This document shows, in pieces, positions 1 to 64,000 of a stretch of DNA of 64,000 nucleotides. The position numbers were made by a program, and so were the translations under genes. The DNA is taken from NCBI RefSeq assembly GCF_000003815.2, contig NC_049982.1, positions 7,915,849 through 7,979,848 on the forward strand, given 5' to 3'. Position 1 is the first letter of the stretch. Every line of letters starts with the position of its first letter. The notes beneath the pieces are model-generated. The model saw only the letters and a list, made by a program, of their open reading frames with translations. It had not been told where the DNA came from and ran no database searches. The DNA comes from Branchiostoma floridae. Taxonomy: Eukaryota > Chordata > Leptocardii > Amphioxiformes > Branchiostomatidae.

Positions 1-229
1 GGCGATGCATGTGCTGTTCAAAGTTTGCCAAAATGTGACGCCAAAACAAACTACAGAATTTTAGTCCCTCTAAAGAGGGGTTTTGGGGCAGTATACATTC
101 AATTTGGCTTCTTGGATTTGGAAACTAAAAAGGCAATGTGTCACAATGATCATAAAACAACTCCGCCCAATGTTCAATAATACGCAAACCTATAATTACA
201 GAATGCTTTTAAGCACGAAAATGTTTTAC

Positions 230-2755
230 CTGTTCACAAGACGGCTCCCCAAACCCTCCACATTCGCATGGAGGTCCGGGCGGCCCGGGAACACCATCAC
301 GGCCGTCCCGCCCGTCTCGTCCGGCCGGTCCTTCGGGACCCCGGAAGGGACCTGCGAAATTTGAATATTGATTGAATATCTACACTGTTTATATCATTAA
401 TGACAAAAGGATATTGGTGACAGTGCGTTTCATGTCGCCACTTTTTTTGACAAAATGAAAGTACGTACCAAAGGGGCTACGTCGACGAGCACTTTGGGAT
501 TTTAGAAAACGTAACACAGAATTTTTTAAATACTGCAATAGAAAACGTAACACAACAGAACAACTATCGGTCAGTAAATTTGACACAAGACGTATGACAA
601 GAACTGACAGTGCAAGTTTCGAGCCAAAGAACACGATAACTGTGAATAAGAATCGGAAAGGGACATGAATAAGGAACGTTACATGAACACGAACTTTCAA
701 GTCCAGTCCCAACAAAACGCCAATAAGTGTGGCAATAAAAACTATTGCCATGGCGACGGTTTTATTGTTTATAAGTATTAATGATTGTTGTTTTAGGTTA
801 GTTGTAATTGTGTGCTAATCTTTCGCCTGGCTGTATGTATGAAGATATTGTTTCACGTGATGGATGTTTGAAGGGCATTACTGTTAACAAGAAAGGCGAT
901 CTCTTGTGACGAGCTCGAGTGGCCTATTATAAATGTTTCTCATTGATCATACAAATAAGGTCCTAATTTGCATAAAAGATATCGGTTGATCATCTCCTCT
1001 ACCTAAATAACAATGTGTTCAAAGTATGAAAGTCTTAGCAAAGAAAGCTATTGTAGCATTTTCTCATAGATTATGTAAATGAGACCCTAATTTGTCTTAC
1101 GTCTGCATGTTCAACTTAACGTACATGTTGCTGCCAAATGTCGCAAGAATGGAATTTTCGTCATTTAACACTAAAATACAAAATTTCTCATTGATTATGT
1201 AAATTAGGTAACGATTTGCATAATTGATATCTATCGATATTTCTCTCTAGTTACATGTGTCATGTTTAACAGTTTAAGTGTCCTAGTACAATGAAATTCG
1301 TATTATGTGGCTTGATAAACTGTGCTTATTAATTATGCAAATTAGCCCCTGGTTTGCATTAATAGTCCTTATTCATGGAAGGCATCTCCGAAGTTATCTA
1401 CATATCAAAAATCACGATGATCCGTCAACTCCTTCCCCAGTTATTCCCTTCCAAAATGTGGTGCAATTACGCACGGGCGAACGAACTGCTGTGGAATTTC
1501 GGGAATTTTCACCAATCAGATATATACTTAACAGTAAGTTTGATAATTCTCTCTTTTTTAGTTACATATGGCATATTTTTCCGTAATCTTAACACGAAAT
1601 GCAGTGTATTTATAGACTGCCATCATTGATTATGCAAATTAGCCCTTGAATTGCATGACTAGCATTTAATTATGAAAGGCATCTCTGAAGCTATCTACAG
1701 TTCAAATGTCATGAAGATCCGTCAACCTATTCCAGAGTTATTCCCCTCTAAAGGGATGATGCAACTATGCAGGCGTGGAAAAATTCCTGACATGCCTGCG
1801 GGATTTTGGGAATTCCTGTCAAACGGACGCACACTATAAATTGTATGCTAGCCCCTGAGGCGTCGCCAAAAACCTTCATACCTGCAGGTGTCGTGACGGA
1901 GTTGTCGGAACGCCTGTACCTCCGCAAGGTGGCGTTGTGTTCAGGGACACTGTCAGCTTGGTTCGACTTCTCGCCCTTTATAAAAAAGGTAGGTTTAGAC
2001 TTTTTGTTTGTCTTGGCTCTTGAGTATTCCTAATTGCTATATATAACATATCAAGAAGGCAAGAAAACAGGAAACCAATAGCCTATACACTACCCGCAAA
2101 CCACGTTACATCCGCTGTATGTTGATAGCATTTCAGACACACAAGAAGTGGAACAAAAACTCTATTTTCTTCTAACTACAGCTTAATGCCGAGATGTTAA
2201 GACTAAGAAGCCAGTGTTGAAACCAGGAACATATCCACGGTTCATTCAACTTACAGCCATGCGCTGCCAGATTTTACTTCCCTGTTGTAGCAAGCTACTG
2301 GCAAAAAATACCTCTCGAAAGTTCCCGAAGTTGTGTTCCTCAGCATGCCCGAGTTGAAACTTGGTTTCCAGCACAGCCAGTCTCTCCCTCAAAGACGCCC
2401 CGTCAGCTTTCTCCTTCTGTAACTCCGTCTTCAGAGACGACAGGTGGATTTTCAGGGCCGTTATTTCCTCCTTGTGCGAGGACGCTTCCTCCTTGTCTCC
2501 AATAGAGGCACGTTGCTGGATCTCCATGGCCAAGGTACGATCCTTCAGCGTCAGGATCTGGTCCTTCAGTTGAGAAACATCTTGGAAAGACTTCTCACGG
2601 ACATGCTTAACTTCGTGAGCGAGGAAGACGAGGGCCGCCACCACCAGCACCCCCGCCCCGGCCGCCACGGCCACCGTCACCGGTCGGGCCGCGGGTCGGT
2701 CTCGGCGGGCCCGGCTGGCAACTTCGCTTACGTTAAGCAGCTTCTCCGAGCTCAT
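230..2755 (-). CDS. Gene A: type II transmembrane coiled-coil/collagen protein, 5' part only (3' exons outside window)
   Basis: Three exons are visible: exon 1 at 2755-2312, exon 2 at 1975-1882 and exon 3 at 351-230, all with GT/AG borders and compatible phases (0, then 1, then 0). Exon 1 (148 codons) starts [12 protein letters not shown], has a basic stretch, a transmembrane helix rich in V/A/L at about residues 26-47, then a charged coiled coil to NFGNFRE. Exon 2 holds the sequon NAT and the furin-like motif RYRR. Exon 3 has nine Gly-X-Y triplets including three GRD triplets, followed by a C-x-C cluster and GEPSCEQ. Its closest copies, I and E, continue into a long collagen exon and a ten-cysteine domain, so gene A probably ends likewise beyond the left edge; this cannot be seen. 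Nearly identical to gene I, but intron 2 lacks the LINE found there. Confidence 0.8.
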
Positions 2756-3010
2756 TGTCAGCTTGTAGCGAGAACAGACTAACAAAGAAAGGACAAATCT
2801 ATAACGTCCCTTTCTGTTGCCCGAGATCACTTCCACCTTCAACAGTCGGGACTTGAAGTAAGAAAAAATACCCTGTAAGAGTAAATACCCTGTAAGAAGA
2901 ATGCGTAATTTACAGCAACGTCTCAAAGTACAGAAGCATTGATTGGTTGAGATGTACAGGTGGTGTGATTTTCCAACAATACCACCTTTGCACCTGACGT
3001 CACAACGTCA
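2756..3010 (-). promoter_or_regulatory. Gene A upstream region with CCAAT box and CRE-like palindrome
   Basis: On the minus strand a CCAAT box (plus ATTGG at 2942-2946) lies 187 bp upstream of the ATG, and a perfect TGACGTCA palindrome (CRE/ATF-type site) lies at 2995-3002. The CCAAT box recurs 150-200 bp upstream of exon 1 in genes B, C, D, E, G and J, so it is probably a real promoter element. The full CRE palindrome occurs only here and at gene I (54560-54567). The start context is GACAATGA. Confidence 0.5.
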
Positions 3011-3067
3011 ACACGGCAGCAGTTGGTAAACAGCTGTCTTTGTTCAGACGAATGTTCCATGCCAATA

Positions 3068-3317
3068 TAGCCTGGATACCAGCACCTAGCTCCAAACTAT
3101 AGCAGTTTCGCTCTGATTTATAGTCCTTACGCCAGGGAAGGTCACAAGCCCCTGTCTCTATTTGCACCCAGAGGTCATTGGCACCCGGTTTCTGATTAAC
3201 TGTCCCGCGCTGTGCGAGAGATAACCAGCCCCGCGTGCTGTGTTTGGCGGCAGGGTAAATTGCTTGCCGCACCGAAGAGATTAGCGAGCATAGCACGGCG
3301 GTTTGGTACCCAGGCTA
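3068..3317. mobile_element. 250-bp MITE upstream of gene A
   Basis: Imperfect terminal inverted repeats TAGCCTGGATACC and GGTACCCAGGCTA are flanked by a 9-bp direct repeat ATGCCAATA at 3059-3067 and 3318-3326. Homologous sequence upstream of genes B and C runs through this point without the insert, so it is an insertion. No coding potential. The same copy at the same place upstream of gene I (54633-54882) dates it before that duplication. Superfamily not assigned; an 8-9 bp duplication fits hAT or Mutator-like families. Confidence 0.75.
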
Positions 3318-3326
3318 ATGCCAATA

Positions 3327-3920
3327 GTTTGGAAGGAACCGTGAAACGAGGAAACGTGGTGTCATAAAGTATGACAAGGGTTTGTTTTGTAAAGAGCTGG
3401 TGAAGTAGCTCTTACGGTCCTTCACCCCGAATTATAGGACGAATTGATTTTCACAGTAATTTCCGAGTTAGTACGAACATGAAGGCTTTTGTATAGTCCA
3501 TTACCAGTATTTTCAATTTCGCCAAGGTTTTGACCTCCAAAACACATTTAATTTCATCGACTACAAGATGTGAAGCAAAACTGGCCCCGATTCAAGCTTG
3601 TGAAAAAAACTTACCCCATTCTGACTATAGCTAGCTGCCCTTGTCAAAGATTTTGATATGAGTCGGATAAGTTGTATTGTGTGCCCTGACTGGCCGAAAT
3701 GTAACTTCCAAGCAGATCTACTGTGGTACGTGGGCAGTATCCATGGTCCAAAACAATCTCATTTGCCACCGGAATTGTCTCGGCCCATCTGCTTGGAGAT
3801 TAGCCGAACTGTGCCCTTCACTGGAGCGGCTCCTGCCCTCGAGACCCAGAAAAACCTGATTACCAAGTTGAACTTTGTTGATGAAAAGCAAGATGTCGTG
3901 CAGATGGAACCAATATTAAA
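3327..3920. repeat. Intergenic spacer with inner palindrome, no gene
   Basis: No coding exon is seen. This unit-specific spacer is shared with the regions upstream of B, C, G and I. Around 3700-3820 it carries a degenerate inverted repeat (CCAAGCAGATCTACTG against the reverse of CATCTGCTTGGAGATT), which is better preserved at 12105-12228. Confidence 0.5.
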
Positions 3921-5139
3921 CTAGAAAGGCCGACATTTGCTTAAGAGCAAATACAGCATATTTCAGCCATACCCCTTCCCACGCAACATTGGACTGTTTC
4001 AAATCACCCCTGCGCAAAAATGGAACATCCTCTTAACAGTACATTATCCCCCAAAGTGGACTGGTATTGTGAATTGATTCCAGGTAAAAACAGAGCTTGC
4101 TTCTATTTTTCAGAAAATGACAATAATCACACCTTCCATTCAGAAAATTTTCATCATGACTGAAAATTGTTGAATGACTTCATGTAATGTCATTGAAAAT
4201 TTTCAGTACGATAACTAGGTGTAAGTTTAAAAAAGTATAAGCTCCTTGTGATGTGGGTACATTTATTATTGCAGTGAACTTTTTTTATTCAAGTAGGGCA
4301 TGCGATTTAATAATTATCAAGCAGGTGCAGGTACTGTAGGAGCGTTTGTTTTCTTCAAGCTGTAAAACTGTTAAACTGTTTTACTTTGTATGCAATCAGC
4401 CATCGAGCCTATTCTTATTTTAGTTTAACAACTTCCTGCCAGACCCGGAAGATACGATTGAACCTTGTTCGAGGATTCATTTTCGTCTGTCTGGTCAGTC
4501 TGTTCATACCCTCGAGGCTGGCACTGAGAGTGTTTTATTGGGCTGAAACTCTGGCAGTTTAAAGTTACTTACAATTTAAATGTTCAACTTCAAAGTTTAT
4601 GTCAAACAACAACAGCACTAGGAAATGTGGCCACTATAGACAGGTGGTCACTATAGAGAAAATGCTGATCTATTGACTAGGAGCCATACGTTACACATGA
4701 TCATTAATCATATAAACATTGCACAGGTAAGCCAATTGTTTAGATGTACAATTAAGTTCAAATAATTCTGAAGAGAAATATTGATGAGAAAATAATCATT
4801 CTCGCCACTGTCTAACTTATAATTACGTATCAAAACTAAACGCAGATTTTCTAACTAACGCACCTTTCCCCGACTTCATCAAAGGACTGCCGGCTATCAA
4901 TCAAACACGGCTGTTGATTAGACTTAGAGTTTCAAACAGCCATGTGCTGTGTGCCAGTTGACAGCGAACTTCATGCTACGTGATGTTTTACATTGCTTGG
5001 ACCTTCTTTCCTACAGCGGTGCTTCTACAAAATATTTAGACTGTAACACTGAGTCCCACATGTTTTATAGAATAGAATTTGACGCAGAACAGCGTTTTTT
5101 GCTGGGTATTTTTCTTGAAACATGTTCGTGGGAATATCA

Positions 5140-6440
5140 GCGAGGCGGCGACGTAGGGATATCAGACCGTCAACAAAAGTCGCACGGCGGCTAACTGCGC
5201 ATCGAAGATACTAGCGCTATAAATAAGCGCTTCAACTAAGGATGGCAACCCGTACAATATTTTTGTATACTGTTGAGCTAAGTAAAGTTTGTTGTTTATG
5301 AGGTTTTAGTTGTCTTTGAAGCTTTGACCCGAAATATTTTAAAGTCAAACTGCTGAAGAGAAGTAAGTGACTGCTACGATTATCGTAGATATGGCCCTAA
5401 AAAAACTGATAAAAGAAGCCTTCTCAATAGTCTAAAATGCAAGAGCTTCCGGGGGGGCTTCGCCCACCTGGGTCCCCCCCACAGTGGCCCTGCCCCTGGA
5501 CCCCGCCAGGGACATTCGGCGGCCCCCGGACCCCTGTCCGACGCTTTGAAAAAATCCTGGCGAGAAGTCTGTACGGCCTGAGTCTTCAAGTTAACGTATT
5601 GTGTGGTCCCGCTTATGAATATTAATTAGCCTTCGCTTTCCTCTTCGCTGATTGGCTGAACCATTAATTGAATTAACTCTTCCTGCCGGCAAGACGCAGG
5701 TGCAGATGTCGGCTCTGTGGGGTGAACGTCCGAAAGATCATGGCATGGAGAACGAAAGAAAACCAATTTCCCCTAAAAAAAGTGCTGTAATTAAGCCTTT
5801 TACAGTACTTTAAGCCAAAAATTTTACTTGGATCATTTTACCAACTATCTTATGCCTATCTATACCAAATGTTACTCATACCAGGGTACAGGGGTGCAAA
5901 ATATACCGTTATAAGACCGTCAACAACAGTCGCACGGAGCTAACAGCGCAGCGAAAATACCATCGCTAGCGTTTCAACTTCGGATAACAAGTTATAAGTA
6001 CTGTTGAACTCAGTAACATTAAAGTTTGTTTTTAGTTGCCTTTGACGGTTTGACCTGAAATAGTGTTACGCTAAACTCCTGAAGAGAAGTTAAGTGACTG
6101 CTGTGATTATCATAGATATGCCCCTAAGAACTGGTACAATATAAAGCCTTCTGAATAGTGTAAAATGCGAGAGCCTTAGGCGGGCTTCGCTCCCCCTGGC
6201 GGGAACACTGCTATATACGGGATCATGAGGCCCCGCTTATGAATATTAATTAGCCTTTGGCCTCCTCTTCGCTGATTGGCTAGGTCTTTGATTCAATCAA
6301 CTCTCCGGCTGACGCGCACAGGTGTGGCTCTGTGCGGGGTCACGGAAGGTCACGTCAGGAGGCCAAAAGAAAACAAATTTCCCCTCAGAAAAGTGCCAAA
6401 ATTAATCATTTTAAAGTTGTTTATGTCAAAAATTTGACTT
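5140..6440. repeat. Two diverged ~700-bp direct repeats inside the Helentron-like element
   Basis: The stretch from about 5140 to 5830 is repeated at about 5910 to 6440. Shared landmarks are the gaccgtcaacaa(a/c)agtcgcac start, the CTGAAGAGAAGT block, a GC-rich gggcttcgc block, GCTTATGAATATTAATTAGCC and a final TTTCCCCT. No reading frame is preserved between the copies, so they are non-coding element body. The GC-rich block near 5450-5530 gives spurious open frames on both strands. Confidence 0.6.
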
Positions 6441-6484
6441 GAATCTTGTTACCAAGTATCTAATGCCTATCTATACCAAATTTC

Positions 6485-7030
6485 AGGTCATTTAATTGTA
6501 ATACCAGGGTACAGGAGCCAAAAGTGTCCTTTTTTGGTCAAAAATTGGCCAAAAATCGCAAAAATAAGCATTTTGTTGCACTATACACCAAAAGTGTTAT
6601 TGAATTTATATGAACGTATTATCAAGGCACATCTGTGTCAAATTTCAGCTCATTCGGTTGCAATACCAAGGCACAGGAGCCAAAAGTGTCCTTTTTTGGT
6701 CAAAAATTGGTAAAAAAATCGCAAAAATAAGCATTTTGTTGTACTGTACACCAAAAGTGTTATTGAATTTATATGGGGGCATTATCAAGGCACATCTCTG
6801 TCAAATTTCAGCTCATTTGGTTGTAATACCAGGGTACAGGGGCCAAAAGTGTCCTTTTTTGGTCAAAAATTGGTCAAAAAATCGCAAAAATAAGCATTTT
6901 GTTGTACTGTACACCAAAAGTGTTATCGAATTTATATGGGGGCATTATCAAGGCACATCTCTGTCAAATTTCAGCTCATTTGGTTGTAATACCAGGGTAC
7001 AGGGGCCAAAATATACAGTTTTGGTCTAAA
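6485..7030. repeat. Tandem repeat of ~162-bp units inside the Helentron-like element
   Basis: Just over three units recur with landmarks ATTTCAGCTCATT, GTCCTTTTTTGGTC, AAATAAGCATTTTGTTG and ACCAAAAGTGTTAT, spaced about 162 bp apart (for example near 6571, 6732 and 6894). Tandem repeats in the body are common in non-autonomous Helentrons. The open frames here come from repetition. Confidence 0.75.
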
Positions 7031-7535
7031 ATTGACCAAAAAAATCTCAATAAAATCATTTTAGAGGCAGATATGAAAAAACTGAGAAAAAGCATCAAGG
7101 TATTGGCCCATTCTACCCCTGTGCCAAATTTCAGGTCATTCGGTCCAGGAACGGCAGAGATGAATCACTTTGAAGATTTGACAGGAGAAAGAAGAAAGAA
7201 AGAAACATTACGAATACAATATATTTCACCATACTATGTATGGCTGAAATATAACTACAGAATATGGAATATTTGAAATACGATGGTGACAGGAAGAGGC
7301 ACAGTTGCATTACTGGTATATATGTCTTTTAATAAGTCAAATGCATGTTTATAAATAGGTGTGAACGTCATTGCACGGAGATGTCACGTTATCGGCGTCG
7401 CAAGGTACCAAAACATTGATGGGGGGGGTGTAGGGGGCAGGTGTATCTTACACCTGTACTCCCGCAGTCATTTTAAGGTGTACAGAATTCGAAATGTTGC
7501 AATACAAGAGTCCATATGTATGTGGAACAGTCTGC

Positions 7536-7541
7536 TTTATT
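7536..7541 (-). terminator. Putative polyadenylation signal of gene B
   Basis: AATAAA on the minus strand, in the block CTGCTTTATTTC on plus. The block is conserved downstream of genes C, D, E, H, J and K, which supports function. It gives a 3' UTR of about 620 bases after the last-exon stop. Confidence 0.5.
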
Positions 7542-8163
7542 TCGGAATATAAATGCCTGAAAGGTTCTGAGTGCACATGTACAAATGAAGTAGCTACATT
7601 TTTGAAAACATTAGTCAAAATTTCTCCACGACTAAAGGCAGTGTAGTAACTAAGTACAGCAACACCAGCATATAAAAACAAGGAATGTAGTCATCCTTCT
7701 TTACATCATGAAGCCATTGACATTTTCATCAAGCACTACACAATACACGTCGGCTACAATATAAAATGTAATGCTGTAATCACCAGGACATGATATTAAT
7801 ATAAAATAGGCTGAACATTGTTGTCACAAGTTTTAAATCGGTAACCCAAAATACGTTAAGTAACTCTCAGTGTAGCCATGACTCATGAGATACATGTACA
7901 GTTTCTGAACCCACCTAGGCCACCTCAAATAACTGCAAACACATAGCTAAACCAAACAAACATACCAAAAACAATGTTACTTTTTTTACCGAGATGATAA
8001 CCAAAGATGATAACAGTTTTAAGAAAACACATCATAGGTGTGAACTATCACAATAAGTAATTATAAGAAAATGTGCTTCAGTTCAAACTGCGAAGCAGAT
8101 ACATTATGTATCCTGTTATGTGCAAATCTGTGCTTTGGGAATCTCCACGTCTGCATGCTGTGT

Positions 8164-11100
8164 CTAGTCACCGGTGCAGTCCCTACAGAGAAGAACAAAA
8201 ATGATTTGTTGTAGAGTTGTACATCAGTTAATGCACAATGAAAATCTTCAATTGCTTTTACTGGCACATTTTGTTGCGTGTTGTTCACCTTGTCATAGAT
8301 CATCAAGTTTCCTTACTGTTTCTGTACCAGGGTTTATTTTTACAGGAAGGGGTTGCTTGCGCCTCGTCGAACACAGGACCCCCATTTCATGTTTTTTTGT
8401 CGAAAGACGGGTGCCGCCCCAACTGAGGTGCCCTTCCCCTATAATCTATTGAAAATCACCTTATGTGAAGTCACGTGGAAAGAGAAGACTCCAGTGGTGT
8501 ACTTACTGTCCCAGGACCTCCACCCGCATGCTGATGTGCTGATTCCATGTCTGCGGCCAGAACCTGACGTAACGTGCAGTTACCGGCGGGTCCAACAGGT
8601 GGCGTACTTCGGTGTCCTGATCAGAGTTGCCAGCGAAGATCTAGGATCAGGATGGTACATGTATTGTGAACGAACAGCCTATCAGAAACCCCGTTCATAA
8701 AAATCAACGTTGTAGGCACACATTATATGACAGACACAATTTCTAATACTGAACTAGAACAATTACAATATTTACTTAGATTGAATGACTATTCATACCT
8801 GCAAGTGCGAGAGAAAACTTTATCAATTCTGTAACGTTGACTACTGTAATTGACTTGATTATGTAAGACAACGGTTACCAACCCTCTCACGTCCCAGTTT
8901 ATCCAGGTATGTAGACCACGTGATTCCGTCTCTGCTGAAGCGTAGTTTGTAGGAGGTCACCCTTTGTGGATAGATGTTACTGGACCTACCCTGGGTGATA
9001 ACTCCAGCTACAGTAGTCTCTGCTCCCACGTCAACCTGGACAGGAATAACACGTAATCCTGAGAAACATCATCGCGGTACAAAATGCCTGCGGTGTTCAA
9101 AATGCCGTACGTAGTTGCATGGTTGTAAGTGTGATTGGTCAACTATGAAGCTTGAATTGGACATTTGTCCACTAAATTTTCCATGCTGACATTTGAATCC
9201 ACATCTTCTGGTTTCCTATGTTTTATATGTTCTTTTAAAAAAAAAAAGATTACACAAATAATTAGAAAGTGCTGACATGAAACTGCGTGAGTCTGCGTCA
9301 ACAAATATCAAGCAAGTGGCTGTCAGTGGAACTTTAGGTTACGCCTGGGAGGGAGCGAGAAGCGAGCACTGGATAGAGGAAAGTGGCGGGGTGGCGCCAG
9401 ATGAATTTATTGTGAAGAGGAGGAGAAGGGAGTGCAAGTACTGTATTATGACGATGAGGATGAAAAAGAAAACATGCCAGAAGATGTGCACGACACAGGA
9501 CAAAAATTATTTGATATGATAAAAACAATATAATTTATACCCTGCAGGCTCCACTTACCTGTAACCATTGCTGGTTGTTGTTCTGTGCAGCGCACCAGGC
9601 TCCGGCGCCCTCATGGGAATGAAGGCGAGCTTTGCTGGCGTCATGACCTGAACTGCCCCACGAAGTGGATGCAGTAAGGTGGCCATCAGGAATAGCGCCG
9701 CTCTCCATACCTAGAGGTACTGCAGTGCACGGCTGCTACATACAGAATGAGATATGCATTCACTGACGGTAAATGTCATGTTACCCATCATCCCTGGACC
9801 ATCGGGCACAATACAAAGGTGTCCCGATACATACATTTGTAGCTTGATATGAATTTACCGCTTTCTTCCGAAAAACGTTGGCCTCGAGCTCAAGTTTGGC
9901 TCGGAACACATGAATGAATGACATTTCATGGGGGTAATAAATGAATGAATGAAAACATCACGTTATCATACGATAATAACTACAGAGTACAGAGCACACG
10001 CTACCTGTGGGCAGGATTGTCCTCCACACCCTCCACATCCACCAGCCGGACCGGGAGGCCCGGGCGGCCCGGGAGCACCATCGCGGCCGTCCCGCCCGTC
10101 TCGTCCGGCCGGTCCTTCAGGACCCCGGAAGAGGCCTGTAACAGTTGCAGTGATAGAGGATTACACCGTGTAAAGTTGACATCATTACCAGCTCGGATAT
10201 CGTGAAGTTATTCGTCCGATCGCCCCGTTTCATCAAAAAGAAATAGCAAAGATTTTCATTCATAGAAATAGCGAAAAAGACACCTTTTTGAAGTTTTTCT
10301 ATTTATCCAATATAAAACGTAGCATAACACATAGGACGCGCCAAACGAAAATCCATTTGGCTGGGGAAGCCACATGCATGTCTCACTACTAGAGTTGGAC
10401 GATCACTGATCTATTGTTTGGAGGGCTATTGTAGAATTTCTCCGGGGCATATCGGACAATAGCGCCAATTTTAGAATTTAACGACGTGGAAAATGTTTAT
10501 ACTAAAAGGGGATCCGGAAATGATCACAATATGCCAAATTTACACCAGCAAGCATAATTCTCTCTCAAAACTCAACTAACGTTCATACCTGCAGTTGCCG
10601 TGACCGAGTTGTCGGATCGCCTGTACCTCCGCAAGGTGGCGTTGTGTTCAGGGACACCGTCAGCTTGGTTCGGCTTCCCGCCCTTCAGACATAAAGAAAG
10701 TTAAGTCGATGGAGGTTAGACATGCAGCTAATAAGATACGTTAGATAACAGTTCATTCAAGAACTGGATAAAAAAGGAGTGAAAATTCTATTCCCTTCCG
10801 AGGGAAAAGCCATTATTGTTATAGGGATGAATTAAAAACAAGAACATGTTCACGCTTCGTTGAACTTAGAGCCATGCACGGAAAGAATTAACCCCCGTGT
10901 TGTAGCAACATGAGCAAGCTACTGGCAAAAAATACCTCTCGAAAGTTCCCGAAGTTGTGTTCCTCAGCATGCCCGAGTTGGAACTTGGTTTCCAGCACAG
11001 CCAGTCTCTCCCTCAAAGACGCCCCGTCAGCTTTCTCCTTCTGTAACTCCGCACGTTCGCTGTCTAGTTGAGTCTGCAGGGACGACATGTGGATTTTCAG

Positions 11101-11433
11101 GGCCGTCACTTCCTCCTTGTGCGAGGACAGTTGGATTTTCAGGGCCGTCATTTCCTCCTTGTGAGAGGACGCTTTCTCCTTGTCTTTAGCGGCGACGTCT
11201 TGCTTGATCTCCATGGCCAAGGTACGATCCTTCAGCGTCAGGATCTGGTCTTTCAGTTGAGCGGAGTTTTCACGGACATGCTTTACCCCATGAAAGAGGA
11301 AGACGAGGGCCGCCACGACCAGCACCCCCGCCACGGCCGCCACGGCCACCGTCACCGGTCGGGCCGCGCCGGGTCGGTCTCGGCGGGCCCGGCCGGCAAC
11401 TTCGCCTGCGTATGCAGCCTTCTCCGAGCTCAT
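8164..11433 (-). CDS. Gene B: type II membrane coiled-coil/collagen/discoidin protein (complete reference copy)
   Basis: Seven exons: 11433-10936, 10682-10589, 10135-10005, 9735-9559, 9035-8883, 8640-8507 and 8182-8164, giving about 401 residues. Tail and transmembrane helix occupy about residues 1-47, the coiled coil runs to 166, the NAT sequon and RYRR furin motif are in exon 2, nine-plus Gly-X-Y triplets and [11 protein letters not shown] are in exon 3. Exons 4-7 form an F5/8 type C domain: [78 protein letters not shown]. The last exon adds DCTGD and a stop, supplying the closing cysteine. Oddities: the coiled coil has a local repeat ([14 protein letters not shown] then [14 protein letters not shown]); the usual QWVTSY is QRVTSY; the spike cysteine found in the other copies is missing. 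A surface or shed trimeric binding protein is inferred from architecture. Confidence 0.85.
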
Positions 11434-11660
11434 TGTCAGCAAAGAAAGGACAAATCTATAACGTCACTTCCACCCTTCAAAACACTTCCACCCTTCAAAA
11501 GTCGGGACTTGAAGTAAGAAAAAATACTAGTACCCTGTTAGAAGAATGCGTAGTTTACAGCAACGTCACAGGGTACAGAAGCATTGATTGGTTGAGGTGG
11601 GCAGGTGAGATGTCATTTCCCAACAATGCTACCTGTGCGTCACAACATATAAAGACGACA
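11434..11660 (-). promoter_or_regulatory. Gene B upstream region with CCAAT box
   Basis: CCAAT on the minus strand at 11591-11587, about 154 bp before the ATG, within the block GCATTGATTGGTTGAGG that is shared by the promoters of C and J. A TTATAGATTTGTCC motif nearer the ATG is also shared but is not a clear TATA box. Confidence 0.45.
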
Positions 11661-12480
11661 GCAGTTGGCTAACAGCAGTGTCTTTGTTCAGACGAACGTT
11701 CCATGCCAATGCTTTTGAAAGGAAAGAACGAGGAAACGTGGTGTCATATTTTCTCTTCCGCGAAACAAAGTAAGACAAGGGTTTGTTTTGTAAAGAGCTG
11801 GTGTTGTCACTTACGGTCATTTACCCCGACTTACAGGACAACTTGATTTCACAGTAATCTTCCGAGTTTGTACGTAAATGAAGGTTTTTGTATATTCCAT
11901 TACCAGTATTTTCAATTTCGCCAAGGTTTTGACCTCCAAAACACACTTCATTTCATCGACTACAGCATGTGAAGCAGAATTGGCCCCGAGTCAAGCTTGT
12001 GACGAAACTCACCCCATTCTGACTACCTGCCCTTTTCAAAGATTTTGATATGAGTTGGATAAGTTGAATCGTGTGCCCTGACGTGACCTAGACGAACTGT
12101 AATCTCCAAGCAGATCTACTGTGGGAGGTGGGCAGTATCCATGGGCCGAAATAATCTCCATTTCTCACCGGGATTTTCTTGGCCCATGGATACTGACCAA
12201 CTGCCACCGGTAGATCTGCTTGGAGATTAGCAGAACTGTGAACTTCTAGGGCTGAAACAAAGTTGTCCTACAAGTCGGGGTTAACGACCATAAGAGTGAC
12301 TACACCAGCTCTCTACAAAACAAACCCTTGTCTCACTTAAATTTGTTTCGCGGAAAAGAAAACATGACACCAAATTTCCTCGTTCCTTGCTGTCGGACTA
12401 TTGGCAAGGAACGTTCGTCTGAACACAGACTGCTGTTTATCAACTGCTGCCGTATACACAGGTGGCATTGAACATTGGGC
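11630..12480. repeat. Nested inverted repeat between genes B and C
   Basis: The sequence near 11640-11840 (GACGAACGTTCCATGCCAAT, AAAGAACGAGGAAA, GTTTGTTTTGTAAAGAGCTGG) returns inverted at about 12268-12475. Between the arms lies a second palindrome, 12105-12228, with arms AATCTCCAAGCAGATCTACTG and CCGGTAGATCTGCTTGGAGATT and halves of GTATCCATGGGCC. Similar structures lie upstream of C and G. No gene seen. It could be an old foldback element carried along in each duplicated unit. Confidence 0.65.
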
Positions 12481-12743
12481 TGCTCCTGCCATTGGGGCCG
12501 GAAATAACGAGGAACAAGTTGAACGTTCTTGATGGAAAGTGAGACGGTGTGCAGGTAACCATAACTACAGAATGTGTACTCATATTTAGAATACAGTGGT
12601 AATAGGTAGATGCACAGTTGGATTACTAGAATGTCTTTCAGTAGTCAAATGCACTGTTTGTAGCAAGATGATATCAGTTGGTGAACGTCATTGTATGAAG
12701 ATGTCACATCATCGGTGTCGCCAGGCACAAAAACATTGATGGA

Positions 12744-12760
12744 GGGGGGGGGGGGGGGGG
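12744..12760. repeat. Homopolymer G run
   Basis: Seventeen consecutive G on the plus strand in the intergenic/3' region of gene C. The equivalent site in gene B has only seven G. Length may be unreliable in the assembly. Confidence 0.8.
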
Positions 12761-12861
12761 CGGTGCGGTCAGGTTTATCTTACACCTGTACTCCCGCAGT
12801 CATCTTAAGGTGTACAGAAATGTTGCAATAAAAGAGTCCATATTTATGTGGAACAGTCTGC

Positions 12862-12867
12862 TTTATT
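12862..12867 (-). terminator. Putative polyadenylation signal of gene C
   Basis: AATAAA on the minus strand inside the conserved CTGCTTTATTTCTG block, about 600 bases after the gene C stop. Confidence 0.5.
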
Positions 12868-13465
12868 TCTGGCTATAAATGCCTGATAGGTTCTGAGTGC
12901 ACAAATGAAGTAGCTACATTTGTATTTTCTCATCTCGTTGTATGCAAACATTAGTCAAAAATTCTCCACGACTAAAGGCAGTGTAGTAACTAAGGACAGC
13001 AACACCAGCATATAAAAACAAGGAATGTAGTCATTCTTCTTTACATCATGATGCCATTGACATTTTCATCAAGCACTACACAATACACGTCGGCTACAAT
13101 ATAAAAGTGTAGTGCTGTAATCATTAGGACATTGTATCAATATAAAATAGGCTGAACATTGTTGTCACAAGCTTTAAATCAGTAACCCTAAATACATCAA
13201 GTAACTCTCAGTGTAGCCATGACTCATGAGATACATGTACTGTTTTTGAACCCAGCTAGGCCACCTCAAATAACTGCAAACACCAAGCCAAACAAACGTA
13301 CCAAAAACAATATCACTATTTTTACCTAGATGATAATCTAATAATAGCTATCACCATAAGTAAAAGCCAAAATTGGTCTTTCACTTAAAACTGTGAAGCA
13401 GATACATTTGTATCCTGTTGTGTGCAAATCTGTGCTTTGGAAATCTCCAAGTCTGCATGCTGTGT

Positions 13466-16400
13466 CTAGTCACCGGTGCAGTCCCTACAGAGGAGAAAAA
13501 ATGATTTGTTATTAAGTGCATCAGTGAATGCGCAGTGAAAATCTTTTTTCAATGCATTTACTGGCACATTGTGTCGTGTTGTTCATCTTGTAGTGACCCA
13601 TAGGTCAGCAGGTCTCCTTGTTGTTTCCGTTTCAGGGTATTCAGAAAGGGTTGCTTGCACCTCCTCGAACACGGACAGTATTTCATGTCTTTTCGAGAGA
13701 CGTGTGTAGCCCAAGATGCCCTTCTCCGAATTAATTCAAAACCGTCTTAATGGAAGTCACACGGAAAGAAGAGAAGACTTCAATAGTGTACTTACTGTCC
13801 CAAGACCTCCACCCGCATACTGAGGTGAGAGTTCCATGCCTGTGGCCAGAACCGGACGTAACGTGCAGTTACCGGCGGCTCCAACAGGTGGCGCACTTCG
13901 GTGTCTCGATCAGAGTTGCCAGAGAAAACCTGGGATGATATTTTGAAGAAAAAAAACAATGGAGCCGGCTAGCAGCAATGCTACACGGAAACAGATGGTA
14001 AAATCTTGCAGTAACACATAAATGATTTATTAGGCTAAAGAAGCCTAAGAACATGTACATCTACATACCCTGAAATATCAGAAAAAACTCTAATCTGGAA
14101 AAAACATCATATATGACTTCTGTCAGTTCATATCCACTATGGTAAAATCCTAGTTAACATCAGCCATACAGTATCGGCTATAGCTTATTAGTGATATTCG
14201 AGAATGACAGTCTCTGCTACGCTGCATCAGTCACATCTGTAACATGTCTCAGGTCTGTTACAAATGTCTTTTTCTGCAAAGTGGCCTCATTAAGTAGTCA
14301 GCAAAATTTATTGGAAACATAAAAAAATCCTTGGAAATATCAAACTTGTGCAGAAGACAATGGTTACCGACCCTATCACGTCCCAGGTTATCCAGGTATG
14401 TAGACCATGTGATTCCGTCTCTGCTGAAGCGTAGTTTGTAGGAGGTCACCCACTGATCTGCACCAGCTCTACCCTGGGTGATAACTCCAGCTACAGTAGT
14501 CTCTGCTCCCACGTCAACCTGAACAGGAAAAACACTGAGAAACGCCAGCGGTACAAAATGCCTACGGAGTTGAATATGTCGTACATAGTTGCATGATTTA
14601 AGTGTGATTGGTCAACCATGAAACTTGAATTGGAGAATGTCCATGCTGACATTTGAACCCTTATCTTCTGCTTTTTTATGTTAAAAAACCCACAAAAGGA
14701 ACACATATAATTAGAAAATGCTAAAATAAAATAGACAACTGCGTGACTGCGTCAACAAATATCAAATAAGTGGCTGTTACGCCTGGGAGGGAACGAGCAA
14801 GCGAGCACTGGATAGAGGAAAGTGGCGGGATATTGCCAGATGAATTTGCTGTGAGGGGAAGGAGGAGAAGGGTGTGCTGGTACTTGTATTTAATATGAGG
14901 ATGAGGATGCAAAAAACATGCCAGAAGATGTGGATGACACAGGACAAAAATGACTTGATATGATAAAAACATATAATCTACACCCTGCAGGCTCTACTTA
15001 CCTGTAACCACTGCTGGTTGTTGTTCTGTGCAGCGCACCAGGCTCCGGCGCCATCCTGAGAATGAAGGCGACCTTTGTTGGTGGCACAACTGCCAGTATT
15101 GTACTGACTGGATGCAGTGATGTGGCCATCAGGAATAGCGCCGCTCTCCATACCTAGTGGTACTGCAGTGCACGGCTTCTATATACAGGATGACATATGC
15201 ATGTTACCGTACCCATTATCCTTTGCCCATACGGTACAAAGTTGTCCAAAGTTAAGCTGGATGTAAATTTACGGCTTCCTAAAAATGTTCGCCTGAAGTT
15301 CGATAGCACAAGAACACATCACGGTATTCTGCAAAAATACCTACAGAACACACGCTACCTGTGGGCAGGATTGTCCTCCACACCCTCCACATCCGCCAAA
15401 TGGACCGGGAGGCCCGGGTGGCCCGGGAGCACCATCACGGCCGTCCCGCCCGTCTCGTCCGGCCGGTCCTTCAGGGCCCCGGAAGAGGCCTGTAACAGTT
15501 GAAGTGATCGTGTACAGTTAATGTCATTGCCAGCTCGGATAGAAATGCGGTTAAGTTAGTCATTTTGGCATTTATCCAATATAGAACAAACCCTAAACAA
15601 ATAAATGCCAGGCAGGACACCAAACGATCGAAAGCCCCTTCGACTGGGGAATTAAAAGTTATGCTAGCGCTATACTAGAGTTGGGCCTAGACCTAAAGAG
15701 GTGACCTGTGAAGACCCTGGAAAACAGTCCGGCATTCATGATTCACAAATATCAGTCAGAAATCTATTTCTATGTGACTTTGACGCAAATAAAGCAAAGG
15801 TTAGACAAATACTTTAGAACTTAACGACGTGGAAAATCAATACTAAAAGAGAAAATATCACAATAGGACAATATTACACCAACAAACACAATCCTCTCTA
15901 TTTCACGCGCATTTACGTTAAGTCAAACAAAACTCAGCTAACAGACATACCGGCAGGTGTCGTGACTGAGTTGTCGGAGCGCCTGTACCTCCGCAAGGTG
16001 GCGTTGTGTTCAGGGACACTGTCAGCTTGGTTCGGCCTCTCGTCCTTAGATATAAAGAAAGTTACATTTATGAAAGTTATACATGCAGCTAGTAAGATAA
16101 GTAAAGTTCATTCAAGACACCGACGGAAGGTAGCGAATGCTACCTGAGACGTCTGGCCGTTTCCAAATTTTATCCAGTTGCTTGATCATTAGTAACTGTT
16201 ACCTTGCATAGGATGAAGTTGGTTTAGCTTAGATATTTTTGATAACACGGTGACTCCATTGACGCATTATTGTTATAGGGTTGGGACAGGAACATATTCA
16301 CCCTTTATTGAACTTAGAGCCATGTACGTACGCTAAGAATTTTCTCCGGTGCTATAGGAACATGAGCAAGCTACTGTTAAAATATCATACCTCTCGAAAG

Positions 16401-16804
16401 TTCCCAAAGCTGTGTTCCTCAGCATGCCCGAGTTGGAACTTGGTCTCCAACACAGCCAGCCGCTCCCTCAAAGATGCGCCGTCAGCTTTCTCCTGCTGTA
16501 ACTCCGTCTTCAGAGACGACAGTTGGATTTTCAGGGCCGTCACTTCCTGGTTGTCTTTGGCAGCGGTGTCTTGTTTGATCTCCATGGCCAAGGTACGATC
16601 CTTCAGCGTCAGGACCTGGTCTTTCAGTTGACCGGAGTTTTCACGGACATGCTTTACCTCATGAAAGAGGAAGACGAGGGCCGCCACGGCCAGCACCCCC
16701 GCCCCGACCGCCACGGCCACCGTCACCATTCGGGCGACGCCGGGTCGGTCTCGGCGGGCCCGGCCGGCAGCTTCGACAACGCATGCAACCTTCTCCGAGC
16801 TCAT
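13466..16804 (-). CDS. Gene C: type II membrane coiled-coil/collagen/discoidin protein (complete, shortest coiled coil)
   Basis: Seven exons: 16804-16391, 16044-15951, 15489-15359, 15178-15002, 14518-14372, 13929-13796 and 13484-13466; about 371 residues. All borders are GT/AG and phases match gene B. Exon 1 is the shortest of the array (138 codons) because the coiled coil lacks the [10 protein letters not shown] segment and goes from DNQEV directly to TALKIQLSS. Exon 2 begins DERPNQAD and keeps NAT and RYRR. The discoidin domain runs from [12 protein letters not shown] to MRVEVLGQ plus DCTGD and has four cysteines, including the GSCAT one that gene B lacks, and an intact [14 protein letters not shown]. 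Exons 4-6 resemble gene H closely. Nothing visible suggests a defect. Confidence 0.85.
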
Positions 16805-17030
16805 TGTCAGCTTGTAGCGAGAACAGACTAACAAAGAAAGGACAAATCTATAACGTCACTTTCTGTTGCCCGAGATCACTTCCACCTTCAATAGTCGGGA
16901 CTTGAATAAGAAGGAAGAAAAAATGCCCTGTAAGAAGAATGCGTAGTTTACAGCAACGTCACAGGGTACAGAAGCATTGATTGGTTGAGGTGTACGTGCA
17001 GGTGAAGTGTCATTTCCCATGGCCAATACC
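16805..17030 (-). promoter_or_regulatory. Gene C upstream region with CCAAT box
   Basis: CCAAT on the minus strand at 16984-16980, about 176 bp before the ATG. The flanking block TTACAGCAACGTCACAGGGTA is shared with B and J. Confidence 0.45.
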
Positions 17031-18170
17031 ACCAGTGCATACGACAGCAGTTTATAAACAGCACCGTCTTTGTTCAGACGAACGTTCCATGCCAATGCTT
17101 TTGAAAGGAAAGAACGAGGAAACGTGGTGTCATATTTTCTCTTCCGCGAAGCAAAGTGAGACAAGGGTTTGTTTTGTAAAGAGCTGGTGTACGGTCGTTA
17201 ACCCCGACTTATAGGACAACTTGAATTCACAGTCATTTTCAAGTTAGCACGAACATAAAGGCTTTTGTATATTCCATTAATACCAGTATTTTCAATTTCG
17301 CCAAGGTTTTGACTTCCAAAACACACTTCATTTCATCGACTACAGCATGTGAAGCAGAATTGGCCCCGAGTCAAGCTTGTGAAGAAACTCACCCCATTCT
17401 GACTACCTGCTCTTTTCAAAGATTTTGATATGAGTTGGATAAGTTGAATCGTGTGCCCTGACGTGACCTAGACGAACTGTAATCTCCAAGCAGATCTACT
17501 GTGGGAGGTGGCAGTATCCATGGGCCGAAACAATCTCCATTTGCCACCGGGATTGTCACGACCCGTGGATACTTACCAACTGCCACCGGTTGATCTACTT
17601 GGAGATTAGCAGAACTGTGAACTTCTGGGGCTGACACAAAGCTGTCCTATAAGTCGGGGTTAACGACCGTAAGAGCGAATACGCCATCTCCTTTACAAAA
17701 CAAACCCTTGCATCACTTTGTTTAGGGGAAAACAAAACATGACACCAAATTTCCTCATTCCTTCCTTTCGGACTATTGGCATGGAACATTCGTCTGAACA
17801 CAGACACTGCTGTTAAAGGTGGGGTCACACCTGCGTATATATTTAAGTCCGTATGAGGCGCGCATGGGAGTATTTGCCTCCACCAGGCTCCACATGTCGT
17901 TGCAAAAATAATAGAAATTGGACAAACGTAAACAGGTAACATGTCAGATGAGTTAGCTGGGTCGCTAACCATACTTCTCGGTCAGCTAACTCATCTGGCA
18001 TGTTATGTATCTATATTTGTCAAATTTGTACTATTTTCCCCGCGACCTGTGGAGCCTGGTAGAGACTAAGAGCTTCATACGCACATCAAACGGACTTGAA
18101 AATATACGCATGTGAGAACCCACCTTAACCAACTGCTGCCGTATGCACATGTGGCATTGAACATTGATTG
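17030..18170. repeat. Nested inverted repeat between genes C and D, interrupted by a MITE
   Basis: Arms at about 17030-17230 and 17635-17815, continuing at 18127-18170, match in inverted orientation as at gene B. The inner palindrome (17480-17615) has arms AATCTCCAAGCAGATCTACT and GATCTACTTGGAGATT. The right arm is split by the MITE at 17816-18126. No coding sequence seen. Confidence 0.6.
17816..18126. mobile_element. ~311-bp MITE with long inverted ends and central stem-loop
   Basis: The left end AAGGTGGGGTCACACCTGCG matches the reverse of the right end (CGCATGTGAGAACCCACCTT), with similarity continuing about 50 bp inward (AAGTCCGTATGAGG against CATCAAACGGACTT). The centre has a perfect 15-bp stem CAGATGAGTTAGCTG / CAGCTAACTCATCTG. 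The host sequence of the inverted-repeat arm resumes on both sides, so this is an insertion. The flanking TTA or TTAA suggests a short target duplication, but I cannot fix the superfamily. No open frame of note. Confidence 0.7.
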
Positions 18171-18541
18171 GGCTGCTCCTCCCTCTGGGCCCCAGAAAAA
18201 CACGAGGAACAAGTTGAACGTTCTTGATGGAAAGCGAGATGGTGTGCAGATGGAACTCATAACTACAAAATATGTATGCACATTTGAAATACGACGGTAA
18301 CAGGAAGAGTCACAGTTGGATTACTGGAATGTCTTTTATTAAGTCAAATACACAGTTTATAGCAAGATGACATCAGTTGGTGGACGTTATTGCCTGCAGA
18401 TGTTATCAGCGTCGCAAGGTACAAAAACATTGATATGGAGGGTTGTTCAGGTGTATCTTACACCCGCACTCCTGCAGTCATGTTATAAGGTGTACAGAAA
18501 TGTTGCAATAAAAGAGCCTATATGTCTGTGGAACAGTCTGC

Positions 18542-18547
18542 TTTATT
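18542..18547 (-). terminator. Putative polyadenylation signal of gene D
   Basis: AATAAA on the minus strand in the conserved CTGCTTTATTTCTG block, about 370 bases after the gene D stop. Confidence 0.5.
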
Positions 18548-21500
18548 TCTGACTATAAATGCCTGATACGTTCTGAGTGCACAAATGAAGTAGCTACATT
18601 TTGTATTTTATCATCTCCTTGTTTGCATGCATCAGTCAAAATATTTCTACAGACACTGTAGTGACTAGGGGCAGACAGCAACACCAGCATACAAAAACAA
18701 TGAATTTAGTAATCCTTCTTGACATCATGAAGTCTCCACTTTCGTCGAGATAAGTATCAACGTTGAGAAAACAACACTTTGGAGGAAATATACATTTGTT
18801 TACGTATAAATGCTGTTGGATACTACAATAAGTAAAAGAAGCTTGGTGTTTCACTTCAAACTTCAAACTGTGTAAATCTGAGCCATGGAAGCTCCAGTCT
18901 TCATGGTGTGTCTAGTCACTGGTACAGTCCCTGCAGAGGAGAACAAAAATGACTGTTGTTGTACATCAGTTAATGCACAGTGAAAATCTTCAAATGCCTT
19001 TACTGGCACATTTTCTTGTGTCTTGTTCACCTTGTCATATGTTCACCATATCAAGTTTCCTTGCTGTTTCTGTACCAGGGTTTACTTTTACAGGAAGGGG
19101 TTGCTTGCGCCTCGTCGAACAGTGGACCCCCATTTCATGTTTTTTTCCGAAAGACGGGTGCCGCCCCAACTGAGGTGTCCTCTCCGGATCTATTGAAAAT
19201 CGCCTTATGTGAAGTCACATGGAAAGAGAAGACTCCAGTAGTGTACTTACTGCCCCAAGACCTCCACCCGCATGCTGATGTGCCCAGTCCATGTCTGCGG
19301 CCAGAACCGGACGTAACGTGCAGTTACCGGCGGGTCCAACAGGTGGCGCACTTCGGTGTCCTGATCAGTGTTGCCAGAGAAGACCTGGGGTGGTATTGTG
19401 AAAAATACAATGCGGAAAAGTGCAGAAAAATAGGTGTGTTGCACATTGTTGATGTCGGCCGAGGTACATAACCCAACATCTTGTTGGAGATATCCAAATT
19501 ACCGAATGTCCAAGACTTGCCGAACGCCAAAACAACCGGGGACCTGTTCCCCAATACCATGAAACTAGGGTAACTCCTGAAAAATCACATTAGTTACACA
19601 AACAGCTATGGTGTGATATGTGCATCATCTCGCGCAAACGGGTAGGCGACGCGCTAAAGTACATCCGAATGCAGCAAATGGATCGTGAGATACAGCTACG
19701 AATAGCATAGCAACCCCAACTACAATACTCCGTCAAGAGGTGATCCTCCTTCACAGAGTAAAAACATTCTTGGAAATATCAAACTTGTGCAGAAGACAAT
19801 GATTTATAATACCAACCTTCTCACGCCCCAGTTTGTCCAGGTATGTAGACCACGTGCTTCCGTCTCTGCTGAAGCGTAGTTTGTAGGAGGTTACCCATTG
19901 TTGATGGGTGTCTCCAGACCTACCCTGGGTGATAACTCCAGCTACAGTAGTCTCTGCTCCCACGTCAACCTGGACAGGAGGAAAACGGCATCCTGGTACG
20001 TTATTCAGGGTACCTATTCTACTTTTGTATCTGTACATATTCTACATTTGCGTCAAGTTTTTCACCCAATATATTAACAACGTAAGTTACGTAACCAGGT
20101 CTCACGTACATTCACGGTGTCTTGTTAGATACTCCGGGATATGGTGTTAGCCGTTGTCTTCTAATAGCTCGTGATTTATTGTTATCTTATAAAAACTATA
20201 TCAAACTGTTGTTCAAACATAAACAGAAAATGCGACAGTACATAGCAACATACAACCAATGGCAGCAAAAATGAAAGAAACTGGTCAGAAGATGTTAGCC
20301 GGGGGAAGAAGAATAATTTGACGAAAGGAACCAAAGAATATAACGACAGTCAAACATATGAATCAAGGGCACAATTACAAAGCAAGTTACACCGTGCGGT
20401 GGTCCTCTCACCTGTAGCCACTGGTTGGTGTTCAGCGGATGTGCGGCACACCAGGCTCCGGCCCATCCTCCCTGGCTTGTGAGACTCTCCTCCCGGGAAT
20501 GAGGACGAGCTTTGCTGGTGGCACAATCCGGGTGTGTAGTGGATGCAGTGATGTGGCCATCAGGAATAGCGCCGCTCTCCATACCTAGTGGTACTGCAGT
20601 GCACGATTGCTACATACAGGATGTGACATTGGTGGTAGAGGTCATGTCATTCAATATCCATTGATCCATACGGTGCAACATCCATTTCCCATTGCCCAAG
20701 ACCCCGATACAACATCTACACATGTCTCTGTTATGGCGGACTGTTTAACAAAGGTTACTAGCGAACACTATGTCTAAAGCTTGTCTATGTCTAAGTTCCA
20801 TGTAGATTGATGTAAGTTTACGGATAATATCGATTCCCAAAAAATTTGTTCGCCTCAAGCTGAAGCTGATTAGCACAAGAACAGGTCACATTGCTATATG
20901 ACAATAACTACAGTACTGTACGCACCAGACAGGATTGTCCTCCACACCTTCCACATCCACCAGCCGGACCGGGAGGCCCGGGCGGACCGGGAACACCATC
21001 ACGGCCGTCCCGCCCGTCTCGTCCGGCCGGTCCCTCAGGACCACGGAAGGCACCTGTGACAATTGCATTGAGGTTTATAGTTACTTAACAAAAATACATG
21101 ATCACAAAATGCACTATCATATACTAGTAGCATAATTTTATAATGGTGTCAGACGAGACGGAATAACAATAAGGACAATTTCCACCCTGGCACTATTGTA
21201 GTCAACTTTCTCGCGAAAATGGAACAGACTAGTGACCATTAAAGGTTACATTTGAAGTAACCACCGACCAACGTCTATTTATTCCTGGTGCGTTCAAAGT
21301 TTATAGGAAAGAACCCATGCCTGCCTACCTAAGCCGTAGGGTGTTGTGATTGTGTTGGCCGCTCTCTTGGACCGCCGCATGGGGGCGCTGTGATCTCCAA
21401 TCTTGACGTCATCACCAACTTGACTCGGTTTCACATCGGGGTCAGTCTTCTGTTGTAAAATGTTCAAAATTTTACTCCGCATCCGCACTTATAGGTTCTA

Positions 21501-22691
21501 TAAAGCACACTGTAGCTACGCCATTCTACTTTCTCCATGTTGTTCCCGACTCCATCACGCGTTATTTTGTTAAGTCTCTGGAATAAAGTTTTGCTCTTTT
21601 ACCCCTCCCTAACTCGACAAGTCTAAGTCGGCCTTGCCACTCATGCTTATAACTGTCTAAATGCTACACAAATTATCATGATGCTACTTTCCGACAGTTT
21701 ATGCAAGCTCCCATATTATTCCACACCACCACCGCACACATCGACACTGTTCACTGCGTACAGCTATCTAAAGTAGAAAAACCAGACATGTCGAGTGTTT
21801 GCCCGAGGCAGGTTAACCGGTTACCTGTCATGAGGTGTGAGTGACCCAACCTGCCCAATTATCCGTGGTGTTTATGTGCATGATATATATAGTCAGAACG
21901 TTGTTGTTGTTTTTGAGAAAATATGAGACATTGGTAGTTCTGAACGCTATCATATTGCTTCCCTGGCGATGGTGAAATTTGGCGTATAGTGAAGGAGAGG
22001 TTAATGTAAGCTTAAGCTTTACAAGTTGATTGGAGGCTGTTGACACAGACCAAGGATCCAAAACGTGAGATTATACCATTGTAGCCTAAAGCTGGTATAT
22101 TTGACAACATAACCGGACCTGAATATAAAAATACTGAAGAACTTTTAATTATAGCTCAGTAAGCTCACTATGATGTGATGTTGTCAACAGGGAGGCCGCT
22201 AATGTTATGGAAGCACTGAGAAGAATTTGTGCTCCCCCCTTACCTCATGAGTGGTTCCGTAGGTTGGTTCTTGTTCGTTTTCGACACCGAGTTGGAACTT
22301 GGTTTCCAACACAGCCAGCCGCTCCCTCAAAGACGCCCCTTCAGTTTTCTCTTCCTGTAACTCTGTCTTAAGAGACGACATTTCGGCACGTTCGCTGTCT
22401 AGTTGAGTCTGCAGAGACGACAGTCGGATTTTGAGGGCCGTTATTTCCTCCTTGTGCGAGGACGCTTCCTCCTTGTCTCTCGCAGCGGTTTCTTGCTTGA
22501 TCTCCATGGCCAAGGTACGATCCTTCAGCGCCAGGATCTGGTCTTTCAGTTGAGACACATCTTGGTAGCAGTGAGACACGTCTTGCGAGGACTTCTCTCG
22601 CACATATTTGACCTCGTGAGCGAGGAAGACGAGGGCCGCCACCACCAGCACCCCCGCTCCCACCGACACGGCCACCGTCACCGGTCGGGCC

Positions 22692-24720
22692 CAATAGGGG
22701 CTGCACGAGCAACCTCCATGGAGGAGCTCTACAGAGCTGACCTCCATGGAGGTTGCTCGTTCAGCCCTCCAGCTCCACCGTGCGAGCTCTATGCGCTATG
22801 AATACAAACACTTGGTTCTCGTCACCTTCATGAAATTTTTAGTACGACATGGAGGAGGTTCTCTCGTAGAGGACAAACAACCGGACTGAACTAGCAGCTG
22901 TACGCAAAACATGGTACACGGGCTATGAATGTTTTTTGATTCACGTCACCCAAAACAAATTGGTCTTAGCGCTCTATACAGTAACAGAGGGCTGTTTGAG
23001 TAGCGCTCTACGGGTTATGACTGTAAACACTTGGTCCACGAAACCCAAAACAAATCGGTCTTAGGGCTCCATTCAGAGATACTGTAAACAACAAACACAC
23101 GGAGCCGATAGCTGTTTGAGCAGCTCCACGGGCTATATGAATGTAAACACTTGGTTCACGTCACCATCAACAATTCGGTGTTTAGGGCTCCATACAGAGA
23201 TATTATGAACAACAAACACACGGAGCCGAAAGCTGTTTGAGCAGCTCCACGGGCTATATGAAAGAAAACACTTGGTTCACGTCACCATCAACAAATCGGT
23301 GTTTAGGGCTCCATACAGAGATATTGTAAACAACAAACACACGGAGCCGAAAGCTGTTTGAGCAGCTCCACGGGCTATATGAAAGAAAACACTTGGTTCA
23401 CGTCACCATCAACAAATCGGTGTTTAGGGCTCCATACAGAGATATTGTAAACAACAAACACACGGAGCCGAAAGCTGTTTGAGCAGCTCCACGGGCTGTA
23501 TGAAAGAAAACACTTGGTTCACGTCACCATCAACAAATCGGTGTTTAGGGCTCCATACAGAGATATTGTAAACAACAAACACACGGAGCCGAAAGCTGTT
23601 TGAGCAGCTCCACGGGCTATATGAAAGAAAACACTTGGTTCACGTCACCATCAACAAATCGGTGTTTAGGGCTCCATACAGAGATATTGTAAACAACAAA
23701 CACACGGAGCCGAAAGCTGTTTGAGCAGCTCCACGGGCTATATGAATGTAAACACTTGGTTCACGTCACCATCAACAAATCGGTGTTTAGGGCTCTTCAC
23801 AGGGATATTGTAAACAACAAACACACAGAGCCGATAGCTGTTTGAGCAGCTCCACGGGGTATATGAATGTAAACACTTGGTTCACGTCACCATCAACAAA
23901 TCGGTGTTTAGGGCTCCATACAGAGATACTGTAAACAACAAACACACGGAGCCGAAAGCTGTTTGAGCAGCTCCACGGGCTATATGAATGTAAACACTTG
24001 GTTCACGTCACCATCAACAAATCGGTGTCTAGGGCTCCATACAGAGATACTGTAAACAACAAACACACGGAGCCGAAAGCTGTTTGAGCAGCTCCACGGG
24101 CTATATAAATGTAAACACTTGGTTCACGTCACCCAAAACAAATCGGCCAGAGGTCTGTCCAAGCAGCCCTCTACGGGCTATGAATGTAAACATTTGTTTC
24201 ACGTCACCCAAAACAAATCGGTCAGAGGTCTGTCCAAGCAGCCCTCTATGGGCTTTGAATGTAAACATTTGGTTCACGTCACCCAAAACAAATCGGTCAG
24301 AGGTCTGTCCAAGCAGCGCTCCACGGGCTTTACAGAGATACTGTTAACAACAAACACACGGAGCCGAAAGCTGTTTGAGCAGCTCCCCGGGCTATATAAA
24401 TGTAAACACTTGGTTCACGTCCCCATCAACAAATCGGTGTTTTAATAGGGCTCCATACAGAGATACTGTAAACACAAACACACGGAGCCGATAGCTGATC
24501 GAGTAGCTCCATGGGCTATATGAATGTAAGCACTTGGTTCACGTCACCATCAACAAATCGGTGTTTAGGGCTCCATACAGAGATACTGTAAACAAGGAGG
24601 TTCTTTATATTCTGAATATAACCTCCTTGCTGTAAACAACAAACACACGGAGCCGATAGCTGTTTGAGCAGCTCCACGGGCTATATGAATGTAAACACTT
24701 GGTTCACGTCACCCAAAACA
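22692..24720. repeat. Left inverted arm of the foldback element (121-bp tandem repeats)
   Basis: The first ~230 bp are unique subterminal sequence including a palindrome (22706-22724 with 22741-22759, CGAGCAACCTCCATGGAGG). About fifteen tandem units follow, with landmarks CACTTGGTTCACGTCACC, AAATCGGTGTTTAGGGCTCC, CAACAAACACACGGAGCCG and GTTTGAGCAGCTCCACGGGC. Spacing is 121 bp over 23151-23757. A shorter ~71-bp variant (GGTCAGAGGTCTGTCCAAGC) repeats three times at 24120-24330. Confidence 0.85.
24593..24629. mobile_element. 37-bp palindrome inserted in a repeat unit
   Basis: CAAGGAGGTT...AACCTCCTTG forms a near-perfect hairpin flanked by CTGTAAA at 24586-24592 and 24630-24636. Neighbouring units have a single CTGTAAACAACAAAC here, so this is an insertion with about 7 bp of duplicated target. 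It is too small for a normal MITE. Microhomology-templated hairpin formation is an alternative. Confidence 0.55.
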
Positions 24721-24844
24721 AATCCACCCATCCTTGTCGGATATTGGCAATGAGGTAAAACTTCCTTGGAACGAGGTTTGCAACAGGTCTAAATATTTCT
24801 TTTATGCAATTACATGTTGTTTTTGCAAAGTGGGCAACAGAACG

Positions 24845-24881
24845 CCCCCCCCCCCCCCCCGACACACACGCGCGCGCGCGC
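24845..24881. repeat. Poly-C run followed by alternating purine-pyrimidine tract
   Basis: Sixteen C, then (AC)n and (CG)n on the plus strand, in the core of the foldback element. Alternating CG/CA is Z-DNA-prone. Confidence 0.8.
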
Positions 24882-24939
24882 AATGCACACAAACACTAGT
24901 AATAATTATTAATTTTTTGTATGGTTTGATCAAGGAGCT

Positions 24940-27240
24940 TAAAAAATCCTTGGTTTGATACAAAGGTTGAAAGAACAAAAAACAACCCGCTCATTGAATG
25001 AAGCAAGCGGTGCATTGTTTATATGTCGGCTCTCGCAAGGAAAGCTGAAAGTTCGCACCTGCGTGCTAATCCGAAATCGTCTCAAAGCGCGCCCTTGCCA
25101 CACCAGAACACTGACGCCAGAAGCAGCTGGCTTTCTGACCTATGACGTAGTCCCCAAACAGAGGTCCGTGGGGAAAATCGTGACCATTTCCTTTGATTCA
25201 TATTTTTTTGAAGGTCGAAAAAAATTATGAAAGGAAAAGGTCGCGATTTTCCCACCAACCTCTGCTTGACAGAACAACGAGCTTCTCGAAACCTCTGTAT
25301 GAAGTAATTTGTTGCAAATAACCTTTCTATACATGTACAAGTGTTGATTCTGAGGATCATGAACATCAAAGATAGGTTGGTCAGTAACTGGCAGTAACAT
25401 AACATTTTTCTTTAGAACCATTTGAGCTGTAAATCTAAACTTGGCCTACCGTGTGCAATGTTTATATGGATAGAGATCAGTGGGTGCTGTAGGTATCTAA
25501 TGTATTTTTCATCAGTTGTACATGTAGAGTGCTTTATGCCTTTGTTATCAGTTACTCTAGAAAAATTGATAAAGCAAAGGTTATGTCGTAATATAAAAAA
25601 ATACAGATAATGATATATGTATAAACCCCCTGCGGGTACTAGTATATCCTCAGTTGCAGTCTTCGAACAGGTCTGGTTATTATTGGGGTGGGGGGAAGGG
25701 GGTTACTATTTTCAACGTTGGCTAGGTTGTCTTGTGCCAGTTTGCTGTGGAAGGCGAAACTCCCTTCCTCGGCAAACTCCCTTCCTAAGCGAACACCCTT
25801 CCTCGGCAAACCCCCTTCCTCGAACGTCCTTGCTCGAACTTATGTAATGTCTAAGAGAACTTATGTAGTGTTTAAAATCGCGAACCAAGATCCCACCCCC
25901 CATAAAATACACTACTGTCCCGTTCGAAGACAGTGCACCGAAGGCGACTGCGGGTAACGTTACATTCTAAGTGGAGCGGGATACGTGCTTGAATGGGAGA
26001 AACCTCATATTAGCGTGCAAAGTTCTCCAATAGAATAATGATATAGATCATATAATGGTACTTGATAATTGGTATGTAGTAATGATGGTTTATAACAGTA
26101 CCCACCAATGTTGCAAACCTCGTACTAAGAAAGTTTTCTCACCTCCTTGCTTGTACCCACCATTAGTGTTGGATATTAAAACCTAAGGCTTGTACTTTGA
26201 CTTTATCACTTTAACGGACTATATGACCAAGCCAGCATGTACAGGTTTGTAGAGAACATCTTGACCTTCACATGTGCCGGTAGGACCAATGAAGAAAGTG
26301 ACATTGGAGTAAAGGATCACACTTTTCTGCACCAACCTCTGCTTGGAAAGTTATAGGCCTCTCTAGTCAGGAAGCTGTTTTCGGCGTGGTAAAGCCGATG
26401 TCCGTCGGATTAGCACGGGGTGCGAACTTCCAGCTTTCCTTGCGAGAGCGAAAAACATTTAACCGATTGCTTCATTCAATGAAAGGGTTGTTTTGATTTG
26501 CCATGAAAGAGAAAAATCATTGTTACAGTCGTGTTTGTGAGTGTGGTGGGAAGGGGGTGGTTTGAGAAATATGATTTCTTGAAGGTGAAGCATACATGAT
26601 GTACCATGTCTGTCGTTACAGGGGTGTATTCAGGACATATTTGCGGAATTCATACGAGCTCTAAAGGTTCGTATGGATTCCGTAAAACTCATATGAATTA
26701 AGTCAGATTTGTGTGTTTCTTTGATCGCCAATCAGATCAGGCCTAAGGTTAATAGACTTAATAAGTACCAAACTCAGACGAAGGAGTGTAGTGATCACAA
26801 AAGGTGTCCTTTGCCTGAATTGTGAAGAGCTTACAAACTTGTGTATCAATATTAAAACCTTTGAGATTAATATTGATTCAATACTAGTAGTCAAAGATAG
26901 TTTGCGAAAACTGTACTTTGACATTATAGTACTCTTCCCAAGGACCTTATATCATTTTTGCTCTACCAGACTACATGACCCACTCTCCAATCTAGCATTG
27001 TACAGGTTAGTAGAGTCTTCAACATTGTGAACATCTCATATGTAGGACCAGCGGGGAAATTTTACTCGACCAACATCTGCTTGGAAAGTTATACGACGAT
27101 AAGCCAGCTGCTTCCGGCGTCAGTGTCCTGGTGTGGTAAGGGCGATTTCGGATTAGCACGGAGGTGCGAACTTCGGGCTTTCCTGGCGAGAGCCAACAAA
27201 CCGCTTCATTCAATTAATGGGTTGTTTTTACCAATGTCTG
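24940..27240. repeat. Core of the foldback element with three copies of an internal ~200-bp repeat
   Basis: A block containing the GAAAGTTCGCACC, GTGCTAATCCGAAATC, GCCACACCAGAACACTGACGC and AGCAGCTGGCTT landmarks lies at about 24990-25135. It recurs inverted at about 26320-26500 and 27050-27235. A nested hairpin at 25158-25265 has arms CAGAGGTCCGTGGGGAAAAT and ATTTTCCCACCAACCTCTG. Small frames here show no recognisable domain. Nothing else is seen from 27240 to 27830. Confidence 0.55.
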
Positions 27241-27829
27241 ATAGAACGTCCTTGTTTTTACGGAATGCATAAGAGCTCTACTAGTCGCAAATTTAGTGTG
27301 AATTTCGCAAAGCTCATTTGTATTCAAATCCGTGTGTTTTTTGGTAATGAATCGTATAAAATAACTATAAATTCGTACATTTTACGAAAGCCGTTATATT
27401 CTTATAAAAGCAGGCACCCCTTCTTTAGAGATCTCCTCATAACAGGTCAAAATATATCTTGATGAAGCCATATGTGTTGTTTTTTTCGTATTGAACCAAA
27501 AATGTTAATCTCCATGCAGATTTCTCCGGTGGCAATAAAAAAGTAACATAAGCTGGGGAAGGAATTAGCCAGCAAAGGAGGATAATTTGCCAAAGATGTC
27601 TACAAACTTGTTACAGGGCTGAGCCTGAAGTAAACCAAAACAGAATTAGCATAAAGGTGCGAAGTTTCTGCATTCTTTACAATGGCAAACAAGTATCAGT
27701 ATTCTCTCAGCAGAGGTTGGGTCACCACGTGAAGGGAGCGAACCGATAAATTCCGACTACTAGTACTTTTCCCAACTCACTGTGACCAAAAACCCGCTTG
27801 AAGAAAAAAATATTCACTTTCTTGGGTAA

Positions 27830-29268
27830 TTCACGTGAACCAGATGTTTACATATATAGCCCGTAGAGCTGCTCAAACAGCCCTCCGTTTACCGTATAGA
27901 GCCCTAAGACCGATTTGTTTGGGTGACTTGAATCAACTTTTTACATTCAAAGCCCGTAGAGGGCTGCTTGGACAGACCTCTGACCGATTTGTTTTGGGTG
28001 ACGTGAACCAAATGTTTACATTCAAAGCCCGTGGAGCGCTGCTTGGACAGACCTCTGACCGATTTGTTTTGGGTGACGTGAACCAAATGTTTACATCCAT
28101 AGCCCGTGGAGCTGCTCAAACAGCTATCGGCTCTGTGTGTTTGTTGTTTACAATATCCCTGTAAAGAGCCCTAAACACCGATTTGTTGATGGTGACGTGA
28201 ACCAAGTGTTTACTTCATATAGCCCGTGGAGTTGCTCGATCAGTTATCGGCTCAGTGTGTTTGTTGTTTACAATATCCCTGTATAGAGCCCTAAACACCG
28301 ATTTGTTGATGGTGACGTGAACCACGTGTTTACATTCATATAGCCCGTGAAGTTGCTCGATCAGTTATCGGCTCAGTGTGTTTGTTGTTTACAATATCCC
28401 TGTATAGAGCCCTAAACACCGATTTGTTGATGGTGACGTGAACCAAGTGTTTACATTCATATAGCCCGTGGAGCTGCTCAAACAGCTTTCGGCTCCGTGT
28501 GTTTGTTGTTTACAGTATCTCTGTATGGAGCCCTAAACACCGATTTGTTTATGGTGACGTGAACCAAGTGTTTACATTCATATAGCCCGTGGAGTTGCTC
28601 GATCATTTATCGGCTCAGTGTGTTTGTTGTTTACAGTATCCCTGTATAGAGCCCTAAACACCGATTTGTTGATGGTGACGTGAACCAAGTGTTTACATTC
28701 ATATAGTCCGTGGAGTTGCTCGATCAGTTATCGGCTCAGTGTGTTTGTTGTTTACAGTATCCCTGTATAGAGCCCTAAACACCGATTTGTTGATGGTGAC
28801 GTGAACCAAGTGTTTACATTAATATAGCCCGTGGAGCTGCTCAAACAGCTATCGGCTCCGTGTGTTTGTTGTTTACAGTATCTCTGAATGGAGCCCTAAG
28901 ACCGATTTGTTTTGGGTTTCGTGAACCAAGTGTTTACAGTCATAACCCGTAGAGCGCTACTCAAACAGCCCTTTGTTACTGTATGGAGCGCTAAGATCAA
29001 TTGGTTTTGGGTGACGCGAATCAAAAAACATTCATAGCCCGTGTACCATGTTTTGCGTACAGCTGCTAGTTCAGTCCGGTTGTTTGTCCTCTACGAGAGA
29101 ACCTCCTCCATGTCGTACTAAAAATTCCATGAAGGTGACGAGAACCAAGTGTTTGTATTCATAGCGCATAGAGCTCGCACGGTGGAGCTGGAGGGCTGAA
29201 CGAGCAACCTCCATGGAGGTCAGCTCTGTAGAGCTCCTCCATGGAGGTTGCTCGTGCAGCCCCTTCTC
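27830..29268. repeat. Right inverted arm of the foldback element
   Basis: The reverse of the left arm. About eleven units carry GTGACGTGAACCAAGTGTTTAC, CGGCTCCGTGTGTTTGTTG and AGCCCTAAACACCGATTTG at ~121-bp spacing, with the ~71-bp variant at 27920-28080. The subterminal palindrome is repeated at 29201-29219 and 29237-29255. The arm is shorter than the left one by several units, as expected from unequal exchange within a tandem array. Confidence 0.85.
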
Positions 29269-29344
29269 GTCGGGCCGCGCCGGGTCGGTCTCGGCGGGAC
29301 CGGCCGGTAACTTCGCTTACGTTAAGCAGCTTCTCAGAAGTCAT

Positions 29345-30700
29345 TGCGACGATATGACCGCTAAACGCTCAAATACTGTTGTCACTTACTGTAGACAACT
29401 GTCCGTCCGAAGGAGGACAATATGTAGCCCACAATTGTCCCACTCCACTGACTTACGCAGCTTATTAATAAGAATAGAAGAATCCCCAGTGATTGAGAGC
29501 CATTTGTCAGAAAATATATTACGTTCACATGTGTATGAAATCTGATTGGTTGGTGTATCGTAACACCTTGTAATAAAGGATTTAAACTACGCCCATCTCC
29601 TGGCGGTTTTACAGAAAATCACACACCTTTTCTGTGCGACAACTAAAAGCCGACGCAGGCAATGAAAACGTTCGTTTATATTCGTTCATTAGTAGCAGGC
29701 ATTTTGTGTCATAACAATTACAATGAAGACTCTTCAATTCTCTTGAATATTGGCTACACACTACAGCATTACTGCACTGTCCAAGTAAGCATTCATGTGT
29801 AAACTTGTCTAGCTCGCTTGAATGGATACAGTGGCACATACTGGCTGACATTTCACTTTCTCGGGATTTGTCAGCTGCCTTTTCAGACCCTTCTCGTCAG
29901 CAGAATGACACGAAAGTTTAGTGAATATTTGCAAACACCATGTCAGTCAAGCCTGGCAGACACTGAGGAGAAAAGTATACGAAGTTACGTCAAACCCACG
30001 AGGAAACGACTATCGAAAAGATCAACATCAGTCGAGCAGAGAATTGCCGAAGACCATGCACATAAAGGCCTGGGGCTAGATTGAGATATGTCAGAAAGGC
30101 GAGGACTATCCAGAAAATATTTGTACCCAAGATCTGATTCGTGATTATGGATATGCATTATGCAGGCATGGTTGCTTCTAATGTGTAGTCTATTTCAGTT
30201 TGTTACGTGTGTTGAATATATCCTAATCTTCTTCTAATCAGCATGCCAGGTCACATTTATCAGTCACCCTGAACAAATGCGTCTAAAGAGAATTCCAATG
30301 AAGCCCATCATCATCATATTGACAGGTGGAGTATGGGAACCCCGGTGAACTACTATAAATGCAGAAATGTTCGCGGTGGACTGCAGTCTATGATGTTACC
30401 GCGAAATTAAAACCACCGCGAAAAGTCCCTTTTTCCGCTACCGCGAAATTAAATCCCCGCGAACTTAAATGCATTTACATAACCAGGCTGATACTCTAGC
30501 TTCTAGTGGAAAGGGAGTGTCAACACAAAACATGCTTGTACATGCTGCTGGGAGCACATTGTGGGGCATAAGGTTTGGTCAAGGTGGCTTATGTTGTTTC
30601 TTTATCATGTATATTATAATGTAAATAGACAATGTATTTATGTAAAGCTACAGCTGTACAGAAACGTTGCAATAAAAGAGCCTATATGTATTGAAGAGTC
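29345..30700. promoter_or_regulatory. Gene D upstream region and spacer
   Basis: CCAAT on the minus strand at 29549-29545, 201 bp before the original gene D ATG, but now 6.6 kb from the body of exon 1. The rest to about 30100 resembles the region upstream of H (47470-47770: GATGAAAGAAAAGAAAATC and GAAAGGC..GAAAATATT blocks). The plus-strand frame at 29818-30084 is not conserved as protein. No gene assigned. Confidence 0.35.
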
Positions 30701-30703
30701 TGC

Positions 30704-30709
30704 TTTATT
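30704..30709 (-). terminator. Putative polyadenylation signal of gene E
   Basis: AATAAA on the minus strand in the TCTGCTTTATTTCTG block that otherwise sits downstream of discoidin-type genes. Confidence 0.45.
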
Positions 30710-31529
30710 TCTGACTATACATGCCTGATGACTTCTGCACAAATGTAGTAGCTGTTGTTACATTTGTATTGTATATATTATATCATCTTCTTGTGTACAT
30801 GCATTAGCCAAACTTTCTAACAATTAGACTACGGACAGCAACACCAGCATACAAAAACAAGGAATTTAGTACTTCTTCCTCAAATGATCGATGAAGTCCT
30901 TGACATCTTCATCAAGCTAGTACACAGTGCACACCAGCTACAATATAGAAGTGTAATACTGTAATCACCAGGACATGGTATTAACAAGTCCATGATCTCT
31001 ATACTACTTAGTAGATATAGCATTCATTCTCAAATTACTCTCTTAATAGAATGACTCATAACATGCCATTTCTGAACCCAGCTAGGTCACCTTGAACAAC
31101 TGTGGACAAACACCAAGACACACAAACAGAAAACAATGTCTCCATTTTTTACTGAGATGGTTAGCTATCAAAGATAAGGAAACAAAAATGTAAAGAAAAT
31201 ACATCATTCTATTTTCTGTGTAAATGCTGCGAACTATTACAAGAAAACTGGTGTTTCCCTTCAAACTGCAAAGCAGATATCCAGTTATGTGTACATCTGA
31301 GCTTTAGGAAGCTCCTGTTCTGCACAAATGAAGTGGCTATTGTATAATCTTGTGTACATGTATAATTCAAAATTTGGTTGAATAAAAACTCATGATTGAA
31401 AAGACAAGAATCTAGGTGTATTTTGGTTCATAATGACACTTAGCAATCTTAGGATCTGCTGGATACAAATAAAGGAATCAGGATACTGATTGGATATCTG
31501 AATTAAGTATCAAAGGTGAGGAAAAAACA

Positions 31530-31530
<1 letters not shown>

Positions 31531-31564
<34 letters not shown>
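31531..31564. repeat. (AT)n microsatellite
   Basis: About 17 uninterrupted AT dinucleotides on the 3' side of gene E. Confidence 0.9.
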
Positions 31565-31566
<2 letters not shown>

Positions 31567-31656
31567 TGTACGTACGGTAAACTATCACATTATCAGGTAA
31601 AAGATATCCTTTACTGTGCAAATCTGAGCTTTGGTAAACTCCCATCTTTGTTGTGT

Positions 31657-31675
31657 CTAGCCACTGTTGCAGTCC
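31657..31675 (-). other. Discoidin-type last exon persisting 3' of gene E
   Basis: On the minus strand TTTGTAG/GGACTGCAACAGTGGCTAG matches the acceptor and coding of exon 7 in B, C, D, H, J and K (frame: D C N S G stop). Gene E has no discoidin exons and already ends at 31993. A donor-like CA/GTAAGTAC at about 31955, identical to the exon 6 donor of discoidin copies, lies 38 nt after its stop. The exon is probably now 3' UTR, left from a discoidin-type ancestor. Confidence 0.6.
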
Positions 31676-31992
31676 CTACAAACGGAGAAGAAAAATGCTG
31701 GGTTGTCCTTGATGGTACAGCACTAATCGTCCTTGACTTCTCGACAGACAATTCTGACAAACAACAATAACATATATTTGTGTATTCAACAAATATCTGT
31801 ACACTATTACCTTAAGATTAAAACCAGTCATTTTAGATGGTTGTTACAATAGTATCGGTGCAGGTGAAAATATTTCAAATATCTTTACTGTGACATGAAA
31901 TCACATAATTCAAAGTCACACAGGAAGAGCAGAGGAATTAATCTGTGTACTTACTGCCCCAGTCTCGGGAGAATCTCGGGAAGATGCTAGAG

Positions 31993-32309
31993 CTAGCGAA
32001 GGCGACAGCAACAGTAGTTTGGCCCGCAGACGTTAGCCGCAAAAGCACAGCCACCGCTGAGATAGCGATATGCTGCAGGGCCGAGTTCTCCAGCGTCAGT
32101 ATTGTGGTCGGATGAAAGGACTGGCCGATTCCCGTACACATATACGGCATCAAAGCACTCTGAGGTGCTGTGGAAACGGAATCATCATCAACAAATCATA
32201 CTACTATATATCATATAGTGGCTTAATGTTCACACATACGCGCGCACGCACACGCACACACACACACACACAAATGCACACACACAAATATTGCATATAT
32301 AGACATATG

Positions 32310-32369
<60 letters not shown>

Positions 32370-35300
32370 TGTACAGTGCCATACAAATAGATACAGTATT
32401 TGTCAAAAACTGGAATTTGCGCACAAAGCCACACCGAATTATCTTAACACAACACACAAAAAAACAGCAATAATTCTGGTGACGGAGAACCACGACTTTA
32501 TTACAAAAAATATTTTGCCATTCAATAAAGACGTTTGATAGCAAAGTCATTTCGTGTGCAAAAGGACTGGTGCATTCAAATATTCAAAGAGGAAAGAATC
32601 ACTGTCTGCTGAACTCGTAGTTCTGTAATTGAAAAAAAATAAACATTTCGACATTCAATGACAATAATGTAGCACAAACCTCCTCCGGCTGCCGACAGCT
32701 GCTATCATGGCCGCTTTGCGAGATGTGCACATGTCGTTGCACGTCAGACCGTCCCCGTAATTAGGTCTGCAATCCCGACGGATGGCGAAGATGTCTGATG
32801 CTTGGTTGGAGGCCGCTGTGCAGATGCTCTGTGCCAGTACGTCACGGTAGTTGACGTAGTCTGTGCCTGATTTAAGAAACGTAGAGAAATGTAGAAGGTA
32901 CAAAAATAGACAGTATTCATTCAATATTCAGTGTGGAATATCCCTTACCATGGCAACTAAAGTCTTTAGACGGATACAACACATGTGCTGGACATGATTA
33001 TGACTACTAAGAGGACTACCTACTCCTAGCCTGTTTGCTACATGTGTACGTAATACACCCTATATCTCAGGTAATATTACCACAGAACAAATGTTGAAGT
33101 GTGTAGACCATGACACTGTGTACGAGAGCAGGACGTATATGTGGTCACAAGGGCGGAACTTACTTGATCCATTTACTCCAGGTGGTCCAGGCGGGCCATC
33201 TAGTCCAGGCGAGCCCTGTGCTCCAGGCGAGCCCTGTGCTCCAGGCGAGCCCTGTGCTCCAGGCGAGCCCTCTGGTCCAGGCGAGCCCTCTGGTCCAGGC
33301 GAGCCCTGTGCACCAGGCGAGCCCTCTGCTCCAGGCGAGCCCTCTGGTCCAGGCGAGCCCTGTGTTCCGGGCGAGCCCTCTGGTCCAGGCGGTCCCTGTG
33401 CACCAGGCGAGCCCTCTGGTCCAGGCGGTCCCTGTGCACCAAGAGAGCCCTCTGGTCCAGGCGGTCCCTGTGCACCAAGAGAGCCCTGTGCTCCAGGCGA
33501 GCCCTCTGGTCCAGGCGGGCCCTCTGGTCCAGGCGGGCCCTCTGGTCCAGGCGGGCCCTCTGGTCCAGGTGGACCCTAGAAACATTTGGGATTAGCTGTA
33601 ATCTTTCTTTCTTCAACATGTTAATCCAGCTCCAACTCCCTCTTATACTAGGGAAGAATCACACATATACATACACAGATGTAGGTCACTCGATGACAAT
33701 GTGCATTCACCCTGACGGTCTCATACAGGAATACCCCCAAAGCCCTAGTCCGCATGCGTCGACTGTTCCATCGATGAGGGGGGACTAAACCATTCTAAAT
33801 AAACTAACACAACAAACTTTATATTTACAAATATGTCAGAGAGCACTGGTTGATTACGGCAGATGATGATGGCGATGCATGTGCTGTTCAAAGTTTGCCA
33901 AAACGTGACGCCAAAACAAACTACAGAATTTTAGTCCCTCTAAAGAGGGGTTTTGGGGCAGTATACATTCATTTTGGCTTCTTGGATTTGGAAACTAAAA
34001 AGGCAATGTGTCACAATGATCATAAAACAACTCCGCCCAATGTTCAATAATACGCAAACCTATAATTACAGAATGCTTTTAAGCACGAAAATGTTTTACC
34101 TGTTCACAAGACGGCTCCCCAAACACTCCACATCCGCACGGAGGCCCGGGCGGCCCGGGAACACCATCACGGCCGTCCCGCCCGTCTCGTCCGGCCGGTC
34201 CTTCAGGACCCCGGAAGGGACCTGCGAAATTTGAATATCGATTGAATATCTACACTGTTTATATCATTAGTGACAAAAGGATATTGGTGACAGTGCGTTT
34301 CATGTCGCCACTTTTTTTAACAAAATGAAAGTACGTACCTAAGGGGCTACGTTGACGAGCATTTTGGGATTTTAGAAAACGTAACACAGAATTTTTCAAA
34401 TACTGCAATAGAAAACGTAACACAACAGAACAACTATATCGTGAATTTGACACAAGACGTATGTAAAGTACTGACAGTGCAAGTTTCGAGTCAAAGAACG
34501 CGATAACTGTGAATAAGAATCGGAAAGGGACATGATAAGGAACGTTACATGAACACGAACTTTCAAGTCCAGTCCCAACAAAACGCCAATAAGTGTGGCA
34601 ATAAAAACTATGGCCATGGCGACGGTTTTATTGTTTATAAGTATTAATGATTGTTTTTTTAGGTGTGTTGTAATTGTGTGCTAATCTTTCGCCTGGCTGT
34701 ATATATGAAGATTGTTTCACGTGATGGATGTTTGAAGGGCATTGCTGTTAACAAGAAAGGCGATCTCTTGTGACGAGCTCGAGTGACCTTTAATAAATGT
34801 TTCTCATTGATCATACAAATAAGGTCCTAATTTGCATAAAAGATATCAGTTGATCATCTCCTCTACCTAAATAACAATGTGTTCAAAGTATGAAAGTCTT
34901 AGCAAAGAAAGCTATTGTAGAGTCCATTCCAAGACACCATGAGGGTTTTTAGGCGATTAGTCTGAATCATTTTGAATAAAAGAATATCTGAGCCACCATG
35001 ATTAAATTCTTTTCAAAAAACTGACTAAGAAAATACTCATTTATTTGAATTTCTTCGAATATATTAGAAACATTTTGAAAGTAACTGTACAAAAATATCT
35101 TTATTTAGAATAATTGTGAAACCTCTGTGTGATTATTTCACATTTACAAATATTTACGAATATTTGTAAAATTTGCCAAATGGTAAAATTAGTTTATAGC
35201 CCCCATTAAAGTAAGCCGTATTGTTGCATCTGTATATTTTTAGATTTCACTGCTGGGCACTTGTGGATCCTTTGCGGTGGGCCATTGTTGCATGGCACCC

Positions 35301-37306
35301 AACCATACTTTGCAAGGATGTGTGAATTGCTATCTTCCCAGCACACTGAACCATTTACAAAAAATGGTAGAAAGTGGTAAATAATGGTAGAATGCTGTTA
35401 TCATTATTTAGAAACCATTAGAAGTATCCAATTCGACACCATGAATATTTCCAAAGTTTTACAGGACCAGGGAAATATTTATAAAGTTGAAACAGTGTTA
35501 AAAATATTTCTGAAGTATCAAATGTCCTAGACATATAATTACAAAACTTTAAAATCAATTCTAAACAATGGCAACAAACATCCGCATGGTGTCTTGGAAT
35601 GGACTCTAATTTGACTCTAATGAGACCCTAATTTGTCTTACGTCTGCATGTTCAACTTAACGTACATGTTGCTGCCAAATGTCGCAAGAATGGAATTTTC
35701 GTCATTTAACACTAAAATACAAAATTTCTCATTGATTACGTAAATTAGGTAACGATTTGCATGATTGATATCTATCGATATTTCTCTCTAATTACATATG
35801 TCATGTTTAACAGTTTAAGTGTCCTAGTATAATGAAATTCGTATTATGTGGCTTGATAAACTGTGGTTATTAATTATGCAAATTAGCCCCTGGTTTGCAT
35901 TAATAGTCCTTATTTATGGAAGGCATCTCCGAAGTTATCTACATATCAAAAATCACGATGATCCGTCAACTCCTTCCCCAGTTATTCCCTTCCAAAATGT
36001 GGTGCAATTACGCACGGGCGAACGAACTGCTGTGGAATTTCGGGAATTTTTGCCAATCAGATATATACTTAACAGTAAGTCTTATAATTCTCTTTTTTAG
36101 TTACATATGGCATATTTTTTCGTAATCTTAACACGAAATGCAATGTATTTATAAACTGCCATCATTAATTATGTAAATTAGCCCTTGATTTGCATGATTA
36201 GTATTTAATTATGAAAGGCATCTCTGAAGCTATCTACATTTCAAATATTATGATCCGTCAACCCATTCCAGAGTTATTCCCCTCTAAAGGGATGATGCAA
36301 CTACGCAGGCGTGGAAAAATTCCTGATATGCCTGCGGGATTTTGGGAATTCTTGTCAAACGGACGCACACTATAAATTGTAGGCTAGCCCCTGAGGCGTC
36401 GCCAAAAACCTTCATACCTGCAGGTGTCGTAATCGAGTTGTCGGAACGCCTGTACCTCCGCAAGGTGGCGTTGTGTTCAGGGACACTGTCAGCTTGGTTG
36501 GACTTCTCGCCCTTTATAAAAAAAAAGGTAGGTTTAGACTTTTTGTTTGTCTTGGCTCTTGAGTATTCCTAATTGCTTTATATAACATATCAAGAAGGCA
36601 AGAAAACAGGAAACCAATAGCCTAAATATTTCCCGCAAACCACGTTACGTCCGCTGTATGTTGATACCATTTTAGACACACAAGAAGTGGAACAAAAACT
36701 CTATTTTCTTCTAACTACAGGCCCAATGCCGAGATGTTATGACTAAGAAGCCAGTGTTGTTATAGGGCGGACTTTAAAACAGGAGCATATCCACAGTTCA
36801 TTGAACTTACAGCCATGCACTGTCAGATTTTACTTCCGTGTTGTAGCAAGCTACTGGCAAAAAAATACCTCTCGAAAGTTTTGTTCCTCAGCATGCCCGA
36901 GTCGGAACTTGGTTTCCAGCACAACCAGCCGCTCCCTCAAAGACGCCCTGTCAGCTTTCTCCTGCTGCAACTCTGTCTTCAGAGACGACAGGTGGATTTT
37001 CAGGGCCGTCACTTCCTCCTTGTGCGAAGACGCTTCCTCCTTGTCTCCAGCAGCGGCGTCTTGCTTTATCTCCATGGCCAAGGTACGATCCTTCAGCGCC
37101 AGGATCTGGTTTTTCAGTTGAGACACTTCTTGGGAGGACTTCTCACGGACTTGCTTAACTTCGTGGGCGAGGAAGACGAGGGCCGCCACCACCAGCACCC
37201 CCGTCCCGGCAGCCACGGCCACCGTCACCGGTCGGGCCGCGCCGGGTCGGTCTCGGCGGGCCCGGCCGGTAAGTTCGCCTGCGTATGCAGCCTTCTCCGA
37301 GCTCAT
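31993..37306 (-). CDS. Gene E: type II membrane protein with long collagen and ten-cysteine C-terminal domain
   Basis: Exons: 37306-36869, 36511-36418, 34221-34100, 33575-33164, 32866-32680 and 32167-31993 (TAG stop); about 475 residues. Exons 1-3 are family-standard (transmembrane, coiled coil, NAT, RYRR, nine Gly-X-Y triplets, [13 protein letters not shown]). Exon 4 encodes 45 uninterrupted Gly-X-Y triplets, mostly [12 protein letters not shown] and GSP GAQ, then GS. Exons 5-6 give [63 protein letters not shown] and [11 protein letters not shown]: ten cysteines. Phases after exon 4 (1, then 2) differ from the discoidin version. Three antisense or shifted frames over exon 4 are repetition artefacts. 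I do not recognise the ten-cysteine domain; an extracellular binding or trimer-capping role is only a guess. Confidence 0.82.
32241..32370. repeat. Compound palindromic microsatellite in gene E last intron
   Basis: (CA)n at about 32241-32285, then (CT)12 from 32311, (AT)n and (AG)n to about 32369. The CT-AT-AG part is a self-complementary palindrome of about 60 bp that can form a cruciform. It lies between exons 5 and 6. Confidence 0.85.
34920..35606. mobile_element. ~687-bp MITE in intron 2 of gene E (TA target)
   Basis: Inverted ends GAGTCCATTCCAAGACACCA and TGGTGTCTTGGAATGGACTC are flanked by TA on both sides. The matching introns of A (near 1058) and I (near 51068) lack it. A TA target and 20-bp-plus inverted ends fit Tc1/mariner-type MITEs. 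AT-rich interior without a frame. Confidence 0.75.
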
Positions 37307-37530
37307 TATCAGCTTGTAGCGAGAACAGACTGACAAAGAAAGGACAAATCTATAACGTCACTTTCTGTTGCCCGAGAGCACGTCAACCCTTCAACAGTCG
37401 GGACTAAGAAGTAAGAAAAAATACCCTGTAAAAAGAATGTATAAGTTACAACAACGTCAAAGGGAGTATTGATTGGTTGAGGTGTGCAGGTATAAGATGT
37501 CATTTCCCAACAATACCAACTGTGCACCTT
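37307..37530 (-). promoter_or_regulatory. Gene E upstream region with CCAAT box
   Basis: CCAAT on the minus strand at 37476-37472, 166 bp before the ATG. The adjacent 37530-38215 stretch has no exon and resembles 47600-48110 upstream of H. Confidence 0.4.
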
Positions 37531-38219
37531 ACTTCACAACATCAACACGGCAGCAGGTTGTAAACAGAAGTGTCTTTGTCCAAACGATTGTTCCATGCCA
37601 ATAGTTTTGAAAAGAAAGAACAAGGAAATGTGGTGTCATCTTTTCTCTTCCACGAAACAAAGTGTTTGTTTTGTAAAGATCTGGTGTGGTCACTCTCATT
37701 GTTTTCCACATCGACCTCCATTGACTCTTTTACTTCCATCAAAACTACGATGAAAGAAAAGAAAATCAGGCAAGTCCAAAAACGCAGCAGTCTGGGATAG
37801 ATTGACACGTATCGGAAAGGCGAGAAAATATTTCTTCCGAAGATCTACTGTCAGAAAAAATTCAGGCGATCACACAACGTAAAGAGGGGTGAGGCAGAGA
37901 TAAACCAAGATTCTTGACTTCCACTCAATTTAGATTACATTGAATCAATTTCTGTTGCAATGGCTAGATTATCTGAGATAATACATGTATACGTATGCTA
38001 TATATCTATTAAGTACATGTGTATCTTTATGATTATATCGGGATAAAGTGGAAGTTTCAAGATGCACATTTGTCGAACCTTTGGGTTAATTCCATACATG
38101 TACAAATAATTCCAGGCAAGCATATGACCTTTCAAGTGCTTAAGGTTGTTTATTGTGCAGCACAACGAATTTGCACAAACCTTGCAGTGACAATATGGAC
38201 ATACAAAAATTCTCTCTTG

Positions 38220-38225
38220 TTTATT
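38220..38225 (-). terminator. Candidate polyadenylation signal of gene G
   Basis: AATAAA on the minus strand, one of two (also 38149-38154) in a block conserved 3' of gene I. Which is used cannot be told. Confidence 0.35.
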
Positions 38226-38510
38226 GTACGGCACGTCGAACTGACAAAGCCAAGGAGTCGTAGAAGCAAATATGAAATTACATAGAAAATTACTTAGCAA
38301 AATTCTTATAGGTTCAAGTGATAAAAAGTTAATTTATGGATATTATGATACAGCAAAGGAAACATGTCTGAAAGTGTCTATTGAATTATTTTCAGAAACA
38401 AAAGAACATAACCTAAGAATTGAATAGATCTGGATTTGAAAGATATTGGTTAGACGTGCTGTTTGATATATATTCACTTGGCAATCTCTAATCTTGGTAA
38501 GATGCTAGAG

Positions 38511-41225
38511 CTAGCGAACGCGACAGCAACAGTAGTTTGGTCCGCAGCTGGGATGGGCACAGCCACCATTATAGCGATATGCGGCAGGGCCAACTTTTCC
38601 AGCGTCAGTGTTGTGGTCGGATGAAAGGACAGGCCGACCTCCGTACACATGTACGGCATCAAAGCACTCTGAGGTGCTGTGGAAAAGAAATCATCATCAA
38701 CAAATCATGATACTAACGTTATATATCATATAGTGGCTAAATGTTCACACACACGCGCGAGCGCGCGCACACACACACACACACAGCGCACAGAGCCACA
38801 CCGACTTATCTTAATAATTCTGGTGACAGAGAACCACGACTTTATAACACAAAAAATACTGTGCCATTCAACAAAGACGTTTGATAGCAAACTCCTTTCG
38901 TGAACAAAAGGACTGGTGCATTCAAAGATTCAAAGAGGAAAGAATCACTGTCTGCTGAACTGGTAGTTTTGCAATTGAAAAAATAAACATTTCGACATTC
39001 AATTACAACATTGTAGCACAGACCTTCCCTGCTTGAAAACATCTTCCTGGGAGGTGCACATGTCGTTGCACGTCAGACCGTCCCCGTTACGACTACAGTC
39101 CCGACGGATGGCGAAGATGAATGCTCCTCGGTCGGTGACCGCTGTACAGATGCTCTGCGCCAGTATATCACGGTAGTTGTGGTCTGGATGAGGAAACGTA
39201 GAGAAAATGTGGAAGGTGCAAAAATAGACAGTAAACCATTCAATATTCATTCAAAGTGTGGAATATCCCTTAGCGTATAGATGGAACAGTACAACACATG
39301 TACTGGAACTGATTTTGACCACCTACTCCTAGCCTGTTTGCTACACGTATACATGTATACACCTATATCTGAGGTATTAACAAAGCAGCACAAATGTTGA
39401 AGTGTATATAGACCATGATGCTGTGAACGAGAGCAGGACTTATACGTGATCACAAGCGCGGAACTTACTTGATCCATTTACTCCAGGTGGTCCAGGCGGG
39501 CCCTCTGGTCCAGGAGGACCCTGGGAACATTTGTGATTTAGCTGTAATATTTCTTTCTTCAACATATTCTACATGTGCAAATATGTCAGAGAGCAAAGTA
39601 CAGAATTTCAGTCCCTCTTAAAAGCTGTTTTTGGCAATATAAATTTTATATTCAATTTTTGCTTCTTTGATTTGGAAACTACAATGGCAACGGGCCACAA
39701 TGATCATAAAACAACTCCGCCCAATGTTCAATAATACGCAAACGTATAATTGAAATTATGTTTTTTACAGAACGCTTAAACAAAAATGTCCTACCTGTTC
39801 GCAAGACGGCTCCCCACACCCTCCACATCCGCACGGAGGCCCGGGCGGCCCGGGAACACCATCACGGCCGTCCCGCCCGTCTCGTCCGGCCGGTCCTTCG
39901 GGACAGCGGAAGGGACCTGCAAAATTTGAATATCGATTGAATATCTACACTGTTTATCATAAGCGACAAAAAGATATTGGTGAAAGTGCGTTTCATGTCG
40001 CCACTTTTTAACAAAATGAAAGTACGTACAGAGACCTAAGGGTCTACGTCGACAAGCACTTAAACGTAACGAAAACGTAACATAAAATTTTTCCAATACT
40101 GCAATAGAAAACGTAACACAACATAACAACTATATATCGTGAATTTAACACAAGACGTATGACAAGTACTGACAGTGCAAGCTTCGAGTCTAAGAACGCG
40201 AAAACTGTAAATAAAAATCGGAGTGGGCACAATAAGAAATGTTGCATAAACACACACTTTCGAGTCAAGTCCCAACAAAACGATAACCTACATACCGTAC
40301 GGTGTGACGGAGTTGGGGGATCGCCTGTACCTCCGCAAGGTAGCGTTGTGTTCAGGGACACTGTCAGCTTGGTTGGACTTCTCGCCCTTTATAAAAAAAG
40401 CAGGTTTCTTAGACTTTTCGTTTAGCTGCTTGTCTTGGCTCTTGAGTATTCCTAATTGTTCTAGCATCTCAAGAAAGCAAATCAACAGGGAACCAATGGC
40501 CTAAACATTTGCCGGTAAACATTTACAAACCATTGTACATCGCTATATGAGTGATAGCATTTCAGACACACAAGAAGGATCAAGAAGTGGAATATAAACT
40601 CTATTTACAGACCTAATGCCGAGATGTTAAGACTAAGAAGCCAGTGTTGTTATAGGGTTGACTTTAGCATATTCACGGTTCCATGTGCTGTCAGATTTTA
40701 CTTCTGTGTTGTAGCAAGCTACTGGCAAAAAAATACCTCTCGAAAGTTTCCAAAGTTTTGTTCCTCAGCATGCCCGAGTTGGAACTTGGTTTCCAGCACA
40801 GCCAGTCTCTCCCTCAGAGACGCCCCGTCAGCTTTCTCCTTCTGCAACTCCGCACGTTCGCTGTCTAGTTGAGTCTGCAGGGACGACAGGTGGATTTTCA
40901 GGGCCGTCACTTCCTCCTTGTGCGAGGACGCTTCCTCCTTGTCTCCTGTAGCGACGTCTTGCTTGATCTCTATGGCCAAGGTATGATCCTTTAGCGTCAG
41001 GATCTGGTCTTTCAGTTGAGACACTTCTTGGGAGCAGTGAGACACGTCTTGCGAGGACTTCTCACGAACATGCTTAACTTCGTGAGCCAGGAAGACGAGG
41101 GCCGCCACCACCAGCACCCCCACCCCGGCCGCCACGGCCACCGTCACCGGTCGGGCGACGCCGGGTCGGTCTCGGCGGGCCCGACCGAGAACCTCGCCTC
41201 CATATGCAGCCTTCTCCGAGCTCAT
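38511..41225 (-). CDS. Gene G: ten-cysteine-type membrane collagen with minimal second collagen exon
   Basis: Exons: 41225-40737, 40386-40296, 39916-39795, 39520-39469, 39183-39024 and 38676-38511 (TAG); about 359 residues. Exon 1 (163 codons) has the SQDVSHCSQEVSQL insertion with a cysteine in the coiled coil. Exon 2 is one codon shorter (TPYG for TTPAG) and keeps NAT and RYRR. Exon 3 reads FRCPEG where other copies have FRGPEG, a Gly-to-Cys change in the first collagen triplets. Exon 4 encodes only five Gly-X-Y triplets ([17 protein letters not shown]) against 45 in E and 49 in I, although both splice sites are kept. The ten-cysteine domain is complete and ends [11 protein letters not shown]. 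The frame is open throughout. Confidence 0.82.
38745..38785. repeat. (CA)/(CG) microsatellite in gene G last intron
   Basis: Alternating AC, CG and AC dinucleotides, at the position matching the microsatellite of gene E. Confidence 0.85.
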
Positions 41226-41440
41226 TGTCAGCTTGTAGCGATAACAGACTGACAGAGAAAGGACAAATCTATAACGTCACTCTCTGTTGCCTGAGAGCAC
41301 TTCCACCTTTCAAGAGTCGGGACTTGAATAAGAAGTCAGAAAAAATACCCTGTAACTTGTAACAAGAATGCGTAGTTTACAGCAACGTCACAGGGTAAAG
41401 AAACGTTGATTGGTTGAAGTGTACATTTCCCATGGCCAAT
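41226..41440 (-). promoter_or_regulatory. Gene G upstream region with CCAAT box
   Basis: CCAAT on the minus strand at 41413-41409, 184 bp before the ATG, in the family context GTTGATTGGTTGAAG. Confidence 0.4.
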
Positions 41441-42275
41441 ACCACCTGTGCATACGACAGTAGTTGATAAACAGCAGTGTCTTTGTTCAGACGAACGTTC
41501 CATGCCAATGGTCCGAAAGGAAAGAACGAGGAAATTTGGTGTCATGTTTTGTTTTCTGCAAAACAAAGTGAGACAAGGGTTTGTTTTGCAAAGAGCTGGT
41601 GTAGTCGCTTTTACGGTCATTCACCCGAATTATAGGACAGTTAGAATTCACAGGAATTTTCCGAGCTAGTACGGACATGAAGGCTTTTGTATAGTCCATT
41701 AATCATCACTATCCCCCAAACAAATTTGACTTTATTGACTACAACATGTGAAGCAATATTGGCCCCGAGTCAAGCTTGCGAAAAAAAGCTGACTCACCCT
41801 ATTCTGACTACCTGTCCTCTTCAAAGATTTTGGTATGAGCTGGATAATGTATTGTGTCCTGACGTGACGTGACCAAACTGTAATCTCCAAAAAGATCTAC
41901 ATGTGGCAGGAGGGCAGTATCCATGGGCCGATACAATCTCCATTTCCCACCGGGATTGTATCGGCCAATATGAATACTAACCAACTGCCACCTGTATATC
42001 TGCTTGGAGATCAGCCGAACTGTGAACCTCTAGGGCTGACACAAAGTTGTCCTATAAGTTGGGGTTAACGACCTTAAGAGCGACCACACCAGCTCTTTAC
42101 AAAACAAGCCCTTGTCTCACTTTGATTCAAATTTAGACAAGTGAAAAGAAAACATGACACCAAATTTCCTCATTCCTTCCTTTCGGACTATTGGCATGGA
42201 ACGTTCGTCTGAATACAGACACAGTTGTTTATCAACTGCTGCCGTATGCACAGGTGGCATTGAACATTAGGCTGC
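41440..42275. repeat. Nested inverted repeat between genes G and H
   Basis: Arms at about 41440-41650 and 42040-42275 are inverted copies (CAGACGAACGTTCCATGCCA in both orientations). The inner palindrome at about 41880-42015 has TCCAAAAAGATCTACATGTG against ATCTGCTTGGAGATC. Same architecture as at B and C. No gene. Confidence 0.6.
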
Positions 42276-42630
42276 TCCTGCCTGCTCTGGGGCCCGAAAA
42301 AACACGAGGAACAAGTTGAACGCTCTTGGTGGAAAGTGAGATGGCGTGCAGATGGAACCCATAACTACAGGAAATACGACGGTAACAGGTAGAGTCACAG
42401 TTGGATTTCTGGAATGTCTTTTATTAAGTCAAATACACAGTTTATAGCAAGATGACATCAGTTGGTGGACGTCATTGCATGGAGATGTCACGTTATCGGC
42501 GTAGCAAGATACAAAAACATGAATGGGGGTGGGGGTGTCAGGTTTATCTTACACCTGTACTCCCGCAGTCATTTTAAGGTGTACAGAAATGTTGAAATTA
42601 AAGAGTCCATATGTATGTGGAACAGTCTGC

Positions 42631-42636
42631 TTTATT
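42631..42636 (-). terminator. Putative polyadenylation signal of gene H
   Basis: AATAAA on the minus strand in the conserved CTGCTTTATTTCTG block, about 600 bases after the expected stop. Confidence 0.45.
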
Positions 42637-43240
42637 TCTGGCTATAAATGCCTGATAGGTTCTGAGTGCACAAATAAAGTAGCTACATTTGTATTTTCTC
42701 ATCTCCTTCTTTGCAAACATTAGTCAAAATTTCTCCACGACTGAAGACAGGGTAGTAACTAGGAACAGACAGCAACACCAGCATATAAAAACAAGGAATT
42801 TAGTTATCCTTCTATACGTCATGAAGCCTTTGACATCTTCATCAAGCCAGTACACAGTACACACCGGCTACAATATAAAGTGTAATGCTGTAATCACCAG
42901 GACATGGTATTAATATAAAATAGGCTGAACATTGTTGTCACAAGTTTTAAATCGGTAACCCTAAATACGTCAAGTAACTCTCAGTGGAGCCATGACTCAT
43001 GAGATACATGTACTGTTTCTGAACCCACCTAGGCCTCCTCAAATAACGCGGGAAACACCAAGCCAAACAAACATACCAAAAACAATATTACTATTTTTAC
43101 CGAGATGATAATCTAATAATAACTATCACCATAAGTAAAAGCCAAAATTGGTCTTTCACTTAAAACTGTGAAGCAGATACATGTGCATCCTGTTGTGTGC
43201 AAATCTGTGCTTTGGAAATTTCCAAGTCTGCATGCTGTGT

Positions 43241-46200
43241 CTAGTCACCGGTGCAGTCCCTACAGAGGAGAACAAAAATGATTTGTTGTGCATCAGTGAA
43301 TGCGCAGTGGAAATCTTACTTCAATGCCTTTACTGGCACATTGTGTCGTGTTGCTCATCTTGTACAAATTGTAGTGCTTAGTGACCCATAGGTCAGCAAG
43401 TTTCCTTGTTGTTTCCGTTTCAGAAAGGGTTGCTTACACCTCCTCGAACACGGACGGTATTTCATGTCTTTTCGAGAGACGTGTGTAGCCCAAGATGCCC
43501 TTCTCCGAATTAATTCAAAACCGTCTTAATGGCAGTCACACGGAAAGAAGAGAAGACTTCAATAGTGTACTTACTGTCCCAAGACCTCCACCCGCATACT
43601 GAGGTGAGAGTTCCATGCCTGTGGCCAGAACCGGACGTAACGTGCAGTTAGCGGGGGGTCCAACAGGTGGCGCACTTCGGTGTCTCGATCAGAGTTGCCA
43701 GAGAAAACCTGGGATGATATTTTGAAGAAAAAAAACAATGGAGCCGGCTAGCAGCAATGCTACATGGAAACAGATGGTAAAATCTTGCAGTAACACATAA
43801 ATGATTTATTAGACTAAAGAGGCCTAAGAACACGTACATCTACATACCCTGAAATATCAGAAAAAACTCTATCTAATCTGGAAAAAAATCATATATGACT
43901 TCTGTCAGTTCATATCAACTATGGTAAAATCCTAGTTAACATCAGCCATACAGTATCGGCTATAGATTATTAGTAATATTCGAGAATGACAGTCTCTGCT
44001 ACGCTGCATCAGTCACATCTGTAAGCTGTCTCAGGTCTTACAAATGTCTTCTTCTGCAAAGTGGCCTAGTCAGCAAAATCCTTGGAAATATCGAACTTGT
44101 GAAGAAGACAATGGTTACCGACCCTATCACGTCCAAGTTTGTCCAGGTATGTAGACCACGTGGTTCCGTCTCTGCTGAAGCGCAGTTTGTAGGAGGTCAC
44201 CCACTGATCTGCACCAGCTCTACCCTGGGTGATAACTCCAGCTACAGTAGTCTCTGCTCCCACGTCAACCTGAACAGGAAAAACACTGAGAAACGCCAGC
44301 GGTACAAAATGCCTGCGGAGTTGAATATGTCGTACATAGTTGCATGATTTAAGTGTGATTGGTCAACTTTGAAACTTAAATTGGAGAATGTCCATGCTGA
44401 CATTTGAACCCATATCTTCTGCTTTTTAATGTTTTTCAAAAAACCACAAAGGGAACACAAATAATTAGAAAATGCTAAAATAAAAATAGATAACTGCATG
44501 AATCTGCGTCAACAAATATCAAACAAGTGGCTGTCAGCGGAGCTAGGTTACGCCTGGGAGGGAGCGAGAAAGCGAGCACTGGATAGAGGAAATTGGAGGA
44601 GAAACAAGAAGGGTGTGCTAGTACTTGTATTATGATGATGAGGATGCAAAAACATGCCAGAAGATGTGCATGACACAGGACAAAAATGATTTGATATGAT
44701 AAAAAAGTATAACCTACACCCTGCAGCCTCTACTTACCTGTAGCCACAGCTGGTTGTTGAATTGTGCACACCAGGCTCCGGCGCCCACCTGGGAATGAAG
44801 GCGAGCTTTGCTGGCGGCACAACTGCCAGCATTGACCTGACTGGATGCCGTAATGTGGCCATCAGGAATAGCGCCGCTCTCCATACCCAGTGGTACTGCA
44901 GTGCACGGCTGCTATATACAGGGTGTAACATGTATTTACTGGTGGTAAAGGTCACGTCATTCAATATCCATTGCCCCATACGGTGCGACATCCATTACCC
45001 ATTGCCCAAGACCCCAGTACAACAGCTACACATGTCTCTGTCATGTCAAACTGTTAAACAAAGGTTACTAGCCAACACTATGCGTCTAAAGCTTGCCTAT
45101 GTCTAAGTTCCATGTAGATTGATGTAACTTGAGTTTACGGATAATATCGATTCCCAAAAAATTTGTTCGCCTCAAGCTGAAGCTGATTAGCACAAGAACA
45201 GGTCACATTGCTATATGACAATAACTACAGTACTGTACGCACCAGACAGGATTGTCCTCCACACCTTCCACATCCACCGGACCGGGAACACCATCACGGC
45301 CGTCCCGCCCGTCTCGTCCGGCCGGTCCCTCAGGACCACGGAAGGCACCTGTGACAATTGCATTGAGGTTTATAGTTACTTAACAAAAATACATGATCAC
45401 AAAATGCACTATCATATACTAGTAGCATAATTTTATAATGGTGTCAGACGAGACGGAATAACAATAAGGACAATTTCCACCCTGGCACTATTGTAGTCAA
45501 CTTTCTCGCGAAAATGGAACAGACTAGTGACCATTAAAGGTTACATGTGAAGTAACCACCGACCAACGTCTATTTTCCTGGTGCGTTCAAAGTTTATAGG
45601 AAAGAACCCATGCCTGCCTACCTAAGCCGTAGGGTGTTGTGATTGTGTTGGCCGCTCTCTTGGACCGCCGCATGGGGGCGCTGTGATCTCCAAGCTTGAC
45701 GTCATCACCAACTTGACTCGGTTTCACATCGGGGTCAGTCTTCTGTTGTAAAATGTTCAAAATTTTACTCCGCATCCGCACTTATAGGTTCTATAAAGCA
45801 CACTGTAGCTACGCCATTCTACTTTCTCCATGTTGTTCCCGACTCCATCACGCGTTATTTTGTTAAGTCTCTGGAATAAAGTTTTGCTCTTTTACCCCTC
45901 CCTAACTCGACAAGTCTAAGTCGGCCTTGCCACTCATGCTTATAACTGTCTAAATGCCACACAAATTATCATGATGCTACTTTCCGACAGTTTATGCAAG
46001 CTCCCATATTATTCCACACCACCACCGCACACATCGACACTGTTCACTGCGTACAGCTATCTAAAGTAGAAAAACCAGACATGTCGAGTTTTTGCCCGAG
46101 GCAGGTTACCTGTCATGAGGTGTGGGTGACCCAACGTGCCCAATCATCCGTGGTGTTCATGTGCATGATATATATATATAGTCAGAACTTATTGTTGTTT

Positions 46201-47007
46201 TCGAGAAAATATGAGACAATTGCAGTTCTGAACGCTATCACATTGCTTTCCTGGCGATGGTGAAATTTAGCGTAAAGTGAGGGAGAGGTTAATCATTTAA
46301 TGTAAGCTTAAGCTTTACAAGTTGATTGGAGGCTGACACAGACATATCCAAAACGTGAGATTGTACCATTGTAGCTTAAATCTAGTATGTTTAACACCAT
46401 AAACTGGTCTGAATATAAAAAGACTGAAGAACTGTTAACTAAAGCTCACTATGATGTAATGCTGTCAACAGGGAGGCGGGGAGTGCTATCGAAGTTCTGA
46501 GAAGAATCTATGCTAACCCCTTACCTCGTGAGAGGTTCCGTAGGTTGCTTCTTGTTCATTTCCAAATCCGAGTTGGAACTTGGTTTCCAGCACAGCCAGT
46601 CTCTCCCTCAAAGACGCCCCGTCAGCTTTCTCCTTCTGCAACTCCGTCTTGAGAGACGAGACCTCAGCACGTTCGCTGTCTAATTGAGTCTGCACAGACG
46701 ACAGTTGGATTTTCAAGGCCGTCATTTCCTCCTTGTGACAGGACGCCTCTTCCTTGTTTCCAGTAGCGGCGTCTTGCTTGATCTCCATGGCCAAGGTGCG
46801 ATCCTTCAGCGTCAGGATCTGGTCTTTCAGTTGAGCGGAGTTCTCACGGACATGCTTAACTTCGTGAGCGAGGAAGACGAGGGCCGCCACCACCAGCACC
46901 CCCGCCCCGGCAGCCACGGCCACCGTCACCGGTCGGGCCGCGCCGGGTCGGTCTCGGCGGGCCCGGCCGGTAACTTCGCTTACGTTAAGCAGCTTCTCCG
47001 AGCTCAT
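43241..47007 (-). pseudogene. Gene H: discoidin-type copy frameshifted by a 22-bp deletion in the collagen exon
   Basis: Exons by homology: 47007-46525, 45742-45622, 45348-45243, 44911-44738, 44269-44123, 43708-43575 and 43259-43241. All splice sites are kept. Exon 3 is 106 nt against 128 nt in its sister D: 22 bp encoding Gly-X-Y triplets are gone, and the frame shifts after VPGP. The shifted frame passes all of exon 4 and hits a stop early in exon 5, so collagen and discoidin domains are lost unless the deletion is an assembly error or a splice change compensates. All other exons would encode normal domain sequence ([42 protein letters not shown]), which suggests a recent event. Exons 1-3 match D (including the RSKR exon 2); exons 5-7 match C. 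Confidence 0.75.
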
Positions 47008-48050
47008 TGCGAGAATATAACTTGGCGTGACCAAAAATTTCTTACTGTAGACAATTTTTCACCCCCCGACCGAGGACAGCGTGGCAGTGGCAGATACCGA
47101 AATGCGCAGCTAATATGAAGAATACCAGTGGTCGAAGGTCATTGGTTAGAACCCCTGTGGCATTCAATTATATTCATGCATGATGTGATTAGTTGGTTGG
47201 TGTTACGTAAAACCTTTCAGTATTACTAAACGCTTTAAAGTACTTAGTACGCACACCTTCTGGCGGCCTTACAGAAAATTGCACGCTTTTTCTCTTTACA
47301 CATCTAATGATTCAACTGTTTCGTGAAAGGTTTCGTTCCTATCCGTTCAGCATTAGGTGTGCTTCCGCCCTTAACCATAAATTTCCTCCTGAGAAAATTG
47401 CAACACTGTATCACTTCACTAATCCTATCCAGGTAAATACTCGCATGTATACGTGACCTTTTCCTGATTGAATAAATACACCGGCACACAATGGCTAAAT
47501 GTTCTGAGGTCTTGTCACAACACACAGGGCAGATTGGTCCGAGAGTTCACTGTGGACTTCATTTCAAACAAACTGAAGAGAAAGGCAGAAGAGAAAAGCA
47601 CATTCACTTATTTACTTCCATCAAAACCACGATGAAAGAAAAGAAAATCAGGCAAGTCGAAAAACGCAGCAGCCTGGGCTAGATCGAGACGTGTCGGAAA
47701 GGCAAGAAAATATTCCTTTCGAAGATCTACTGTCAGAAAAAACAGGCGATCACACAACGGAATGAATGGTGCGGCAGAGACAAACCAAGATTCCTGACTT
47801 CCGCTCACTTGAAATTACATTGAATCAATTTCTGTTGCAATGGCTAGACTATCTGAGATGATACATGCATGTTATGTATTTATGTATTTTTATTAAGTAC
47901 ATCTATCGTTATGATTTCATCGGGAGGAAGTGGAAGCATTAAGATGCCCTGAGATATTATTCCGAACATTTGTTGAGAACCTTTGGGTTAATTACATATA
48001 TGTAGAAATAATTCCAGGCAAGCATATGACCTTTCAAGGGCTTAAGATTG
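47008..48050. promoter_or_regulatory. Gene H upstream region and spacer to gene I 3' end
   Basis: Upstream of the ATG an in-frame ATG at 47034 would add nine residues (MVTPSYILA); the family start at 47007 is preferred because all copies begin MSSEK or MTSEK. The GATTAGTTGGTTGGTG block near 47187 corresponds to the CCAAT region of D, but the box is altered. The rest shares blocks with 37700-38200. No gene recognised. Confidence 0.3.
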
Positions 48051-48121
48051 TTTATTGTGCAGCACAACGAATTTGCACAAACCTTGCAGAGACAATATGG
48101 TCATACAAAAATTCTCTCTTG

Positions 48122-48127
48122 TTTATT
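48122..48127 (-). terminator. Candidate polyadenylation signal of gene I
   Basis: AATAAA on the minus strand, with a second at 48051-48056, in the block shared with gene G. Confidence 0.35.
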
Positions 48128-48434
48128 GTACAGCACGTCGAACTAACAAAGTCTCGGAGTCGTAGAAGCAATTACAAAACAACTTGAGTAATACTCAGAA
48201 AAATTCTTCCAGGTTCAAGTGATAAAAAGTTTGTTAATTAATGGTTAAAGCAAAGGAAACATGTCTGAAAGTGTCTATTGTATTATTTTCGGAAACAAAA
48301 GAACATAACCTAAGAATTGAATAGATCTGGATTTGATAGATATTGGTTAGACGTGCTGTTTGATATATATTCACTTGACATATATTCTCTCTAATCTTGA
48401 CTATATTCTCTCTAATCTTGGGAAGATGCTAGAG

Positions 48435-54320
<5,886 letters not shown>

Positions 54321-54570
54321 TGTCAGCTTGTAGCGAGAACAGACTAACAAAGAAAGGACAAATCTATAACGTCCCTTTCTGTTGCCCGAGATCACTTCCA
54401 CCTTCAACAGTCGGGACTTGAAGTAAGAAAAAATACCCTGTAAGAGTAAATACCCTGTAAGAAGAATGCGTAATTTACAGCAACGTTTCAAAGTACAGAA
54501 GCATTGATTGGTTGAGATGTACAGGTGGTGTGATTTTCCAACAATACCACCTTTGCACCTGACGTCACAA
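54321..54570 (-). promoter_or_regulatory. Gene I upstream region with CCAAT box and CRE-like palindrome
   Basis: CCAAT on minus at 54511-54507 (187 bp upstream) and TGACGTCA at 54560-54567, both as in gene A. Confidence 0.5.
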
Positions 54571-54632
54571 CGTCAACACGGCAGCAGTTGGTAAACAGCT
54601 GTCTTTGTTCAGACGAATGTTCCATGCCAATA

Positions 54633-54882
54633 TAGCCTGGATACCAGCACCTAGCTCTAAACTATAGCAGTTTCGCGCTGATTTATAGTCCTTACGCCAG
54701 GGAAGGTCACAAGCCCCTGTCTCTATTTGCACCCAGAGGTCATTGGCACCCGGTTTCTGATTAACTGTCCCGCGCTGTGCGAGAGATAATCAGCCCCGCG
54801 TGCTGTGTTTGGCGGCGGGGTAAATTGCTTGCCGCACCGAAGAGATTAGCGAGCATAGCACGGCGGTTTGGTACCCAGGCTA
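54633..54882. mobile_element. 250-bp MITE upstream of gene I
   Basis: Same element, ends and ATGCCAATA flanks as at 3068-3317. A duplicated copy rather than an independent insertion. Confidence 0.75.
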
Positions 54883-55771
54883 ATGCCAATAGTTTGGAAG
54901 GAACCGTGAAACGAGGAAACGTGGTGTCATAAAGTATGACAAGGGTTTGTTTTGTAAAGAGCTGGTGAAGTAGCTCTTACGGTCTTCACCCCGACTTATA
55001 GGACTTGATTTTCACAGTAATTTTAGAATTAGTATGAACATGAAGGCATATTTATATTCCATTGCCAGTGTTTTGAATTTGCCCAAGGTTTTGACCTCCA
55101 AAACACACTTCATTTCATCGACTACAACATGTGAAGCAGCATTGGCCGCGAGTCAAGCTTGTGAAAAAAACCCACCCCATTCTGACTATAACTAGCTACC
55201 CTTGTCAAAGATTTTGATATGAGTCGGTTGTATTGTGTGCCCTGACTGGCCGAAATGTAACCTCCAAGCAGATCTGCTGTGGGAGGTGGGCAGTATCCAT
55301 GGGCCGAAACAATCTCATTTGCCACCGGAATTGTCTCGGCCCATCTGCTTGGAGATTAGCCGAACTGTGCCCTTCACTGAAGCGGCTCCTGCCCTCGAGA
55401 CCCAGAAAAAACTGATTACCAACTTGAACTTTGTTGATGGAAAGCAAGATGTCGTGCAGATGGAACCAATATTAAACTACAGAATATGGAATATTTGAAA
55501 TACGATGGTGACAGGAAGAGGCACAGTTGTATTACTGGTATGTCTTTCAATAATTATAATAAGTCAAATGCACTGTTTATAAAATGCACTGTTTATAAAA
55601 AGGTGACATCAGTTGGTGAACATCATTGCACGGAGATGTCACGGTATCGGCGTCGAAGGCACAAAAACATTGAATGGGGGAGGTGTTTGTTACACCTGTA
55701 CTCCCGAAGTCATTTTAAGGTGTACAGAAATGTTGCAATACAAGAGTCCATCTGTACGTGGAACAGTCTGC

Positions 55772-55777
55772 TTTATT
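55772..55777 (-). terminator. Putative polyadenylation signal of gene J
   Basis: AATAAA on the minus strand in the conserved CTGCTTTATTTCTG block, about 600 bases after the gene J stop. Confidence 0.5.
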
Positions 55778-56369
55778 TCTGACTATAAATGTCTGATAGC
55801 TTCTGAGTGCACAAATGAAGTAGCAACATTGATATTTCATCAACTCCTTGTTTGCAAACATTAGTCAAAATTTCTCCACGACTAAAGACAGTGTAGTAAC
55901 TAGAAACAACACCAGCATGCAAAAACAATGGATCTAGAACTATCTAGTCTTCCTTCTTAACATCATGAAGTTCTTGACATCTTCATCAAGCCACTTACAC
56001 CGTACACACCAGCTATGATATAAAACTGTAATTTTGTGCAGCTGTAAACATTAGGACACGGTAAATTAGCAGAACATTATTGTCACAACTACAGACCTGA
56101 AGTAACTGTTGGTGGAGGAACTTGTGACTCGATTACGTGCCACTTCTGAGTTTCTTGTAAATAGAGTTAACTATGAGTAAAAGAAGAAAACTGGTATTTC
56201 ACTTCAAACTACGAAGCAGATAGATGACGTGTAAATGCTGTAAACTATCACAATAAGTAAAAGACGAAATTTGGTGTTTCACTTCAAACTGTGAAGTAGA
56301 TATATCTACATGTGTATCCTGTTATGTGCAAATCTGCGCTTTGGAAATCTCCAAGTCTGCATGCTGTGT

Positions 56370-59300
56370 CTAGTCACCGGTGCAGTCCCTACAGAGGAGA
56401 ACAAAAATGATTCGTTGTACAGTTGTACATTGGTTAATGCACAGTGAAAATCTTCAAATGCCTATACTGGCACATTTTGTTGTGTGTTGTTCACCTTGTC
56501 ATATGTCATCAAGTTTCCTTACTGTTTCTGCACCAGGGTTTATTTTTACAGGAAGGGGTTGCTTGCGCCTCGTCGAACAGTGGAACCCTTTTCCGAAAGA
56601 CGGGTGCCGCCCCAACTGAGATGCCCTTCTCCGGATCTATTGAAAATCGCCTTATGTGAAGTCACGTGGAAAGAGAAGACTTCAGTAGTGTACTTACTGC
56701 CCCAAGACCTCCACCCGCATGCTGACGTGCTGATTCCATGTCTGCGGCCAGAACCGGACGTAACGTGCAGTTACCGGTGGGTCCAACAGGTGGCGCACTT
56801 CGGTGTCCTGATCAGAGTTGCCAGCGAAGATCTAGGATCAGGATGGTACATGTATTGTGAACGAACAGCCTATCAGAAACCCCGTTCATAAAAATCAACG
56901 TTGTAGGCACACATTATATGACAGACACAATTTCTAATACTGAACTAGAACAATTACAATATTTACTTAGAATGAATGACTATTCATACCTGCAAGTGCG
57001 AGAGAAAACTTTATCAATTCTGTAACGTTAACTACTGTAATTGACTTGATTATGTAAGACAATGGTTACCAACCTTCTCACGTCCAAGTTTGTCCAGGTA
57101 TGTAGACCACGTGATTCCATCTCTGCTGAAGCGTAGTTTGTAGGAGGTCACCCTTTGTGGATAAGTGTTACTGGACCTACCCTGGGTGATAACTCCAGCT
57201 ACAGTAGTCTCTGCTCCCACGTCAACCTGGACAGGAATAACACGTAATCCTGATAAACATCAGCGCGGTACAAAATGCCTGCGGTGTTCAAAATGCCATA
57301 CGTAGTTGCATGGTTGTAAGTGTGATTGGTCAACTATGAAGCTTGAATTGGACATTTGTCCACTAAATTTTCCATGCTGACATTTGAATCCACATCTTCT
57401 GGTTTCCTATATTCTATAATATATGTTCTCTTAAAAAAAAAACAAAGATTACACAAATAATTATAATTAGAAAGTGCTGACATGAAACTGCGTGAGTCTG
57501 CGTCAACAAATATCAAGCAAGTGGCTGTCAGTGGAACTATAGGTTACGCCTGGGAGGGAGCGAGAAGCGAGCACTGGATAGAGGAAAGTGGCGGGGTGGC
57601 GCCAGATGAATTTGTTGTGAAGAGGAGGAGAAGGGAGTGCAAGTACTGTATTATGACGATGAGGATGAAAAAAACATGCCAGAAGATGTGCACGACACAG
57701 GACAAAAATTATTTGATATGATAAAAACAATATAATTTATACCCTGCAGGCTCCACTTACCTGTAACCATTGCTGGTTGTTGTTCTGTGCAGCACACCAG
57801 GCTCCGGCGCCCTCCTGAGAATGAAGGCGACCTTTGCTGGTGGCACAACTGCCAGTATTGTACTGACTGGATGCAGTGATGTGGCCATCAGGAATAGCGC
57901 CGCTCTCCATACCTAGTGGTACTGCAGTGCACGGCTGCTACATACAGAATGAGATATGCATTCACTGACGGTAAATGTCATGTTACCCATCATCCCTGGA
58001 CCATCGGGCACAATACAAAGGTGTCCAGATACATACATTTGTAGCTTGATATGAATTTACCGCTTTCTTCCGAAAAACGTTGGCCTCGAGCTCAAGTTTG
58101 GCTCGGAACACATGAATGAATGACATTTCATTGGGGTTATTAAATGAATGAATGAAGACATCACGTTATCATACGATAATAACTACAGAGTACAGAACAC
58201 ACCCTACCTGTGGGCAGGATTGTACTCCACACCCTCCACATCCACCAGCCGGACCGGGAGGCCCGGGCGGCCCGGGAACACCATCGCGGCCGTCCCGCCC
58301 GTCTCGTCCGGCCGGTCCCTCAGGACCCCGGAAGAGGCCTGTAACAGTTGCAGTGATCGAGGATTACACCGTGTACAGTTGACATCATTACCAGCTCGGA
58401 TATCGTGAAGTTATTCGTCCGATCGCCCCGTTTCATCAAAAAGTTCGGAAATAGCGAAAAAGACACCTTTTTGAAGTTTTTCTATTTATCCAACATAAAA
58501 CGTAGCATAACACATAGGACGCGCCAAACGAAAATCCATTTGGCTGGGGAAGCCACATGCATGTCTCACTACTAGAGTTGGACGATCACTGATCTATTGT
58601 TTGGAGGGCTATTGTAGAATTTCCCCGGGGCATATCGGACAATAGCGCCAATTTTAGAATTCAACGACGTGGAAATCGTTTATACTAAAAGGGGAAATGA
58701 TCACAATATGACAAAATTACATCAACAAGCACAATTCTCTCTCAAAACTCAGCTAACGTTCATACCGGCAGGTGTCGTGACCGAGTCGTCCGATCGCCTG
58801 TACCTCCGCAAGGTGGCGTTGTGTTCAGGGACACCGTCAGCTTGGTTCGGCTTCCCGCCCTGCAGACATAAAGAAAGTTAAGTCGATGGAGGTTAGACAT
58901 GCAGCTAATAAGATACGTTAGATAACATTTCATTCAAGAACTGGATAAAAAAAGGAGTGGAAATTCTATTCCCTTCCGAGGGAAAAGCCATTATTGCTAT
59001 GGGGTTGAATTAAAAACATATTCACACTTCATTGAACTTAGGGCCATGCACGGAAAGAATTTACCCCCGTGTTGTAGCAACATGAGCAAGCTACTGGTAA
59101 AGAATACCTCTCGAAAGTTCCCGAAGTTGTGTTCCTCAGCATGCCCGAGTTGGAACTTGGTTTCCAGCACAGCCAGTCTCTCCCTCAAAGACGCCCCGTC
59201 AGCTTTCTCCTTCTGTAACTCCGCACGTTCGCTGTCTAGTTGAGTCTGCAGGGACGACAGGTGGATTTTCAGGGCCGTCATTTCCTCTTTGTGCGAAGAC

Positions 59301-59563
59301 GCTTCCTCCTTGTCTCTGGCGGCGGCGTCTTGCTTGATCTCCATGGCCAAGGTACGATCCTTCAGCGTCAGGATCTGGTCTTTGAGCTGAGCGGAGTTTT
59401 CACGGACATGCTTAACCCCATGAAAGAGAAAGACGAGGGCCGCCAGCACCAGCACCCCCGCCCCGGCCGCCACCGCCACCGTCACCGGTCGGGCCGCGCC
59501 GGGTCGGTCTCGGCGGGCCCGGCCGGTAACTTCGCTTACGTTGAGCAGCTTCTCCGAGCTCAT
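56370..59563 (-). CDS. Gene J: type II membrane coiled-coil/collagen/discoidin protein (complete)
   Basis: Seven exons: 59563-59108, 58859-58766, 58338-58208, 57937-57761, 57226-57074, 56831-56698 and 56388-56370; about 387 residues. It is the segmental-duplication partner of gene B: both share the unusual exon 6 start IFAGNSDQD (acceptor CTAG/AT instead of CAG/GT), QRVTSYKL in place of QWVTSYKL, and [16 protein letters not shown] in exon 2. Differences are informative: J keeps the spike cysteine ([10 protein letters not shown]) that B has lost, and its exon 1 lacks the extra 14-residue coiled-coil repeat of B. The sequon and RYRR are kept. The last exon encodes DCTGD. No disabling change seen. 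Confidence 0.85.
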
Positions 59564-60770
59564 TGTCAGCTTGTAGCGAGAACAGACTAACAGAGAAAGG
59601 ACAAATCTATAACGTCCCTTTCTGCTGTTCCCAAGATCACTTCCACCCTTCAAAAGTCGGGACTTGAAGTAAGGCAAAATACTAGTACCCTGTAAGAAGA
59701 ATGCGTAGTTTACAGCAACGTCACAGGGTACAGAAGCATTGATTGGTTGAGGTGTGCAGGTGAGATGTCATTTTCCAACAATACCACCTGTGCGTCAAAA
59801 ACATCAACACGGCCAAGTCAATAGTTTTGAAAAGAAAGAATAAGGAAACGTGGCGTCACCTTTCCTCTTCTGCGAAACAAAGTGAGACAAGTGTTTCCCA
59901 AATAGCTGGTGTAGTCGCTCTCATGGTCATTCGCTTATCGCATCGGCCTTACGTATCAAAATCATGAAACTCTGTTATTCCTTACTTGAGTATAAATCCG
60001 TTTTTTTTAAGTCCGTTAGCTGCGCAATTTTGCACTTTCACCCTTCAACAGTCGGGACTTGAATAAGAAAAAATACCCGGTAAGTGCGTAGTTTACAGCA
60101 ACGTGTCACATTTCCTCTTCTGGGAAACAAAGTGAGACAAGTGCTAGCTAGTTGTGACGGGTCGTTTGGTGTAATATAACCCGCTGCTGCCGCGCCGGGT
60201 GCCTGCGAAGCTGGTGTGTTACGCCGAACGGCGGTTATACCGGCTATAGATACAGATACAGAACGTCACATGGTACAGAAGCAGTGATTGGTTGAGGTGT
60301 GCAGGTGAGGTGTCATTTCCCAACATCAACACGGCAGTAGTAAGTTAACAGTAGTGTCTTTGTTCAGACGAATGTTCCATGCAAATAGTTTTGAAAAGAA
60401 AAAAAACAAGGAAACGTGGTGTCACCTTTTCTCTTCCGCGAAACAAAGTGTTTTGTAAAGAGCTGGTGTAGTCGCTCTCATGGTCATTCACCTACTTATT
60501 AAAACCATGAATTTCCGTTGTTCCTTTCTTAAGTTTGCTGCAAATTTGTACTTCAGTCCTTCAACATGTTCAGTCGGGACTTAATAAGAAGTAAGAAAAA
60601 ATACTCTGTAGTTTTTAAAAACATCACGGGACACAGAAGCAGCTAGTGATGATTGGTTGAGGTGTACAGGTGAGGTGTCATTGCCTCAAACAGCAGTGTC
60701 TTTGTTCAGACGACTGCTCCATGCCAATAGTTTGAAAGGAAAGAACGGCGAAACTTGTTTGATAGAGAAC
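59564..60770 (-). promoter_or_regulatory. Gene J upstream region plus two decayed promoter copies
   Basis: The true promoter has CCAAT on minus at 59746-59742 (179 bp upstream). The same block (GTCGGGACTT..AAGAAAAAATAC, TGATTGGTTGAGGTGTGCAGGTGAGGTGTCA, GTCTTTGTTCAGACGA) recurs at about 60045-60480 and 60560-60760 without any exon 1 next to it. These look like promoter fragments of lost units. No coding sequence. Confidence 0.5.
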
Positions 60771-60779
60771 ATTAATCTG

Positions 60780-60865
60780 TGACAGACACACCGACTCATA
60801 TAACCCAGGACCTACTGATTCTGATTCCAACGCTCTAACCGTTGCACCACACCGACACTTTTTAT
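60780..60865 (-). repeat. tRNA-like sequence, probably a SINE head
   Basis: The minus strand reads GGTGTGGTGCAACGGTTAGA, a good A-box, then GTTGGAATCAGAATCAG and GGTCCTGGGTTATATGAGTC, a degenerate B-box. The acceptor and T arms do not pair well, so a working tRNA is unlikely; a tRNA-derived SINE fragment or tRNA pseudogene fits. Confidence 0.4.
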
Positions 60866-61570
60866 GTGACGAATATCCACAGGTATCTTGACGTTTTCGT
60901 AGCAGTTGTAATTTACTTTAATTTGTTGTCACTTATAAAGAACAATGGTTTATGTGCAATGAAAAGTTAGACTACCTATTAAAGTGTATGATAAATGATC
61001 TGAAGATACATGCCTTGGAACACAACAAGGTATAGCACATTTAATGTCATATCTCAGTGGGAACCACAATAATATTCGCCACCTCTTGAAGAGGGTTAAT
61101 GTTGTTCCTATCACTAACATGTCTATGATGTAGACAGTAGTACTGTATGATTTAGGCCCCCTTTCCACTAGACAGAGATCACTGAGCAACCGTACAGTGA
61201 CCAAAATCGGATGTGTGTAACCCTCGGATCATAACTGGAATATGATACAAGATGTAATAGTATGATTTGAAAGAAAACATAACACACAAAGTTTTTTTTT
61301 TTAATCTGCTATCTGTGAAATTCATTGAGCAGTCTGTTAACTCATTAGTCGCTCAGCGGTGACAGCCTCCAGTGGAAAGGTGTTGTCACCACAATACATG
61401 CTTGTACATGCTGCTGTGAGCACGTTGTGAGGTGTAAGGTCAGTTGGTCAAGGTGGATTTTGTCGTTCCTTTGTTGTGTATGATATGATGTAAATAGACA
61501 ATGAATTTATGTAAAGCTACAGATGTACAGAAATGTTGCAATAAAAGAGCCTATATGTGTGGAACAGTCG
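60866..61570. other. Spacer without recognised gene
   Basis: No exon seen. The part at about 61360-61560 (GCTTGTACATGCTGCTG, GTAAATAGACAATG, AATAAAAGAGCC) is a close copy of 30510-30690, i.e. sequence beyond the gene E and gene K 3' ends. A plus-strand AATAAA at about 61540 could belong to a convergent transcript whose body I cannot identify. Confidence 0.3.
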
Positions 61571-61572
61571 GC

Positions 61573-61578
61573 TTTATT
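61573..61578 (-). terminator. Putative polyadenylation signal of gene K
   Basis: AATAAA on the minus strand in a CGGCTTTATTTCTG block. Gene K's last exon is 2.1 kb upstream; the distance includes the MITE at 62797-63395. Confidence 0.4.
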
Positions 61579-62796
61579 TCTGAAGTAGTAGTAAAATGTC
61601 TGTTGACTTTTGCACAAACGAAGAAGCTAACATAACATTTGCATTGTTAACATGCATTGGCATAATACCGGTAGTAAGACTTATACCGGTAGATTAAAAA
61701 TACTGGAACTTAAAGAGATCTACACATGCAACAATAGTTATTTCTGAGCTGTGCACACTTCAGACATCTAGGTGTCCAATATATCATTTACAAAGCATCG
61801 ATAACAATGCATTCGAAGACAACAAGGCCAAAAGTTTTCAGTATCTTTTTCGGGGTAGGCAGCTCGTCGTGGGACGAACACACTGTCACATTCATTGCCA
61901 AATTTATAGATCATAATTACACATGCTCACGGCACAAGAAGAACATGATTCAACAACAATCTTGAATTTCTGTTGGTGACCTACAACTCATGTAAAAGTG
62001 TGAAGAACCGTTGCATAATAGCCCGGATCTACGACTGAATGGGCAAAATTGAACGTAAGCAGCCATTTTCCCGCCATTTTTATATCTACGCTAGCAGTAA
62101 AGTGTTACGTCATAGCGGTTGTGACGGACAGGAGTTAAATGAAAATTCTTGACAGTATACGTCCGTTTTCTCATGACATTTTGTATGCTCATGCAGGTTT
62201 ATGTTTTATGCATTTACTAACAGAAAAGGAAGGAACATCAGAGGATATATAAAGGTACATAGCGACAGTTAATTGTGCCGTGTTTTTTCCTACCGGTATT
62301 TTTACCCCCTCCCAACCACGCGCCCGTTCGCCGTGTAATTCCGCGGCGTGTTACAATTACAATATTACGCTTTTAGCAGGACAAGAGTGGCAGAAAAGTT
62401 ACACAGAAGAAGTGGCAAGGGTAACCTATAACAGCAACATGTAACTGGAGAAAATTATGCGTTGACAATTTGTCAAATCAGTATGGATCGTCGTAAACGT
62501 ACCGGTATTATGATAATAGATGTTACATTGTATCATCTCTTTGTGTACATGCATTAGTGAAAATTTCTCTGAAGTGTAGGAACTAGGGACAGCAACACCA
62601 GCATATAAAAACAATGAATCTAGTAATCCTTCTTAACATCAATCATCATGACCTTGACATCTTCATCAAACCAGTACACAGAACACACCAGCTACAATAT
62701 AAAAGTGTAATGCTGTAATCACCAGGACATGGTATTAATATAAAATAGGCTGAACATTGTTGTCACAAGCTCTAATCTAAATGCCTAACCCTTTTA

Positions 62797-63395
62797 GGGC
62801 CTTCACACGGAAATCGAATTAGCAGGAATCAAGCCGAATCAGCCGGAATGAAGTATTTGCAAACTTCGTGTCACATTCGGGGCCATTCTGGTGGGAATTC
62901 CAAATGGGCCTTAAATCCCCTTCACACGAGAAGGAATGAGCCGGAATGCCATCAGAATGAAAATTCTTGTCTATTCCTGTGAATTTGTAGTGCATTCTAG
63001 ACATTCTCACGGCATTCGAGATATTCTTTCGGCCACATTCTGACAGGATTCGAGGTGGCTTGCCATTTCGGTTCTCCATCGAATTAGATAAGAATGTTAC
63101 GAATAATGTTAGAATGCCGTAGATTGCGGTCAGACTACAGTTAGAATCGTTAGAACACACTAAAAAAAGTAAGAATCCACTACGAATGCCATTCGATATT
63201 TCTCCACTTCGAATGCACTTCGAGAGTTTTTAACATGTCAAAAACTTTCGAGCCAGCCAAACGAACGGGGACGAATATCTCGAATGCAGTAAGAATGTTT
63301 AGAATACAGTACGAATTGCGAGGAATTGCCACGAATAGAAAAAAAATTCATTCGGACGGCATTCCGGCTCATTCGTGCTCTCGTGTGAAGGGGGC
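62797..63395. mobile_element. ~599-bp PIF/Harbinger-like MITE in the gene K 3' region
   Basis: Ends GGGCCTTCACACGG and CGTGTGAAGGGGGC are inverted repeats flanked by TTA at 62794-62796 and 63396-63398. A three-base TTA target and G-rich ends fit PIF/Harbinger MITEs. An internal copy of the end (CCCCTTCACACGAGA near 62917) and many GAATG/CATTC motifs make the interior foldback-like. The minus open frame inside it (62819-63160) is not a gene. Confidence 0.65.
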
Positions 63396-63730
63396 TTAAA
63401 GACCTGAACTAACTGTTGGTGGACCCATAGCTCATTAGAGGCCATTTCTGAACCCAGCTAGGATACCTCAAAAACTACAGATAAACACCAACTTGACCAA
63501 GACAAATTAACAGGCCAAAAATAATGTTTCCATTTCTACTTAGTTGATTAAGTATCAAAGGTAAGAAAAAAATGAAGAAAAATACAAACGTTTGACGTGT
63601 AAATGCTGTAAAATATTACAATAGCTAAAAGAAGAAAATTGGTGTTTCATTTCACACTGCAAAGCAGATATCCTGTAATGACTAATGTACAAATCTGAGC
63701 TTTGGAAATCTCCAAGTCTGCATGCTGCAC

Positions 63731-64000
63731 CTAGTCACCGGTGCAGTCCCTAAAGAAAAGAACCAAAAATGACTTATTATACATCAGTGGATGCGCACTG
63801 AAAATCATCTTATGTCTGTTCTGAAAAACAGGTGCCGCCCCAACTGTGATGCCCTTCCCAGGATTAATTCAAAATCGCCTTATGTTAAGTCACACAGAAA
63901 GAGCAGAAGACTTTAGTTTGTGTACTTACTGCCCCAAGACCTCCACCCGCATGCTGATGTGCCAATTCCATGTCTGCGGCCAGAACCGGACGTAACGTGC
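63731..64000 (-). CDS. Gene K: last exons of another discoidin-type copy (5' part outside window)
   Basis: The end of exon 6 (64000-63930: [23 protein letters not shown], donor CA/GTAAGTAC) and exon 7 (63749-63731, acceptor TTTAG, frame DCTGD then stop) are visible. The sequence is as well kept as in J, so the unit is probably functional and the array continues to the right. Confidence 0.75.

Follow-up and report, generated by a model that had tools for sequence, protein, structure and literature searches.

One review places class A scavenger receptors, colmedins and ectodysplasin together among the collagen-like type II membrane proteins (PMC7848082). The class A scavenger receptors are described as combining type II topology and collagen with, in most cases, a C-terminal SRCR or C-type lectin domain (PMC5119243, PMC7848082). 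Colmedins, such as gliomedin and UNC-122, and ectodysplasin A are likewise presented as collagen-like type II proteins with a shed ectodomain; the former carry a C-terminal globular domain and the latter, going by a title in the review's reference list, a TNF-like trimer (PMC7848082). The MACIT collagens XIII, XXIII and XXV are reported to have a coiled coil that follows the helix, and a furin site immediately ahead of the first collagen (PMC7848082, PMC4678570). A conserved C-terminal motif with two cysteines is given as a criterion for this group, and Tu et al. (2015) report that neither Branchiostoma floridae nor B. belcheri has a MACIT (PMC4678570).

Here, we analysed 64,000 nucleotides of the B. 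floridae genome (the window), which belong to a lancelet gene array of roughly 300 kb. The array comprises 42 exon-1 loci across 305 kb, all on a single strand, a copy number that duplicated haplotypes in the assembly could inflate; it is almost five times as long as the window. All exon models were taken from genomic sequence (Table 1). The units share a 5' half (exons E1 to E3) and end in one of two modules, termed F and C, and their order by window coordinate is C-F-F-F-C-C-F-C-F-F. The first-pass annotation had ten units sharing exons 1-3, which holds for nine of them in the window, the tenth having only part of its last exon inside and no E1 that we could find. Its six F units and its order F-F-F-C-C-F-C-F-F were borne out, its probable fourth C unit at the left window edge gained ten-cysteine exons just outside the window, and the repeated duplication that it proposed within the array is supported. 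Across the 284 kb of window and neighbours read by tblastn, E1 is followed by E2 and E2 by E3 (29 times each), E3 leads to either E4F (20) or E5C (11), and the modules continue from E4F to E5F (20), from E5F to E6F (22) and from E5C to E6C (10). One module lies directly after each of 29 exon-1 loci (18 F and 11 C) in these 284 kb. A new exon 1 comes next after 21 of the 22 E6F, the leftmost of which ends the list, and after eight of the ten E6C; the remaining two E6C precede orphan F sets. There are three such sets, which lie downstream of C units with their own exon 3 and no exon 1 of their own.

Table 1. Units of the array and the transposon-like insert, in window positions unless marked C4.
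Feature	Position	Strand	Details
Unit 1, C-type, 5' part only	230..2755	-	E1 2755-2312, E2 (RYRR) 1975-1882, E3 collagen 351-230
Unit 1, second collagen and ten-cysteine exons	left of window		E5C C4:7914810, E6C C4:7914374
Unit 2, F-type	8503..11433	-	E1 11433-10936, E2 (RYRR) 10682-10589, E3 10135-10005, E4F 9735-9559, E5F 9035-8883, E6F 8640-8503 (TAA); 396-codon open frame
Unit 3, F-type	13792..16804	-	E1 16804-16391, E2 (RYRR) 16044-15951, E3 15489-15359, E4F 15178-15002, E5F 14518-14372, E6F 13929-13792; 366 codons
Unit 4, F-type, exon 1 interrupted	19247..22699	-	E1 (3' part) 22699-22244, E2 (RRSKR) 21449-21329, E3 21053-20926, E4F 20609-20412, E5F 19969-19817, E6F 19384-19247
Transposon-like insert in unit 4 exon 1	22692..29268	.	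inverted arms 1051 nt, 22696-23746 / 28214-29264, 94%
Unit 4, exon 1 first 25 codons, severed by insert	29270..29344	-	
Unit 5, C-type	31993..37306	-	E1 37306-36869, E2 (RYRR) 36511-36418, E3 34221-34100, E4C long second collagen 33575-33164, E5C 32860-32680, E6C 32167-31993; 473 codons
Unit 6, C-type	38511..41225	-	E1 41225-40737, E2 (RYRR) 40386-40296, E3 39916-39795, E4C short second collagen 39520-39469, E5C 39183-39024, E6C 38676-38511; 359 codons
Unit 7, F-type, frameshift in collagen exon	43571..47007	-	E1 47007-46525, E2 (RRSKR) 45742-45622, E3 45348-45221 (shifted), E4F 44911-44738, E5F 44269-44123, E6F 43708-43571
Unit 8, C-type	48435..54320	-	E1 54320-53877, E2 (RYRR) 53541-53448, E3 50425-50304, E4C long second collagen 49782-49335, E5C 49042-48880, E6C 48603-48435; 479 codons
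Unit 9, F-type	56694..59563	-	E1 59563-59108, E2 (RYRR) 58859-58766, E3 58338-58208, E4F 57937-57761, E5F 57226-57074, E6F 56831-56694; 382 codons
Unit 10, F-type, last exon only	63929..64000	-	E6F extends to C4:7979911, 63 bases beyond window edge
Unit 10, E5F, E4F, E3F	outside window		

Exons 1-3, read from the minus strand, encode a predicted cytosolic tail, a transmembrane helix and a coiled coil, a furin-type site, and a short collagen. The helix has a hydropathy of 2.56-2.99, with the more positive flank on its N-terminal side in 27 of 27 cases, and in 24 of 25 units no more than 15 of 300 shuffles reached the heptad pattern. All 29 E1 matches reaching the query end contain RhxxhE, which we take to be a trimer motif. 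R-x-K/R-R is present in all 29 exon-2 copies, in agreement with the earlier description of the predicted proteins as type II membrane collagens with a furin-type site. An RARR motif before the helix was rejected as such a site because it would sit on the cytosolic side. Gly-X-Y runs are present, and Pfam Collagen matches score below the cut-off. As in MACITs, the predicted topology is type II and the putative furin site precedes the first collagen, whereas the collagens of the array proteins are short and, by inspection, the conserved two-cysteine C-terminal motif is missing, the C-terminus being F5/8C (VEVLGQ) or the ten-cysteine domain.

Exon 3 is followed either by the three exons of an F5/8C (discoidin) module or by those of a second collagen and a ten-cysteine domain. 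HMM searches of translated exons, which the first-pass annotation had proposed as a check, assigned the F module to F5/8C (PF00754; E 9e-31, 107.1 bits against a cut-off of 28.2, one member scanned) and left the ten-cysteine domain without a known family in Pfam or NCBIfam. The 18 intact F modules have the first cysteine of F5/8C, and all of them end in VEVLGQ-stop without the usual closing cysteine; F5/8C domains usually, though not definingly, carry an N- and C-terminal cysteine pair. Elsewhere, F5/8C cassettes divided into exons at the same points were recognised by eye. For the ten-cysteine domain, PDB sequences likewise gave no credible match (best E-value 1.7), and its ten cysteines are invariant across seven aligned copies. 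A resistin-like similarity was considered on account of a cysteine-rich end and was rejected, as three copies had no Pfam family at E ≤5. A C-type relative on C3 has E3-, E4C-, E5C- and E6C-like exons; its E1-like exon was seen by eye only, and neither E1 nor E2 found a tblastn match in it at E 0.01.

These heads set the array apart from the described groups. The predicted type II protein with collagen is shared with class A scavenger receptors (e.g. MARCO, SCARA5 and CL-P1), several of which also have a coiled coil; in the array, however, the heads are F5/8C or ten-cysteine domains, and a furin-type site lies before the collagen. Ectodysplasin A carries a furin site and a short collagen; the array proteins differ in their long coiled coil and in having F5/8C or ten-cysteine heads rather than TNF. 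In Pfam scans of one C and one F model, neither SRCR nor C-type lectin was among the families to E 1, and TNF and olfactomedin domains, the latter typical of colmedins, were not found. The F module matches the F5/8C domains of factors V and VIII, lactadherin, neuropilins and discoidin receptors over nearly its full length but, unlike them, sits on a membrane collagen. Membership in the MACIT, ectodysplasin, colmedin or scavenger receptor groups was rejected on these C-terminal domains. The list of analogues named earlier (EDA and collagens XIII/XXIII/XXV) lacked class A scavenger receptors and colmedins; the statement that no described family combines these parts agrees with literature searches covering sources other than the 2008 amphioxus immune-repertoire paper. 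The words collagen, discoidin and scavenger do not occur in PMC4284660.

Variability among F5/8C copies is concentrated at the tips (1.30 versus 0.31 bits), and the variable positions correspond to the loops that contact the membrane in factor VIII C2, which suggests an expanded recognition system. In these loops pN/pS is 0.83, below 1, compared to 0.29 in the framework; synonymous differences are also higher in the loops (0.35 versus 0.14), and hence part of the contrast may come from indels that were misaligned or from copies that separated long ago. Variable loops are common to many domains, owing to their tolerance of change.

We consider it rather probable, judging from the sequence, that the array encodes trimeric, furin-releasable receptors that resemble scavenger receptors, ectodysplasin and colmedins, belong to none of them, and were expanded and reshuffled for recognition. 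The membrane proteins of this family, expanded in lancelets, would be of type II, with the N-terminus inside. The coiled coil with its terminal trimer-type motif would unite three chains, and these would form a short collagen; the cysteine-rich end of this collagen could lock the trimer. Cleavage by a proprotein convertase between coiled coil and collagen could free a soluble trimer with three F5/8C heads, or with a second collagen and three ten-cysteine heads. Recognition would fall to the heads. Since the F copies differ mostly in the tip loops, the membrane-lipid or glycan patterns that they bind would vary from copy to copy; F members may act as scavenger-type receptors or opsonins, either tethered or shed. 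A more specific version is tentative: a germline-diversified repertoire of trimeric furin-releasable discoidin lectins, in which three exons, each with one or two binding loops, may be reassorted through recombination among about 27 F modules, with a previously undescribed ten-cysteine domain (about 13 array copies) as second head on the same membrane collagen stalk.

The same architecture fits ectodysplasin, colmedins and MACITs, as far as these are described, equally to scavenger receptors, and neuropilins and discoidin receptors carry F5/8C heads as well. The proteins could thus serve adhesion or matrix organisation, as MACITs, gliomedin and ectodysplasin do, rather than recognition of microbes or debris, with the array providing dosage or tissue-specific copies. 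We regard this as doubtful, as we would not expect 42 exon-1 loci and variable binding tips of a ligand with a structural or developmental role.

It is unlikely, too, that the array is largely decaying and that its variability reflects relaxed constraint among redundant copies, although several lesions, together with the loop pN/pS below 1, point in this direction. By a simple rule that does not require an E1 start codon, 19 of 28 units are open from E1 to the stop; among the nine that fail, some have real lesions, including E1 stops in two units and a frameshift in one, and in others the rule missed an exon edge. The collagen exon of unit 7 (47.0 kb) is frameshifted. In one further unit (unit 4, 22.7 kb) exon 1 is split by the 6.6-kb transposon-like insert, which contains tandem repeats of 121 and 75 bp and is flanked on both sides by the 8-bp direct repeat GTCGGGCC (ends set by hand); the uninterrupted site reads through exactly at four other places in the window, and at a fifth with two mismatches. 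The three F modules without exon 1 also fit decay. Against decay stand the open majority, the splice signals, which agree at most exon edges, and pN/pS values of 0.44 for E1, 0.54 for the F module and 0.64 for the ten-cysteine domain (nine copies), in addition to that of the F5/8C framework.

That the proteins are mucus lectins of the filter-feeding pharynx or endostyle, agglutinins (secreted or at the surface) for feeding rather than defence, seems quite improbable to us; the trimeric lectin-like design and its diversity would suit particle binding, and the sequence offers nothing to tell this from an immune role. A choice by splicing between F and C modules as the 3' end of a single gene, as the orphan F sets downstream of C units might suggest, was rejected as highly improbable because each exon-1 locus precedes its own module, exons of a single kind directly following in 29 of 29 loci with a module, with a new exon 1 after nearly all E6F and most E6C, and an exon 3 in the orphan sets themselves.

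Returning to the reading of expanded, reshuffled receptors, introns 1, 2 and 3 are of phase 0, 1 and 0 in F and C units alike, F introns 4 and 5 are of phase 0, and the C introns of phase 1, then 2. Exon-2 edges are not clear in three C units, and the E4F start of one F set is broken. In one duplicated unit pair exon 3 and the second collagen form a single open exon, a join in favour of this reading; these two fused-exon units, without a clear exon-2 donor, might be non-functional. Exon joins and splice phases thus place both modules behind the same phase-0 intron, as had been noted. A single exon-shuffling point as the explanation of the swap proved too simple, because exons 1 and 2 also changed partners. 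The exon-1 tree requires three module changes, two of which are forced by starred branches, in a poorly resolved topology (8 of 23 inner branches starred). RYRR-type exon 2 joins both C exon 3 (11) and F exon 3 (9). A four-gamete test gave no quartet among six exon pairs, so the case for reassortment rests on those exon classes that are paired with more than one partner. Of the two architectures, C probably came first; a phase-0-bounded F5/8C cassette would have replaced the second collagen and ten-cysteine exons behind exon 3, and unequal recombination would afterwards have spread and reassorted exons.

Whether domain shuffling in lancelets is exceptional or reflects gene-prediction error is disputed (PMC4967905). 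The array offers a concrete case, with the same exon order in 29 units and, in one duplicated unit pair, one join inside an open exon. The family-less ten-cysteine domain is a target for structure work, and the array copies provide a natural series for testing how tip loops determine specificity. Invertebrate chordates, which to our knowledge lack antibodies, expand recognition genes. The array illustrates a way in which such a repertoire could arise: a common 5' half with anchor, trimerising part, release site and collagen is combined with 3' heads swappable at a single phase-0 intron, and the variation falls on that face of the F5/8C fold which is known for binding.

The array genes, which lie on the minus strand of the window, join a common 5' half to one of two interchangeable heads. 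Exons and their edges were read directly in two units (gene copies), and the exon peptides served as tblastn queries against the window and adjoining DNA, 264 kb at first and then 284 kb; genome-wide searches covered 513 Mb in 431 contigs. Exon 1 (E1) encodes a short cytosolic tail, a single helix and a heptad-patterned region. Kyte-Doolittle hydropathy peaks at 2.56-2.99 over 19 residues, and the flank of the helix is more positive on the N side, both in 27/27 full copies; this predicts type II topology, with the N-terminus inside. For 24 of 25 copies, no more than 15 of 300 shuffled sequences match the heptad pattern, and RhxxhE, a trimer motif, is present in all 29 E1 matches extending to the query end. 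E3 encodes a short run of Gly-X-Y triplets, built around a (GRD)n core and rich in cysteine at its end. Between the coiled coil and this collagen, E2 carries RSKR or RYRR (29/29 copies); according to a review passage, collagens XIII, XXIII and XXV have a site of this kind at the equivalent place (PMC7848082).

Downstream of E3 stands either the F module (E4F-E5F-E6F), a full F5/8C (discoidin) domain, or the C module (E4C-E5C-E6C), in which a ten-cysteine domain follows a second collagen whose length differs greatly between units. Ahead of both, intron 3 ends in phase 0, which confirms the claim of the first-pass annotation that the two modules attach behind the same phase-0 intron after exon 3. 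The HMM search of translated exons that it proposed likewise bore out the F head, with PF00754 at 107 bits in a profile scan; solved relatives include the factor VIII/V, neuropilin and lactadherin domains. Across 284 kb, with E4C omitted because it is repetitive, E1 is followed by E2 and E2 by E3 29 times each, and E3 by E4F 20 times and by E5C 11 times. Succession within modules is E4F to E5F 20, E5F to E6F 22 and E5C to E6C 10 times, and into the next unit E6F to E1 21 and E6C to E1 8 times; the gap from E3 to E4F measures 125-520 bases in 20/20. Two units, with E1 at C4:7999072 and C4:7907208 (positions on the contig holding the window), lack the intron that elsewhere separates E3 from E4C, carry both collagens in one open exon, and show no clear exon-2 donor. 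They are counted as one event, since they belong to a duplicated 5.5-kb block whose copies are 97% alike. The second collagen is far longer in units 5 and 8 than in unit 6, and stalk length thus differs among C genes.

All ten cysteines of the C head, as well as CGPNYCCC near its end, are kept in 7/7 aligned copies (four from the array, three from elsewhere). No credible match to this domain was found in Pfam, NCBIfam or PDB (best PDB E 1.7); it is possibly a new domain.

E1 yields 49 matches in C4:7831290-8136494, all on the minus strand, and one weak match elsewhere. After merging six split rows by hand and omitting one remnant, these amount to 42 loci, fragments counted in. Of 18 E5C matches, 13 belong to the array; among the 5 outside it, two are at 37% identity. 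We counted at least 27 E5F-type exons in the array. In the 284 kb read for module counts, 29 E1 loci have a module directly after them (18 F, 11 C), two further fragments lack one, one remnant is cut off by an insert, and three F modules without E1 each lie downstream of C units.

Among 1300 self-matches, the 45 longest all have direct orientation; they span 1.9-6.5 kb at 86-99.9% similarity, and their partners change. The longest sure collinear pair, ~11 kb (7868465-7879515 and 8051071-8062076), consists of two adjoining blocks at 97%. This pattern agrees with unequal exchange acting piecewise on one or two units, and some copies may be haplotypes placed in tandem. A poorly resolved tree of 27 E1 sequences (16 from F units, 11 from C units) requires three changes of the module label, two of them forced by starred branches, and 0 of 500 shuffles are as low (shuffle mean 8.8); the label is therefore clustered, yet not of single origin. 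E2 of the RSKR kind leads to F only (9/9) and the RYRR kind to both (11 C, 9 F). Some exon classes have more than one partner, such as E4F class a with two E5F classes, and a four-gamete test of six exon pairs found no full quartet.

Relatives of both heads lie outside the array. At 28.96 Mb of contig C3, a ten-cysteine domain is accompanied by tblastn matches to E3, E4C, E5C and E6C; an E1-like frame (MSSEK start, helix, RIAALE) was recognised there by eye only, and tblastn gave no match to E1 or E2 at E 0.01. Further copies of the domain occur at C11:9.48 Mb and C3:18.63 Mb, with no collagen run in the 10 kb around each (one with a run of N). Among the matches listed, the F5/8C domain nearest to the array's is at C10:1.885 Mb (71% over one exon), where E4F-like and E5F-like exons have the same breaks by eye and neither a third F exon nor a collagen run was seen in 8 kb. 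At C8:20.64 Mb, all three F exons are present twice (by eye). The same exon breaks at the C8 and C10 loci, as read by eye, suggest a mobile phase-0 F5/8C cassette, and the outside loci of both kinds suggest that the C architecture is older and F was captured.

Decay of the array is one rival explanation, on which the reading frames bear. Under a simple rule (open from E1 to stop, E1 start codon not required), 19/28 units are open, as are 7/9 window rows. Unit 4 (22.7 kb) is among those that pass; it has lost its own start to an inserted element, which also has tandem repeats of 121 and 75 bp inside it and an 8-bp direct repeat on both sides. An in-frame ATG within the element arm could stand in for the lost start. 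Unit 7 fails through a frameshift, its remaining exons being open, and unit 1 is cut by the window, the rule missing its second collagen in the adjoining DNA.

Features of the window, in window positions
Feature	Position	Details
Tandem repeat between units 1 and 2	6477-7062	163 bp, 3.6 copies, 91%
Element in exon 1 of unit 4	22692-29268	6.6 kb; 1051-nt inverted arms
Second collagen, unit 5	33164-33575	18-bp tandem repeat, 21.5 copies
Second collagen, unit 6	39469-39520	
Collagen exon with frameshift, unit 7	45221-45348	
Second collagen, unit 8	49335-49782	18-bp tandem repeat, 23.5 copies
Reverse transcriptase part in intron 2 of unit 8	51367-52812	481-codon open frame; PF00078, E 2e-9

Variation among the F heads is concentrated at the tips of the domain. 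From 20 complete F sets, omitting one with N bases and one with a broken E4F, 18 intact modules were compared, near-copies among them. Around the seven residues by which factor VIII C2 contacts the membrane (up to two residues to either side), entropy is 1.30 bits vs 0.31 elsewhere, and 1/166 circular shifts reach this value, counting the unshifted one, i.e. no other shift; for windows of 3, 4 and 5 residues the counts are 3/166, 2/166 and 1/166. The contacts were placed by their residue numbers in factor VIII, which match the letters of the alignment. Loop borders chosen post hoc had earlier given 1.13 vs 0.25. With array F modules compared internally, pN/pS is 0.83 in the tip loops vs 0.29 elsewhere; it is 0.44 for E1 (24 copies) and 0.64 for the ten-cysteine domain (9 copies). 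Synonymous difference is also higher in the loops (0.35 vs 0.14). Indels that are misaligned, or old copies, may therefore contribute, and the ratio is no proof of diversifying selection.

The array design belongs with the collagen-like type II membrane proteins, among which a review passage places ectodysplasin, colmedins and class A scavenger receptors (PMC7848082). The array proteins share this design with all three and differ from each in the C-terminal domain, and are thus assigned to none of them. MACIT identity is ruled out by inspection, as the MACIT C-terminal motif is absent; a passage of Tu et al. reports no MACIT in Branchiostoma (PMC4678570). Our literature search found no account of a type II membrane collagen joined to F5/8C or ten-cysteine heads.

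Domain order, topology signals, motifs, alternation of heads and placement of variation are observed features of these genes; what follows is a model built on them. The coiled coil would trimerise the chain, and the collagen would fold starting at its N-terminal side, as described in a passage on membrane collagens (PMC7848082). A convertase would cut ahead of the collagen, the cysteines ending exon 3 would hold the freed trimer, and its three heads would bind multivalently. Adhesion and a function in feeding mucus are rival roles for such proteins. Our first choice is a putative role in the recognition and clearance of microbes or debris.
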